From: Lachnospiraceae bacterium
GTDB taxonomy: Bacteria; Bacillota; Clostridia; Lachnospirales; Lachnospiraceae
Reading direction: 5' to 3'
Assembly: GCA_017476665.1 (NCBI GenBank)
Contig: JAFUZJ010000037.1
Location: forward strand, 1 to 56,729
Length of the DNA: 56,729 bases
Under the pieces are notes generated by a model. It worked only from the letters and a program-made list of their open reading frames with translations, was not told the DNA's origin and did no database searches. The position numbers were made by a program, and so were the translations under genes. Within the stretch, counting starts at the first letter, position 1; every line of letters starts with the position of its first letter. Below, one piece after another: positions 1 to 56,729 of this stretch.

Positions 1-69
1 AACAAGGAGTGGCTGACGGTGGAGGATATCCGGAGACTGTTAAAGACGGATCTGGACCATCATGAGTAA
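1..69 (+). CDS. C-terminal end of an unidentified protein (partial)
   Basis: An open frame enters from the left edge and ends at a TAA at 67-69. The 22 visible residues begin NKEWLTVEDI and end LDHHE. They are too few to assign a family. The stretch lies about 105 bp upstream of the AEP transaminase on the same strand, so it may be the preceding gene of the phosphonate operon. The spacer 70-175 holds no other gene. It contains a tandem AGAAGGGAAC repeat (150-169) whose second copy serves as ribosome binding site for the next gene. Confidence 0.55.
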   Translation, partial: NKEWLTVEDIRRLLKTDLDHHE

Positions 70-175
70 GTCCGGGTGCGACGGCAAAGTGAAATTCAAA
101 ATCGCGTTGAGTTGGGAAAACAGATAAAACGGAAAAACATCGAGAAACAGAAGGGAACAGAAGGGAACAATACAG

Positions 176-1303
176 ATGGAGATCAAGCGGAATATTTTGT
201 TGAATCCCGGTCCGGCTACGACTACGGACACGGTGAAGCTGGCACAGGTGGTGCCGGATATCTGCCCGCGGGAGAAGGAATTTGTGGGGATCATGCGGGA
301 GATTGAGGACGGGCTGCTTCAGATCGTGCATGCGGATCCGGAGAAGTTTGCGGCGGTGCTGTTCTGCGGTTCGGGAACGATCAACCTGGATATCTGCCTG
401 AATTCGCTTTTGCCGGCGGACAAAAAGGCGTTGATTATCAACAACGGTGCGTACAGCAGCAGAGCCGTTGAAATCTGCGAATATTACGGATTGGATCATA
501 TAAATCTGAAACAGCCGATCGACAGGCAGCCGGACCTGGCTGCAGTGGAGCAGGCGCTACAGGAGAATCCGGATGTGGCGTTGGTGTATGTGACCCATCA
601 TGAGACGGGTACGGGACTGCTGAATCCGGTTCGGGAGATCGGTGCGTTGGCGCACAGGTACGGTGCAATCCTGGTGACGGATACGACGTCCACTTATGCG
701 ATGCGGCCCATCGATATCGAAGCGGACAACATTGATTTCTGCATGGCTTCCGCGCAGAAGGGCATCATGGCGGTGACGGGGCTTTCGTTCATCGTGGGCA
801 GAAGAAGCGTGATCGAGGCTTCGGCGGCCTATCCGAAGCGGTCTTATTATTGCAATCTGTATATGCAGTATGACTATTTTATGAAACACGGGGAGATGCA
901 TTTCACGCCGCCTGTGCAGGTGATCTACGCCACCAGGCAGGCGCTGAAGGAGTATTTTGCGGAGGGTGAGCAGGCAAAATGGGACAGGCATTTCCGGGTG
1001 TATCGTGCACTCAGGGGCGGCCTGGAGCGGCTGGGCTTCCGAATTTATATTCCCGATGAGATCTCGTCGGGATTGGTGGCAGCGGCGCTGTACCCGGACG
1101 ATGCCAACTGGGATTTCGGGAAGGTGCATGATTACTGTTATGAGAGAGGCTTTACCATTTATCCCGGCAAAGTGGAGAAGAAGGGAATGTTCCGGCTGTG
1201 TTCGCTGGGCGCGATTGATGAGCCGGATGTAAAGGCGTTCTTTGAAGTGTTTGAGGCGGCGCTGGCAGAGTATGGCGTGAGTGTGCCGGTGCGGTACGAG
1301 TAA
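176..1303 (+). CDS. phnW: 2-aminoethylphosphonate--pyruvate transaminase
   Basis: A 375-residue class V PLP aminotransferase of the usual PhnW length. The N-terminal NPGPATTTD motif (residues 10-18), Asp169 in VTDTTSTY and the SAQKG motif with the PLP lysine at Lys195 are typical of PhnW. The enzyme interconverts phosphonoacetaldehyde plus alanine with 2-aminoethylphosphonate (AEP) plus pyruvate. PhnW is catabolic in many bacteria. Here it is the first full gene of a cluster with PEP mutase and phosphonopyruvate decarboxylase, so it should work in the biosynthetic direction as the last step to AEP. It is cytoplasmic. The ATG at 176 is preceded by an AGAAGGGA-like site. Confidence 0.93.
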   Translation: MEIKRNILLNPGPATTTDTVKLAQVVPDICPREKEFVGIMREIEDGLLQIVHADPEKFAAVLFCGSGTINLDICLNSLLPADKKALIINNGAYSSRAVEICEYYGLDHINLKQPIDRQPDLAAVEQALQENPDVALVYVTHHETGTGLLNPVREIGALAHRYGAILVTDTTSTYAMRPIDIEADNIDFCMASAQKGIMAVTGLSFIVGRRSVIEASAAYPKRSYYCNLYMQYDYFMKHGEMHFTPPVQVIYATRQALKEYFAEGEQAKWDRHFRVYRALRGGLERLGFRIYIPDEISSGLVAAALYPDDANWDFGKVHDYCYERGFTIYPGKVEKKGMFRLCSLGAIDEPDVKAFFEVFEAALAEYGVSVPVRYE

Positions 1304-1328
1304 CCAGGTAGAGAGGAGTCGTAAGACG

Positions 1329-2621
1329 ATGAGCGTATACACTTGTTTTTGTACGGATGTGATCCATGCGGGGCATCTGAATCTTCTGAAAAAGGCGGCG
1401 GAGTATGGGCCGGTGACAGTGGGGGTGCTGGCAGATGAAGCCATGATCCGGTACAACCGTTTTCCCACGGTATCTCTGGAGCAGCGGATCGAGATCGTGA
1501 AGCAGACAGGGCTGGCCGCGGAGGTGATCGTACAGCAGGAGATCATGTACGATAAGGTGCTGGCAGAGTTGAAGCCGGAGTATGTGGTGCATGGGGATAA
1601 CTGGAAGGAAGGACCCGAGAGGGCGATCCGGGATAATGTGGTGGAAAACCTGGCCAAGTACGGCGGGAAGCTGATCGAGGTGCCTTATACCTACAACGAG
1701 GAAGTGAAGCGCATCGACGACAATATGAAAGAAAAGCTGGCCATGCCGGAGTATCGCCGCAAGCGACTGCGTCAGCTTTTGACCATGCGTCCGATCGTGA
1801 AGGCCATTGAGGTACATTCCGGTCTGACCGGTCTGATCGCGGAGAAGACGGTGGTGGAGCGTGAGGACGGGCTGGATCAGTTCGACGCCATGTGGATCTC
1901 CAGTCTGTGTGATTCCACGGCGAAGGGAAAGCCGGATATCGAGCTGGTGGATATGTCCTCCAGGATCCGGACCATTGATGATGTGATGGATGTGACCACG
2001 AAGCCGATCATCCTGGACGGGGATACCGGCGGACTGATCGAGCATTTTGTATACAATGTCAGGACGCTGGAGCGCATGGGCGTTTCGGCAGTGATCATTG
2101 AGGATAAGACGGGGCTGAAGAAGAATTCGCTGTTCGGCACGGAGGTGGAGCAGACCCAGGATACCGTTGAGAATTTCTGCGCGAAGATCAGCGCGGGCAA
2201 GAAGGCGCTCAGAACCGATGAGTTCATGCTGATCGCCCGGATCGAGAGTCTGATCCTGGAGCGGGGGATGGAGGATGCGCTGACCAGAGCGTTTGCCTAT
2301 GTGGAAGCCGGTGCGGACGGCATCATGATCCATTCCAGAAAGAAGGATCCGGCGGAGATCGTGGAGTTTTGCCGGAAATTCCGGGAAAAGAATGCACAGA
2401 CCCCGATCGTCGTAGTGCCCACGTCCTTCAACAGCATCACGGAGGAAGAACTGGCGGAGGCAGGGGTGAACATTGTGATCTATGCGAACCAGCTGACCAG
2501 AAGTGCGTTTCCGGCGATGCAGGGCACGGCCATCGAGATTCTGAAGAATCATCGTGCGCTGGAGGTGGATTCCAAGCTGATGCCGTTTAAGGATATCATC
2601 AGACTGGTGGATGAAATATAA
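1329..2621 (+). CDS. pepM: Phosphoenolpyruvate mutase with N-terminal cytidylyltransferase-like domain
   Basis: A 430-residue two-domain protein. Residues 1-140 form a cytidylyltransferase-like domain with the HxGH nucleotide-binding motif at 13-16 (HAGH). Residues about 160-430 are PEP mutase of the isocitrate-lyase superfamily, with the DGDTGG metal site (230-235), the diagnostic EDKTGLKKNS motif (258-267), IARIES and MIHSR. PEP mutase rearranges phosphoenolpyruvate to phosphonopyruvate, the committed step into phosphonates. ATG 1329 is chosen over an upstream in-frame codon at 1281 because it has an AGAGGAG site just before it and gives a clean HxGH N-terminus. The fused domain suggests nucleotidyl activation of AEP, but that is inference. 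Confidence 0.9.
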   Translation: MSVYTCFCTDVIHAGHLNLLKKAAEYGPVTVGVLADEAMIRYNRFPTVSLEQRIEIVKQTGLAAEVIVQQEIMYDKVLAELKPEYVVHGDNWKEGPERAIRDNVVENLAKYGGKLIEVPYTYNEEVKRIDDNMKEKLAMPEYRRKRLRQLLTMRPIVKAIEVHSGLTGLIAEKTVVEREDGLDQFDAMWISSLCDSTAKGKPDIELVDMSSRIRTIDDVMDVTTKPIILDGDTGGLIEHFVYNVRTLERMGVSAVIIEDKTGLKKNSLFGTEVEQTQDTVENFCAKISAGKKALRTDEFMLIARIESLILERGMEDALTRAFAYVEAGADGIMIHSRKKDPAEIVEFCRKFREKNAQTPIVVVPTSFNSITEEELAEAGVNIVIYANQLTRSAFPAMQGTAIEILKNHRALEVDSKLMPFKDIIRLVDEI

Positions 2622-2657
2622 GCGGGAAGAGCACGGAGACGGAAAGGCACGGAGACG

Positions 2658-3374
2658 ATGGAAAAAGAGATAGCGATTTTGATGGCGGCTGGGCTTGGCA
2701 GCAGGATGCGTCCGCTGACGGAAAGGATGCCCAAGCCATTGGTGCCGGTTTTCGGAAAGCCTATGATCGAGACGGTCATAGACGGGCTGTTGGCAAGACC
2801 GGTGGAGGAGATCTATGTGGTGACCGGGTATCTGGCGGGGCAGTTTGACTATCTGCCGGAGAAATATCCTCAGGTACATCTGATTCACAATGGGGATTAT
2901 GAGGTGAAGAACAATATCTCCTCGGTGTATGCGGCCAGGGAGCAGCTGGGGTTGGGGAACTGTTTTATCTGTGAGGCGGATCTGTATGTAAAGGATCCTT
3001 CTATTTTCAGGAAAGAGTTAAATCAATCCAGCTATTACGGACGGATGCAGGCAGGATACTCGGATGACTGGGTGTTTGAGCAGGATGGGGAAGGACGGAT
3101 CGTGCGGGTCGGCAAGGGCGGCACGGATGTCTATAATATGGTCGGTGTGGCGTATTTCCAGAAGGCGGAGGCGCTGATCCTGCGGGATAAGATCACGGAG
3201 GCTTATGCCCAGGAGGAGAATGCGCAGCTGTTCTGGGATGATGTGGTGGACCGGAATCTGGATGTCCTGAACCTTACGGTGGAACCGGTACAGGCAGGAC
3301 AGTTGGTGGAGATTGATACGGTAGAGGAGTTGAAAAGAATTGATCAGAGCGCAGGAAGTTTTGCAACAGATTGA
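2658..3374 (+). CDS. Nucleotidyltransferase, probable phosphonate or choline-phosphate type cytidylyltransferase
   Basis: A 238-residue GT-A-fold sugar-phosphate-type nucleotidyltransferase. The N-terminal signature MAAGLGSRMRPLT (residues 9-21) is followed by PKPLVPV, and EADLY marks the metal-binding region near residue 97. Overall it resembles LicC and the phosphonoalkyl cytidylyltransferase PntC. Between PEP mutase and phosphonopyruvate decarboxylase, its likely job is making CMP-AEP, for transfer of AEP to a glycan or lipid. The exact substrate is inferred from context. The upstream spacer repeats GCACGGAGACG twice (2631-2657). The 3' end overlaps the next gene by 35 bp. Confidence 0.8.
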   Translation: MEKEIAILMAAGLGSRMRPLTERMPKPLVPVFGKPMIETVIDGLLARPVEEIYVVTGYLAGQFDYLPEKYPQVHLIHNGDYEVKNNISSVYAAREQLGLGNCFICEADLYVKDPSIFRKELNQSSYYGRMQAGYSDDWVFEQDGEGRIVRVGKGGTDVYNMVGVAYFQKAEALILRDKITEAYAQEENAQLFWDDVVDRNLDVLNLTVEPVQAGQLVEIDTVEELKRIDQSAGSFATD

Positions 3375-4488
3375 GAAGATGGGCATTGAGGTGGTGACAG
3401 GGGTGCCTGACTCCACATTGAAGCAGTTCTGCGACGGACTGCAGACCTACGAGGGGAAGCTTAGGCATTATGTGACGGTGAATGAGGGTGCTGCCGTAGG
3501 TGTGGCCATCGGAACATATCTGGGCACCGGGAAGCCGGCCTGTATCTACATGCAGAACTCGGGGATCGGCAATGCGGTGAATCCGGTTGCGTCTCTGGCG
3601 CATGCGGATGTGTACGGCATTCCGATGCTGTTTATCGTGGGATGGCGCGGCGAGCCGGGGACAAAGGATGAGCCCCAGCATGTATTTCAGGGCAGAGTGA
3701 CCTGTCAGATGTTTGAGACGCTGGAAATTCCCTATAAGGTGATCAGCGAGGATACCACGGAAGAGGAGATGACTTCTCTGTGGGAGGAATGCGGCAGGGC
3801 GCTTCAGTCCGGCAGTCAGTTCGCGATCATTGTGAAGAAAAATACGTTTTCAGCGGATAAAAAATTTGAGTGGGAGAACGGAAATTCCCTGAACAGGGAG
3901 CAGGTGCTGGGAAGCCTGCTGCAGATGATTCCCCGGGATGCATTGATTGTGTCCACAACGGGCAAGATATCCAGAGAGCTTTATGAGCAGAGCGATGCGC
4001 AGTTCGGTTCCCATGACAACCTGTTCATGACCGTGGGCGGTATGGGGCATGCGTCCATGATCGCATTCGGGCTGGCAGCCGCGAGGCCCAAGAGGCAGGT
4101 GTTCTGCATTGACGGGGATGGCGCAGCATTGATGCATATGGGATCAATGGCGTTTATGGCGTCCCAGGCGCCGGCGAATCTGACGCATATTGTGATCAAC
4201 AATCAGGCGCATGAATCGGTAGGATCCATGCCTACGGGCTGTCAAGGCACTGATTTTGCCGAGGTTGCGCGGGCTGTGGGATACAGGTATGCGGAGCGGA
4301 TCACGGATGAGGCCGGTTTGGAAAGACTGCGGGGCAGTCTGGTGGGAAAAGCGCAGGACGCGGCGACGCAGGAAGGACCGGTATTGTATGAGATCATGGT
4401 CGGTCTGGGCTCCCGCAAGGATTTGGGAAGACCGAAGGAATCGGCGAGAGAAAACAGGGATTGTTTTATGAAAACGATAAATGTATAG
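3340..4488 (+). CDS. ppd: Phosphonopyruvate decarboxylase
   Basis: A 382-residue thiamin-diphosphate enzyme of normal length for the family. The N-terminal Pyr domain contains the catalytic-type glutamate in VNEGAAVG. The C-terminal PP domain contains the ThDP/Mg motif beginning GDGAALMHMG and ending INNQAHES. It decarboxylates phosphonopyruvate to phosphonoacetaldehyde and so pulls the unfavourable PEP mutase equilibrium forward; PhnW then aminates the product. The start is a TTG at 3340 inside the preceding gene, served by GAGGAG at 3325-3330, which suggests translational coupling. No other start fits the family N-terminus better. Confidence 0.93.
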   Translation: MIRAQEVLQQIEKMGIEVVTGVPDSTLKQFCDGLQTYEGKLRHYVTVNEGAAVGVAIGTYLGTGKPACIYMQNSGIGNAVNPVASLAHADVYGIPMLFIVGWRGEPGTKDEPQHVFQGRVTCQMFETLEIPYKVISEDTTEEEMTSLWEECGRALQSGSQFAIIVKKNTFSADKKFEWENGNSLNREQVLGSLLQMIPRDALIVSTTGKISRELYEQSDAQFGSHDNLFMTVGGMGHASMIAFGLAAARPKRQVFCIDGDGAALMHMGSMAFMASQAPANLTHIVINNQAHESVGSMPTGCQGTDFAEVARAVGYRYAERITDEAGLERLRGSLVGKAQDAATQEGPVLYEIMVGLGSRKDLGRPKESARENRDCFMKTINV

Positions 4489-4537
4489 CGGAAAAACCCA
4501 CATTTCTAATAAATTTCTTAAGTTTTTCCCCGCTCTC

Positions 4538-4566
4538 TTGTCAAAGAATCTCAAAAATCGTAGTAT
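4538..4566 (+). promoter_or_regulatory. Sigma-A promoter for the small HTH gene
   Basis: TTGTCA at 4538-4543 and TAGTAT at 4561-4566 are separated by 17 bp in the AT-rich gap after the decarboxylase gene. The start codon is 37 bp further on. Confidence 0.6.
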
Positions 4567-4602
4567 TATTGAAAGATTGTGTGAGAATCCGGAGGGCAAA
4601 GT

Positions 4603-4953
4603 ATGACGAAGGCGGAAATTCTGAAAAAAGAAATATTAAATAAATATCGCAGTGTACGGCAGTTCGCTTTGGAGATGAATATTCCCTATAGTACGCTGGT
4701 GACTGCGCTGGAGCGTGGAATTGACGGAATGGCATATGGGACAGTGATCCGGATCTGTGATAAGCTGAATCTGAATCCGGTTGATTTCTCGCCGCTGGAA
4801 GACGGCGCGGTATTGAGCGGACACATTCTGGAAAATCAGGTGATGGCGTCTTATATGAATCTGAATCAGTTCGGTAGAGACCGGGTGCTGGAGATCATGG
4901 AGGATATGTCGCAGATAGATAAATACAGAGCAAAGGCTGCAAGAAAAAAATAA
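4603..4953 (+). CDS. Small XRE-like helix-turn-helix protein
   Basis: A 116-residue protein with an N-terminal helix-turn-helix of the Cro/CI type (residues about 14-52, including YRSVRQFALEMNIPYSTL) followed by a helical tail with a basic end (KAARKK). It is probably a DNA-binding regulator. Its target is unknown; neighbours on either side run in different transcription units. ATG 4603 follows a GGAGGG site at 4592-4597. It has its own promoter and a strong terminator behind it, so it is transcribed as a single gene. Confidence 0.75.
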   Translation: MTKAEILKKEILNKYRSVRQFALEMNIPYSTLVTALERGIDGMAYGTVIRICDKLNLNPVDFSPLEDGAVLSGHILENQVMASYMNLNQFGRDRVLEIMEDMSQIDKYRAKAARKK

Positions 4954-4971
4954 GATGATAAAGCAACAGAA

Positions 4972-5012
4972 AAGAGACTGTGAAATTTCTTCACAGTCTC
5001 TTGTTATTTTTA
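4972..5012. terminator. Bidirectional intrinsic terminator
   Basis: AAGAGACTGTGA pairs with TCACAGTCTCTT around a short loop and is followed by a T-rich run. It lies between convergent genes and can serve both. Confidence 0.85.
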
Positions 5013-5025
5013 ATCCGAAAACGAT

Positions 5026-6321
5026 TTAGCAGTAGCTGTTGAACATCATGCCGCTATAGGCGCTGGTCGTGTAGGGACTGACGTAATTGTGTCCCGGGTT
5101 CTTGTAGGCAACGATCTTGCGATCCACATAATCCATCGGATTCAGTGAGATCTGGTTGCTCTTGCGCATCAGCGAGGAGGAGAAATCCTTCAGATAGGAG
5201 AAGGTCTCCGAGATGTCCTCGGACTGCAGGGCCGTTTCTTTTAACAGCGCGGAGTCCACTTCCAATGTTCCGTCCTCCGCCATATTTAATCCCATGGCTT
5301 CCATGGAGTTGTGATACAGACCGGCAATTCCTTTCATTTCCTGTACGAGATTATTGCTCCTGGTCTGCGAACCTAAGTAGTTGGAGGCTGCCTTCATGAA
5401 GGCATTGTATCCGCCCACCAACTGTGTCACGTTGTCGGCAAGGGAGTCCACATCTTCCTTCAGACCGATCTGTACGGATTCCCCCTCTTCGGTAATACTC
5501 TTTAATTTCACTTCGAACTGTTTTCCGATGGAAAACTCGTTGGAAGAGGAGGTGCGGGACTCGCCGTTCAGGGTGAAGCTTGCATTCGAAGCTTCCTGAC
5601 TGACGTAATCCAGACCGAAATATTCAACTGTTCCGCTTGCCTTGCTGGTGCGATCGTCGGAAACCTGGAAGATCTGTGATTTGCCATAGGGCAGACCACT
5701 GGAATCGGAGGTCAGGCGCAGCGCCGTGCGGCCCTCGGATTCCACCATGTCGGCGTGGATGCCGATATTGGAATTGTTCACCAGACGCATTAAGCGCGAC
5801 TGCACATCTTTGTTGGTCTCTCCCGGGGCAACGGCAAACTGGAATTCATAGTTCATGTCGTTGATGGATACGTCGAAGGAATAAGTATCCGGAGGAAGAG
5901 CGGAACCGCCGTCATCCATAAAGTTTCCGAGATTTTCCTGTGGAGAGGCAAGGGACGCTACTTCCAGTTCAAACTTGGGAGAAGTACCGGCTGTGGCCTG
6001 GTCGCCGATGTAAACCGCCTCAGCAATATTCTCGTTGGAAGAAAAGGCACTTTTCTTATTCAACAGACCTGTATCGTCCAAACCGCCGAGGTCAGCCAGC
6101 GTATTGTGCAGCTCGCGGGCATTTTCCTTCAAATCCACGGCATAGTTCTGCGTTTCCTTGCTGGTCGTAGGAAGATACCAGGGCGCTTCTTTATTCAGTT
6201 TGACAATGGAATTATATACGCCGCGCAATTCTGACTTTTTATGGGCATCATGCTTCGTCAGATTCTTGGGCTGGTAGGTTGTCAGATAATTATTATAGAC
6301 ATTATTCAGAGCAACATTCAT
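5026..6321 (-). CDS. FliD-like flagellar capping protein homologue (orphan)
   Basis: A 431-residue protein with a coiled, polar N-terminus and a C-terminal half resembling FliD_C: LNGESRTSSSNEFSI, then a stretch ending LVGGYNAF, then a helical region that includes GIAGLYHNSMEAMGLNM and DGTLEVD. FliD normally caps the flagellar filament and guides flagellin polymerisation. The N-terminal D0-type residues of classical FliD are not obvious, and the protein ends in Cys. No other flagellar gene is visible in the window, so it may act in another secreted or filament structure. The start ATG at 6321 has AAGGAGG nine bases upstream; a longer open frame to 6393 lacks such a site. Confidence 0.7.
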   Translation of the reverse strand: MNVALNNVYNNYLTTYQPKNLTKHDAHKKSELRGVYNSIVKLNKEAPWYLPTTSKETQNYAVDLKENARELHNTLADLGGLDDTGLLNKKSAFSSNENIAEAVYIGDQATAGTSPKFELEVASLASPQENLGNFMDDGGSALPPDTYSFDVSINDMNYEFQFAVAPGETNKDVQSRLMRLVNNSNIGIHADMVESEGRTALRLTSDSSGLPYGKSQIFQVSDDRTSKASGTVEYFGLDYVSQEASNASFTLNGESRTSSSNEFSIGKQFEVKLKSITEEGESVQIGLKEDVDSLADNVTQLVGGYNAFMKAASNYLGSQTRSNNLVQEMKGIAGLYHNSMEAMGLNMAEDGTLEVDSALLKETALQSEDISETFSYLKDFSSSLMRKSNQISLNPMDYVDRKIVAYKNPGHNYVSPYTTSAYSGMMFNSYC

Positions 6322-6508
6322 TGCCGCGCCTCCTTTCTTCCTTGATCTGGGCATTGGCAAAAACCATGCATTTTGTGGCGCCCGGATATCCATTCCGAGA
6401 TTATCCCACCTTCATACATATACCATAGCATAGAACGAAAAAAAAAACAATACTTTTTTGCGAGAAAATTTAAAAATTTATCAGAAAATATAAATAAGCT
6501 CAAAATTA

Positions 6509-7909
6509 TTATCTGGAAACGGACAAGATATCACAAATTTGTTCCATAAAATATTTGGCCTGTTTTTCTGTGATGCCGGAGTAATTCAGGATCAAAGTAG
6601 AGGCGTATTCCGGCATGGAATGCTCGCAGAATTCCGACAGGCAGGAGACCAGTATCTGCCGCTCTTTCAGGCGGGTGGTCAGCTCTGCATCGGTCATCCG
6701 GGTATCCAGCTTCAGCAGGAAATGACTTCCGGCGGTATCGTCCAGAACGCGGGCGTGAGCCGACAGGGGGGATTGCTCTATGGCGTGGAGCAACAGGTCG
6801 CGCTGGGCGGCGCCCCGGCGTTTCATGCGGTTGATATAGCGCTCCAGATGACCTTTTTCAATAAAACTGGCCAGAGTGTATTGTTCAAAGCTGGACACGG
6901 TGCAGGAATAAAAATTCATGGTCGCGATATACTTTTCCATAAGGATCTCGGGCAGGACCATGTAGCTGATGCGCACGGCAGGGGCCACGCTCTTGGAGAA
7001 GGTGTTCATATAGATGACTTTACTGCGGATGTCGATGCTGTAGATGGGAGCCGCCGCGATTCCGCGATAGCGGTATTCGCTGTCATAGTCGTCTTCGATG
7101 ATGTAGCGCCCGGGGGCGGAGTTGACCCATTGCAGGAGCTCCAGTCTCCGGTTGATGGGCGTGACGAGGCCCAGCGGAAAATGGTGTGCCGGGGAGATGT
7201 GGACGATATTGCAGCCGGAATCTGCCAGCAGATCCATACGGATGCCGTCGGAATCCACGGGGATCGCCGCGTAGGAAACGCCGTTGCTTTTATAGATGGC
7301 GCGGATCCTGTTGTAGCCGGGATCTTCGATGGCGTAGCGGGCATCGGGGCCCAGAAGCTGGATCAGGCGGGTGTACAGGTACTCTGTGCCGGCGCCCACG
7401 ATGATCTGGTCCGGAGATACATCCATGCCGCGAAAATCATGCAGATATTGTGCGATGGCGACGCGGAGCCTGGCCACGCCGTGAAAGGGGACGGTGTCAA
7501 AGAGGCTGGCATCCTGGTAGGAAAGTGTCTCGCGCATCAGACGGCACCAGGTGGACACCGGGAACTCGGAGAGCGCATGCTTATTGGATTTCAGATCCAC
7601 CAGATAAGAGTCTTCTTTGTAATGGGAGACATAGGCGGGTGCGGGTCCTTTCCGGGTGCGGTAGTCCTCCAGGGTGTTGACGAAGAAGCCTCTTTTTTCC
7701 TTAGAATAGATGTAGCCTTCCAACAGTAACTGGGCGTAGGCGTTTTCCACGGTTTTGACGCTGATGCCCAGGTGCATGGCCAAAGTGCGCTTGGAGGGAA
7801 GGAGGCTGTCCGGAGCCAGTTCCTTCCGGATGATCTGGTTTTTGACGGATTCGTATAACTGCAGGTATAGGGATGTGGGGCTGTTGCGATCCAGATTGAC
7901 GGTGAGCAT
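6509..7909 (-). CDS. MocR-family transcriptional regulator (GntR-type HTH plus aminotransferase-like domain)
   Basis: A 466-residue fusion. Residues 1-75 are a winged helix of the GntR type (SLYLQLYESVKNQI, LPSKRTLAMHLGIS). Residues about 110-466 are a fold-type I aminotransferase-like domain with IIEDDYDSEYRY and the PLP-lysine region NTFSKSVAPAVR. MocR proteins use PLP or an amino-acid adduct as effector, and they often regulate the divergent gene. Here that gene is an SDR dehydrogenase starting 132 bp away, a plausible but unproven target. An AGGAGGTC site precedes the ATG. Confidence 0.88.
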   Translation of the reverse strand: MLTVNLDRNSPTSLYLQLYESVKNQIIRKELAPDSLLPSKRTLAMHLGISVKTVENAYAQLLLEGYIYSKEKRGFFVNTLEDYRTRKGPAPAYVSHYKEDSYLVDLKSNKHALSEFPVSTWCRLMRETLSYQDASLFDTVPFHGVARLRVAIAQYLHDFRGMDVSPDQIIVGAGTEYLYTRLIQLLGPDARYAIEDPGYNRIRAIYKSNGVSYAAIPVDSDGIRMDLLADSGCNIVHISPAHHFPLGLVTPINRRLELLQWVNSAPGRYIIEDDYDSEYRYRGIAAAPIYSIDIRSKVIYMNTFSKSVAPAVRISYMVLPEILMEKYIATMNFYSCTVSSFEQYTLASFIEKGHLERYINRMKRRGAAQRDLLLHAIEQSPLSAHARVLDDTAGSHFLLKLDTRMTDAELTTRLKERQILVSCLSEFCEHSMPEYASTLILNYSGITEKQAKYFMEQICDILSVSR

Positions 7910-8041
7910 ATCTGACCTCCTAAAAAATTTAAAAACTGGGTATTTAAAAGATATCAGAAATGATTATACTAAACAATATAAGAAGTTGCAAGGCGCAGGA
8001 AGCCTTGGCAAATAAAAATAAAAGAAGAGGAGGATGACAGG

Positions 8042-8815
8042 ATGAAAAATTATTTTGATCTGACAGGACAGGTTGCGGTGGTAACGGGGTGCTCTACGGG
8101 ATTGGGCGTGCAGATGGCAAAGGCGTTGGCCAGCCAGGGGGCGGATATTGTAGCGCTGGCGCGCAGGCAGGATAAGATCGAGGCGGTTGCGGCTGAGATC
8201 GCTGCGGAATTCGGGGTGAAGACGCTGGCAGTTCCCTGCGACATCACGGATACGGAGCGGGTGAATGCGGCGGTGGATGAGATCCTGGAGAAGATGGGGC
8301 GGATCGACATCCTGATCAACAATGCCGGGACCGGCGGTGTGACGCCTGCGGAGGATGTGCCTGACGAGATGTTTTTCAATGAGATCAATATCGATCTGAC
8401 CGGTACCTTCAAGATGGCGCGGGCGGTGGCGAAGAAGGCGATGATTCCCGCAAAGTATGGGCGTATCATCAACATTGCCTCCATGTACGGTCTGGTGGGA
8501 AATAAGATTGCGGGCAGCGCACCGTATCATGCGGCGAAAGGCGGCGTGGTCAATCTGACCAGAGCGCTGGCTGCGGAGTGGGGCAAATACGGGATCACGG
8601 TGAATGCAATCTGCCCGGGATATTTCTACACGCCGCTCACGAAGGAGACGCTGGACAGCGAGTTTTTCCAGGCGAACGCCCGCACCATGATCCCTCTGGA
8701 GCGCTATGGAAACGAGGGAGAACTGGATACGGCGGCGATCTTCCTGGCATCGCCGGCTTCCACTTATGTGACGGGGGACATCGTGCCGGTGGACGGCGGA
8801 TATACCTGTATGTAA
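8042..8815 (+). CDS. SDR-family oxidoreductase (gluconate 5-dehydrogenase-like)
   Basis: A 257-residue classical short-chain dehydrogenase. It has the dinucleotide motif TGCSTGLG (15-22), NNAG (93-96), and the catalytic triad Ser147, Tyr162, Lys166 (YHAAK). The C-terminal GDIVPVDGGYT is typical of the gluconate-5-dehydrogenase and 3-oxoacyl-reductase-like group. It should use NAD(P)H on a sugar acid or small carbonyl substrate; the exact substrate cannot be read from the sequence. It is divergent from the MocR regulator, which may control it. The RBS GAGGAGGA precedes ATG 8042. Confidence 0.85.
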   Translation: MKNYFDLTGQVAVVTGCSTGLGVQMAKALASQGADIVALARRQDKIEAVAAEIAAEFGVKTLAVPCDITDTERVNAAVDEILEKMGRIDILINNAGTGGVTPAEDVPDEMFFNEINIDLTGTFKMARAVAKKAMIPAKYGRIINIASMYGLVGNKIAGSAPYHAAKGGVVNLTRALAAEWGKYGITVNAICPGYFYTPLTKETLDSEFFQANARTMIPLERYGNEGELDTAAIFLASPASTYVTGDIVPVDGGYTCM

Positions 8816-8829
8816 AATAAGACGGCGGA

Positions 8830-8868
8830 AAAATCGGAAAGGACCACAGGGTCTTTTCCGATTTTTTT
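8830..8868 (+). terminator. Intrinsic terminator after the SDR gene
   Basis: AAATCGGAAAGGAC pairs with GTCTTTTCCGATTT (one G-U pair) and is followed by a T run. Confidence 0.9.
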
Positions 8869-8871
8869 AGT

Positions 8872-8899
8872 TTGCGGATTGGTGAGAGTGTGGTATACT
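8872..8899 (+). promoter_or_regulatory. Probable promoter of the paaK operon
   Basis: A good -10 element TATACT (8894-8899) sits 16 bp after a weak -35 TTGCGG (8872-8877), just behind the SDR terminator. Confidence 0.5.
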
Positions 8900-8947
8900 T
8901 AAGGAAATGTATTTCATTACAACAATAACGGCAGGAGGAACACGACA

Positions 8948-10249
8948 GTGGAGCGCTATTTTCAACAGGAGATTGAATGTGCATCGAGAGAGGAGATCGT
9001 TGCCATCCAGAATAAAAAGCTGGTGGAGCAGGTAAAGCATGTGTGGGACAATGTGCCTTATTATCGGAAGAAGATGGAAGAAAAAGGCGTAAAGCCGGAA
9101 GACATCAAGTCCATTGATGATCTGCATAAGCTTCCTTTCTTGTCCAAGGCGGATCTGAGGGATGCATATCCTTACGGACTGGTGGGGGTTCCCCTGAAGG
9201 ATTGTGTCAGGATCCAGTCCACATCCGGAACCACCGGAAAACGTGTGGTGGCATTTTATACGCAGGCGGATATTGATCTGTGGGAGGAGTGCTGCGCCAG
9301 AGCGATCGTGGCGGCCGGCGGTACCAATGAGGATGTGTGCCAGGTATCATACGGATACGGATTGTTCACCGGTGGCCCCGGTCTGAATGGCGGAAGCCAC
9401 AAGGTAGGGTGTCTGACAGTGCCGACTTCCTCGGGAAATACGGAGCGCCAGATCATGTTTATCCAGGATCTGTCCACGACGATCCTCTGCTGTACCCCCA
9501 GTTATGCTGCTTATCTGGGTGAGACCATGAAGGAGATGGGGCTGACTCCGGAGCAGATCCCTCTGAAAGCCGGTATTTTCGGCGCGGAGGCGTGGAGCGA
9601 GGAGATGCGCCACAATATTGAGGAAACGATGGGGATCAAAGCCTATGATATTTACGGACTGACCGAGCTGTCCGGCCCCGGGGTGGCGTTTGAGTGCAGC
9701 GCCCAGACCGGTATGCATATCAATGAGGATCATTTCATCGCGGAGATCATCAACCCGGAGACGGAGGAAGTTCTGCCGGACGGCGAGTGGGGTGAGCTGG
9801 TATTTACCGCGGTGGATAAAAAGGCATTCCCGATGATGCGATACCGCACCAGAGATATCTGTAAGCTGAGCAGGGAGAAATGTTCCTGCGGACGTACTCA
9901 TGTGAAGATGGAGAAGCCCAGAGGAAGATCCGATGATATGCTGATTATCAGAGGTGTAAATGTATTTCCGTCCCAGATCGAGACGGTTCTGCTGGAGCAT
10001 GGCTATCAAGCCAATTACCAGATCATCGTGGGCCGCGTAAACAATACGGATACATTGGATGTCCATGTGGAGATGACGCCGGAAATGTTCACCGATAATG
10101 TGGGTGAGATCACAAAGCGGCAGAATGAGCTGGTGGCAGGGCTGAAGTCCATGCTGGGACTGAAGGCGAAGGTGACGCTGGTGGCACCTAAGAGTATTAC
10201 CAGAAGCGAAGGCAAGGCTGTGCGTGTGATCGATAACCGTAAGATCTGA
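8948..10249 (+). CDS. paaK: Phenylacetate--CoA ligase
   Basis: A 433-residue adenylate-forming enzyme of standard PaaK length. Key motifs are the P-loop-like STSGTTGKRV (residues about 95-104), YDIYGLTELSGPG, the MMRYRTRD hinge motif and a C-terminal swivel domain beginning RGRSDDMLIIRGVNVFPSQ. It activates phenylacetate or a related aryl acid to the CoA thioester through an aryl-AMP intermediate. In anaerobic Firmicutes such genes often accompany amino-acid fermentation genes and an ACT-domain protein, as here. The start is GTG 8948 after an AGGAGG site at 8935-8940. Confidence 0.92.
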   Translation: MERYFQQEIECASREEIVAIQNKKLVEQVKHVWDNVPYYRKKMEEKGVKPEDIKSIDDLHKLPFLSKADLRDAYPYGLVGVPLKDCVRIQSTSGTTGKRVVAFYTQADIDLWEECCARAIVAAGGTNEDVCQVSYGYGLFTGGPGLNGGSHKVGCLTVPTSSGNTERQIMFIQDLSTTILCCTPSYAAYLGETMKEMGLTPEQIPLKAGIFGAEAWSEEMRHNIEETMGIKAYDIYGLTELSGPGVAFECSAQTGMHINEDHFIAEIINPETEEVLPDGEWGELVFTAVDKKAFPMMRYRTRDICKLSREKCSCGRTHVKMEKPRGRSDDMLIIRGVNVFPSQIETVLLEHGYQANYQIIVGRVNNTDTLDVHVEMTPEMFTDNVGEITKRQNELVAGLKSMLGLKAKVTLVAPKSITRSEGKAVRVIDNRKI

Positions 10250-10267
10250 TAAAAGGAGGGGTATGCG

Positions 10268-10702
10268 ATGAGTGTAAAGCAGATTTCTATTTTCCTGGAG
10301 AATAAGCCGGGCAAGATGTGCGAGATGACAGAGGTTTTGGCTGCCAACAAGATCAACATGCGGGCGCTTTCCCTGGCGGAGACGGAGGGGTTCGGCATCG
10401 TCCGGATCATTGTGGACGATGTATATGAGGCGACCACCGTATTGAAGGACGCGGGTTATATCAACAAGCTGACAAGCGTTGTGATCGTGGAACTGCCGGA
10501 TGTGCCGGGCGGACTGAATCAGATCCTGAAGGTGTTCGCACAGGCGCAGATCAATCTGGATTATATGTATGCCCTGTCTTCGGAGACTTCGAAGAAAAAT
10601 GCATATATGGTGTTCCGGGTGGATGACCACAGAGCGGCGGAGACTGCGCTGGCGAAGGCGGGGATCCGCGTGGTCACGCAGGAGGAGATTGCATCCTTAT
10701 AA
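10268..10702 (+). CDS. Tandem ACT-domain protein
   Basis: A 144-residue protein made of two ACT repeats (about 5-68 and 72-140). Each begins with a beta strand followed by a PGxL/M-type turn (ENKPGKMCEMTEVL and DVPGGLNQILKVF). ACT domains bind amino acids and act as sensors. It lies 18 bp after paaK with a strong AGGAGGGG site, so the two are cotranscribed. It probably senses an aromatic amino acid linked to the ligase pathway; that role is inferred. Confidence 0.85.
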   Translation: MSVKQISIFLENKPGKMCEMTEVLAANKINMRALSLAETEGFGIVRIIVDDVYEATTVLKDAGYINKLTSVVIVELPDVPGGLNQILKVFAQAQINLDYMYALSSETSKKNAYMVFRVDDHRAAETALAKAGIRVVTQEEIASL

Positions 10703-10726
10703 AATCACGAAAATGATGTTGCGGGG

Positions 10727-10779
10727 CGGACTTCCGGAGGGAGTGCGCCCCCTGTTGCCTGCGGAAGATTGTTTTTTGT
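10727..10779 (+). terminator. Probable terminator of the paaK operon
   Basis: An imperfect long stem (ACTTCCG...CGGAAG outside, GGAGGG...CCCCCT inside) is followed by ATTGTTTTTTG. Confidence 0.6.
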
Positions 10780-10788
10780 AAAAAACTG

Positions 10789-10817
10789 TTGACGGACAGG
10801 GGACAATGTGTTATAGT
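10789..10817 (+). promoter_or_regulatory. Promoter of rpmG-secE-nusG
   Basis: TTGACG (10789-10794), a 17-bp spacer, and TATAGT (10812-10817), 63 bp before rpmG. Confidence 0.8.
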
Positions 10818-10880
10818 AAACAGGCGACATGAGATTTAGGTCTTTTTTTTATGCTTAAAAAACACGTGGAGGTAGGAAGA

Positions 10881-11030
10881 ATGCGTACAAAGATTACATT
10901 GGCATGTACCGAGTGCAAACAGCGCAACTACAATACAACAAAAGAGAAGAAGAATCATCCGGACAGAATGGAGACCAAGAAGTATTGTAGATTCTGCAAG
11001 ACGCATACGTTACACAAAGAAACAAAGTAA
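10881..11030 (+). CDS. rpmG: 50S ribosomal protein L33
   Basis: A 49-residue L33 of the zinc-binding type, with CxxC pairs at Cys9/Cys12 and Cys36/Cys39. It is a small component of the large ribosomal subunit. It heads the conserved rpmG-secE-nusG cluster. ATG 10881 follows a GGAGGTAGG site. Confidence 0.95.
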
Positions 11031-11085
11031 TGTTTCTTCAGAGACGAAGTAATGTTTCTTGAAATGAATTGAGTGGAGGTCGAAA

Positions 11086-11313
11086 ATGGGAGATTCCGCA
11101 AACAAGCAGAAAAAATCTGCAGAGAATCAGTCCAAGCTTGGTGCATTCTTTAAGGGCGTAAAGTCGGAATATGCCAAGATCACATGGCCGGACAGACAGG
11201 CGACTGTGAAGCAATCCGTTGCCGTGGTTGCGATTTCTTTGGTAGTGGGAGTTCTGATCGCAGTGCTGGACTATATTTTCCAGTATGGTGTGAATTTCCT
11301 GACATCTTTATAA
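11086..11313 (+). CDS. secE: Preprotein translocase subunit SecE
   Basis: A 75-residue single-span SecE. It has a polar, lysine-rich N-terminus, the family core FKGVKSEYAKITWPDRQ (about residues 23-39), and one transmembrane helix at about 43-65 (VAVVAISLVVGVLIAVLDYI). It anchors the SecYEG channel in the cytoplasmic membrane. It lies between rpmG and nusG as in most Firmicutes. Confidence 0.95.
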   Translation: MGDSANKQKKSAENQSKLGAFFKGVKSEYAKITWPDRQATVKQSVAVVAISLVVGVLIAVLDYIFQYGVNFLTSL

Positions 11314-11335
11314 GAATAAGAGCGAGGGCGATAAT

Positions 11336-11854
11336 ATGGCAGAGGCAATGTGGTATGTAGTGCATACCTATTCCGGATATGAAAATAAGGTCAAAGCCAA
11401 TATTGAGAAGACCATCGAGAACAATCCTCATCTTGCAGAGCAGATCCTTGAGGTCAGAGTACCGATGCAGGATGTTGTGGAGATCAAGAACGGTGCGAAG
11501 AAAACTGTTCCGAAGAAGATGTTTCCCGGCTATGTTCTTCTGAATATGGAAATGAATGATGATACATGGTATGTTGTGCGCAACACCCGTGGCGTCACCG
11601 GATTTGTCGGACCGGGAAGCAAACCGGTTCCCCTTACGGAAGCTGAGATGAAACCTCTGGGCATCAAGACAGACAATGTCACCATCGACTTTGTGGAGGG
11701 TGACAGCATTGCTGTGGTTGCCGGTGTCTGGAAGGATACTGTGGGCGTTGTTCAGAAGCTCGACTTCGGCAAGCAGACCGCAACCATCAATGTGGAGCTG
11801 TTTGGCAGAGAGACCCCTGTGGAGATCAGCTTCGCGGAAGTAAGAAAACTGTAG
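11336..11854 (+). CDS. nusG: Transcription termination/antitermination factor NusG
   Basis: A 172-residue NusG with an NGN domain (WYVVHTYSGYENKVK at the start, FPGYVLLNMEM in the middle) and a C-terminal KOW domain (GDSIAVVAGVWKDTVGVVQKL). It binds RNA polymerase and modulates pausing, termination and transcription-translation coupling. The stop codon lies inside a short inverted repeat (see 11843-11892). Confidence 0.96.
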   Translation: MAEAMWYVVHTYSGYENKVKANIEKTIENNPHLAEQILEVRVPMQDVVEIKNGAKKTVPKKMFPGYVLLNMEMNDDTWYVVRNTRGVTGFVGPGSKPVPLTEAEMKPLGIKTDNVTIDFVEGDSIAVVAGVWKDTVGVVQKLDFGKQTATINVELFGRETPVEISFAEVRKL

Positions 11855-11892
11855 GTTTTCTCGAAAACTATAGGTTTTCTCAAAACTGTAGG
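11843..11892 (+). repeat. Tandem hairpin repeat over the nusG stop codon
   Basis: AGAAAACTGTAGGTTTTCT is a hairpin whose loop holds the nusG TAG. The unit is repeated in diverged form immediately downstream (AAAACTATAGGTTTTCTC) and begins a third time. A separate CCGGTC/GACCGG hairpin follows at 11899-11918 without a T run. Confidence 0.6.
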
Positions 11893-11971
11893 TATTTCCC
11901 GGTCGGTTTACGGACCGGTAAATATAAGTAACATGGGAGTGTGTTTGGCGGTTTTATGATCGCAGACATTC

Positions 11972-12016
11972 CTGGTGGGAGCGGGGACATTCAGTTCCTG
12001 CGCCAGATTACCACAT
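11972..12016 (+). promoter_or_regulatory. Putative leader element upstream of rplK-rplA
   Basis: TGGTGGGAGCG and CGCCAGATTACCACA flank a short loop and can pair at their outer ends (TGGT/ACCA) and inner CG. A GTGGGAG...CCACA arrangement before rplK is common in Firmicutes and may be a target for feedback by L1. The assignment is from memory and untested. Confidence 0.4.
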
Positions 12017-12032
12017 TATAGGAGGTGCCACA

Positions 12033-12458
12033 ATGGCAAAGAAAGTAGAAGGATATATCAAGTTACAGATTCCTGCCGGCAAAGCAACACCGGCTCCGCC
12101 TGTTGGTCCTGCACTGGGTCAGCACGGTGTGAACATCGTTGAATTCACAAAGCAATTCAACGCAAGAACAGCAGATAAGGGCGATGTGATCATCCCTGTT
12201 GTCATCACTGTTTACGCAGACAGAAGCTTCAGTTTCATTACAAAGACTCCCCCTGCAGCAGTTCTGCTGAAGAAGGCCTGCAACATCAAGTCCGGTTCGG
12301 GCGTGCCCAACAAGACCAAGGTTGCCACCATCTCCAAGGCAAAGCTTCAGGAGATCGCTGAGTTGAAGATGCCGGATCTGAACGCAGCAAGCCTTGAGGC
12401 TGCTATGAGTATGATCGCAGGTACCGCACGCAGCATGGGTATCACAGTAGAAGACTAA
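12033..12458 (+). CDS. rplK: 50S ribosomal protein L11
   Basis: A 141-residue L11 with the N-terminal proline-rich switch ([19 protein letters not shown], residues 12-30) targeted by thiopeptides and the C-terminal rRNA-binding domain (GTARSMGI). It forms the GTPase-associated centre stalk base. Followed by rplA in the usual order. RBS AGGAGGTG. Confidence 0.97.
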
Positions 12459-12522
12459 CTATTAACAATTGGGAGGCAATTGTCACAAGAACATTGCCGC
12501 TGGAACCTAGGAGGTAAAGTAA

Positions 12523-13212
12523 ATGAAACATGGTAAGAAATATGCAGAGGCTGCAAAACTTGTAGACCGTGCAACTTTTTATGAGCCGAACGATGCGATC
12601 GCGCTGGTTAAGAAGACCGCAACCGCAAAGTTTGACGAGACGATCGAAGTACACATCAGAACAGGCTGTGATGGACGTCACGCTGAGCAACAGATCCGTG
12701 GTGCGGTTGTACTGCCCAACGGAACCGGTAAGACTGTAAAAGTTCTGGTATTCGCAAAGGGCGATAAGGTAGCTGAGGCAGAGGCTGCAGGCGCTGATTA
12801 TGTTGGCGGCGAGGAGCTGATCCCGAAGATCCAGAACGAAGGCTGGCTTGATTTCGATGTAGTGGTAGCTACCCCTGATATGATGGGCGTGGTTGGTCGT
12901 CTGGGTAAGGTTTTGGGACCCAAGGGCTTGATGCCGAACCCCAAGGCCGGTACCGTAACAATGGATGTTACCAAGGCCATTGCTGATATCAAAGCAGGTA
13001 AGATTGAGTACAGACTTGACAAGACCAACATCGTGCATGTTCCCGTTGGTAAGGCTTCCTTCACAGAGGAGAAGCTGCTGGAGAACTTCAACGCACTGAT
13101 GGATGCAATCGTAAAGGCTAAGCCCAGTGCATTGAAGGGCCAGTACCTGAGAAGCATCACCCTGACCAGCACCATGGGTCCTGGTGTGAAGGTGAGCGTA
13201 GCAAAGTTCTGA
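12523..13212 (+). CDS. rplA: 50S ribosomal protein L1
   Basis: A 229-residue L1 with the family signature region [18 protein letters not shown] near residues 124-141. L1 forms the mobile stalk at the E site and in many bacteria represses its own operon by binding the leader mRNA. RBS AGGAGGTAA. It is the last gene before a terminator. Confidence 0.97.
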
Positions 13213-13242
13213 TTGGTAAAGTTCTGATCAACACGTGTTTAG

Positions 13243-13276
13243 GAAGAGGCTTGTCCGGATGGATGAGCCTCTTTTT
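13243..13276 (+). terminator. Intrinsic terminator after rplA
   Basis: AAGAGGCT and AGCCTCTT form the stem, followed by TTTTTG. Confidence 0.85.
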
Positions 13277-13307
13277 GTGGGGAAAAGAGGGATTTGAAAA
13301 GTTTCGA

Positions 13308-13350
13308 TAAAGTTTCAATAAAGTCAAAAAAAAGTTTCAATAAAGTCAAA
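13308..13350 (+). repeat. Short direct repeat upstream of the rplJ promoter
   Basis: AGTTTCAATAAAGTCAAAAAA occurs twice in tandem, with a partial third copy just before. It may be an upstream A-tract/UP-like element or replication slippage. Confidence 0.6.
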
Positions 13351-13357
13351 AAAGCAG

Positions 13358-13386
13358 TTGACAACACGGATAAATCATGATATGTT
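13358..13386 (+). promoter_or_regulatory. Promoter of rplJ-rplL
   Basis: Consensus TTGACA (13358-13363), 17-bp spacer, TATGTT (13381-13386), about 185 bp before rplJ. Confidence 0.85.
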
Positions 13387-13392
13387 AGATAA

Positions 13393-13530
13393 GGTTTTCA
13401 AAACCGAGCCGAAGACAGTAGGTGTCAAAACAAGACAATGTTTTGTTTGACGTAAGCGTAGCGCCTACCGAGGGGAGAATGATTTATGTAATTATGCGTC
13501 TTCCTGTTTTGGCAGGGAGATTTTTTATTC
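13393..13530 (+). ncRNA. Ribosomal protein L10 leader
   Basis: The 5' untranslated region contains the conserved L10-leader blocks CCGAAGACAGTAGGTG and GCGCCTACCGAGG, which pair (AGTAGGTG with CGCCTACC) around a variable hairpin. In this family the L10(L12)4 complex binds a kink-turn in the leader and lowers expression of rplJ-rplL. The downstream hairpin at 13500-13529 supplies an attenuator. Confidence 0.85.
13500..13529 (+). terminator. Attenuator hairpin in the L10 leader
   Basis: CTTCCTG pairs with CAGGGAG and is followed by ATTTTTTATT, about 45 bp before rplJ. Its place inside the leader argues for regulated early termination rather than an operon end. Confidence 0.7.
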
Positions 13531-13571
13531 CATAAACTCCTTCGGCATCAAATCTAAAAGGAGGTAAAAAA

Positions 13572-14102
13572 ATGGCAAAGGTTGAATTGAAACAGCCCAT
13601 CGTGGAAGAGATTTCCGCAAACATCAAGGATGCGCAGTCTGTTGTTCTGGTAGACTATCGCGGACTGACTGTTGAGCAGGATACTCAGCTTCGTAAGAAT
13701 CTGCGTGAGGCAGGAGTCGTTTACAAAGTGTACAAGAATACTTATATGACTCGTGCATTCAAGGGTACTGATTTCGAGGCATTGGCTCCTTATCTTGAGG
13801 GTCCCAGCGCGGTTGCAATCTCCAAGGATGATGCAACTGCACCCGCAAGAATTCTGGCTGAGTTTGCGAAGAAGGCAGACAAGCTGGAGATCAAGGGCGG
13901 TGTTGTAGAAGGCACCCTGTACGATGCAAAGGGAATGGGAGTAATCTCCAGCATTCCTTCCAGAGAGGTTCTGCTTGGCAGACTGCTTGGAAGCTGGAAG
14001 AGCCCGATCACCAACTTTGCTCGTGTCATGAATCAGCTGGCAGAAAAAGGTGGCGCATCCGCATGTGATGCACCCGCTGAGGAAGCACCTGCAGCAGAGT
14101 AA
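13572..14102 (+). CDS. rplJ: 50S ribosomal protein L10
   Basis: A 176-residue L10. The N-terminal rRNA-binding domain (LVDYRGLTVEQDTQLRKNLR) is followed by the C-terminal helix that carries L7/L12 dimers. It builds the ribosomal stalk and, with L12, feeds back on its own leader. RBS AAAAGGAGGT. The alanine- and glutamate-rich C-terminus is normal for Firmicutes. Confidence 0.97.
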   Translation: MAKVELKQPIVEEISANIKDAQSVVLVDYRGLTVEQDTQLRKNLREAGVVYKVYKNTYMTRAFKGTDFEALAPYLEGPSAVAISKDDATAPARILAEFAKKADKLEIKGGVVEGTLYDAKGMGVISSIPSREVLLGRLLGSWKSPITNFARVMNQLAEKGGASACDAPAEEAPAAE

Positions 14103-14170
14103 CTTTGAGTCGCCATGTGCGGCGAAGACAACAAATAATCTAACAAATTTTGAAAATGGAGGAAATGAAA

Positions 14171-14545
14171 ATGGCTAAATTGTCTATCGATGAGATCATC
14201 AGCGCTGTAGAAGAGCTCAGCGTATTAGAGTTGAATGACCTGGTAAAGGCTTGTGAGGAGAAGTTCGGCGTATCTGCAGCAGCAGGCGTTGTAGTAGCAG
14301 CAGCCGGTCCTGCAGCTGATCCTGCAGAGGAGAAGACTGAGTTCGACGTTGAGTTGACTGAGGTTGGTGCTGAGAAGGTTAAGGTTATCAAGGTTGTTCG
14401 TGAGATTACCGGTCTGGGTCTGAAGGAAGCTAAGGACGCTGTTGAGGGCGCTCCCAAGGTGATCAAAGAGGGTGCTTCCAAGGCTGATGCTGAGGAGATC
14501 AAGAAGAAACTTGAGGAAGTTGGCGCTAAGGCTACCCTTAAGTAA
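14171..14545 (+). CDS. rplL: 50S ribosomal protein L7/L12
   Basis: A 124-residue stalk protein: N-terminal dimerisation domain ([16 protein letters not shown]), alanine-rich hinge at about residues 38-52, and the C-terminal factor-binding domain ([20 protein letters not shown]). ATG 14171 is eight bases behind GGAGG (14158-14162) and gives the family N-terminus. In-frame codons at 14150, 14156 and 14165 lack proper spacing. Confidence 0.97.
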
Positions 14546-14572
14546 TTTCAGTTCTGCATGTGAAAAATTACA

Positions 14573-14616
14573 GATAACAGCTCCTGTCTGCAAGGGGCTG
14601 TTATCTTCTTTTTCTA
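14573..14616 (+). terminator. Intrinsic terminator after rplL
   Basis: GATAACAGCTCC pairs with GGGGCTGTTATC, followed by TTCTTTTTCT. Confidence 0.9.
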
Positions 14617-14689
14617 TTTATAATGTCTTAATTGATAATAATTATTGAATTCTGATTGCAAAATTCTTACTATTTCCCTGAAAAACAGC

Positions 14690-14718
14690 TTGACTATACA
14701 TCCAAGATATGGTATTAT
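14690..14718 (+). promoter_or_regulatory. Promoter of rpoB-rpoC
   Basis: TTGACT (14690-14695), 17-bp spacer, TATTAT (14713-14718). Confidence 0.8.
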
Positions 14719-14787
14719 TTACGGTGCACTATTGCGTGGAGTGGGCTCACTATGCGCAAAAATCAAGAAAAACGGGGTGAAATGTCA

Positions 14788-17700
14788 ATGGAAAAGAACA
14801 GAATACGTCCAATGACCGGCAACAAGGTTATGCGTATGAGTTATGCGAGACAGAAAGAGGTTCTGGAGATGCCCAATCTGATCGAGGTCCAGAAGGACTC
14901 CTATCAGTGGTTTTTGGATGAAGGCTTGAAAGAGGTCTTCGACGATATCTCCCCTATCGCTGACTACAGTGGCTCATTAAGCCTTGAGTTCGTGGATTTC
15001 GAGCTGTGCAGGGATGATGTGAAATATTCTATTGAAGAGTGTAAGGAAAGAGACGCGACTTACGCTGCTCCTTTGAAGGTGAAGGTTCGCCTTTACAATA
15101 AGGAGAAGGAAGAGATCAGCGAGCATGAGATCTTCATGGGCGATCTGCCTCTTATGACCGAGACGGGTACTTTCGTGATCAACGGCGCAGAGCGTGTTAT
15201 CGTAAGCCAGTTGGTTCGTTCTCCCGGCATCTATTATGGCATCGGTCATGATAAGATCGGTAAGAGATTGTTTTCCTGTACTGTGATTCCGAACCGTGGT
15301 GCATGGTTGGAGTATGAGACTGACTCCAATGATGTTTTCTATGTGCGTGTGGACAGAACCCGTAAGGTACCCATCACTGTGCTGATCCGTGCTCTTGGTA
15401 TCGGTACCAATGATGAGATCCGCGAGCTGTTCGGAGATGAGCCCAAAATTGAAGCAAGTTTTGCAAAAGACACTGCTGAGAATTATCAGGAGGGTCTGCT
15501 TGAATTGTATAAAAAGATCCGCCCCGGTGAGCCTTTGAGCGTGGAGAGCGCAGAGAGCCTTATCAATGCGATGTTCTTTGACCCCAGAAGATATGACCTG
15601 GCTAAGGTCGGCAGATATAAATTCAACAAGAAGCTGGCATTCAGAAACCGGATCAGACATCAGATCCTGGCAGCCGATGTGGTGGATCCTTCCACCGGTG
15701 AGGTGCTTGCAAGCGCAGGCGACAAGGTGACTGCTGAACTGGCCGACGAGATCCAGAATGCTGCAGTTCCGTTTGTCTATATCCAGACAGAGGAGAAGAA
15801 TGTAAAGGTTCTCTCCAACATGATGGTGGATATGACCAACTTCATCGACTGCAATCCCAGAGACTTCGGAATCCGTGAGAAGGTATATTATCCCGTGCTC
15901 GCACAGATCCTGGAGGAGTTTGGCGACAATCCCGAGAAGCTGGGTGAGGCGCTGAAGAAGAATGCGCATGAGCTGGTGCCCAAGCATATCACAAAGGAAG
16001 ATATTCTGGCGTCCATCAACTATAATATCCATCTGGAGTATGGTCTGGGCAATGACGATGATATCGATCATCTGGGCAACAGACGTATCCGTGCGGTAGG
16101 CGAGCTGCTGCAGAACCAGTATCGTATCGGTCTGTCCAGAATGGAGCGTGTGGTGCGTGAGCGTATGACCACACATGATGCGGAGGATATTTCTCCCCAG
16201 AGTCTGATCAATATTAAGCCTGTGACCGCTGCTGTGAAGGAGTTCTTCGGATCTTCCCAGCTGTCCCAGTTCATGGATCAGAACAACCCGCTGGGTGAGC
16301 TGACCCACAAGAGACGTCTGTCCGCATTGGGACCCGGTGGTCTGTCCAGAGACCGTGCCGGATTTGAGGTGCGTGACGTACATTATTCTCATTACGGCAG
16401 AATGTGTCCGATTGAGACCCCTGAAGGTCCGAACATCGGTCTGATCAACTCTCTTGCAAGCTATGCAAGAATTAACGAATATGGCTTTGTGGAGGCTCCT
16501 TACCGTAAGATCGATAAAAAGGATGCCGCAAATCCCCGCGTTACAGAGGAAGTTATCTACATGACCGCAGATGAGGAAGATAACTATCATGTAGCCCAGG
16601 CGAACGAGCCGCTGGATGAGAAGGGACACTTTAAGAACAACATGGTATCCGGCCGTTATCGCGATGAGACACAGGCATATCACAAAGAGATTTTTGACTA
16701 TATGGACGTGTCGCCGAGAATGGTATTCTCCGTGGCGACAGCGCTGATCCCGTTCCTGGAGAACGATGACGCAAACCGTGCGCTGATGGGTTCCAACATG
16801 CAGCGCCAGGCTGTGCCGCTTCTGATGACAGAGGCCCCGGTAGTGGGTACCGGTATGGAAGTAAAGACGGCGGTTGACTCCGGCGTGTGCGTGGTGGCGA
16901 AGAAAGCAGGTAAGGTGACCTATGTGTCATCCAATCTGATCCGCATGACCTGCGACGACGGCGAGAAGGCCGAGTACCATCTGACCAAATTCTCCCGTTC
17001 CAACCAGTCCAACTGCTACAATCAGAAGCCGATCGTACGCAAGGGCGACCATGTGGAAGCGGGCGAAGTGATCGCAGACGGTCCTTCCACTTCCATGGGT
17101 GAGCTGGCATTGGGTAAGAACCCTCTGATCGGTTTCATGACCTGGGAAGGTTACAACTACGAGGATGCGGTTCTTCTGAGTGAGAGACTGGTGCAGGAAG
17201 ATGTTTACACTTCCGTGCACATTGAGGAATATGAGGCAGAGGCACGTGATACCAAGCTGGGACCGGAGGAGATCACCCGTGATGTTCCCGGCGTGGGCGA
17301 CGACGCATTGAAGGATCTGGATGACAGAGGTATTGTCCGGATCGGTGCTGAGGTACGTGCCGGTGATATCCTGGTCGGCAAGGTAACGCCGAAGGGCGAG
17401 ACAGAGCTGACTGCAGAGGAGAGACTGCTTCGCGCCATCTTCGGTGAGAAGGCAAGAGAGGTGAGAGATACCTCCCTGAAGGTGCCTCACGGCGAGTATG
17501 GTATTGTAGTGGACGCGAAGGTATTTACCCGTGAGAACAGCGATGAACTGGGACCGGGTGTAAACCAGGCGGTTCGTATCTATATTGCACAGAAGAGAAA
17601 GATTTCCGTCGGCGATAAGATGGCTGGTCGTCACGGTAACAAGGGTGTGGTTTCCCGCGTGCTTCCGGTGGAGGATATGCCTTATCTGCCCAACGGACGT

Positions 17701-18714
17701 CCGTTGGATATCGTGCTGAACCCTCTGGGTGTGCCTTCCCGTATGAATATCGGACAGGTATTGGAGATCCACCTTTCCCTGGCTGCAAAAGCACTTGGAT
17801 TTAACGTTGCGACACCTGTCTTTGACGGTGCAAACGAGCATGATATCATGGATACACTGGATCTTGCCAATGATTATGCAAACCTTCCTTTTGACGCTGC
17901 AGAGGCGAAGGCTTGGAAGGCGGAAGGTCAGACCACGACTGCGGACGGCAGAGAGTGGAAGGGCGAGACCTTTGAGAGCAAGCACAAAGCGGAGCTGCTT
18001 CCGGAAGTGCTCAAGTATCTGTCTGAGAACAGAGAGCACAGAGGCGTCTGGAAGGGAGTTCCCATTTCCAGAGACGGAAAGGTTCGTCTGCGCGACGGAA
18101 GAACCGGTGAATACTTTGACAGTCCTGTTACCATCGGACACATGCATTATCTGAAACTGCATCATCTGGTAGACGATAAGATCCATGCACGTTCTACCGG
18201 ACCGTACTCCCTGGTAACGCAGCAGCCTCTGGGCGGTAAAGCTCAGTTCGGCGGACAGCGTTTCGGAGAGATGGAAGTTTGGGCGCTGGAGGCATATGGT
18301 GCATCTTACACCCTGCAGGAGATCCTGACTGTGAAGTCCGATGATGTGGTGGGTCGTGTGAAGACATATGAGGCGATCATCAAGGGTGACAATATTCCTG
18401 AGGCAGGTATCCCTGAGTCCTTCAAGGTATTGTTGAAAGAGTTGCAGGCACTTGGTCTGGATGTGCGCGTACTGCGCGAGGATCAGACGGAAGTGGAGAT
18501 CATGGAAACCGTTGACTATGGCGATACGGATTATCGCTATGAGATGGAGGGTGACCGTAAGTATGACGACTATGATAGTGATTCTCTTGGTGAGATGGGT
18601 TATCAGGCGCAGGAGTTTGACGAAAACGGCGAACTTGTAGACGCAGATGACGATTATGAAGAGGATGCAGACTTCGATGACGAAGATGACAGCTTCGATG
18701 ACGACAACGAATAA
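14788..18714 (+). CDS. rpoB: DNA-directed RNA polymerase beta subunit
   Basis: A 1308-residue beta subunit with all landmark blocks. The rifampicin pocket reads [20 protein letters not shown] followed by [10 protein letters not shown], with the usual resistance positions in wild-type form. [27 protein letters not shown] and the C-terminal [18 protein letters not shown] are also present. The last 65 or so residues form an acidic tail ending in Asp/Glu runs, beyond the conserved core. ATG 14788 (MEKNRIRPM) has GGGGTGA at proper distance; ATG 14782 is the alternative. The open frame upstream to 14656 contains the promoter and is not coding. Confidence 0.97.
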
Positions 18715-18731
18715 AAGAAGGGAGAACCAAA

Positions 18732-21700
18732 ATGTCAGAAACAAAAACGGAAAGTTACCAGCCTATGACATTTGATGCCATCAAGATCGGATTGGCATCA
18801 CCTGAAAAGATTCGTGAGTGGTCCCACGGTGAGGTATTAAAGCCTGAGACGATCAACTACAGAACCTTAAAGCCGGAGAGAGACGGCCTGTTCTGTGAGA
18901 AGATTTTCGGACCCAGCAAGGACTGGGAGTGTCATTGCGGTAAGTATAAGAAGATCAGATATAAAGGTGTGGTCTGCGACAGATGCGGCGTTGAAGTGAC
19001 CAAGGCCAGCGTCCGCAGAGAGCGTATGGGACATATCGAGCTTGCGGCTCCTGTGTCACACATCTGGTATTTTAAGGGAATTCCCAGCCGTATGGGATTG
19101 ATTTTGGATCTTTCTCCCAGAGTACTTGAGAAGGTTTTGTATTTTGCTTCCTATATCGTATTGGATCCTGCTGATTCCGGTCTGGAGAAGAGACAGATCC
19201 TCTCCGAGAAGGAATATCAGGATGCAAGAGAGACCTGGGGCAATAAGTTCCGCGTAGGGATGGGGGCAGAGGCAATCAAAGAGCTGTTGCAGGAGGTTGA
19301 TCTGGAGGCTGAGGCTGAGGAGCTGAAGACAGGGCTCCGTGAGTCTTCCGGCCAGAAGCGCGCCCGTATCATCAAGAGACTGGAAGTGGTGGAGGCATTC
19401 CGTTGCTCCGGCAATAAGCCTGAATGGATGATCATGGATGCGGTTCCGGTGATTCCGCCCGATCTGCGTCCTATGGTACAGTTGGATGGCGGGCGTTTTG
19501 CGACTTCCGATCTGAACGATCTGTACAGAAGGATCATCAACAGAAATAACCGTCTGAAGAGACTGTTGGAGCTGGGTGCTCCCGATATTATCGTGAGAAA
19601 CGAGAAGCGTATGCTGCAGGAGGCTGTGGATGCGCTGATCGATAACGGCAGACGCGGCAGACCTGTTACCGGCCCCGGCAACAGGGCGCTGAAGTCTCTG
19701 TCCGATATGCTGAAGGGTAAATCCGGACGTTTCCGTCAGAACCTGTTGGGTAAGCGTGTGGACTATTCCGGACGTTCCGTTATTGTGGTGGGACCGGAGC
19801 TGAAGATCTATCAGTGCGGTCTGCCGAAAGAGATGGCAATCGAGCTGTTTAAGCCTTTTGTGATGAAGGAGCTGGTAGCGAGAGGCATCAGCCAGAATAT
19901 TAAGAATGCGAAGAAGCTGGTGGAGAGACTGGACGGCAGCGTGTGGGATGTGCTGGAGGAAGTGATCAAGGAGCATCCGGTTATGCTGAACCGTGCACCG
20001 ACACTGCACAGATTGGGTATTCAGGCATTTGAGCCCATTCTGGTAGAGGGTAAGGCAATCAAGCTGCATCCGTTGGTATGTACCGCATTTAACGCTGACT
20101 TCGACGGCGACCAGATGGCTGTACACCTTCCTCTGTCTGTGGAAGCACAGGCTGAGTGTCGTTTCCTGCTGTTGTCTCCGAACAATCTGTTGAAGCCTTC
20201 CGACGGCGGTCCTGTGGCTGTGCCGTCCCAGGACATGGTGCTTGGTATTTACTATCTGACACAGGAGAGAGAGAATGCCAAGGGCGAAGGCAAGTTCTTT
20301 AAGAATGTAAATGAGGCAATTTTGGCCTATGAGAACCAGGTAATCACACTGCATTCCAAGATCACCGTGCGTGTGTCCAAGGCGGATGCCGATGGTAATG
20401 TAGTGACCGGCAATGTACAGTCCACGTTGGGAAGATTTCTCTTTAACGAGATCCTGCCGCAGGATCTGGGATTTGTGGACAGAAGCAATCCCGAGAACTT
20501 CCTGAAGCTGGAAGTGGATTTCCATGTGGGCAAGAAAGGTCTGAAGCAGATCCTGGAGAAAGTGATCAATACCCACGGCGCTTCCAAAACCGCTGAGGTG
20601 CTGGACGACGTGAAGGCGATCGGTTATAAGTATTCCACCAGAGCGGCTATGACCGTATCCATTTCCGATATGACCGTGCCTGCGAAGAAGCCGGAGATGC
20701 TGGCTGCAGCACAGGCGACCGTAGATAAGATCTCTGCGAACTACAGACGTGGTCTGATCACAGAGGAAGAGCGTTATCGTGCGGTTGTAGAGACCTGGAA
20801 CGAGACAGATGCAGAGCTGACAAAGGTACTGCTTGACGGTTTGGATAAATATAATAACATCTTCATGATGGCTGACTCCGGAGCCCGTGGTTCCAACCAG
20901 CAGATCAAGCAGCTGGCAGGTATGCGTGGATTGATGGCGGATACAACCGGTAGAACCATTGAGCTGCCCATCAAGTCAAACTTCCGTGAAGGTTTGGACG
21001 TATTGGAGTACTTCATGTCCGCACACGGTGCGCGTAAAGGTCTGTCCGATACCGCATTGCGTACAGCTGACTCCGGTTATCTGACCAGACGAATGGTTGA
21101 CGTATCCCAGGAGCTTTCCATTCGCGAGGTGGACTGCTGCGAGGGCAAGGAAGAGATTCCGGGCATGGTGGTGAAGGCCTTCATGGACGGAAAAGAGACC
21201 ATAGAGAGTCTGAAGGATCGTATCACGGGACGTTATTCCTGCGAGACGATCAAGGATAAAGACGGCAACGTGATTGTAAAGAGAAATCATATGATCACAC
21301 CCAGCCGTGCAGCGAAGATTTTGAGCGTTGGCGTGAATGAGGACGGAGGTCCTGTTGAGGCAGTGAAGATCCGTACCATCCTGACCTGCCGTTCCCATGT
21401 GGGTATCTGCGCAAAGTGTTACGGTGCGAACATGGCAACCGGTGAGGCGGTTCAGGTAGGTGAGGCTGTCGGTATTATTGCAGCACAGTCCATCGGTGAG
21501 CCTGGTACACAGCTGACCATGAGAACCTTCCATACCGGCGGTGTGGCAGGTGATGATATCACACAGGGTCTTCCCCGTGTAGAGGAGCTGTTTGAGGCCC
21601 GTAAGCCGAAGGGACTTGCGATCATCGCAGAGTTCGGCGGCGTGGCAGAGATCAGAGATACCAAGAAAAAGCGTGAGGTTGTGATCACCAATGAGGAGAC

Positions 21701-22397
21701 CGGAGAGTCCAAGGCTTATCTGATCCCTTATGGTTCCCGTATCAAGATCATGGACGGTCAGGTTCTGGAGGCCGGTGATGAGCTGACAGAGGGTAGTGTA
21801 AATCCTCATGACCTGTTGAAGATCAAAGGAATCCGTGCCGTGCAGGATTATATGCTGCGCGAAGTACAGCGCGTATATCGCCTGCAGGGTGTTGATATTG
21901 CAGATAAGCATATCGAGGTGCTGGTGCGCCAGATGCTGAAGAAGGTGCGTATTGAGGATCACGGTGATACGGAATTCCTGCCCGGTACATTGGTCGATGT
22001 GCTGGATTATGAGGAGATGAATGAGCAGCTTGTGGCGGAAGGCAAGCAGCCTGCAGACGGCAAGCGTATCATTCTGGGTATTACCAAGGCTGCTTTGGCG
22101 ACAGATTCCTTCCTGTCTGCGGCATCCTTCCAGGAGACCACAAAGGTATTGACGGAAGCTGCCATCAAGGGGAAGGTAGATAATCTGATCGGTCTGAAGG
22201 AGAATGTGATCATCGGTAAGCTGATCCCTGTCGGTACCGGTATGAAGAGATATCGGAACACGCATCTCAGTACGGACAATGTGAGAACCATCGACTTCGA
22301 TGAGGACGATCTGGACGTATCGGAGGAAGAAATGGACGAAGTTGTTGATGTACAGAGCGAGCAGGCAGAGACAGTTACATCTGCTGACGGCGAATAG
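18732..22397 (+). CDS. rpoC: DNA-directed RNA polymerase beta' subunit
   Basis: A 1221-residue beta' subunit. The first zinc site (CHCGKYKK...CDRCGVEV) is near residues 62-80. The catalytic metal motif [12 protein letters not shown] is near residue 455, and the second zinc site [13 protein letters not shown] is near residue 885. The trigger-loop region GLMADTTGR is present. It lies 17 bp after rpoB with AAGGGAG as RBS. The length is that of Firmicutes without large lineage insertions. Confidence 0.98.
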
Positions 22398-22413
22398 AAT
22401 CAGGCAATCAATA

Positions 22414-22450
22414 AAAAGGCTGTGGTGTAGCAATATGCCACAGCTTTTAA
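22414..22450 (+). terminator. Terminator after rpoC
   Basis: AAAAGGCTGTGG and CCACAGCTTTT form a stem with one bulge, followed by TTAAAAAG. The U run is short, so read-through into rfbD is possible. Confidence 0.65.
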
Positions 22451-22484
22451 AAAGTGAGCCGGTTGAGATCAGGAGGACTCGGAT

Positions 22485-23336
22485 ATGAAAGTATTGGTGA
22501 CAGGCGTAAAAGGCCAGTTGGGTTATGATGTAGTCAATGAGCTGACAGCCAGAGGCCATGAGGCTGTGGGAGTGGATGTGCAGGATATGGACATCACAGA
22601 TGCAGCGGCAGTTGACCGTGTGATCAAAGCCGCGGCACCGGATGCGGTGATCCACTGTGCGGCCTATACGGCGGTGGATGCGGCGGAGGACAATGAGGAG
22701 ATCTGCCGCAAGGTGAACACAGGCGGTACGCAGAACATTGCCAATGTCTGCAAAGAGATGGACATCAAGATGATCTACATCAGCACGGATTATGTGTTTA
22801 ATGGGGAAGGAGAGCGCCCCTGGGAGCCGGATGACGAGAGAGGGCCGGTCAGCGTGTACGGTCAGACCAAATACGAAGGGGAGCTGGCGGTACAGAATAC
22901 GCTGGAGAAATACTTCATCGTGCGTATTGCCTGGGTGTTTGGCATCAATGGGAAAAATTTTGTCAAGACCATGCTGAAACTGGCGGAAACCCATGACACC
23001 CTGCGGGTGGTGGACGATCAGTTCGGCTCGCCCACTTATACCTTCGATCTGTCAAAGCTGTTGGTGGACATGATCGAGACGGAAAAATACGGTGTATATC
23101 ATGCGACCAATGAGGGAATCTGCTCTTGGTATGAGTTTGCCTGCGCAATCTTTCAGGAGGCAGGGCTCGGGGATCGGATCACAGTGAACCCTGTCAGCAC
23201 CGCGGAGTACGGCGCCAAGGCGTCCCGCCCGGCGAACAGCCGCATGAGCAAGGAAAAACTGACACAGAATGGTTTTCGGAAATTGCCGCCATGGCAGGAT
23301 GCGCTGAAGAGATATGTGGCTGAACTGAAGAAGTAA
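22485..23336 (+). CDS. rfbD: dTDP-4-dehydrorhamnose reductase
   Basis: A 283-residue extended SDR enzyme of the RmlD family. It has the glycine motif VTGVKGQLGYDV (5-16), the core regions HCAAYTAVDAAE and YISTDYVFNG, and the catalytic YGQTKYEGE (YxxxK). It reduces dTDP-4-keto-L-rhamnose to dTDP-L-rhamnose with NAD(P)H, for cell-wall polysaccharide. It stands alone between rpoC and rpsL without other rhamnose genes, which is unusual for a pathway gene. ATG 22485 follows AGGAGGACTCGGAT. Confidence 0.92.
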   Translation: MKVLVTGVKGQLGYDVVNELTARGHEAVGVDVQDMDITDAAAVDRVIKAAAPDAVIHCAAYTAVDAAEDNEEICRKVNTGGTQNIANVCKEMDIKMIYISTDYVFNGEGERPWEPDDERGPVSVYGQTKYEGELAVQNTLEKYFIVRIAWVFGINGKNFVKTMLKLAETHDTLRVVDDQFGSPTYTFDLSKLLVDMIETEKYGVYHATNEGICSWYEFACAIFQEAGLGDRITVNPVSTAEYGAKASRPANSRMSKEKLTQNGFRKLPPWQDALKRYVAELKK

Positions 23337-23400
23337 TTGTATTTTTTTAAAAACATACGGTAAAAAATGCTAAAACTGCATAAAAACGTGAAAAATAAGA

Positions 23401-23429
23401 TTGACAATGCTTCGCCAAGCAAGTATACT
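23401..23429 (+). promoter_or_regulatory. Promoter of the rpsL-rpsG-fusA operon
   Basis: TTGACA (23401-23406), 17-bp spacer, TATACT (23424-23429), near consensus. Confidence 0.88.
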
Positions 23430-23502
23430 ATTTTAGTGTGCCGCTTTAGGCGGAGCATATTATTTTAACACAAAAATATGAAAAAGAAAGAGGTGAAACA
23501 GA

Positions 23503-23925
23503 ATGCCAACATTTAACCAGTTAGTAAGAAAGGGACGTCAGACAACTGTAAAGAAGTCTACAGCACCTGCACTGCAGAGAGGTTACAACTCTCTTCACAA
23601 AAAGGCTACCGATACCTCCGCTCCTCAGAAGCGTGGTGTTTGTACCGCTGTTAAGACTGCAACCCCTAAGAAGCCTAACTCCGCACTGAGAAAGATTGCC
23701 AGAGTACGTCTTTCCAACGGTATCGAGGTTACCAGCTACATCCCCGGTGAAGGTCACAACCTTCAGGAGCATAGCGTGGTTCTGATCCGTGGCGGTAGAG
23801 TAAAGGATCTTCCCGGTACCAGATATCATATCATCCGTGGTACTTTGGATACAGCAGGTGTTGCTAACAGAAAGCAGGCCCGTTCCAAGTACGGCGCTAA
23901 GAGACCGAAGGCTGCTAAGAAGTAA
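23503..23925 (+). CDS. rpsL: 30S ribosomal protein S12
   Basis: A 140-residue S12. The two streptomycin-contact regions are wild type: [20 protein letters not shown], and the loop from [12 protein letters not shown]. It takes part in decoding at the A site. RBS AAAGAGGTGA. First gene of the str operon. Confidence 0.98.
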
Positions 23926-24042
23926 TCGGCAGGTCGGACTACACGAAAACGAAACTAAGATAAGTGTTGGATTCTGTATTGTTTTATAAAGCAAATAAGA
24001 GACCGCACGAACACTTGGGGAAACACATGTGAGTACCGATGA

Positions 24043-24543
<501 letters not shown>

Positions 24544-24574
24544 TCTTTGCACACTAAATTAGGAGGAGAAGACC

Positions 24575-26737
24575 TTGGCTGGAAGAGAATATCCGTTAGA
24601 GAGAACCAGAAATATCGGAATTATGGCTCATATCGATGCTGGTAAGACCACCACGACTGAGAGTATTCTGTATTACACTGTTGTAAACTACAAGATCGGT
24701 GACACTCACGAAGGCACTGCTACCATGGACTGGATGGAGCAGGAGCAGGAGAGAGGTATCACCATCACTTCGGCTGCAACCACCTGCCACTGGACTCTGG
24801 AGAAAGAGACCAAGCCCATGCCCGGTGCGTTGGAGCATCGTATCAATATTATTGATACCCCTGGTCACGTAGACTTTACTGTAGAAGTAGAGCGTTCCCT
24901 TCGTGTATTGGACGGCGCCGTAGGCGTTTTCTGTGCAAAGGGTGGTGTAGAGCCTCAGTCTGAGAATGTATGGCGTCAGGCTGATACCTACAATGTACCC
25001 CGTATGGCATTCATCAACAAGATGGATATTCTGGGTGCAAACTTCTACGGTGCAGTAGATCAGATCAGAAACAGACTTGGCAAGAATGCTATTGTGATCC
25101 AGCTTCCCATCGGTAAAGAGGACAGCTTCAAAGGAATCATCGACCTGTTTGAGATGAAAGCATACATCTACAACGATGAGAAGGGTGATGATATCACCGT
25201 GACAGACGATCTCGGCGACATGAAGGAAGATGCAGAGCTGTATCGTTCCGAGATGATCGAGAAGATCTGTGAGTTGGATGACGATCTGACCATGATGTAT
25301 CTGGAGGGCGAGGAGCCTTCCGAGGAGCAGCTTAAGGCAGCTCTGAGAAAAGGAACCTGTGAGTGTACCGCTGTTCCCGTATGCTGCGGTACCGCTTACA
25401 GAAACAAGGGCGTTCAGAAGCTTTTGGATGCAATCGTTGAGTATATGCCTTCTCCGCTCGATATCCCTGCTATCAAGGGTACCGATATGGACGGCAATGA
25501 AGTGGAGAGACACTCCTCTGATGACGAGCCTTTCTCCGCTCTGGCATTCAAGATCATGACCGACCCGTTCGTAGGTAAGCTTGCTTACTTCCGTGTGTAC
25601 TCTGGAACCATCAACTCCGGTTCCTATGTATACAATTCAACAAAAGATAAAAAAGAGCGTGTGGGACGTCTTCTGCAGATGCATGCAAACAAGCGTGCAG
25701 AGCTGGACAAGGTTTACTCCGGCGATATCGCTGCAGCGGTTGGATTCAAGATCACTACAACCGGTGACACCATCTGTGACGAGCAGCATCCCGTGATCCT
25801 GGAGTCCATGGAGTTCCCTGAGCCCGTTATTGAGCTGGCAATCGAGCCCAAGACCAAAGCCGGTCAAGGCAAGATGGGTGAGGCTTTGGCAAAGCTGGCT
25901 GAGGAAGATCCTACCTTCCGTGCTCACACCAATCAGGAGACCGGTCAGACCATCATCGCAGGTATGGGTGAGCTCCATCTGGAGATCATCGTTGACCGTC
26001 TGCTTCGTGAGTTCAAGGTAGAGGCTAACGTAGGTGCACCTCAGGTTGCTTACAAGGAAGCATTTACCAAGGCTGTGGAAGTAGATTCCAAGTACGCAAA
26101 GCAGTCCGGTGGTCGTGGACAGTATGGACATTGTAAGGTGAAATTCGAGCCCCTCGAGGCAAACTGCGAGAAGTTCGAGTTCGATCCTAAGGCAAACATC
26201 CTGATCAACGAGCCTCCTACACTGTTGTTCGAATCCACTGTAGTCGGTGGTGCGATTCCGAAGGAATACATCCCCGCAGTCGGCGAAGGTATCAAGGAAG
26301 CTGCACAGGCAGGTATCCTCGGTGGATTCCCTGTACTGGGCGTTCATGCAAATGTATATGATGGTTCCTATCATGAGGTTGACTCCTCTGAGATGGCATT
26401 CCACATTGCAGGTTCCATGGCATTCAAAGAGGCAATGCAGAAGGCAAGCCCTGTACTGCTTGAGCCGATCATGAAGGTTGAGGTTACCATGCCTGAGGAA
26501 TACATGGGCGATGTAATCGGTGACCTGAACTCCCGTCGTGGACGTGTGGAAGGTATGGATGATCTGGGCGGCGGTAAGATTGTTCGCGCATTCGTTCCGT
26601 TGGCTGAGATGTTCGGATACTCCACAGACCTCCGTTCCAAGACACAGGGACGTGGTAACTACTCCATGTTCTTCGAAAAGTACGAGCCCGTACCGAAGAA
26701 CGTTCAGGATAAGGTACTGTCCGAAAAAAGCAAATAA
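24575..26737 (+). CDS. fusA: Elongation factor G
   Basis: A 720-residue translocase GTPase with G1 [13 protein letters not shown]2 [10 protein letters not shown]3 DTPGHVDF, G4 NKMD, and domains II-V including GGRGQYGH. It drives translocation of tRNA and mRNA. It is somewhat longer than the common 690-705 residues, with small insertions in the G domain such as the stretch after TCHWTLEKE. The start is TTG 24575 with AGGAGGAG directly before it. Third gene of the str operon. Confidence 0.97.
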
Positions 26738-26776
26738 TTTGCTCAAATAAAATTGTTATTAATTAACAAATTTTGC

Positions 26777-26805
26777 TTGTCAAAGTTCTGAATATTTAAT
26801 ATAAT
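26777..26805 (+). promoter_or_regulatory. Promoter of tuf
   Basis: TTGTCA (26777-26782), 17-bp spacer, TATAAT (26800-26805). It gives tuf its own start in addition to any read-through from fusA. Confidence 0.85.
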
Positions 26806-26861
26806 CAGAGATAGCGAGAAAAAAATAAAAAGTATCTATTATTTTAAGGAGGATTTTCATA

Positions 26862-28049
26862 ATGGCTAAAGCTAAATTTGAAAGAACTAAGGCCCATTGT
26901 AACATTGGTACCATCGGTCACGTTGACCATGGTAAAACCACTCTGACTGCAGCTATTACCAAGGTTCTGGCTGAGAGAGTAGCTGGTAACGAGAAGGTAG
27001 ATTTCGAGAACATCGATAAGGCTCCCGAAGAGAGAGAGCGTGGTATTACCATTTCTACCGCACACGTTGAGTATCAGACCGAGAAGAGACACTATGCACA
27101 CGTTGACTGCCCCGGCCATGCTGACTATGTAAAGAACATGATCACCGGTGCTGCACAGATGGATGGTGCTATCCTCGTTGTAGCTGCTACCGATGGTGTT
27201 ATGGCTCAGACCAAGGAGCACATCCTTCTGTCCCGTCAGGTAGGCGTTCCTTATATCGTAGTATTCATGAACAAGTGTGATATGGTTGACGATCCTGAGC
27301 TGCTTGAGCTGGTTGAGATGGAGATCACCGAGCAGTTGGAGGAGTACGACTTCACCGATTGCCCGATCATTAAGGGTTCCGCTTTGAAGGCTTTGGAAGA
27401 TCCTACCGGCGAGTGGGGTGACAAGATCATGGAGCTGATGGATACTGTTGACTCCTATATCCCTGATCCTCAGCGTGATACAGACAAGCCTTTCCTTATG
27501 CCTGTCGAGGACGTATTCACCATCACCGGTCGTGGTACTGTTGCTACCGGCCGTGTAGAGCGTGGTACACTGAAGCTTAACGAGGAAGTTGAAATCGTTG
27601 GTATCAAAGAGGAGACCAAGAAGACCGTTGTTACCGGTATCGAGATGTTCCGTAAGATGCTGGATGAGGCACAGGCTGGTGATAACATCGGCGCACTGCT
27701 TCGTGGTGTTCAGAGAACCGAGATCGAGCGTGGTCAGGTTCTTGCAAAACCCGGCACTGTTACCTGCCACAAGAAATTCACCGCTCAGGTTTACGTTCTG
27801 ACCAAGGACGAGGGTGGTCGTCATACACCTTTCTTCAACAACTATCGTCCTCAGTTCTACTTCAGAACCACCGACGTTACCGGCGTTTGCAACCTGCCTG
27901 CTGGTACCGAGATGTGCATGCCTGGTGATAACGTAGAGATGACCATCGAGCTGATCCATCCCATCGCTATGGAGCAGGGTCTTACCTTTGCTATCCGTGA
28001 GGGTGGTAGAACCGTTGGTTCCGGAAGAGTTGCTACGATCATCGAGTAA
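26862..28049 (+). CDS. tuf: Elongation factor Tu
   Basis: A 395-residue EF-Tu with [14 protein letters not shown] (G1), RGITIS (G2), DCPGHADY (G3), NKCD (G4) and intact domains II and III. It delivers aminoacyl-tRNA to the ribosome. The final codons (from 27995) are duplicated at 54810-54865, marking the insertion point of the mobile island. The reading frame is preserved through the duplication, so insertion leaves EF-Tu unchanged. RBS AAGGAGGA. Confidence 0.98.
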
Positions 28050-28050
28050 T
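27995..28050 (+). repeat. attL: 56-bp direct repeat at the 3' end of tuf
   Basis: The 56 bp from CCGTGAGGGTGG to ATCGAGTAAT, including the tuf stop codon plus one base, are identical to 54810-54865. The flanking bases differ on both sides. Together the copies bound a 26.8-kb block with integrase, Xis, relaxase and cargo. Confidence 0.92.
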
Positions 28051-28081
28051 CTTTGATTTAGTATCATAGAAACTTAAATAC

Positions 28082-28121
28082 AAGCCGCAATTCCTCATTT
28101 TATGAGGAGTTGCGGTTTTTT
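28082..28121 (+). terminator. Terminator used by tuf, supplied by the island
   Basis: GCCGCAATTCCTCAT pairs with ATGAGGAGTTGCGG, followed by TTTTTTAA. It lies just inside attL. Confidence 0.9.
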
Positions 28122-28150
28122 AATGTTAATGGAAGATGGACGAACATGAA

Positions 28151-28186
28151 GAAAAGCCCACTTTGAGATTTCTCTCAAAATGGGCT
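28151..28186 (-). terminator. Terminator of the XRE gene
   Basis: Read on the minus strand, AGCCCATTTTGAGA pairs with TCTCAAAGTGGGCT and is followed by TTTCTTC. Confidence 0.75.
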
Positions 28187-28207
28187 CGTGATACGAATTT
28201 GATACAC
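28187..28207. repeat. Putative integrase arm-type sites, left end
   Basis: GTGATAC (28188-28194) and TGATACAC (28200-28207) lie 137 bp inside attL. The pair CGTGATACGAATTTGATAC closely matches GCGTGATACGTTTTTGATAC at 54688-54707 near attR. Confidence 0.55.
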
Positions 28208-28213
28208 GGGTTT

Positions 28214-28654
28214 CTAATCTTCAGTGTGCGGCCAGTTAATCTTCCATTCAAAATACTCTTCTTTGGTAATTTTACCGGAGGCTAAGTCCTCTTTTTTCTT
28301 TTTCCAGGTATTCAGGAAATCATCCAGTAAAGAATAATCAAAACCAACAGCGATATGTTTCTCGGTAGGGTCCTCAGGGTTCGCTATTTCGTAGAGGGGC
28401 ATGTTGTAGTGCTCATCCAGTTCAAAGAGTGCATACATGACATCTTCCGCTGCGTAGAGGGCAGGTTCGTAGATGGAGCGATAATTACAGTCTAAGGCTT
28501 TTGCCAGCTCCTGTATCATCTCTTCCTTAGGTGTGCGGTTGCCGATTTCGTACTGACGGATTCGCACATCGGATAAGCCAACAGCTTCGCCAAGCTGAGC
28601 CTGTGTCAATTTGCGGAAATTTCTAATTCGTTTTATTCGTTCACCAATAGCCAT
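28214..28654 (-). CDS. XRE-family transcriptional regulator of the mobile element
   Basis: A 146-residue protein with an N-terminal Cro/CI helix-turn-helix (residues about 5-60; KLTQAQLGEAVGLSDVRIRQYE) and an acidic C-terminal domain. It is the first gene inside attL and is transcribed toward tuf. Its promoter overlaps the palindrome TACAGTAA-8-TTACTGTA, and the same half-sites recur at the xis-int promoter, so it probably represses itself and excision genes. ATG 28654 is used because GGAAGGAG precedes it; the frame extends upstream without an RBS. Confidence 0.85.
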   Translation of the reverse strand: MAIGERIKRIRNFRKLTQAQLGEAVGLSDVRIRQYEIGNRTPKEEMIQELAKALDCNYRSIYEPALYAAEDVMYALFELDEHYNMPLYEIANPEDPTEKHIAVGFDYSLLDDFLNTWKKKKEDLASGKITKEEYFEWKINWPHTED

Positions 28655-28700
28655 CGTGTAACTCCTTCCAATTGAATAGTAACAATATCGTTTCTGATAA

Positions 28701-28730
28701 TACAGTAACATAAATATTACTGTATGACAA
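28701..28730 (-). promoter_or_regulatory. Promoter and operator of the XRE gene
   Basis: On the minus strand, TTGTCA (28730-28725), a 17-bp spacer and TACTGT (28707-28702). The 24-bp palindrome TACAGTAA-8 bp-TTACTGTA (28701-28724) covers the spacer and -10. A lone half-site AGTAACA lies at 28678-28684. Confidence 0.7.
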
Positions 28731-28772
28731 ACGGAAAATTCTATAAATCGGAACAGATTTCAGAGCCGGATG

Positions 28773-28778
28773 TTCAGA
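28773..28778 (+). repeat. Target-site duplication, left copy (TTCAGA)
   Basis: TTCAGA abuts the left terminal repeat; the same hexamer follows the right terminal repeat at 32056-32061. Confidence 0.75.
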
Positions 28779-28884
28779 TGTTAAGCGACGAATTGTACCA
28801 TGTATCGACGACACCTTAAATTGGGCAGATTTCAGTTAGGAACGACACATTAAAATCGAAACGACAGATTATTACGCGGACTAC

Positions 28885-28977
28885 GACAGGTTATCGTAGT
28901 CTTTTTGCATTCCCGAAAAGTGGTTCGAGAATGCAAAAAGACTATGAACATTTTATGGAGTCATAGCCTTTTTGCAC
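28885..28977 (-). terminator. Terminator region after the transposon ATPase gene
   Basis: Two stem-loops lie in tandem. Read on the minus strand, the first is GGCTATGA...TCATAGTC followed by TTTTTGC. The second is GACTACGATAACCTGTCGTAGTCC. T tracts on both sides allow use in either direction. Confidence 0.6.
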
Positions 28978-29000
28978 CTTTCAACTTAATACTGACAACA

Positions 29001-29816
29001 CTAACTTTGGGATAGCGACTGTTCCGATATGGCCATCTGCATCAGTTCTCCATTGATAGTACGGTATTCCAGATCGGATCCGTACTTGAGCGCTGTAGAC
29101 ATGACATTGTCAATGATCCGCGGATTGCCCCGGCAGTAGCCTGCCAGGGCAATAAGAGCCTCCTCGTTCACAATGGAATCACTTCCGCCGGCAAGGCTGA
29201 GCTTGTGAGCCACATAAGCTGAAACTTCGGTGGAGTTAAGACCGCGAAAGTCGTAATGTGTGACGATGCGTTGCCTCAATGCCTCATGTACGGCGAGTTC
29301 CAGTGTATTATTCAGATGTGATTCACCGCTGAGGATGAGGGTGAAACAGTTGACGGAATCGTACACGAAGTTCATGAGCATCTTGAGATCCATGAGCACG
29401 GAAGTCTTGAGGTACTGGGCTTCGTCGATGATCAGGATGAGGGTCTGCTTTTTGTCCCGGTAGAGATGGTAGATGTAAGTCTGAAGGTTCTTGAACATCT
29501 CGGTCTTGCCGCCTTTTGTTGAGATGGCGAGGCGGGAGCAGAGCTGCCTGTAAAACTCGGAAACAGTCACCGTGGAGAGGCAGATATATTTCACAGAGAA
29601 CAGGTTCGGGTTCAGGCTTTCTTCAAAACGGTGGAGAGTAAAGGATTTGCCCATGCCGGGAGCGGCGGTGAAGACGCCGATTCCCCGCACCTCCTTGAGA
29701 TAATCCAGGCGGTGCATCATTTCTTTCTGGTCGTGTGACTCAAAAGAGTTCTTGACGGACTGGTTCTCTTTGCAGAAGGGATCAAAGGAGAGCCCGTAAA
29801 ACTGGTTCAGGCTCAC
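29001..29816 (-). CDS. AAA ATPase of the transposon (MuB/TniB/ExeA-like)
   Basis: A 271-residue ATPase with Walker A APGMGKS (near residue 54) and Walker B LILIIDEAQY (near 132), plus a C-terminal AAA lid (GGSDSIVNEEALIALAGYCRGNPR). Proteins of this type bind DNA, choose the target and activate a DDE transposase. The GTG start overlaps the TGA stop of the transposase gene (GTGA), so the two are translationally coupled. Confidence 0.82.
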   Translation of the reverse strand: MSLNQFYGLSFDPFCKENQSVKNSFESHDQKEMMHRLDYLKEVRGIGVFTAAPGMGKSFTLHRFEESLNPNLFSVKYICLSTVTVSEFYRQLCSRLAISTKGGKTEMFKNLQTYIYHLYRDKKQTLILIIDEAQYLKTSVLMDLKMLMNFVYDSVNCFTLILSGESHLNNTLELAVHEALRQRIVTHYDFRGLNSTEVSAYVAHKLSLAGGSDSIVNEEALIALAGYCRGNPRIIDNVMSTALKYGSDLEYRTINGELMQMAISEQSLSQS

Positions 29817-31105
29817 AGGATGATGCCTCCTTTCTCAACAGGAACAGACGGCATGGCTGGGGTCTTCATGTCACTGATGGAATGGTTGTTCCTGCAAGCG
29901 TATGCATTGGCATTCCGGTCGGTTACGCGGATGGGAAAAGCCACTTTCCCATAGAGGATGTAGGCAGAATCCGGGATTCCTGGCAGGAAGCGCACATCCA
30001 CATTCATCCCACAGAACTGGGGCGGCACATCATAGCAGATGCCGTCGATGGTAAGGGTGGAATCTTTCCGTACTTTGCGGGAAAGGCGGTTGTGGAAGCA
30101 CTCCTGCACCCATTCAGCAGACTGCGGAGAGCGCACATGGTCTTTGGTGCGCAAGAACCTGTCCATGGGAGATTCGCCGGTGCCACCGTGGATCCTGGTA
30201 TTATGATCCAGGACATAGGCAGCCAGCATGGTGTTGAAATGGTCAAGGGAGTGGATCCCGGAGGGATCAATACCCGCAAGCCATCTGGAACGGAGAGTCC
30301 TGAAATTCCGCTCTACCTTGCCTTTGGAAGCGCCGTCACGTACCGGAGTGTGCGACTCCACGATGCCCAGCGAATCCAGGATAAGGGTAAGCTGGGAGTT
30401 GGTATAGGGGCTTCCATTGTCCAGGTAAAGCTTGTCAGGGATGCCGTAGGCAAGGATGGCATTCCGCAGAACCTTCTGGAAATTTGCCGCATTGTCATTG
30501 TAAAAAATCTCGGCACCGACAATCATCCTGGAATGATCGTCAAGGATGGCGACCAGGTAAGTGCGGCGGCATATCCCATCTTCCGTGATATAGGGGAGAT
30601 AGGCGGTATCAGCCTGCCACATGCAGCCAAAGGCAGGGAATTCAAAAGCCAGACGATGTCTGATCTCGGGATTCCTGGCAGATTTCAGGTCATTTTCCCT
30701 GAGATAGCGCTGTACTGCACGGACACTTACGGTATGTGGAATGTAGCCGCCTTCGACAAGCCGCTGGTGGATGAGGACCCCGTTGATGCGGGGAAATTCG
30801 TTCCTAAGCCGCAGGATCTCGGCGGCAGCGTCTGCATCGATTGTGCGGGATGTGCCCTTGTCGCATCTGGATGCAGGAATAAGCCCATCCATACCTTGTT
30901 TGCGGTAGATAGTTGTCCAGCTCTCCAGTGTGGAGGGCGAGAACTTTTTTAACGATCCGTCAGGAAGACGGAGAGGATCCTTTGTGATCCTCCTGTAATA
31001 AGCTGCTTCAGACTTGTCTTCGTATAGCCCCTGGATCACCGGGGCGATCAGGGAGAAGCGGAAGTGCGCAAGGTCAAGCGGTGAAATGTCTGTCCTTTGT
31101 CTCAT
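29813..31105 (-). CDS. DDE transposase with rve integrase core
   Basis: A 430-residue transposase. An N-terminal HTH region (WTTIYRKQGMDGL) precedes an rve catalytic core. The acidic residues are Asp in QADTAY, Asp in LDNGSPY and Glu in GKVERNF. A beta-barrel C-terminal domain of Mu/Tn552 TniA type follows. It cuts and joins the transposon ends with its ATPase partner. ATG 31105 has AAAGGAG eight bases before it. The frame upstream to 31204 overlaps the preceding gene and lacks an RBS. Confidence 0.85.
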   Translation of the reverse strand: MRQRTDISPLDLAHFRFSLIAPVIQGLYEDKSEAAYYRRITKDPLRLPDGSLKKFSPSTLESWTTIYRKQGMDGLIPASRCDKGTSRTIDADAAAEILRLRNEFPRINGVLIHQRLVEGGYIPHTVSVRAVQRYLRENDLKSARNPEIRHRLAFEFPAFGCMWQADTAYLPYITEDGICRRTYLVAILDDHSRMIVGAEIFYNDNAANFQKVLRNAILAYGIPDKLYLDNGSPYTNSQLTLILDSLGIVESHTPVRDGASKGKVERNFRTLRSRWLAGIDPSGIHSLDHFNTMLAAYVLDHNTRIHGGTGESPMDRFLRTKDHVRSPQSAEWVQECFHNRLSRKVRKDSTLTIDGICYDVPPQFCGMNVDVRFLPGIPDSAYILYGKVAFPIRVTDRNANAYACRNNHSISDMKTPAMPSVPVEKGGIIL

Positions 31106-31181
31106 AAATTTTGCTCCTTTCTCATTGGCATTTTTTATGAAATAAGGATAAAACATGACAATCGATTGGTCGATTTCGAAG

Positions 31182-31787
31182 TCATGTGATGCTCCTCGGC
31201 ACACCGAAGGATAAGAAGTGCAGGGGAGGGCAGTGTGTCGTTCTGACTTGCAGGAAGTGGAATTGGAATCGTCTGAAGAAGACAGAAGGGAATGCTTCCA
31301 CGGACATGATATGGTCTATGGCAAAAGAAGAGATCTCATTGATCCGCTGCAGGATGGGAACCCATGCATTGTAGCGGGCTGTGAACAGATGGATCCAGGA
31401 GTAGAGCGTGGAGGCGGCGATCTGGTAGTGAGCGCATAGTTCAGCGACCGTGCTCTCTCGGAGCAGATAAGCCTTCAGGACACTAAGTATGAATGTGATG
31501 GTATAAGAGCCGAATGGTATCAAGATATCCGGCAGGACAGCATGGGTATGTTGGCAGGACAGGCACTTAACGCGTGTGATCCGTATGACAGAGAAGCTGC
31601 GTTTCCCGTCTTTGATGGTGATCATCATGCGCGGGTAGGAGCCGATGCGTTTGCATTGCCCTTTGGCGCAGCAGACGGGACAGTGGCACTTATGAGGGTT
31701 GAATCTTTTGATGGTGTCAGAGAACAGTTCTATATCGGAACAATTGATGGAATGAAGTTTTGCTAGTACAGATTTTTTTATGATCAT
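31182..31787 (-). CDS. Zinc-finger/HTH accessory protein of the transposon (DUF6431-like)
   Basis: A 201-residue protein with paired CxxC motifs (CHCPVCC near residue 35 and VKCLSCQHTH near residue 75), then a helical region with an HTH-like segment (STVAELCAHYQIAASTLYSW). It resembles small proteins that travel with this transposase-ATPase pair in Clostridia; I recall the label DUF6431 but cannot check it. It may bind the transposon ends. Start at 31787 is supported by AGGAA and by position as first gene. Confidence 0.65.
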   Translation of the reverse strand: MIIKKSVLAKLHSINCSDIELFSDTIKRFNPHKCHCPVCCAKGQCKRIGSYPRMMITIKDGKRSFSVIRITRVKCLSCQHTHAVLPDILIPFGSYTITFILSVLKAYLLRESTVAELCAHYQIAASTLYSWIHLFTARYNAWVPILQRINEISSFAIDHIMSVEAFPSVFFRRFQFHFLQVRTTHCPPLHFLSFGVPRSIT

Positions 31788-32055
31788 GGCTATTCCTGGC
31801 TGACCGGGAGGGCAACGCAAAAAAGCCTACCGCGAGGTCGGTTTAGTGGTGTGGTGGGGAAGGGTTTAACTTTCTCAGGGTTTGTGCCTTCCCCATCCAT
31901 ATATACAGTTACCTGCTAAGTATATCATGCAGGTAAGGTTATGCAATAAAAAATGCCGCATTTAGCGACAGGGAGAAGTAGTGACGAATAGTAATCTGGG
32001 AAATTAATCTGTCGTAAAGACGGGAGATTGAAGGATTAGAATTTGTCGGGTAACA

Positions 32056-32061
32056 TTCAGA
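32056..32061 (+). repeat. Target-site duplication, right copy (TTCAGA)
   Basis: Matches 28773-28778 and sits directly outside the right terminal repeat. Confidence 0.75.
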
Positions 32062-32120
32062 TATGAGATTTGTATAAAAAGAAGCATTTTTTATACGTGA
32101 GAAAAATTTTCGACAATCTC

Positions 32121-32171
32121 TTGACAGAAACGAATATGCTACTGTACAATCAAAAACAAAAATACAGTAAC
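32121..32171 (+). promoter_or_regulatory. Promoter and operator of xis-int
   Basis: TTGACA (32121-32126), 18-bp spacer, TACAAT (32145-32150). TACTGTA (32140-32146) overlaps the -10, and TACAGTAAC (32163-32171) lies at the expected start of transcription. The half-sites match the XRE operator at 28701-28724. A second small dyad, AGTAAC-GAAAAG-GTTACT, begins in the downstream site. Confidence 0.7.
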
Positions 32172-32209
32172 GAAAAGGTTACTTATAACAAAGCGAGGAG
32201 GTGAGCAGA

Positions 32210-32230
32210 ATGAGCAAGGAGCGTACATAA
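32210..32230 (+). CDS. Six-residue leader peptide (tentative)
   Basis: A start codon with a near-perfect GAGGAGGTGA site opens a frame encoding only MSKERT before TAA. It may be a leader peptide of the xis-int operon, or the relic of a lost gene whose ribosome binding site survives. Confidence 0.3.
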   Translation: MSKERT

Positions 32231-32254
32231 GACTAGCGGAAAGGAGGAAGGAGT

Positions 32255-32440
32255 ATGACGAAACGCTATTTATCTGCTAAGGAAGTGGCAGAACTTCTGG
32301 GAATTGCAGAATCAACCGCTTACGCAGTCATCCGAGGGTGGAACAAGGAGCTTAAGAGTGAAGGATACTTCACCAAGGCAGGTTCCGTTCCCAGAGCCTA
32401 CTTCGAGAAGAAGTGCTACGGATTTAGCGAAGCGCAATAG
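32255..32440 (+). CDS. Excisionase-like helix-turn-helix protein
   Basis: A 61-residue protein of the HTH_17/excisionase type: YLSAKEVAELLGIAESTAYAVIRGWNKEL. It lies just upstream of the integrase under the XRE-operator promoter. Such proteins bend att DNA and steer the integrase toward excision. The RBS GGAGGAAGGAG is strong. A hairpin GGCGTACCC...GGGTATGCC (32461-32487) separates it from the integrase. Confidence 0.75.
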   Translation: MTKRYLSAKEVAELLGIAESTAYAVIRGWNKELKSEGYFTKAGSVPRAYFEKKCYGFSEAQ

Positions 32441-32514
32441 ATGAACTTTGACAACTGAATAGGCGTACCCGGGGAACTGGGTATGCCGCACCCAAAGAAA
32501 GAGAGGTAATGATT

Positions 32515-33642
32515 ATGCCGGTTTATAAAGATGAACAAAGAGGTACCTGGTATTTTAAATGTAACTATCGTGATTGGCAGGGTGAGATTAAGACGAAGAT
32601 GAAGCGCGGATTTGCTACCAAGAAGGAAGCTCAGCAAGGTGAGCGTGAGTTTCTTGATATGCAGAGCGGCAATATGAACATGAAGTTGGCCACCTTCGTG
32701 GAAGTCTACTTTAATGATAAGGGTACGAGGTTGAAAGAGCGTTCCATTATGACGAAGCGGACCCTGATTGAAACCAAGATAATCCCTTACTTCGGTGAGA
32801 AGTCCTTGAACGAAATTACGGCAGTGGATATCATCAAGTGGCAAAATCTTCTGATGAAGCAGGAGTATTCGCCAACGTATTTGAGGATGATACAGAACCA
32901 GCTGACGGCACTGTTTAACCACGCAGAGAGGTTTTACGATTTGCGTGACAATCCTTGTAAGAAGGTGGATAAGATGGGCAGGTCAAATGCCAAGGAATTA
33001 AACTTCTGGATCAAGGATGAGTACGAGGTTTTCCTTGAAACATTTGGTGAGGGAGATGAGATGTACCGATTGATTTTCCAGATGTTATTCTGGCTGGGAT
33101 GCTGAATCGGAGAGGCGCTGGCGCTGACAAGCTCGGATATCGATTTGGAGAAGGCAACCATAAGTGTCACCAAGACCTATTACCGAAGGAATAAAACCGA
33201 TTATATCACTTCGCCGAAAACGGAGAGTTCCAATCGTAAGATTACCATTCCGAAGTTTCTGCAAGGGGAGATAAAAGAATATCTGGACAGGCAGTATGAG
33301 CTGGCACCGGATGAGAGAATCTTCCCAATCACGGACAGAGCGGTTCAGAAGAAAATGAAGCAAAAGACGGAAGAGGCAAAGTTAAAGCCGATACGTGTTC
33401 ATGATCTTCGTCGCAGTCACATCGCCTTATTAATTGAGAAGGGGCTGCAACCTTTGGTTATTGCACAGCGAGTGGGACATGACTCCGTAAATACCACCAT
33501 GAACATTTATGGACATCTGCATCCGAACAAACAGAAGGAAGTGGCAGACCTGCTCAATGCTGAGGCAACCGGAGAGCTGGGAAACAATTTGGTGGACATG
33601 GCAACAGAGATGCGTTTCCGAAAGGCAGGTGGCTGGTCATGA
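32515..33642 (+). pseudogene. int: Tyrosine integrase with in-frame TGA at the first catalytic arginine
   Basis: One frame of 376 codons broken once by TGA at 33103-33105 (codon 197). The N-terminal arm-binding domain (residues 1-50) and core-binding domain (55-150) are intact. The catalytic domain reads LFWLGC-stop-IGEALALT. In this family the missing residue is catalytic Arg I (GxRIGE pattern), and CGA to TGA explains the stop. Downstream, HDLRRSH, the GHDSVNTT box and the tyrosine in NIYGHL remain. ATG 32515 is eight bases from AGAGAGG. The gene end overlaps the next by ATGA. Either a nonsense mutant, read-through, or a sequence error. Confidence 0.85.
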
Positions 33643-33881
33643 GAATGGTAAGAGGATTTTACAACGAGCAGAATAATATGGCGAATGTGGTTCACTACGA
33701 TACCAATTATGTAATCAGTCTCGATTGTGGGAAATGGGAGCAGGGTCTTCGGACCACTCCCAACTCCCAAGGAAAGATGGATGCACTGGCTATTGAAAAC
33801 CCGGTGGAGTATGTGAGAATGATGCTTAACGGGGAGATGCAGGTGTGGCTGGATGCGTTGGATGACCTGAGCGTATGGTAG
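33639..33881 (+). CDS. Small hypothetical protein coupled to the integrase
   Basis: An 80-residue protein beginning MRMVRGFYNEQNNMANVV and ending in DDLSVW. Its ATG overlaps the integrase stop (ATGA), so it is translationally coupled. It has no membrane segment or metal motif. I recognise no family. Its place between integrase and the oriT-like region suggests a role in the life cycle of the element, but nothing in the sequence shows it. Confidence 0.6.
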   Translation: MRMVRGFYNEQNNMANVVHYDTNYVISLDCGKWEQGLRTTPNSQGKMDALAIENPVEYVRMMLNGEMQVWLDALDDLSVW

Positions 33882-33908
33882 GACGAAAACCACACCTGTA
33901 TTCGAGGT

Positions 33909-33985
33909 CAAGCGACGGAACGCTTGCCCCGTTTGTGTTTGGGGGACCCCCCAAACCAATAAAGGGACATTACTTTAGGGGAAGC
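33909..33985 (+). other. Putative origin of transfer (oriT)
   Basis: Two perfect inverted repeats lie 100-180 bp upstream of the relaxase gene. They are CAAGCG-6-CGCTTG (33909-33926) and GTTTGGGGG-2-CCCCCAAAC (33937-33956). A stretch AATAAAGGGACATTACTTTA follows. This arrangement and position are typical of oriT next to a MobV-type relaxase. The nick site itself cannot be read from the sequence. Confidence 0.55.
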
Positions 33986-34022
33986 GAAGAGTATGGGGGA
34001 ACCCAAAGAAAGGAAGACGACC

Positions 34023-34088
34023 ATGAGCAGAGATTTCTTAAGGAAGCTTTTGATAAAACTAAATACGGATAAGAAGAGAGGGATTTGA
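34023..34088 (+). CDS. 21-residue peptide coupled to the relaxase (tentative)
   Basis: A short frame reading MSRDFLRKLLIKLNTDKK and three more residues, preceded by AAAGGAAGACG. Its TGA overlaps the relaxase ATG by one base (TGATG). It is basic and could be helical. It may be a coupling peptide or a relic of a mobilization accessory gene. Confidence 0.35.
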   Translation: MSRDFLRKLLIKLNTDKKRGI

Positions 34089-35500
34089 TGACAGGTAAGA
34101 AAGAAAAGACCATAAGTGGTGCAATGTACAGCGCACCGAATCTGGAGCACAATCTTAGAACCCACATTCCACCTAACTCTGTAGAGGAGCGGCGGCATTT
34201 AAACATGGTATATACAGATGACTGGGGGATTACCCTTCAGCAGGTATATGAGAAGTTATTTGCCGAGCATTACCGAGTGTGGAGAGAGAGGGAAATCAAG
34301 AAAGGGCGCGGAAAAAGATTTCCCCCGACCTACTATGAGAAGATAGAGCAGGATAAGCAGAAGCACCTATGTTATGAGATTATCTGGCAGATAGGGGATA
34401 TGCGGGACACGGGTTTCGTGTATACGCCGGAGGATGCGAACAGGGCGCAGGATTTGTTGGATGAATTTGCAAAGTATCTGTTGGAGCTGCCGGAGGTTTG
34501 TGTGGTAACGGAGAAGGAGCTGAATGATCCGGACTGGAAGCCACCATTTGAGGCAGGGCTGATTGTTCACCACATGGTTTATCACGGGGATGAAAATTCT
34601 CCCCACATTCATATGACCTATATCCCATATACAACCAACTCATCGAAAGGGGCACCAGTCCAGAATGCATTTGCACAGACATTCAAGGATTTGGGGTATC
34701 CCACCACTATGAAGCAGGCGGTGACCGAGACCGGCGATTTGGTCTGGCAGAAGGATGAGGATGGCAACCTGAAGCCTCAGATGAAGCGTGACCGTTATGG
34801 TGGTGCCGATTGGGTGGAAACCCAGAAAGCGGTGCTTCAGGAAATGATGCTAAAGGAGTTTGGTTGGGAGCGTTTTTACAAAGGCTCCAATCCGAGAGGA
34901 AATCTTACCTTGTCGGACTACCGCAGGGAAAAGGCGGCAGAGATGGCGAAGGAAGAGGAACGGAAACTTGAGGATATAAAGGATAAGGTTACAGCCGGGA
35001 AGGCTACCATTCAAGCACAGGCAGAGCAGATGGAAGCGATACTGGAGTCTTTGGATAAGGGGGCTGAAGCAGAGCGGCAGTTGTCAGTTAGGATTACGGA
35101 TAAAAACGCAGAGCTGAATGATGTGCTGCAGGACCTGACGGATAAAAAGAGTGAGGTTCGGGAGCAGGAGCGAAAGCTAACACTTATCAAGGAAGATGTG
35201 GACGAGACGATCCAGAAAGCACAGTTTGCGGAAGAACTCATCGATTACTTCAAGAATACTAATTCCGGTGAGCGGGAGAAGGCATACTTTGAAAAGATGC
35301 TGGACCTTAAATACGAGAATGAGTGTCTGAAGCGAGAGAATGAGGTGTTGAAAGCTGAGAACCGGAGTTTGAAGGCGAAGCTGGAAAAGGCATATGATTT
35401 CATGAGGCAGTTTACCATCAATGGAATGAATATGCTGGAACACTTCCTGAGAAGCATCGGTGAATGGATACAGCAGAAGGTGGCTGGAATGAGTAGGTAG
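34088..35500 (+). CDS. MobV-type relaxase (plasmid recombination/mobilization protein)
   Basis: A 470-residue protein. The HUH-like motif H166-GDENSPH-x-H175 matches the MobV pattern HxDExxPHxH, followed by a catalytic-domain end near residue 270. Residues about 275-450 form a long coiled coil with heptad-rich glutamate/lysine repeats, as in Pre/Mob proteins. It should nick oriT and lead the strand into a recipient, borrowing the conjugation channel of a co-resident element. Start ATG 34088 fits the overlap with the short upstream frame; TTG 34085 is the alternative. Confidence 0.82.
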   Translation: MTGKKEKTISGAMYSAPNLEHNLRTHIPPNSVEERRHLNMVYTDDWGITLQQVYEKLFAEHYRVWREREIKKGRGKRFPPTYYEKIEQDKQKHLCYEIIWQIGDMRDTGFVYTPEDANRAQDLLDEFAKYLLELPEVCVVTEKELNDPDWKPPFEAGLIVHHMVYHGDENSPHIHMTYIPYTTNSSKGAPVQNAFAQTFKDLGYPTTMKQAVTETGDLVWQKDEDGNLKPQMKRDRYGGADWVETQKAVLQEMMLKEFGWERFYKGSNPRGNLTLSDYRREKAAEMAKEEERKLEDIKDKVTAGKATIQAQAEQMEAILESLDKGAEAERQLSVRITDKNAELNDVLQDLTDKKSEVREQERKLTLIKEDVDETIQKAQFAEELIDYFKNTNSGEREKAYFEKMLDLKYENECLKRENEVLKAENRSLKAKLEKAYDFMRQFTINGMNMLEHFLRSIGEWIQQKVAGMSR

Positions 35501-35516
35501 AAAGAGTAAGCAAATG

Positions 35517-35548
35517 GGAAGAGGTGCGAATGCACCTCTTCTTCGTTT
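35517..35548 (+). terminator. Terminator after the relaxase gene
   Basis: GAAGAGGTGC and GCACCTCTTC form a perfect stem around GAAT, followed by TTCGTTT. Confidence 0.8.
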
Positions 35549-35557
35549 ATAAAAATA

Positions 35558-35694
35558 AGTATGTTGGAAAAGTGAGTCGGAAAAATATGTTTTATGTTGG
35601 AATTTCCGGGTGGTCGTGGAAATGGTGGGATAAGGCATATGGGTAAGTATGTTGGAAAAGTATGTCGGAAATGTGGGAGGTGTGTTGGAAAATG
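35558..35694 (+). repeat. Array of TATGTTGGAAAA-type direct repeats
   Basis: Six imperfect copies of a TATG(T)T(C)GGAAAA motif lie in 137 bp: TATGTTGGAAAAGT near 35560 and 35648, TATGTTGGAATTTC near 35592, TATGTCGGAAATGT near 35661, and variants near 35574 and 35681. All point the same way. They resemble iterons or a protein-binding array. No replication initiator gene is next to them. Confidence 0.65.
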
Positions 35695-35737
35695 AAGCAC
35701 TGGAGAGAAAAGTTCAAAAGTGCCATAACAAAAAAAC

Positions 35738-35766
35738 TTGACAAAAATTAAAGCACATGATACAAT
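35738..35766 (+). promoter_or_regulatory. Promoter in the post-relaxase gap
   Basis: TTGACA (35738-35743), 17-bp spacer, TACAAT (35761-35766). The predicted start is followed at once by the hairpin AAGCTGAA-TCAG-TTCAGCTT (35773-35792) and a T-rich run. A second stem, AAAGACTA...TAGTCTTT, lies at 35833-35864. The transcript may be a long leader for the genes at 35964 onward, or a short RNA. Confidence 0.7.
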
Positions 35767-35963
35767 AACCGTAAGCTGAATCAGTTCAGCTTTATTTTAA
35801 AACAAATTACAGTTCAAAACAACCATAACAAAAAAGACTACAAGGCGGCAACCTCATAGTCTTTACGAAATCGTGGCGTTATATGGAATCGCAACGACTC
35901 TGAACGAAGTTATTATAGCATAGAGTGCCAGGAATTTCAATTGTTATGAGAAAGGAGGAAAGC

Positions 35964-36101
35964 TTGGCACAGGAAAAAGAAGAGAAAAAAGACGATGTAG
36001 AGTATATCTATACTACATACATCACAAAGAAGGATGGCACTAAGGTATATGCCAGTCAATATGGAATAAAAGCATTTAGAATTCCGAAAGTGAATAAATA
36101 G
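35964..36101 (+). CDS. Small 45-residue protein of unknown function
   Basis: TTG 35964 with an ideal GAAAGGAGGAAAGC site opens a frame starting MAQEKEEKKDDVEYIY and ending in FRIPKVNK. The highly charged N-terminus is followed by a short beta-rich core (TTYITKKDGTKVYASQYG). I do not recognise a family, but I recall small proteins of this sort in mobile elements of gut Clostridia. It has no close partner apart from the membrane protein downstream. Confidence 0.65.
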   Translation: MAQEKEEKKDDVEYIYTTYITKKDGTKVYASQYGIKAFRIPKVNK

Positions 36102-36165
36102 CAACATGACTTAAGGTGCTGCGATTCCACCTTTACTTGATTCTTAGAAAGAAAAGGTAAAGAAT

Positions 36166-36786
36166 ATGAAACAAAATAATACAAATAAGAATATCAATGT
36201 TGGAAATACATTTAATGGTCCAACACAAATGTTTGGCTCTGTAGTAATTAACTCCCCACACGAGGATTTTGTTGAAGAACCTGCAACATATAAACCTGAA
36301 CCTTTATGGAGAAGCCCATTTACACTGGCGGTGTTGTCTTGGGTTAGTGTGATTATAGGAGTGCTAGGAATTGTTCCAATAGGTAATATTATGGGGAGCG
36401 CACTTTCTCTTTTCGATGATTCTTTTCAAAGGAAAACAACAGCAGAACTTCAATTGTGGACATGGCTATTTCTTATAGCAATGATACTTTTGATTATCTT
36501 TACAGCATTAAGAAGAATTGCTAAAAAGCAAGTAAGATATCCATTATTCTGTAACTTAGCAATTAGTGGATACGGAAAAAGAATCGTTATTGAGAAAATA
36601 CATATTTCCAAGTGTCCACGTTGCGGGGGAGAAATGAGATACTATAATAAACCGGTAGAATGGATTGATCATTATATTGACGGTAAAGTGAAGCGTGAAA
36701 TTACAAAAAGAGTTCCGGTTTTAGAGTGTAAGCGTAACTCAGAACATTATTACAGAGTTGATACTGCAGAGGATAGGATAAAATAG
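36166..36786 (+). CDS. Two-span membrane protein with zinc ribbon
   Basis: A 206-residue protein. Residues 5-30 hold a short repeat-like stretch (NVGNTFNGPTQMFGSVVIN). Two hydrophobic helices follow at about 50-75 (FTLAVLSWVSVIIGVLGIVP) and 95-115 (LFLIAMILLIIFTAL). The C-terminal cytoplasmic part holds CPRCGGEM (near 145) and a later Cys/His pair (LECKRNSEHYYR), a likely zinc ribbon. The function is unknown. Such N-terminal N-x-G-N-type stretches occur in bacterial conflict-system proteins, so a defence role is possible. Confidence 0.6.
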   Translation: MKQNNTNKNINVGNTFNGPTQMFGSVVINSPHEDFVEEPATYKPEPLWRSPFTLAVLSWVSVIIGVLGIVPIGNIMGSALSLFDDSFQRKTTAELQLWTWLFLIAMILLIIFTALRRIAKKQVRYPLFCNLAISGYGKRIVIEKIHISKCPRCGGEMRYYNKPVEWIDHYIDGKVKREITKRVPVLECKRNSEHYYRVDTAEDRIK

Positions 36787-36798
36787 CCCGAGTGGTAT

Positions 36799-36832
36799 AT
36801 GGTCCATTCTGATTATGTTTAGAATGGACCAT
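36799..36832. repeat. Perfect 12-bp inverted repeat upstream of the restriction-modification locus
   Basis: ATGGTCCATTCT and AGAATGGACCAT are perfect reverse complements around a 10-bp loop. It lacks a T run, so it could be an operator for the following operon or an mRNA hairpin rather than a terminator. Confidence 0.6.
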
Positions 36833-36865
36833 GCAACAAATAATTTGATAGGTAGGAGGTAGAGT

Positions 36866-37453
36866 GTGAGACTAGCTGAATTAGCCAATATCAATACGGG
36901 TCTTGTTACTGCAAGGAAACAAGCTAAAGTAACAGATCAAGAAATAATAAAATACAGAACGTTGAATTTAAAAGTGATTAATGAAAAAGGATATATTGAA
37001 GACAATCTGGTTGAAGAGTTTGAGGCAAATGAGAGAATCAAACCAGTTTATTTAACGAAAGTGAGAGATATCGTTGCTCGATTGACCTATCCGTTTACGG
37101 CGGTGCATATAGACGAGGCGCATGAAAATATGATTATTCCTTCTCATTTTGTGGTTATCAGACCAGATAAGGAAAAAATATTGCCGGAGTATCTATATTG
37201 GTTACTAAATACTGAAAAAGTAAAACAAGAATTGCAACAAAACATTAATAGTACGACGATAGGAACAGTTAAACCAATGTCGTATGCTGAATTGGATATA
37301 GAACGGATAACTTTACAGGAACAAGCACAAATTGGTGAACTATATATGCTGGCAAAAAAAGAATTATATTTATTAGACCAGATTATGGGACAAAAGGAAT
37401 TGTATTATAAAGAGGCCATTAATAGAATACAGAAAGAAATGAGGAAAAAATAA
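36866..37453 (+). CDS. Half-size type I specificity subunit (HsdS-like, one TRD)
   Basis: A 195-residue protein equivalent to one target-recognition domain plus one coiled-coil spacer of HsdS. RLAELANINTG at the start, IIPSHFVVIRP and LPEYLYWLLNTE in the middle, and IQEQ-like LQEQAQIGELYMLA leading into a helix are typical. It precedes hsdM and overlaps it by one base (TAATG). A full HsdS lies after hsdM. It may dimerise to form an alternative symmetric specificity unit. GTG start after GTAGGAGGT. Confidence 0.8.
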   Translation: MRLAELANINTGLVTARKQAKVTDQEIIKYRTLNLKVINEKGYIEDNLVEEFEANERIKPVYLTKVRDIVARLTYPFTAVHIDEAHENMIIPSHFVVIRPDKEKILPEYLYWLLNTEKVKQELQQNINSTTIGTVKPMSYAELDIERITLQEQAQIGELYMLAKKELYLLDQIMGQKELYYKEAINRIQKEMRKK

Positions 37454-38982
37454 TGAAGACAACAAAGAGCGATATCGAAAAAGTTTTATGGAAAGCCTGT
37501 GATAGTTTCAGAGGAAAAATTGATAGTTCTAGATATAAAGATTACATCTTATCTATGTTGTTTGTAAAATATTTGAGTGATGTATGTACAGAAACAAAAG
37601 AGAAATATATGAAGCAGTACGCAGGCGATATGCGAAGAGTTGAGAGAGCTATGAGTAGAGAACCTTTTGTATTGGATGAAGAATCTACATTTGAGTACCT
37701 TTATGAAAATAGAAATGATGCAGAAATAGGTCAGAAAATTAATATAGCTTTGAACAATATTGAAGAACATAACAGTGGTAAACTTAGAAATGTATTTCGT
37801 GCGATTGACTTTAATTCTCAAGTTGATTTTGGTGAGAAAAAAGAAAAAAATGCAACGTTAAAGAATTTATTAAATGATTTTCATGATTTGGATTTGAGAC
37901 CTTCTGTATTAGAGAGTAATGATATCATTGGTGATGCCTATGAATATATGATTGCAAACTTTGCTTCTGATGCGGGAAAAAAAGGTGGCGAATTCTTTAC
38001 ACCTAGTCAGGTTTCAAAGCTGGTTGCTATGTTGGTAGAACCAAAGGAAAATGATAGAATTTATGATCCTACTTGTGGTAGTGGAGGTTTGTTACTAAAA
38101 GCATATGCACAAGCAAATACAAATAAAGTAGCTATTTATGGACAGGAAAAGAATATGCAAACATGGGCATTGTGTAGCATGAATATGTTTTTGCACGGAA
38201 TTGATGATGCAAAAATTTGGCAGGGCGATACTTTGTCCAACCCGCAGAATTTGGAAGAAGATAAATTGATGAAATTCCAGTGCGTAGTAGCAAATCCACC
38301 TTTTTCATTGGATAAGTGGGATAGCGGTTTTCTCCCGGAGGTTACTGATGAAAAGAAGAAACCTAAAATGGCAGCAGATTTAGATATTTACCATAGATTT
38401 GATTGGGGGGTTCCACCTTCAAGTAAGGGAGATTATGCGTTTGTACTTCATATGCTTAATAGTTTGGATGCTGATAATGGACGCATGGCAGTTGTATTGC
38501 CTCATGGAGTATTGTTCAGAGGGGCATCAGAAGGAAGGATTAGAAAACAACTTGTTGAACTGAATTTGCTAGATGCGGTTATAGGATTACCGGCTAACCT
38601 TTTTTATGGAACATCAATTCCTGCATGTATTATGGTGTTTAAGAAAAATCGTAAACGTAGTGATGTGCTATTTATTGATGCTAGCGGAGATGGAAATTTT
38701 GAAAAGGGAAAAAATCAAAATATCTTGAGAGACGAAGATATTAAAAAGATAATTGATGTTTATAAGGAATATGAGAATGTAGATAAATATGCTTATAAGG
38801 CATCGAGAGAAGAAATCCGAGAGAATGAATATAACCTTAATATACCGCGTTATGTTGATACTTTTGAAGAGGAAGAACTTGTAGATATTGATGAAGTACG
38901 TGCTAATATTGCAAGTATTGAAGAAGAACTTAAAGTGGTTCAGGAACAGATGGATAGGTATTTAAGAGAGTTGGGTTTATAG
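37453..38982 (+). CDS. hsdM: Type I DNA methyltransferase subunit HsdM
   Basis: A 509-residue N6-adenine methyltransferase. It has an N-terminal helical HsdM_N domain, the SAM motif DPTCGSGG (about 206-213), the catalytic NPPF (281-284) and a C-terminal helical tail for HsdS contact. It modifies the host's recognition sites and, with HsdS and HsdR, forms the restriction complex. It is coupled to the half-HsdS gene by a one-base overlap. Confidence 0.93.
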   Translation: MKTTKSDIEKVLWKACDSFRGKIDSSRYKDYILSMLFVKYLSDVCTETKEKYMKQYAGDMRRVERAMSREPFVLDEESTFEYLYENRNDAEIGQKINIALNNIEEHNSGKLRNVFRAIDFNSQVDFGEKKEKNATLKNLLNDFHDLDLRPSVLESNDIIGDAYEYMIANFASDAGKKGGEFFTPSQVSKLVAMLVEPKENDRIYDPTCGSGGLLLKAYAQANTNKVAIYGQEKNMQTWALCSMNMFLHGIDDAKIWQGDTLSNPQNLEEDKLMKFQCVVANPPFSLDKWDSGFLPEVTDEKKKPKMAADLDIYHRFDWGVPPSSKGDYAFVLHMLNSLDADNGRMAVVLPHGVLFRGASEGRIRKQLVELNLLDAVIGLPANLFYGTSIPACIMVFKKNRKRSDVLFIDASGDGNFEKGKNQNILRDEDIKKIIDVYKEYENVDKYAYKASREEIRENEYNLNIPRYVDTFEEEELVDIDEVRANIASIEEELKVVQEQMDRYLRELGL

Positions 38983-38997
38983 GAGAGAAGGTGGCAT

Positions 38998-39747
38998 ATG
39001 TTTAGAAGTTTTATCTACTTAGATCAAGAAAAAATGTATTCTTATCTTCGGCAAATTGATGCGGATTATGCTAATCAACCTGTAGAATTGAGCAGGAAGA
39101 AAACCAGAGGAGGTTCGTTTGGAACAGACTTCCTTGGAGTAAACGCAGGAATTGAAATAGAAGAGAAAAGAGAAGTAACAAAAGATGTAATAAAAGATTA
39201 TGACCGATTTGAAAAAAAATTGGAGGAATTGTCTGGAAGTGAGTATTTCGATTTGGCATTAGATGACTATGATATAAAAACTGTTCCTAGAATGAGCATC
39301 ATAAGAGTCAACGGAAGTTTTGAAATACCTGAACAATTTGATATGTTTAGTGTGGCACAGAAATTCATGCCCTTAATAACCAGTCAAATAGAAACATCAA
39401 GTGATAATGAGAGAGAATTGATGGAAGCATTTTTGGGAAAAGCTTCTGCAGATATTCCTATTGTTATGGAGGATGAAGAACTTACAATTGCAAGTAAGTT
39501 GAGTATAGGTAATCTTGAGGAGGAATATGCAGAACTGGAAGAATATAATGAGCAAGAGATTTATATGCTTTGTAAAGTAGTAGGAATTATGCAAAAAGAC
39601 AAAGTTGAAATCTTTAATCCACTTAAGGACTTTATAAAGCTTCCCAGAGCAGTAAGAAGAGGGATGGATTCTGGCAGTCAAGGTATGGAACCTATCTTAG
39701 TTGATGGACCAGTACTAAAAGTTGAAGTGATTGCAATGTACAAGTAG
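38998..39747 (+). CDS. Unfamiliar 249-residue protein inside the restriction-modification operon
   Basis: The protein begins MFRSFIYLDQEKMYSYLRQI, followed by a charged region (ELSRKKTRG), a possible helical hairpin at 60-85 and a C-terminal beta-rich part ending LVDGPVLKVEVIAMYK. It has no transmembrane segment, Walker or metal motif. The YLD-x-x-x-x-x-SYL-type start recalls uncharacterised proteins labelled DUF6414, but I cannot confirm that. It lies 15 bp after hsdM and 15 bp before hsdS on the same strand, so it belongs to the operon. It could control restriction activity or be a separate defence factor. Confidence 0.65.
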   Translation: MFRSFIYLDQEKMYSYLRQIDADYANQPVELSRKKTRGGSFGTDFLGVNAGIEIEEKREVTKDVIKDYDRFEKKLEELSGSEYFDLALDDYDIKTVPRMSIIRVNGSFEIPEQFDMFSVAQKFMPLITSQIETSSDNERELMEAFLGKASADIPIVMEDEELTIASKLSIGNLEEEYAELEEYNEQEIYMLCKVVGIMQKDKVEIFNPLKDFIKLPRAVRRGMDSGSQGMEPILVDGPVLKVEVIAMYK

Positions 39748-39762
39748 GAAGATGGTGAAAGT

Positions 39763-41046
39763 ATGCGTGAAGATATAAAGGAACGTATTGAAATTTGCAC
39801 TATTGGGAAGGTTCCTGATGGATATAAGAAATGTATTGCGAGTATAATTCCTAATGACTGGAATGAAATAGATTTTTGCGAATGTGCAACAATACAGAGT
39901 GGATTAGTAGATCCAAAGAAACAACCATATAGCGATATGAAACATATAGGTCCAGAGAACATAGAAAAAGATACAGGAAGAATTGTGAATGTTGTAAGGG
40001 CTAAAGATCAAGGTCTGATTTCTGGGAAATTTGCATTTGATGAAAATAGCATTATTTATAGTAAGGTAAGACCGAAACTTAATAAGGTTTGTATGCCTGA
40101 GTTTGATGGTATTTGTAGCGCGGATTGCTATGTAATGCAAGTGAAAGAAAATATTAATAAAGAATATCTATATTGGTTCATTTTGTCTGAATATTTTTTG
40201 AAACAAGCAATTGCATGTTCTATGAGAACAAAAATGCCAAAGGTAAATCAAAATGAGATTAATTCCTTTAAAATAAATGTACCGTCCTTAAGAGAACAAA
40301 GTGAAATTGTAAAAACATTGAAGACTTATGAAGACTACTGTGAATTATTGCAAAAGTTAATAAAACAAAAAGTTAAGTATTTTGAATGGTTGGCTGAGCA
40401 ATTATTGAATGGTAAAATTCGAATCCCAAATAGTACTGCTAAATGGAAAAAGGTTAAAATTGGGCAATTTATTGATGAAATAAATGAAAAAACAACACAT
40501 AATAACCAATATGAAATATTATCTGTCACTAAAAATGGAATTTGTTTACAAAAAGACCAATTTAACAAGCAGATAGCAAGCAATGATAATATAGGATATA
40601 AAATTGTGAAAAAAGGAAACTTAGTCTTTAGTACAATGAATTTGTGGATGGGAAGTTTAGATGTGTTGAATAGCTACAATATAGGGGTGGTTTCACCGGC
40701 ATATAAAGTATTCAAATTCAATAGCAATATTATGTTGAACGAATTTGGCAAGTATTATATGAAATCTAAGCATATGATATGGAGATACAAAATTAATTCA
40801 GAGCAAGGCGCTAGTGTTGTAAGAAGAAATTTAGATTTGAAGGGATTATTGAATAATGTGGTTTCAATCCCTACAGTTTATGAACAGCGAAAAATTGCAG
40901 AAATTTTAATGGCTGCGGAGAAAGAGATTAAGTTACTGGAAGAAAAAATGCAATATGTGCAACAAGAAAAAAAAACTATGATGAAGCTACTATTATCCGG
41001 AACTGTACGTATGAATGAGATATATGGAGATGAATTATATGGATAG
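39763..41046 (+). CDS. hsdS: Type I specificity subunit HsdS (two TRDs)
   Basis: A 427-residue HsdS with two target-recognition domains (about 25-190 and 225-390), each followed by a conserved helix (VPSLREQSEIVKTLKTYEDY and IPTVYEQRKIAEILMAAEKE). These helices set the spacing between the two half-sites. The recognition sequence cannot be predicted by eye. It overlaps the start of hsdR. Confidence 0.9.
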   Translation: MREDIKERIEICTIGKVPDGYKKCIASIIPNDWNEIDFCECATIQSGLVDPKKQPYSDMKHIGPENIEKDTGRIVNVVRAKDQGLISGKFAFDENSIIYSKVRPKLNKVCMPEFDGICSADCYVMQVKENINKEYLYWFILSEYFLKQAIACSMRTKMPKVNQNEINSFKINVPSLREQSEIVKTLKTYEDYCELLQKLIKQKVKYFEWLAEQLLNGKIRIPNSTAKWKKVKIGQFIDEINEKTTHNNQYEILSVTKNGICLQKDQFNKQIASNDNIGYKIVKKGNLVFSTMNLWMGSLDVLNSYNIGVVSPAYKVFKFNSNIMLNEFGKYYMKSKHMIWRYKINSEQGASVVRRNLDLKGLLNNVVSIPTVYEQRKIAEILMAAEKEIKLLEEKMQYVQQEKKTMMKLLLSGTVRMNEIYGDELYG

Positions 41047-44000
41047 TAATCTTTATTTAGAAGATAATATAAGCAAGAAGCCGGCTTTGGATTTACTACA
41101 GAATATGGGATATACATATCTTACACCAGAAGAATGTACATTGCAGCGTGGTAGTAAATATCAAGTACTACTTAAGGGAATTTTGCGTAATCAATTACGA
41201 AAAATAAATCGTTTTGAGTTTGGTGGCATCGAACAGGAATTTTCATCTGCAAATATTGAAAGAGCAATTGAAGATTTGGACGAGCCATTAACAGATGGTT
41301 TAATAAAGACAAGTGAGAAAGTATATGATGCCCTTATGCTTGGTAAGAGTTATCAGGAAACTGTTGGTGCAGGAAAGGTACTAAGTTTTGACTTAAAGTA
41401 TATTGATTGGGATAAATTTGAGAATAACGTATTTCATGTTACAGAGGAATACGTTGTTACAAGTAATGACGGAGAACATACCGTTAGACCGGATATTGTT
41501 TTGTTTGTGAATGGTATTCCTTTCGCTATAATCGAGTGTAAAGCACCCCATATTTCTGTTGAACAAGGAATAGAACAGATGATACGAAATCAGCAGGAGG
41601 AATATATCCCCCAATTGTTTAAATATATTCAGGTTGTGATGGCTACGAATAAGAACTCTGTAAAATATGCAACAACAGGTACTGGGAAGAAATATTGGAG
41701 TGTTTGGAAAGAAGAAGATTGGGATTTCATGGAAACAGCTAAAGCTAAGTATATTAAAGATAGAGTACCTACGGTGCAGGATGAAAATATTATATCCTTG
41801 CTCTCAATTTACAGACTGAAAGAATTAACAAAGTATTTTGTTTTATATGATGCAAATATAAAGAAAATATGCCGCTATCAGCAGTATTTCGCTATCAAGG
41901 AAATTATAAAAACAATTAACACCAATGACGCTGAAGGAAACAGACAAAGTGGTGTTATTTGGCATACACAAGGTTCTGGGAAATCCTTAACAATGGTTAT
42001 GCTTGCTAAATATATTCTTTTAGAAATGGCAAGATTCGAACCCAAGGTAGTCATTGTTACGGATCGAAAAGAATTAGATAAACAGATTGCAAAGACATTC
42101 TCGCATACCAGATGTAAGCCATCAAGGGCTACAAGCGGCAAGAATCTTATTGATTTAATCAACGAAGGCAAAGCAGATATTATTACTACAATTATCAATA
42201 AGTTTAATACAGTTGAGAGTAGCGGATTGAAAAATTTAAGCAGAGATGTATTTGTGCTTGTGGATGAAAGCCATCGGTCAAATTATGGTGAATTGTCTAC
42301 TAAAATGAGGGTTGTATTTCCAAATGCGTGTTATATAGGTTTTACCGGTACACCACTTATGAAAAGTGAAAAAAATACTATGACTAAGTTCGGTAAACTT
42401 ATCCATAAATATACAATCAAAGATGGTGTAGATGATAGGGCAATTGTACCATTAATTTATGAAGGTAGATTCGTTGAACAAACTGTAGATGAGGCAAATA
42501 TTGATTTGTGGTTTGAACAAACGACGAAGAGGCTTACTGAGACACAAAGAGACGATTTAAAACGAAAGTGGAGTAGTATGAAGCGTCTTGCTTCGACGGA
42601 AGCGCGAATAAAGAGAATAGCGTTAGATATTAATAATCATTATGTTGAAGGATATAAAGATACCGGATTTAAAGCTATGCTTGCGACTAATCGAAAACGG
42701 GATGCAGTATCGTATCTGGCATGCTTCGAGCAGTTTGGTGATTTGAATTGTGAAGTATGTATTTCGCCGCCGGATATGCGAGAAGGTGTTGATGATATTG
42801 ATGAAGGAACAGACAATAGAGTTATCGCATACTGGACTAGAATGATGAAAAAGTATGGTGATGCAGATGCGTATGAAGATTCTGTAAAAAATCGGTTTGT
42901 AGATGGTGAAATTGATATCTTAATTGTTTGTAGCAAATTGCTTACTGGTTTTGATGCACCTCGATGTCAAGTTTTGTACATAGATAAAGAGTTGAAGGAA
43001 CATGGCTTGCTTCAGGCAATAGCAAGAACGAATCGTTTATATGATGGAAAAGATTATGGCCTTATCGTAGATTATCGAGGTTTAATCCAAAAGCTGGATG
43101 ATGCAATGAATATGTATAGTGGTGCTGGACTTGAAAATTTCGAAGCAGGCGATTTGAAAGGTGCAATAGTAGATATTATCAGTGCAGTAGGGAATCTGCG
43201 TCAATCTTATAGTAGATTAGAGGATTTATTTGTATCAATTAAGAATAAGAATGATGTGGAAGAGATAGAAGTATTTCTTGCAGATGAAAAAATTAGAAAC
43301 GAATTTTATGAGCTATTATGTCAGTTTGGTAAGGAATTAGCAATTGTACTTAATTCAGAGAGCGCATATGAAAATGTTCCTAAAGAAGAGCGACTTAAAT
43401 ATCAAAACGCATTTGCGCTCTACTCAAGAGTAAGACGTTCAGTGAAAATTCGTTATAATGATGCAATTGACAATATAGAATATGAACCATTAATGCAAAA
43501 TCTTCTTGATACACATATGTCTGTGGTTGGCTTAAAGCAAATAACAGAACCGGTTGATATTCTCAATCAATCTGATTTGGAAAAAGAACTTGAACAATTA
43601 GGTTCTTTACGCTCTAAGGCAGATGCAATTCAAGCAAAGCTTACCAAAAGTATAAGTGTTAAAAGAGACGAGAATCCAGCGTATTATGATAGCTTTTCAA
43701 AAAGAATTAAAGATGCTCTTCAGGAGTATAAGGATAGAATTATAACAGATGCAGAATACCTTGCAAAAATGCGTTCTATTATGCAGGATTATGCGGCCGG
43801 AGTATCTACTGTAAAATATCCTGAGAAGTTGAAAGGGAATGTACATGCACAAGCATTTTATGGTGTTGTTAGTGCGATTTTAGAAAACGAGTGGGAACAG
43901 ACAGCGGATGTAAATTGTGTTGCAGAAAATCCTGTAGAATATGGTGGTAAGCCAATTTCTACGCAAACAACACTGCTGTTACGCGATGATAGCACTCTAT

Positions 44001-44251
44001 ATACAGTATCAGGAGCACAAGCAAGACAAGACATGATTGCGGATATTTCAATAGAAATAACTGATATTGTAGAAAGACACAGCCGAGTCGATTGGACTAA
44101 TAATAAAAGCATACACGATAAAATAGCACAAGATATTGATGATATGTTCTATGAATATGAATGTGCTGGAAAGTGTAAATTCCCATTTGAGGTAATCGAT
44201 AAGGTAATCGAAAATGTAAAAACAACAGCATTAAGGAGATTTAAAGGGTAA
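41039..44251 (+). CDS. hsdR: Type I restriction subunit HsdR
   Basis: A 1070-residue restriction and translocation subunit. The N-terminal PD-(D/E)xK nuclease domain shows RPDIVLFVNG and AIIECKAP (about 150-168). The SF2 motor has Walker A HTQGSGKS (about 310), DESH (about 408), GFTGTPL and ARTNRLYDG. It moves DNA and cuts far from unmodified sites. ATG 41039 overlaps the hsdS stop and has GGAG before it; an upstream ATG at 41015 is less likely. The gene overlaps the next by one base. Confidence 0.93.
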   Translation: MDSNLYLEDNISKKPALDLLQNMGYTYLTPEECTLQRGSKYQVLLKGILRNQLRKINRFEFGGIEQEFSSANIERAIEDLDEPLTDGLIKTSEKVYDALMLGKSYQETVGAGKVLSFDLKYIDWDKFENNVFHVTEEYVVTSNDGEHTVRPDIVLFVNGIPFAIIECKAPHISVEQGIEQMIRNQQEEYIPQLFKYIQVVMATNKNSVKYATTGTGKKYWSVWKEEDWDFMETAKAKYIKDRVPTVQDENIISLLSIYRLKELTKYFVLYDANIKKICRYQQYFAIKEIIKTINTNDAEGNRQSGVIWHTQGSGKSLTMVMLAKYILLEMARFEPKVVIVTDRKELDKQIAKTFSHTRCKPSRATSGKNLIDLINEGKADIITTIINKFNTVESSGLKNLSRDVFVLVDESHRSNYGELSTKMRVVFPNACYIGFTGTPLMKSEKNTMTKFGKLIHKYTIKDGVDDRAIVPLIYEGRFVEQTVDEANIDLWFEQTTKRLTETQRDDLKRKWSSMKRLASTEARIKRIALDINNHYVEGYKDTGFKAMLATNRKRDAVSYLACFEQFGDLNCEVCISPPDMREGVDDIDEGTDNRVIAYWTRMMKKYGDADAYEDSVKNRFVDGEIDILIVCSKLLTGFDAPRCQVLYIDKELKEHGLLQAIARTNRLYDGKDYGLIVDYRGLIQKLDDAMNMYSGAGLENFEAGDLKGAIVDIISAVGNLRQSYSRLEDLFVSIKNKNDVEEIEVFLADEKIRNEFYELLCQFGKELAIVLNSESAYENVPKEERLKYQNAFALYSRVRRSVKIRYNDAIDNIEYEPLMQNLLDTHMSVVGLKQITEPVDILNQSDLEKELEQLGSLRSKADAIQAKLTKSISVKRDENPAYYDSFSKRIKDALQEYKDRIITDAEYLAKMRSIMQDYAAGVSTVKYPEKLKGNVHAQAFYGVVSAILENEWEQTADVNCVAENPVEYGGKPISTQTTLLLRDDSTLYTVSGAQARQDMIADISIEITDIVERHSRVDWTNNKSIHDKIAQDIDDMFYEYECAGKCKFPFEVIDKVIENVKTTALRRFKG

Positions 44252-44982
44252 TGAGGTTAAATCCGGAACAAAGAGTAGTGCATTGTGAGGATGGTGATAT
44301 TCCGTATTTACTCACAAGAAAGTCGGTCAAAAATGTTAATTTAAGAATAAAACCAGAAGGGGAAGTTCTTGTGTCTGCGAATAATAGTGTATCGACGGAC
44401 TTTATAGATGCTTTTATCGAGAAAAAACAGCGATATATTTTTTCGGTATTATCAAGATATGAGGAAAAGAAAAAGCTGTTTCAAGCTGTTCCTAAAAGAT
44501 ATGTGAGTGGAGAAAGTTATGATTTGCTTGGTAAGAGCTTGCGATTAAAAGTTGAAGCGAATAAAGAGGAAAATGTATATACGGATGGTGTATACATTTT
44601 CCTAAAGGTAAAAGATAAAGATGATTTTCGTCACAAAGAAATCATGATGTCAAAATGGCTTAAACAATATCAAACGACGGTATTTGAAGAGTTGCTACAA
44701 GAAAAATATTTACTGTTTGAGAAATATGGTGTGACATATCCTACATTGAAAATTAGAAATATGACATCTCGCTGGGGGTCGTGTCAACCGAAAAAGGGTA
44801 TTATTACTTTGAATAGTAAATTGATTGAGGCGCCAAGAAACTGTATTGAGTATGTGATTTTGCATGAGCTTGTACATTTTATACATCCAAATCATTCAAG
44901 ACAGTTTTGGGATTTTGTTGCAATGATGATGCCGGACTGGAAAGAACGTAAGGAAGAGCTGGAAAAAAGGATATATATTTAA
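44251..44982 (+). CDS. YgjP-like zinc metalloprotease (M48/DUF45 family)
   Basis: A 243-residue protein with the zincin motif HELVHFIHPNH (about 205-215) and the preceding family motif RNMTSRWGSCQPKKG. Such proteins often follow hsdR in type I loci, as here with a TAATG overlap. The link suggests control or turnover of the restriction complex. The substrate is not known. Confidence 0.88.
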   Translation: MRLNPEQRVVHCEDGDIPYLLTRKSVKNVNLRIKPEGEVLVSANNSVSTDFIDAFIEKKQRYIFSVLSRYEEKKKLFQAVPKRYVSGESYDLLGKSLRLKVEANKEENVYTDGVYIFLKVKDKDDFRHKEIMMSKWLKQYQTTVFEELLQEKYLLFEKYGVTYPTLKIRNMTSRWGSCQPKKGIITLNSKLIEAPRNCIEYVILHELVHFIHPNHSRQFWDFVAMMMPDWKERKEELEKRIYI

Positions 44983-45029
44983 GAGACAATTAAGTCAATT
45001 GAATTTAGTGGGATTGGAGTAATTTTTTT

Positions 45030-45638
45030 GTGAATAAAGTTAATTTCCCTTTCTGGGATGATGAGGTTGAAAAAGCGATTACAGAGGTTTATCGAGTAAA
45101 GAGTCAGATTCAAAGTGTAGGTGTAAGATTGAAGACTAATGATATTTCTAATGAGGAATTTTCAGTGTTATTGAATAATGTATATGAAACATTAAAATAT
45201 TGGACTGGACATACTTACATCGGGCAGCAAAAGAAGAAAGATATTCAGAAAGCATATCAAACTTTTTTTGAAGCGTTGTATGATTTCCTTTTTCTTTGCA
45301 TAGAACTTGGTAATCCTGTGCTTAAGTCTTTTGCGGACGAAGCATTATATCGGAGTTTGTTATATAGATATTTAGGATATGGATTCGTGGAAAAGAATGC
45401 TGATAAAAGAGTAGAACCACAATATAATAATATTTATGTTTCATGGAGTAAACAACCTAAAAATCATTACATTGAAAGTAAGCTATATGGCACAATGACC
45501 TTGTTGACTTGTAAAATAGATGAACCATATTACGGAATTGATTTAGAGGCTTTTGGTGTAGTTCGAGGTCAAGAAGCTGAGGTTGTATTTCCGACAATCA
45601 AAGAAACAATAACAGAGGTTAAGTACATCAGAGAATAG
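45030..45638 (+). CDS. Unknown protein with ADP-ribosyltransferase-like C-terminal half
   Basis: A 202-residue protein. Residues 1-95 are helical. The C-terminal half has an order reminiscent of R-S-E ADP-ribosyltransferases: arginines in ALYRSLLYR (108 and 113), a YVSWSK strand (136-141) and QEAEVVFP with an E-x-E pair at 182/184. This match is from pattern reading only. If right, the protein would modify a host or phage target with NAD. GTG 45030 has GGAG upstream. It follows the zinc protease by 47 bp on the same strand and stands before a GNAT gene. Confidence 0.45.
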   Translation: MNKVNFPFWDDEVEKAITEVYRVKSQIQSVGVRLKTNDISNEEFSVLLNNVYETLKYWTGHTYIGQQKKKDIQKAYQTFFEALYDFLFLCIELGNPVLKSFADEALYRSLLYRYLGYGFVEKNADKRVEPQYNNIYVSWSKQPKNHYIESKLYGTMTLLTCKIDEPYYGIDLEAFGVVRGQEAEVVFPTIKETITEVKYIRE

Positions 45639-45657
45639 ACATTTAAGAAGGTGAAAA

Positions 45658-46125
45658 ATGGAGTATATTGAAATTGATAAAAAGATATTTCTACAAGTGT
45701 TCGATTATGAGGATATCGAAGCATTTACCCAAGTATGTGAACGGTCTCAAGAAGCTAATTATTTTGCAATTAAAGAAATATGGAATCCGGGAATTGAGGT
45801 GGTTCTTATTTATAAGCGTTTTTGGGGGATAATAAGCAACAATATTGGTTTTGTTTCGATGATAGATTGCGGACAGCTAAGCAATAAAGAAAAGAAGATG
45901 CTGAGTTTGTTTGGGGTGCAAAAAAAATACAATGGAATTTTTATTAATGATATGAGAATGTCGGTGCCACAAAGACACAAAGGCGTAGGCACAAAAGTCG
46001 TTAATAAAATTTTGAGAAGTGATAAAACTTATATGTTGGAGCCGGTAGAGGATGGCAAAACATTTTGGAAGAAGTTTGGGTTTAAGGGAACCGGTAAGTT
46101 TGTGATTCGCGAAAAAGTTGAGTAA
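45658..46125 (+). CDS. GNAT-like acetyltransferase
   Basis: A 155-residue protein whose second half carries the GNAT motif A (FINDMRMSVPQRHKGVGTKVV, with R/Q-x-x-G-x-G as RHKGVG near residue 104) and a closing FWKKFGF strand. It should bind acetyl-CoA; the acceptor is unknown. RBS AAGAAGGTGA. It lies 20 bp after the ADP-ribosyltransferase-like gene. Whether it is an enzyme of the neighbouring defence genes or an independent toxin-like acetyltransferase cannot be told. Confidence 0.65.
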   Translation: MEYIEIDKKIFLQVFDYEDIEAFTQVCERSQEANYFAIKEIWNPGIEVVLIYKRFWGIISNNIGFVSMIDCGQLSNKEKKMLSLFGVQKKYNGIFINDMRMSVPQRHKGVGTKVVNKILRSDKTYMLEPVEDGKTFWKKFGFKGTGKFVIREKVE

Positions 46126-46157
46126 GAATTAGTTTGTGAAAGAGAGGTGAATGATTA

Positions 46158-47552
46158 ATGCTTTTATCTGATTATATTGATGTGGAAAATTATTTTGAGG
46201 ATAACGGCGTGTTTGATCCTGTGTTAGATAATGATAATGGCTTTTTTATAAATATTTTAAGATTGAAAACAGCAAAAACACCAGAGTTTCAAGCATCGTA
46301 TCAAAGAATTAATGATTTGTTTAGAAAAATAATTAAGTTACTTGATCGTGCAGAGAAAAAAGACGTATCAGATATATTTTTCAGACAAGCATTAACATTA
46401 TTTGATTTCTCTGAAGTAAACGGTATAGGGCTTGGATTCTCAGAAAAAGCCCCGGGTTCGGGATTTGGACCATTATTGTCAAAAAGGGTAATTGAGACAG
46501 CGTATGATATTGTTAAAGCTGGAATTACAGATCCTGAATTTTTTCAATTGTTGCCACTATTTCAAAATGACGTAGGACCGGATAGATTGTCTGATATGAT
46601 TGCAACAATTATTCTTCCAGATATAGAAGATTATACTAAAAGGATATATGCGGAATGCGAAATAAATGCGGTAAAATATCCGGACAGGGAATTTGTGGGC
46701 ACATATATGATTAACCCTTATAGGGGGCATGAAATATTATTGCTTCCCATAGAAATCATACACAAACTTCCAATAGCGAAATCATGGGAAGAAATTGATT
46801 CGGTTGTGACAGAAAATAATATTATACGTTCAGTAATGAATCAGCAGGTTGCAGAGGAATGGTCAAAATACTCGTCTTCTTTGAAAAAACAGTATCTGCG
46901 TGAAAAAGTTTTTACTGATAATAAAACTTGTCAATATGTTGTTGATGAGTATAAGAAAGAAGAATTAGACTTATATAATCCGGAAGATAGAATTGAATAT
47001 CTGTTAGAAAAGATTTGGCAGAGAATTTTAAAGTTAGATGTGTCATGGAAAACAAAATTGCAAACGGAGACGGTTGATAGTAAGTTGGCAGCATTAGAAA
47101 TAATGGCATATTTTAAACAATGGGTTGAAAACAATAAAGGATGGGAAGTAATCCAGGATGCAAGTACTCGTAATAGAGAAAAAATTCTCCAGAGAATTAT
47201 TCACTTATCAGGATTATGTTACATTGAAAAGAATAATTTTGATATGAGTTGTGAACCTGACGAAGGCAGAGGACCTGTGGACTTTAAAGTAAGCAGAGGT
47301 CAAGAAAAAACACTAATTGAAGTAAAGCTATCTTCTAATTCTCAGTATTTGCATGGATACGAAGTGCAAGTTGAAGAGTATGGAAAAGCTGAAAATACGG
47401 ATAAATTAGTATACGTTCTGGTGGATGTAGGAAATCCGTTGAAGGTAAAAAAATTGAAAGAACTGCATGAAGAAAATATAGGACAGGGTAAGAAGGTTCC
47501 GGAGTTGATAATAATAGATTCAACGCCAAAAGTATCTGCAAGTTGTACATAA
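46158..47552 (+). CDS. Predicted PD-(D/E)xK nuclease-like defence protein
   Basis: A 464-residue protein. The N-terminal region (SDYIDVENYFEDNGVFDP, then FSEVNGIGLGFSEKAPGSG, FQNDVGPDRLSDM) is a conserved block I associate with uncharacterised proteins found near restriction genes. The C-terminal region has GRGPVDFKVSRG and LIEVKLSSN, a D-x(n)-E-x-K arrangement (Asp375, Glu388, Lys390) typical of restriction-endonuclease folds. It may cut DNA alone or with the neighbouring ADP-ribosyltransferase-like and GNAT proteins. The start has AAAGAGGTGA. No transmembrane segment is seen. Confidence 0.65.
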   Translation: MLLSDYIDVENYFEDNGVFDPVLDNDNGFFINILRLKTAKTPEFQASYQRINDLFRKIIKLLDRAEKKDVSDIFFRQALTLFDFSEVNGIGLGFSEKAPGSGFGPLLSKRVIETAYDIVKAGITDPEFFQLLPLFQNDVGPDRLSDMIATIILPDIEDYTKRIYAECEINAVKYPDREFVGTYMINPYRGHEILLLPIEIIHKLPIAKSWEEIDSVVTENNIIRSVMNQQVAEEWSKYSSSLKKQYLREKVFTDNKTCQYVVDEYKKEELDLYNPEDRIEYLLEKIWQRILKLDVSWKTKLQTETVDSKLAALEIMAYFKQWVENNKGWEVIQDASTRNREKILQRIIHLSGLCYIEKNNFDMSCEPDEGRGPVDFKVSRGQEKTLIEVKLSSNSQYLHGYEVQVEEYGKAENTDKLVYVLVDVGNPLKVKKLKELHEENIGQGKKVPELIIIDSTPKVSASCT

Positions 47553-47566
47553 ATGGAGGTGACAAA

Positions 47567-47869
47567 ATGCTGAATCTTGTAGTATTTGAAACAGAAGAAG
47601 AGCTCTGTGAGTTAACTGGGCTGACAGAACATGAATTGTGGCAAAAAGGTTTTAATCTTGATGATTGGGAGATTGGTTTTCAATCTGAAGTTAAATTGCA
47701 TAAGACACCAACGAAAAAAGATATAGAGAATGGATATCGTGAGAATGAATTAATTGCGTTATTTGATTTGCCAGCCCATTGGTTGATGAGACAAATGAAC
47801 GCTTACTGTGTTGGCGCAAATTATGTATTTCTGGATGGGAAACATTACTATACAGTTCATCATGCATAA
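47567..47869 (+). CDS. 100-residue protein of unknown function
   Basis: ATG 47567 after a strong GGAGGTGA opens a frame starting MLNLVVFETEEELCELTG and ending YYTVHHA. It is acidic and probably alpha/beta. It lies 14 bp after the nuclease-like gene and before a terminator, so it closes that transcription unit. It could be a small partner or inhibitor of the nuclease-like protein. I recognise no family. Confidence 0.6.
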   Translation: MLNLVVFETEEELCELTGLTEHELWQKGFNLDDWEIGFQSEVKLHKTPTKKDIENGYRENELIALFDLPAHWLMRQMNAYCVGANYVFLDGKHYYTVHHA

Positions 47870-47875
47870 TATGGT

Positions 47876-47905
47876 TAAAAAATGGCGACGTGTCGCCATT
47901 TTTTA
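47876..47905 (+). terminator. Terminator closing the restriction/defence operon
   Basis: AATGGCGAC and GTCGCCATT form the stem with A tracts before and a TTTTTT run after. Confidence 0.88.
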
Positions 47906-48073
47906 GGCTGTGGTTATACAATGAAGATTGCAATAAAGTAAGCGCATAGTTTCGGGGTAGCTTTCGCTCACCCGCTGATCACTCTATAATTGTTAGCAGG
48001 AAATGCAAGCATTTTACTCAGCAAGGTTTGCTAGGATGCAAGCGTTTTACTTCGCAAATGGGAGGCTAACAAC

Positions 48074-48499
48074 ATGAGAGCAAAACGTATCACACCGGAT
48101 GAGCAATTCCGGCTCATCACCGAATGCCGTCAGAGCGGTCTGTCTGATTACCAGTGGTGCCAGATGCATGACGTAAACCCCGGAACTTTTTACAACTGGA
48201 TCAGCCGTCTGCGCAAAAGAGGTTACTCTATCCCAGCGGCTGAAACAAGACACAATACTCCGCTTGAGAACTGCCAAGAGATTGTGAAAGTATCCCTGGT
48301 CCCTGACCATCAGTCAAGCACAATGATCCCTGCCAGAATGGATCCTGTATGCAATGCATCTCTGGAAAAGGAACCACCGACACTGACCATGGAAGTATCC
48401 AACGGAAATGCGACCATCCGGCTGTTTCAGAATGCGGACAGGGAACTGGTCGAGATCGTGCTCCGATATATGTTGGGAGGTGCCGCCTATGCTGGGTGA
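48074..48499 (+). CDS. tnpA: IS66 accessory protein TnpA
   Basis: A 141-residue IS66 Orf1-type protein with an N-terminal HTH (ITECRQSGLSDYQWCQMHDV) that should bind the IS ends. First gene of the IS66 set. GGGAGGCTAACAAC precedes the ATG. Its end overlaps tnpB. Confidence 0.85.
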   Translation: MRAKRITPDEQFRLITECRQSGLSDYQWCQMHDVNPGTFYNWISRLRKRGYSIPAAETRHNTPLENCQEIVKVSLVPDHQSSTMIPARMDPVCNASLEKEPPTLTMEVSNGNATIRLFQNADRELVEIVLRYMLGGAAYAG

Positions 48500-48833
48500 C
48501 ATCTCATCGGCAATGAACATTTATGTGATCACAGGCTATACCGATATGCGTAAGTCGATAGACGGTCTGTGCGCAGTGATCATGCAGCAGCTGAAAGCCG
48601 AACCGGACGGACGCTCCATATATCTTTTCTGCGGCAAGCGGTGTGACCGCATCAAAGTCCTGCTCAAAGAACCGGATGGATTTGTCCTGCTCTATAAGCG
48701 GCTCGATGTTGTTCAGGGGCGCTACCGCTGGCCGAGGAATAAAAGCGAGGTCAGACCGATCACATGGCAACAGTTTGACTGGCTGATGTCAGGGCTTGAG
48801 ATCGAGCAGCCAAAAGCATTGAAAACAGCCTGA
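48489..48833 (+). CDS. tnpB: IS66 accessory protein TnpB (Orf2)
   Basis: A 114-residue IS66 Orf2 with the family core VITGYTDMRKSIDGL and IYLFCGKRCDRIKVL. It is needed for IS66 transposition, though its action is unclear. ATG 48489 overlaps the tnpA stop; GGGAGG lies before it. An earlier in-frame start at 48408 is inside tnpA and unlikely. Confidence 0.9.
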   Translation: MLGDISSAMNIYVITGYTDMRKSIDGLCAVIMQQLKAEPDGRSIYLFCGKRCDRIKVLLKEPDGFVLLYKRLDVVQGRYRWPRNKSEVRPITWQQFDWLMSGLEIEQPKALKTA

Positions 48834-48927
48834 AAATACAGTGCCAAAAGTGTCGCAATCCCTTGAATTTACTGGATTTTTTGCCCGTTTTGTGCTATAC
48901 TTTTTATAGTGAACAAAGGAGCAAAAC

Positions 48928-50529
48928 ATGGCGGCAAACAGCAGGGATCTTCAGCTCATTGAGTTGAAGGATATGATCTCACAACTGAATACCACGATCA
49001 AAACCCTGAACGAAACGATCGCAAAACAGCAGGCAGAGAATGATAATCTCAAGGCTGAATTAGCATGGTTTCGGCGTAAGCTTTTCGGTTCCTCCAGCGA
49101 ACAGAGGAACGTTGACATCGAAGGGCAGTTAAACCTTTTCGATGATCTTGCAGAAGATGAAAAGCCTGCCGAGCTTATAGACCCGGAGATCGTTCCGCTG
49201 GAAAAGAAATCCCGCAAGAAAAAACCTGCGCTGAAGGAGCAGTTCAAGGATATCCCGACCAGACAGGTCGTCGTGGATACGCTCACTGAGGACGATAAAG
49301 TCTGTCCGCTATGCGGCGCACAGATGGTGCCGATCGGCACGGAAGTGATCCGCAGCGAGATCGTATATACACCGCCCAAACTGGAACGCGTCGAGTATGT
49401 GGCAACCACATATGGATGTCCCAAATGCAAGGACACGGAAGAACCACAGTTTATCAAGGATAACGGAAAGCCAGCCCTGATCGCAGGCAGCTATGTTTCG
49501 GAATCTCTGCTTGCATATATCCTTTACCGCAAATATGCACTATATGTGCCATTATACCGGCAGGAGCAGGATTTCCTGCAGTTTAGTGCACCGATAGGGC
49601 GCACATCGATGGCCAAGTGGGCCATAACTGCCGGACGAGAGTACCTGCAGCCGCTGTATGATTATTTTCACCGGGAACTGCTGAAACGCCGGTTCCTGAT
49701 GATGGATGAGACACCGGTCCAGGTATTGAAAGAGGACGGGCGCCGCGCGCAGACAAAGTCCTATTTCTGGGTGGTGCGCACCGGCGAGGATGGACTGGAT
49801 CCGATCATCCTCTTCAACTACACTCCTACAAGGGCAGGCGAAAATGCCAGGGAATTCCTCGAAGGGATCGAACCAGGATTCTATCTCATGGCGGATGGCT
49901 ACCAAGGCTACAACAAAGTGAAAGAAACAAAACGCTGCTGCTGTTTTGCCCACATCCGGAGATATTTTCTAGAGGCAGTCCCCAGGGGGATGGAAAAGGA
50001 CTATACCAATCCTGCCATGCAGGGTGTCCTGTACTGCGATAAGCTCTTTGCTTATGAGCGTTCCTACAAAGAAAAAGGACTGTCTCACAAGCAGATTTAC
50101 AACCGAAGACTCAAAGACCAGAAACCGGTCCTTGAGGGCTTTTTAGCGTGGGCTGAGCAGACCGCACCCGGAAACAATGCCAAGCTGAAGAAAGCACTTG
50201 CCTATGTGAGTAATCGCAAGGACTTCATGATGACCTACCTTGAGGATGGTCGCTGCAGTCTGAGCAATAACTTAAGCGAGAACTCGATCCGCCCCGTAAC
50301 AGTCGGTAGACGGAACTGGCTTTTCTCCGATACACCGGATGGAGCCACTGCGAATGCCCTGTATCTCACCATTGTTGAGATGGCAAAAGCATACGATCTG
50401 AATCTGTATGAGTATCTCAAGTTCCTGCTGGAGAACAGACCCAGCAAGGAGATGACAGATGATCAGTTAGCAAACCTTGCTCCTTGGAGCGAGACTGTTC
50501 AGGCACTTTGCAAGAACAAAACAGAGTAA
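48928..50529 (+). CDS. tnpC: IS66 transposase TnpC
   Basis: A 533-residue DDE transposase. N-terminal leucine-rich coiled coil (about 10-50), zinc-finger domain (CPLCGAQM and CPKCKD), and a catalytic core with MMDETPVQVL, LMADGYQGYNKV and the Glu-containing NLSENSIRPV. The C-terminal IS66 tail ends LAPWSETVQ. Intact, so probably active. Confidence 0.93.
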   Translation: MAANSRDLQLIELKDMISQLNTTIKTLNETIAKQQAENDNLKAELAWFRRKLFGSSSEQRNVDIEGQLNLFDDLAEDEKPAELIDPEIVPLEKKSRKKKPALKEQFKDIPTRQVVVDTLTEDDKVCPLCGAQMVPIGTEVIRSEIVYTPPKLERVEYVATTYGCPKCKDTEEPQFIKDNGKPALIAGSYVSESLLAYILYRKYALYVPLYRQEQDFLQFSAPIGRTSMAKWAITAGREYLQPLYDYFHRELLKRRFLMMDETPVQVLKEDGRRAQTKSYFWVVRTGEDGLDPIILFNYTPTRAGENAREFLEGIEPGFYLMADGYQGYNKVKETKRCCCFAHIRRYFLEAVPRGMEKDYTNPAMQGVLYCDKLFAYERSYKEKGLSHKQIYNRRLKDQKPVLEGFLAWAEQTAPGNNAKLKKALAYVSNRKDFMMTYLEDGRCSLSNNLSENSIRPVTVGRRNWLFSDTPDGATANALYLTIVEMAKAYDLNLYEYLKFLLENRPSKEMTDDQLANLAPWSETVQALCKNKTE

Positions 50530-50645
50530 AACGCTTGCATCCCGAAACTGTTAGCTACGGTTTCGGGATAAAAATCGGGGTACACCCCGAAACTATGCGC
50601 TTACGCAATAAAAGGATAGAATCTGTAATATGCGAAAGAATATAA

Positions 50646-50714
50646 TTGACATAGTTTTTGTCAGCGAATATAATATACTTAACGAAATGGATTTGACATA
50701 CCCGAAATGTTAAG
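50646..50714 (+). promoter_or_regulatory. Consensus promoter and operator of the AbiE-type system
   Basis: TTGACA (50646-50651), 17-bp spacer, TATAAT (50669-50674), a perfect consensus. Immediately downstream, CTTAAC (50678-50683) and GTTAAG (50709-50714) form an inverted pair, and CGAAATG is directly repeated within. AbiEi-type antitoxins repress through repeats upstream of their operon. Confidence 0.75.
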
Positions 50715-50729
50715 AAAGGAGAAGAGACG

Positions 50730-51353
50730 ATGCTATACAATTATATTAAAGAACATTACAAAGAAGCGGAGCCGATTTTCTTTTCGGATTTGGAGCGTGA
50801 GGATATTACGAAGTCGGCGTTAAACCAGCAGTTGAAGAAACTCTGTGATAAGGGATTGCTACAGAAGTATGATACCGGAGTATATTTCATACCTAAGAAG
50901 TCTTTGCTAAATTCTACCATAGGTCCGAATGCAGATATGGTGGCAAGATATCGTTTTATTTCCAAAGGGGATAATGTTGACGGTTTTTATGGTGGCAATT
51001 CTTTTGCGAACCAGATAGGGATTACTACACAGGTTCCGTGGGTAGTTGAGATTGTGAGTAATAACACTAACTCGTCTGACAGAGAAGTACGGATTGGAAA
51101 CAGAAGATTTTATGTAAGGAAACCAATCGTACAGATAACAAAAGAGAATGTGTATGTGCTACAGATGTTGGAACTTTTGAAAAATCTTGATGCATATTTA
51201 GATTATTCTTATGATGAGGCACGGGAGAAATTTGCTGAGTATATCACGATTCATGGAATAAAGAGAAGTGATGTGGATTTGTACATCAGAAAATACCCGC
51301 TGGCGACATTTAAATTTTATTATGAATTGGGGTTAGATCATGTACTTGCATAA
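50730..51353 (+). CDS. AbiEi-like antitoxin (type IV, DUF6088-like)
   Basis: A 207-residue protein with an N-terminal winged helix (FFSDLEREDITKSALNQQLK, GLLQKYDTGVYFIPKK) and a C-terminal domain of the AbiEi type. In AbiE systems the antitoxin represses the operon and counters the toxin without binding it. It overlaps the toxin gene by 14 bp. RBS AAAGGAGAAGAG. Confidence 0.82.
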   Translation: MLYNYIKEHYKEAEPIFFSDLEREDITKSALNQQLKKLCDKGLLQKYDTGVYFIPKKSLLNSTIGPNADMVARYRFISKGDNVDGFYGGNSFANQIGITTQVPWVVEIVSNNTNSSDREVRIGNRRFYVRKPIVQITKENVYVLQMLELLKNLDAYLDYSYDEAREKFAEYITIHGIKRSDVDLYIRKYPLATFKFYYELGLDHVLA

Positions 51354-52257
51354 AGAAAATAGAGAACTGTTTCGCGATGCAATTTTGCTGACTTCACAGA
51401 AACTTGAAGTCAGTGAAGATATCGTAGAGAAAGATTATTACGTCACATTGATTTTGAAGAAGCTTTCTGCAATTGAATATCCGGTTGTGTTTAAAGGTGG
51501 TACATCTCTTTCCAAAGCATTTCAAGTTATAGACCGATTTTCGGAAGATATTGATATTACCTTTACAGAACATCTGGGAGAAGCAAGAAGGAAGAATTTG
51601 AAGTATAACATATTGAAGCCTATCGCTGATGAATTAGGACTTGTGATTCGTAACTTTGATTCTATCGAAAGTGATAAAAATCTGAATCATTATGATTTTT
51701 ATTATGAGTCGGTGGTGGGGGATAGAGTTATAAATCCTATTCCGCCCTATGTTAAGCTGGAAACGTCTTTGATGTCTTATGCATTTCCTACAGAAGAAAG
51801 GGAACTCGGTAATTATATATTAGATGCCCTGGGAGCAGAGGAAGAGGAGCTTATTGCAACATATGATTTAGGTACATTTCCTATGCGTGTTCAGTCTTTG
51901 AATCGTACATTGATTGATAAAGTTTTTGCTGTATGCGATTACTATTTGCAAGACAAGCCCCACAGAAATGCAAGACACCTTTATGATATTTACAAATTGA
52001 CAGAGCATGTGGAGATGGATAGTGATTTTTTGGAACTTGTAAAGGAAGTGCGTGCACACAGAATTACTATGGGAAGTGAAATTGCTCCGGCAGCGTCTCT
52101 GGATGTGAATATTGTAGAGTTGGTTCAGAAGATTTGTGATAAAGATTTTTACAAAGAAGATTACCGGGAAACTACACTTAAGTTGATTTCGGATTCTTTG
52201 GAGTATGAAATGTTGAAGAGACATTATAAGGAATTGGTTGAGAAGATATTTGCCTGA
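51340..52257 (+). CDS. AbiEii-like nucleotidyltransferase toxin
   Basis: A 305-residue protein of the AbiEii/AbiGii family. The nucleotidyltransferase motif KGGTSLSK (about 51-58) is followed by RFSEDIDI (about 67-74), with later helical regions including LNRTLIDKVFAVCDYY and RNARHLYDIYKL. Related toxins block growth by modifying tRNA with nucleotides, which aborts phage infection. It is co-encoded with the AbiEi-like gene. The right TSD of the IS66 element lies just upstream of the operon promoter. Confidence 0.87.
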   Translation: MYLHKENRELFRDAILLTSQKLEVSEDIVEKDYYVTLILKKLSAIEYPVVFKGGTSLSKAFQVIDRFSEDIDITFTEHLGEARRKNLKYNILKPIADELGLVIRNFDSIESDKNLNHYDFYYESVVGDRVINPIPPYVKLETSLMSYAFPTEERELGNYILDALGAEEEELIATYDLGTFPMRVQSLNRTLIDKVFAVCDYYLQDKPHRNARHLYDIYKLTEHVEMDSDFLELVKEVRAHRITMGSEIAPAASLDVNIVELVQKICDKDFYKEDYRETTLKLISDSLEYEMLKRHYKELVEKIFA

Positions 52258-52264
52258 CCTGTTC

Positions 52265-52296
52265 TTCTACCCCAAAAGATGTAAAATGGGGTAGAA
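52265..52296. terminator. Perfect inverted repeat after the AbiEii gene
   Basis: TTCTACCCCA and TGGGGTAGAA are perfect complements. There is no U run on the plus strand, so termination is only probable. Confidence 0.5.
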
Positions 52297-52321
52297 AACG
52301 AAGTGGTGGGGGAGAAAGTAG

Positions 52322-52350
52322 TTGCTTGGAGAAAATAAGGATTATATAAT
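52322..52350 (+). promoter_or_regulatory. Promoter of the small zinc-ribbon gene
   Basis: TTGCTT (52322-52327), 17-bp spacer, TATAAT (52345-52350), 34 bp before the start codon. Confidence 0.65.
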
Positions 52351-52383
52351 TGAAATATGAAAAAAGAAAGGAGATGATACTTT

Positions 52384-52605
52384 ATGGCACTTGAATTCTT
52401 GGAAAGTCATAGTGAACCGCATCAGGGATATGGTGCAGGACCAGGAAGCATTGATACATACATTTATAAATGCCCTTGTGGAAAAGGAAGAGTTGTAAAA
52501 ACAAAGGATAATATTCCGGGATTTAGAGAGAGTGATATTTTAATTGAATGTGATGAATGTCGGGAAAAATATGGTCTTGTAAATTCTTTATCTGAATTGG
52601 AATAA
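52384..52605 (+). CDS. Small zinc-ribbon-like protein
   Basis: A 73-residue protein with two metal-ligand pairs, KCPCGKG (residues about 30-36) and ECDECRE (about 58-64), which would form a zinc ribbon. The family is unknown. Unlike the genes on either side, it has its own promoter. GAAAGGAGATGATAC precedes the ATG. The structured RNA at 52641-52774 follows it. Confidence 0.65.
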   Translation: MALEFLESHSEPHQGYGAGPGSIDTYIYKCPCGKGRVVKTKDNIPGFRESDILIECDECREKYGLVNSLSELE

Positions 52606-52640
52606 TTATGAATAGGTTGCAAATCATCTTATTGTAAAAT

Positions 52641-52774
52641 GGGCTGGTCGATAGACCCGGGTCCATCAGCAGATGGGGAGGTTCCCCATCATTTGATATG
52701 ATTATGAATAGAAATGTGGCAGCTGTCTATGGACGTGCCTAAGGAAGTCGGATACGTCCGGCTTCCTTTTTTTT
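52641..52774 (+). ncRNA. Structured intergenic RNA ending in an intrinsic terminator
   Basis: A long-range stem pairs GGGCTGGTCGATAGAC (52641-52656) with GTCTATGGACGTGCCT (52725-52740), with a few internal mismatches. Inside, GATGGGGA-GGT-TCCCCATC (52672-52690) is a perfect 8-bp hairpin. GTCCAT (52661-52666) can pair instead with ATGGAC (52729-52734), competing with the outer stem. A terminator stem GGAAGTCGGA/TCCGGCTTCC with eight Ts follows directly. I recognise no known RNA class. It could be a 3' regulatory RNA of the preceding gene or a separate small RNA. Confidence 0.55.
52743..52774 (+). terminator. Intrinsic terminator of the structured RNA
   Basis: GGAAGTCGGA-TACG-TCCGGCTTCC with one G-U pair, followed by TTTTTTTT. 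Confidence 0.9.
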
Positions 52775-52818
52775 ACCCTAAAATATCAAAATTAAAATAA
52801 AGATTTTTCAAAAACCAC

Positions 52819-52849
52819 TTGCTTTGTCCTAGGGGCAATGTTGTATATT
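52819..52849 (+). promoter_or_regulatory. MerR-type promoter with 19-bp spacer
   Basis: TTGCTT (52819-52824) and TATATT (52844-52849) are 19 bp apart, longer than the optimal 17, with a dyad TTGTCCTAGGGGCAA (52824-52838) between them. MerR-family regulators bind such a dyad and untwist the DNA to make the promoter active. It precedes the merR gene, which suggests autoregulation. Confidence 0.65.
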
Positions 52850-52870
52850 GTAATAAAGGAGGCAACACTG

Positions 52871-53758
52871 ATGGGATATAAAGTAAAATGGGTAGAAGAT
52901 AATCTTGGTGTGACAAGGAAGGCACTTCGAGGATTTGAAAAAGCAGGGCTTATGCCGGAAAACAGAGATAGAAAATATCGAGATTATGATGATGACGATA
53001 TTGACCGAATCTGGACTATCTGAGTATTACAGGGGATGGGATATTCAATAAAAGAAATTGTCGATATGGTTAACGATGAGGAATTTGATTTCAATGAATC
53101 TATAGGGCAAAAGGTTTTGGAATTAGAAGCAGAGAAGCAAAAAATTGAGCGTCATTTAGGTTATGCAAAGATGATTAAATTAACGGGGCGCTTTCCGGTA
53201 AGACCGAAAGAAATGGGGAAAGTGAAGTTTGAGGAATTTCAGAGGGAAGCTATTGAAGGTTGGAATATAGTAGACGACCCGCAAGGAGCAGAATATGCGA
53301 GACTGGCAGAGACAATATTATCTAAAACACCTGAAGAGTGGGAAAATAGTGATTTGGAATGTTTGTTTTCGGGTCTGGAATCAATGATGAACTTAGATGC
53401 AGATATACTTTTGGCAGAATATGTTCTTCCGAAGGCAATAGTAAAGCGTAAGAATCTAGGAGCAGATCATTCTGATATTCAATTACTGGTAAAATTAATT
53501 TATGAAAATCAGAGTTTAATAGGAACTGCATATGGTATGAAAGATAATATGACAAAGAAACAATTCTCGCGATTTTATGCATCTAGTTATTTGGCAGGTG
53601 ATGTCGCAAAATTGAAGGCACGCGACTTTACAAAAGAAGAATGCGAGTTTATTGCGGAAGCAGTTTCAATTTTTGGTGGTTATGATAGTTATGAAAAATT
53701 GATTGAAGATGAATTGCGATATGGCAGAGAAATAAAAAAGGATGGTAATGTATTATGA
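52871..53758 (+). pseudogene. MerR-family regulator interrupted by an in-frame TGA
   Basis: One frame of 296 codons broken by TGA at 53021-53023 (codon 51). Before the stop: the winged HTH (YKVKWVEDNLGVTRKALRGF, then KYRDYDDDDIDRIWTI). After it, in the same frame: VLQGMGYSIKEIVDMV, the rest of the DNA-binding domain, and a C-terminal domain resembling effector-binding TipAS-type helices. Position 51 falls where MerR proteins commonly have a basic residue, and CGA to TGA would explain it. Restart at ATG 53036 would lack the first wing. The last codon overlaps the next gene (ATGA). Confidence 0.75.
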
Positions 53759-54132
53759 GTAATCTGGGAGGATATCAATTGCTTACTACAGCTGCAAAGA
53801 AAGTAGGAGGACCTGGAAATCTGGTGCTACTAATTGCTGGAGCCGGCGCTTTGGTATATAAATGCAGTGAGATTGTTGTATCTAAAGTAGCTACGGAAGT
53901 AATCAAGACGAAATATTCAAAGAATAGGTTTGGGGATGAATTAAGCGGTGAGGTGTATATAGTAAAAAGCTTTGGTATTAGTGACGAAGGATTACAATTT
54001 AAAGTGAATGAGTGGTTTAAGGTACTTGAGGCAGATGGTGACGCGGTGTTAATCGAGAAAATAGGAGATATGAATAATCCATATTTTATATCCGGTGATT
54101 TTCTTAAAGCGATATCAGATTATACAAATTAG
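53755..54132 (+). CDS. Small single-span membrane protein
   Basis: A 125-residue protein with one transmembrane helix near residues 21-38 (GNLVLLIAGAGALVYKC) and a soluble C-terminal domain (about 45-125) that is probably beta-rich. Its ATG overlaps the MerR stop (ATGA), so translation depends on the upstream frame. No family recognised. It is possibly the target or partner of the MerR regulator. Confidence 0.6.
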   Translation: MSNLGGYQLLTTAAKKVGGPGNLVLLIAGAGALVYKCSEIVVSKVATEVIKTKYSKNRFGDELSGEVYIVKSFGISDEGLQFKVNEWFKVLEADGDAVLIEKIGDMNNPYFISGDFLKAISDYTN

Positions 54133-54144
54133 AGGGTAAAGGTT

Positions 54145-54414
54145 ATGGGACTGTTTGGCAATTTATTTAAAAGTGAATTTGAAAAGTGGGTTGAAGGTGC
54201 TTCGCATGAGGAGTTGTCAGATGCATATGAGGATGAAAGGCAACAATGGATAAAAGATGGATTTAACGGTGGTACAGGAGAAAAGACTGCGAAAATGAAC
54301 AGGCTAAATGAGGAAATCAACAAGCATGTAGAGGAAGAATGGGAGAATAATCCTAAGCGTAACAGAGATCCGAATTACCGATGGACAGATGCAAACAGAT
54401 GGGATAAGGATTAG
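54145..54414 (+). CDS. Small acidic helical protein of unknown function
   Basis: An 89-residue protein starting MGLFGNLFKSEFEKWVEG, rich in Glu, Asn and Trp, with a probable helix-turn-helix-like hairpin at 15-60 and a charged tail (NPKRNRDPNYRW). RBS AGAGGGTAAAGG. It is the last cargo gene before attR. I have an impression of similar short proteins in mobile elements of gut Clostridia but know no function. Confidence 0.6.
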   Translation: MGLFGNLFKSEFEKWVEGASHEELSDAYEDERQQWIKDGFNGGTGEKTAKMNRLNEEINKHVEEEWENNPKRNRDPNYRWTDANRWDKD

Positions 54415-54473
54415 ATATTGCGAATTTGAGTAAAGATACACACAATAGCCTTTCGTGTGTACTTTTACTTGAA

Positions 54474-54707
54474 TGTGTATCACGCCACAGTGTTATGGCA
54501 CCTGTGTTACATTAAAAACCGGAACACGGTGTTCTCTGATACATAAAACCATGTATCACACCCTCCAAAATATGTATCACAATTTGTACAATCTGAAAAA
54601 TATGTATCACACTCTAAAATTTTGTAAAAAATGCCGATTTACATTGTTTTTCGTCCATGCTATGTTATGGCTATGGTGGACGAAAAAGCGTGATACGTTT
54701 TTGATAC
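54474..54707. repeat. Putative integrase arm-type sites, right end
   Basis: TGTATCAC or its reverse complement GTGATACA recurs: 54476-54483, 54537-54544 (partial), 54552-54559, 54573-54580, 54603-54610, then GTGATAC (54690-54696) and TGATAC (54702-54707). A partial site, GATACAC, lies at 54435-54441. The last pair matches the left-end pair at 28187-28207. Confidence 0.65.
54647..54687. repeat. Perfect 11-bp inverted repeat near attR
   Basis: TTTTTCGTCCA and TGGACGAAAAA flank a 19-bp loop. It could be a bidirectional terminator insulating the island's right end. Confidence 0.6.
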
Positions 54708-54809
54708 TTTCCCCCGGAAAAAGACTAAATAGTAGGTAAAATACCCATAATATGAGTCAAAAAACGGCAAAAACCGTAACAATTAAGTTTCTAAATAAGC
54801 AAAATCAGA

Positions 54810-54865
54810 CCGTGAGGGTGGTAGAACCGTTGGTTCCGGAAGAGTTGCTACGATCATCGAGTAAT
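54810..54865 (+). repeat. attR: second copy of the tuf 3' end
   Basis: 56 bp identical to 27995-28050. The only tuf sequence here is this fragment; it has no start codon and is not expressed as a protein. Confidence 0.92.
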
Positions 54866-54897
54866 TTCGTTTGATAGTTCAAAAAACTAATAATTAC

Positions 54898-54930
54898 AAG
54901 GGTTTCAGAGATTTCTCTGGAACCCTTTTT
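54898..54930 (+). terminator. Probable original tuf terminator, displaced by the island
   Basis: AAGGGTTTCAGAGA pairs with TCTCTGGAACCCTT around a 2-nt loop, followed by a T run. It lies 32 bp after attR, where the native tuf terminator would have been before insertion. Confidence 0.75.
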
Positions 54931-55415
54931 GTATGCGCGCCATGGGCGCGCTCTAACGGGTGGAAGTCCCGAGCACACCCAGGTAGTGGGAAGTGCATAG
55001 CTGAACAACAAGGGTGTCCACCGTGAGGTGGAATCTGAAAGAAGTTGTAAGCAAAACTCTGATCCGACGGACAGAAATCACATATAAGGCGAGGCTCCGA
55101 GAGATAAGCTGGCAAAAGGCAGTGAAGTCTGATAACTACCACTTTTGTAGGAACAACGTAAATGTGGCGGATAGATGGAGGGAAAGAGCGTGCACCTTAT
55201 GCGCGGAGGTCTCACAGGCGGTACCATTAGCCGTAGTAACAACGAACTGTGAGAAGTCAGCAGAGGCCATAGTAGTGAGGAAATTCCTGTAATGGGAATG
55301 GAGCGAAGGGCTGAACAATCAATCAGTTGAAGTACGTTCCACTTCGTAGCCGAAGCAACGTCTGTCGATAACTTCAAAGGCGGCAAAGGCAAAAGGGGCA
55401 GAAAGGAAACAGCGC

Positions 55416-56696
55416 ATGGACACAAGTAGTCTCATGGAGCAGATACTAATCAAAGATAACCTCAACGCTGCATATCTGCAAGTCGTAAGGAACAAAGGAG
55501 CGGCAGGCGTCGACGGCATGACCGTAGAAGAACTTGGCGATTACCTTTCGGAAAACGGCGAAAGCATTAAGGAACAGCTGCGGACGAGGAAATATAAGCC
55601 GCAGCCAGTCCGCAGGGTAGAGATACCCAAACCTGACGGCGGTGTAAGAAATCTTGGAGTGCCAACAGTAGTCGACCGCTTCGTTCAACAGGCGGTAGCA
55701 CAGGTACTCACTCCGATATTTGAGGAGCAGTTTCACGACCACAGCTACGGATTCAGACCTAACAGATGTGCACAGCAGGCAGTCCTTAAAGCACTGGAAA
55801 TGATGAACGACGGACATAGCTGGATAGTGGACATCGACCTTGCAAAGTTCTTTGACACGGTTGACCATGACAAGCTGATGACAATCTTCGGACGGACGAT
55901 AAAGGACGGAGATGTTATCTCGGTGGTGAGGAAGTTCCTTGTCAGTGGGGTAATGATTGATGATGAGTACGAAGATACGATAGTCGGTACCCCACAGGGA
56001 GGAAACATATCGCCGCTGTTAGCGAATATCATGCTAAATGAATTGGACAAGGAACTAGAAGCAAGAGGGCTGGACTTCGTCCGATATGCAGATGACCTTA
56101 TTATAATGGTTGGAAGCAAACAAGCGGCAGAACGAGTGATGAAAAGCGTCACACGATTTATTGAGGAAAAGTTGGGGCTGAAAGTAAATGCCGAAAAGAG
56201 CAAGATTGACAAGCCGAAAGGTATCAAGTATCTCGGATTTGGATTTTACTTTGACTCATTTGCTAAAGGATATAAAGCCAGACCACACCCTAAAGCAGTA
56301 GCAAAGTTCAAGGCGCAGATGAAGAAATTGACATGCAGGAGCTGGGGAGTGAGTAATGGCTATAAAGTGCAGAAACTCAACCAGTTAATCCGAGGATGGA
56401 TGAACTATTTCAAAATGGGAAGTATGAAAGGGCTGTGCGAGCGGTTAGACAGCAATATCAGATACCGTCTCAGAATGTGTATCTGGAAGCATTGGAAAAC
56501 CCCGGAGAACAGGGCAAAGAATCTGATAAAGCTAGGGATACCAGCATGGTCGGCGTGGAAAACTGCCTATCTGCATGGATACGCAAAACCTGCAAGAAGT
56601 TGGGATGTTCATCAAGCCATAAACAATAAGAGATTAGCCGAATTCGGACAAATCTCCATGTTAGACTACTACACTGCAAAGTGTGTTACTTGTTAA
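55416..56696 (+). CDS. ltrA: Group II intron reverse transcriptase/maturase
   Basis: A 426-residue intron-encoded protein. Reverse transcriptase blocks run from RKYKPQPVRRVEIPKPDG through GFRPNRCAQQA, DIDLAKFFDTVDH and TPQGGNISPLLANIMLNELD to the active site YADD (VRYADDLIIM). The maturase/GIIM domain follows (LIRGWMNYFKMG, RLRMCIWKHWK). No HNH endonuclease domain is present; the protein ends soon after the maturase domain. It splices its own intron and copies it into new sites. ATG 55416 after AGAAAGGAAACAG. Confidence 0.93.
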   Translation: MDTSSLMEQILIKDNLNAAYLQVVRNKGAAGVDGMTVEELGDYLSENGESIKEQLRTRKYKPQPVRRVEIPKPDGGVRNLGVPTVVDRFVQQAVAQVLTPIFEEQFHDHSYGFRPNRCAQQAVLKALEMMNDGHSWIVDIDLAKFFDTVDHDKLMTIFGRTIKDGDVISVVRKFLVSGVMIDDEYEDTIVGTPQGGNISPLLANIMLNELDKELEARGLDFVRYADDLIIMVGSKQAAERVMKSVTRFIEEKLGLKVNAEKSKIDKPKGIKYLGFGFYFDSFAKGYKARPHPKAVAKFKAQMKKLTCRSWGVSNGYKVQKLNQLIRGWMNYFKMGSMKGLCERLDSNIRYRLRMCIWKHWKTPENRAKNLIKLGIPAWSAWKTAYLHGYAKPARSWDVHQAINNKRLAEFGQISMLDYYTAKCVTC

Positions 56697-56702
56697 GTTG
56701 AT

Positions 56703-56729
56703 TGAACCGCCGTATACCGAACGGTACGT
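56703..56729 (+). other. Group II intron domain V, 5' part
   Basis: The segment from GAACCGCCGTATACCG to the window edge is the 5' arm and tetraloop-proximal part of a group II domain V hairpin; its 3' arm would lie beyond the window. Confidence 0.65.

Follow-up and report, generated by a model that had tools for sequence, protein, structure and literature searches.

Streptococcal IMEs integrate at the 3ʹ ends of rpsI, rplL, rpmE, and rpmG according to the accessible parts of two papers (PMC5704250, PMC5357655), and streptococcal ICEs target rplL, rpsI, lysS, rpmG, and guaA according to the accessible part of another (PMC4701971). The locus analyzed here resembles those IMEs, as far as these parts describe them, in the combination of a tyrosine integrase, insertion at the 3ʹ end of an essential gene of the translation apparatus, and direct repeats, and it resembles IMESag-rpsI in the MobV-type relaxase (PMC5704250, PMC5357655). 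Tandem accretion is reported for IMEs in the same parts, as in the tandem arrays of tuf elements that were also detected by sequence comparison. Unlike in the streptococcal IMEs, the target is tuf, and the integrases form a separate, Lachnospiraceae-centred clade. The tuf elements also place an element-side terminator behind the rebuilt gene, whereas the word "terminator" is not mentioned in the accessible part of the IME review (PMC5704250/PMC5357655). As with the streptococcal ICEs, a conserved housekeeping gene is targeted at its 3ʹ end and left intact (PMC4701971, accessible part). Those ICEs are self-conjugative, whereas no mating-pore gene was found in the 30 ORFs scanned in the window, the whole stretch of 56,729 nucleotides of Lachnospiraceae DNA that was analyzed.

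The domain layout of the integrase is like that of the Tn916/Tn1549-type and ICEBs1 modules, and the Xis of the window element resembles the ICEBs1 excisionase. Solved Int chains, which we take to be those of Tn1549, matched profile A1 of the tuf-associated integrase clade at about 1e-15. Unlike Tn916, Tn1549, and ICEBs1, the element has a 56-bp site in tuf, no tRNA target, and an unrelated transfer gene. IME_Rho_tet is likewise a putative IME family of gut Bacillota, but it is found mostly in MAFF2-type ORFs and has terminal inverted repeats, and tuf is not mentioned in the accessible part of its description (PMC12904643). No description of tuf as an attachment site of an element was found in the literature searched, the coverage of which was partial; neither tuf nor elongation factor was mentioned in the accessible parts of PMC12904643, PMC4701971, PMC6907783, PMC12884075, PMC5704250, PMC5357655, PMC5635113, PMC3158075, PMC12175345, and PMC7563491. 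From the comparisons below, we propose that the window element belongs to an apparently undescribed "tuf 3-prime" family of IMEs, with a probability of about 0.9.

The 56-bp repeat at the end of tuf

EF-Tu is essential and is one of the most abundant bacterial proteins. The first-pass annotation had claimed that the end of tuf is perfectly repeated about 26.8 kb away with the EF-Tu frame preserved. A repeat search of the window gave exactly two copies of a 56-mer, 100% identical and 26,815 bp apart from start to start, and the ORF of tuf was complete, in agreement with both claims (Table 1). The repeat consists of the last 55 bases of tuf and one more base: it opens with the final base of an Ile codon, runs through 17 codons and the stop codon, and closes with the extra base. 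This core starts with CGTGAGG, ends with TAAT, and is present at both element ends. No further matches to it were found in the 72-contig draft genome at E 0.001, and an exact repeat of 56 bases is not expected by chance.

Table 1. Coordinates of the features of the tuf locus in the window
Feature	Position	Strand	Basis
tuf (EF-Tu), target gene, complete reading frame	26862..28049	+	ORF and translation
tuf-joined repeat copy (attL-like)	27995..28050	+	exact 56-bp repeat
Element-side intrinsic terminator 3ʹ of tuf	28084..28121	+	read in sequence; detector score 22
XRE-type regulator	28214..28711	-	HTH_3 4.2e-11; homologues at same place in L033, L158
Insertion within integration module: rve transposase, AAA_22 ATPase, DUF6431 genes	28781..32057	-	L158 backbone match
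Xis-like excisionase, 61 aa	32255..32440	+	ICEBs1 excisionase model 6.6e-13
Tyrosine integrase, tuf clade, in-frame stop inside	32509..33642	+	Pfam domains on two pieces
DUF6061 protein	33639..33881	+	Pfam 3.5e-12
Divergent MobV-type relaxase, 471 aa	34085..35500	+	homology to G006 relaxase
Type I restriction-modification cargo (partial S, M, DUF6414, S, R)	36866..44251	+	Pfam, PADLOC
IS66-family insertion sequence	48074..50529	+	Pfam
AbiEi/AbiEii cargo	50730..52257	+	PADLOC 6.9e-81 and 2.1e-79
Conserved right arm of element	54425..54809	+	L158 match
Displaced tuf 3ʹ end (attR-like)	54810..54865	+	exact 56-bp repeat
Terminator 3ʹ of displaced copy	54899..54931	+	read in sequence; detector score 18

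Gene content of the element

The integrase, Xis, and XRE regulator listed in the first-pass annotation were matched to their families, and the relaxase was recovered by homology to the relaxase of genome G006, its own matches being weak. An in-frame stop in the integrase, a three-gene transposon, and a group II intron outside the element had been missed. The stop is a TGA at 33103-33105, which splits the integrase ORF into two pieces and was counted once in a further comparison as well; Pfam detected the N-terminal domains at 6.5e-16 and 1.4e-13 and the catalytic domain at 4.3e-12. Integrases are intact in relatives, for example at the loci L033 and L158, and the window integrase is 82% identical to that of L033. 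The Xis-like protein scored 48 bits against the ICEBs1 excisionase model, under the curated cut-off of 100. The backbone match between the window and L158 stops at 28780 and restarts at 32058, and the three-gene unit inserted between these positions is a transposon.

Since the relaxase call is weak on the window ORF alone, it was based on the relative in G006: the two relaxases are 25% identical over 320 positions (3e-20), and that of G006 matches Mob_Pre at 3.9e-19. The window relaxase itself showed no Pfam match at 0.001, only weak curated matches (MobV 0.0057, Mob_Pre 0.041), and a predicted structure with a mean pLDDT of 45, which was not used. Genes for a mating pore (VirB4, other secretion) were absent from the 30 larger window ORFs, which were searched with Pfam at 0.001. 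On this set of ORFs, the element lacks the conjugation apparatus of its own that characterizes an ICE. It has features of an IME, namely an integrase, though interrupted in the window, and Xis together with att direct repeats, and among the ORFs searched it has no full set of genes for a mating pore.

The backbone and the right arm were conserved between the window and L158 (88.7% identity for 54425-54865), while the cargo between them was unrelated. The final 40 bases of the right arm were common to five other genomes. In 42 of 47 occupied loci the rebuilt tuf was followed by an intrinsic terminator, compared with 22 of 600 random windows. The first-pass annotation had predicted that an empty site would carry one repeat copy directly ahead of the terminator at 54898, but this terminator, which lies behind the displaced copy, may be native or may be part of an older element's left arm. 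Only 1.9 kb of the contig follows the displaced copy, and its end falls within the group II intron that lies immediately beyond the element.

Recurrence at tuf in related genomes

The first-pass annotation had suggested a search for other elements flanked by tuf 3ʹ repeats. Among 138 genomes from the genus of the window, at least 37 had displaced tuf ends, nearly all of which shared their start and end bases. In named contigs, 66 of 77 loci had the tuf 3ʹ site, and in an order-wide comparison of 40 regions, 16 of the 18 best matches were at tuf but none of the 22 weaker ones. Related elements that share their repeat boundaries have occupied tuf ends repeatedly, which bore out the suggestion that tuf has a genuine attachment site at its 3ʹ end. 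A natural pair of empty and occupied sites was present among the relatives (G016 versus G002 and G022). Another candidate for an empty site, G125/G060 (98% over 1.6 kb), may represent a single insert seen in two contexts, and the empty-site claim was therefore not based on it.

In a quick tree of 123 integrases, 98 sequences formed one clade with an SH-aLRT of 100. Members of this clade were located at tuf in 86 cases and elsewhere in one (L226), with 11 undecidable. The two pieces of the window integrase fell below the length filter, which kept it out of the tree. It matched clade profile A1 at 3.0e-187, far above the weakest tuf-adjacent match, which indicates that it groups with the tuf-associated integrases.

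Position of the crossover

The tuf elements of Blautia luti and Coprococcus comes were identical at 9445 of 9445 bases with a core match of 56/56, while the preceding 1200 bases matched at 995. A base-identical element next to a diverged upstream region indicates recent transfer, and the last EF-Tu codons were apparently supplied by the element. L033 and L181 matched at 55/56 bases of the core, 140/140 of the arm, and 126/150 of the upstream region. These two pairs with identical arms point to the 5ʹ boundary of the core as the place of the crossover, and the tuf-joined core stretch arrived together with the element in recent transfers among the relatives. Tuf-joined and displaced cores were all alike in the Blautia/Coprococcus group, so that pair alone cannot separate the host core from the element core.

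The pairs L146/L154 and L230/L232 (arms 138/140) were patchy within the core. The window and L158 differed at 13 of 17 variable core positions, yet their arms were 95% identical, and in older pairs the core sequence did not track the arms. Profiles pooled over all arm-sharing pairs gave no clean crossover step. No excised circle was found, and the plasmid search gave 9 records, all below 60% identity.

Discussion

In the proposed mechanism, a dedicated tyrosine integrase would recombine the element core, presumably a copy of the final 17 codons of tuf with the stop and one base, with the matching stretch of the chromosomal tuf, and the switch would lie at the 5ʹ boundary of the core or immediately ahead of it. 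The tuf frame would be kept, the final codons and the terminator behind them would come from the element, and the tuf end of the host would be pushed to the far side of the element. Xis would help to excise a circle, which would be nicked by the MobV-type relaxase and transferred by a helper conjugation machine. We infer both this biochemistry and the transfer route.

It is very improbable that the second copy remains from a tuf duplication or was produced by misassembly instead of being an att site. The genome is a draft of 72 contigs, which leaves room for such an error, but the arms of the window element recur adjoining tuf copies in other assemblies, arguing against the misjoin that the first-pass annotation had allowed for. 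In addition, displaced copies terminate at one common base and have no tuf sequence ahead of them, and G006, a single-contig genome of 4.08 Mb, holds a tuf element with both repeat copies. We give just as little credence to a prophage or phage satellite in place of a mobilizable element. A phage-type integrase, Xis, and XRE repressor would suit a phage, and tuf-type sites were found by peptide pattern at 2 of 80 loci of viral contigs (IMG/VR), on two contigs; however, the 30 window ORFs scanned contained no structural phage genes, a relaxase homologue is present, and in the IMG/VR stretch L329 a relaxase-like ORF was read and no structural gene of a phage was recognised by eye.

A rather probable reading of the window copy is that of an immobile, CIME-like remnant of a tuf element, kept for its cargo and moving in trans or never. 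The in-frame stop in the integrase, the transposon within the integration module, the IS66 inside the element, and the absence of any other close integrase from the genome at E 1e-40 all point in this direction, although both att copies are identical, the relaxase, Xis, and XRE ORFs are open, and the stop at 33103-33105 may be a sequencing error. Such a remnant is compatible with the family-level explanation. The term "mobilizable" in the first-pass annotation thus suits the family and is doubtful for the window copy, which is probably immobile alone because of the stop codon in its integrase.

Returning to the family of IMEs at tuf, a wider proposal, to which we give about even odds, is that tuf serves throughout the order as the dedicated landing site for a distinct mobilizable family that now moves between gut genera. 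Each insertion would overwrite the final 17 codons of the EF-Tu gene, its stop context, and its terminator with DNA carried by the element, and the two copies would later be homogenised. If this is true, a part of the EF-Tu gene would be a mobile shared module, not vertically inherited. By recurrent docking and rebuilding of the tuf end, terminator included, the element would use highly constrained DNA with little harm, and its integrase would find its target in all cells of these hard-to-handle bacteria. The tuf site would be a ready address to find, delimit, and classify elements and their cargo in the abundant gut Lachnospiraceae, in which the 3ʹ end of tuf can be an unreliable marker for phylogeny.

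Layout of the element in the window

The first-pass annotation had described a mobilizable element bounded by two perfect copies of the 56-bp end of tuf. The repeat and its coordinates were borne out: the two exact copies lie 26,815 bp apart, and they are the only matches to the 56-mer in the draft genome of 72 contigs (E 0.001). No tRNA was found in the window by ARAGORN. The integrase, an Xis-like protein, the XRE regulator and a probable relaxase described earlier were also present, with the qualification that the integrase frame is interrupted by a TGA. This TGA takes the position of the Arg of the motif G-x-R-x-G-E, which was invariant in 12 of 12 aligned relatives and which belongs to the catalytic set of tyrosine recombinases. 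Relatives with an uninterrupted integrase exist, and the TGA may be a sequencing error. A second match to the integrase of one such relative (locus L033) was not found in the window's genome at E 1e-40.

When the window was compared with another such relative, L158, the left backbone matched at 27990-28780 and 32058-35690 in pieces of 80-94% identity. The sole other match was the right 441 bp (88.7%), and positions 36500-51000 gave none. The G+C content was 0.51 in window positions 1-27994, 0.40 in the element and 0.34 in 35701-48000. A 78% relative of the group II intron beyond the element was observed in genome G125, also directly behind the terminator following a displaced copy.

Features of the element and its borders, in order along the window
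Feature	Position	Remarks
tuf (EF-Tu) ORF	26862-28049	
tuf-joined copy of the 56-mer	27995-28050	end of tuf
Intrinsic terminator	28084-28121	nearest tuf, on the element side
XRE gene		next after terminator; strand opposite to tuf
Transposon-like insertion, 3 genes	28781-32057	between XRE and Xis; rve transposase resembling IS481, AAA_22 ATPase, DUF6431 protein
Xis-like protein, 61 aa		after 3-gene insertion, before integrase
Tyrosine integrase		after Xis-like gene, before DUF6061
TGA in integrase frame	33103-33105	
DUF6061, then divergent probable MobV-type relaxase		after integrase
Cargo		after relaxase; type I restriction-modification system, YgjP, IS66 element, AbiEi/AbiEii, unknown proteins
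Lone partial type I specificity subunit, 195 aa	36866-37453	directly 5' of hsdM; full hsdS also present
DUF3800-XI RNA family match	52640-52687	within element; 58 bits
Conserved right arm		right end, before displaced tuf end
Displaced copy of the 56-mer	54810-54865	displaced tuf end
Second terminator		after displaced tuf end
Group II intron	54936-56696	just beyond element, directly behind second terminator; Rfam domains 55017-55194 and 55232-55311; RT-like ORF 55416-56696

Recurrence in the genus and empty sites

A search for other elements flanked by tuf 3' repeats had been proposed. The 56-mer was matched in 85 of the 138 genomes of the genus (E 0.01), and copies were read in 80 of these; G045, G066 and G105, whose matches were weak, were left out, and scanning the DNA of G005 and G044 found no copy. 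A displaced copy was present in at least 37 of the 138 genomes, which is a lower bound because only matched contigs were scanned and many assemblies are fragmentary. In total there were 44 displaced copies (three of them weak, with 15-17 mismatches), 70 tuf-joined copies and one undecided copy at a contig start; six genomes held two or three displaced copies each. Where both flanks of a displaced copy were complete (43 copies), the tuf-like stretch starts at base 2 of the 56-mer and stops at the T after the stop codon, with some ends decayed. The DNA 5' of displaced copies formed 29 groups among 68 copies from all sets, and the right arm of the window's element was found in five other genomes.

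An empty-site comparison was obtained from relatives rather than from the window's own locus: the sequence beyond the only tuf copy in G016 was matched by that beyond the displaced copies of G002 and G022, at 91 and 93% across some 240 bases. Downstream DNA of 25 of 85 displaced copies, some places being counted under two locus ids, matched DNA behind tuf in one of 43 census loci with neither a displaced copy nor an integrase of the tuf-associated clade, some of which may hold decayed elements; the G125/G060 pair is included in the 25. Tandem arrays, in which the displaced copy of one element is followed by the left arm of another, were found at L111, L182, L202 and L228/L229.

Integrase clade and spread beyond the genus

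Site use follows the integrase clade. An IQ-TREE quick search on 123 integrases, with SH-aLRT as the only support measure, put 98 in a single clade with support 100, of which 86 were at tuf, 11 were on stretches too short to tell and one, L226, was elsewhere. L226 alone among the members lacked a tuf end although 10 kb had been read to its left and right. Outside the clade, 13 were at other sites, 10 were on too short stretches and two were labelled tuf. Throughout, this label requires either an EF-Tu ORF on the stretch or a tuf 3' site no more than 14 kb away. The set is enriched for tuf-associated members because the gathering profile was made from tuf-adjacent integrases, and the pieces of the window's integrase were too short to be included. 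The two outside the clade that are labelled tuf (L178 6276-7508, from G016, and L243_2966m) are a distant, separate pair. They lie immediately 3' of tuf or of a displaced copy, are oriented towards it and are provisionally taken as bystanders.

With profile A1, built from 12 tuf-adjacent integrases, 77 loci were in named genome contigs among the best 80 of 273 relatives, including Blautia, Coprococcus comes, Roseburia sp., Oliverpabstia, Velocimicrobium porci and Eubacterium plexicaudatum; the tuf 3' site was in the DNA read for 66 of these 77. An order-wide draw gave matches in 111 of 392 genomes at E 1e-60, a threshold that also admits integrases of other sites. Forty regions around stronger matches were inspected: tuf or a displaced tuf end was present in 16 of the best 18 (E <=4e-161), the two exceptions being on contigs of 5.7 and 10 kb, and neither was present in any of the weaker 22 (7e-138 and worse), several of which were also short. 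In a class-wide draw of 391 genomes, E 1e-140 was passed by just two, the window's own and another from its family. Two IMG/VR contigs of one genome (L329, L336) are listed as viral yet carry tuf-type att copies; in L329, the XRE protein that comes after the displaced core is the one found in the Blautia/Coprococcus element, and a relaxase-like ORF is also present.

Terminators and origin of the tuf end

Using a simple detector of our own (up to 120 bases behind the copy), an intrinsic terminator was found behind 83 of 99 tuf-joined copies, behind 42 of 47 of those in loci with a clade integrase, and behind 48 of 69 displaced copies. The control, random windows of the same loci, gave 22 of 600, and is lenient since these are mostly coding. 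Right-arm ends had terminators in 2 of 68 cases, and the two terminators of the window differ in sequence. From these counts, therefore, the element seems to supply the terminator of tuf as well as its coding end.

Two pairs that point to recent transfer bear on where the exchange occurs. Between Blautia luti MSK.16.34 (L247) and Coprococcus comes MSK.16.63 (L248), the element was identical at 9445 of 9445 bases and the core, i.e. the 56-mer, at 56 of 56, against 995 of the 1200 bases preceding the element; the first difference was nine bases 5' of the core. Judging by the strain names, both isolates may come from one donor, on which the literature search found nothing. Between L033 and L181, the first 140 arm bases were identical, the core matched at 55 of 56 and upstream DNA at 126 of 150 (890 of 1100 bases before the core), with element pieces at 99.7 and 99.8%. 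At four-fold sites, their integrases were identical at all 125 compared and tuf at 0.55 of 164. Both pairs would most simply be explained if the rebuilt tuf end came with the element, which would place the switch at the core's 5' edge or immediately upstream of it.

Older pairs, in which arms and core do not go together, count against this simple picture: the window and L158 have arms of 95% identity yet differ at 13 of 17 variable core positions. The identical tuf-joined and displaced cores of the Blautia/Coprococcus group also speak against it. A third point against it is that tuf-joined and displaced cores resembled each other more within a locus than between loci, differing on average at 4.8 and 8.7 of 17 positions, respectively (25 loci, permutation p 0.0002). 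We infer that the two core copies may have been homogenised later, or that exchange was repeated within lineages. Core differences fell at third codon positions in 99 of 121 cases, which is weak evidence because the sets were chosen by peptide pattern, favouring intact cores.

Relation to known elements

The tuf elements appear to work like streptococcal IMEs at rpsI, rplL or rpmG, several gene ends of streptococcal IMEs are also used by streptococcal ICEs, and the tandem accretion known for IMEs is likewise seen at tuf. In the literature searched, which was partially covered, no description was found of tuf as a target, of a dedicated clade or of terminator replacement. The tuf 3' elements may be a variant of the known gene-end IME scheme, of which the target, the integrase clade and the terminator replacement may be new.
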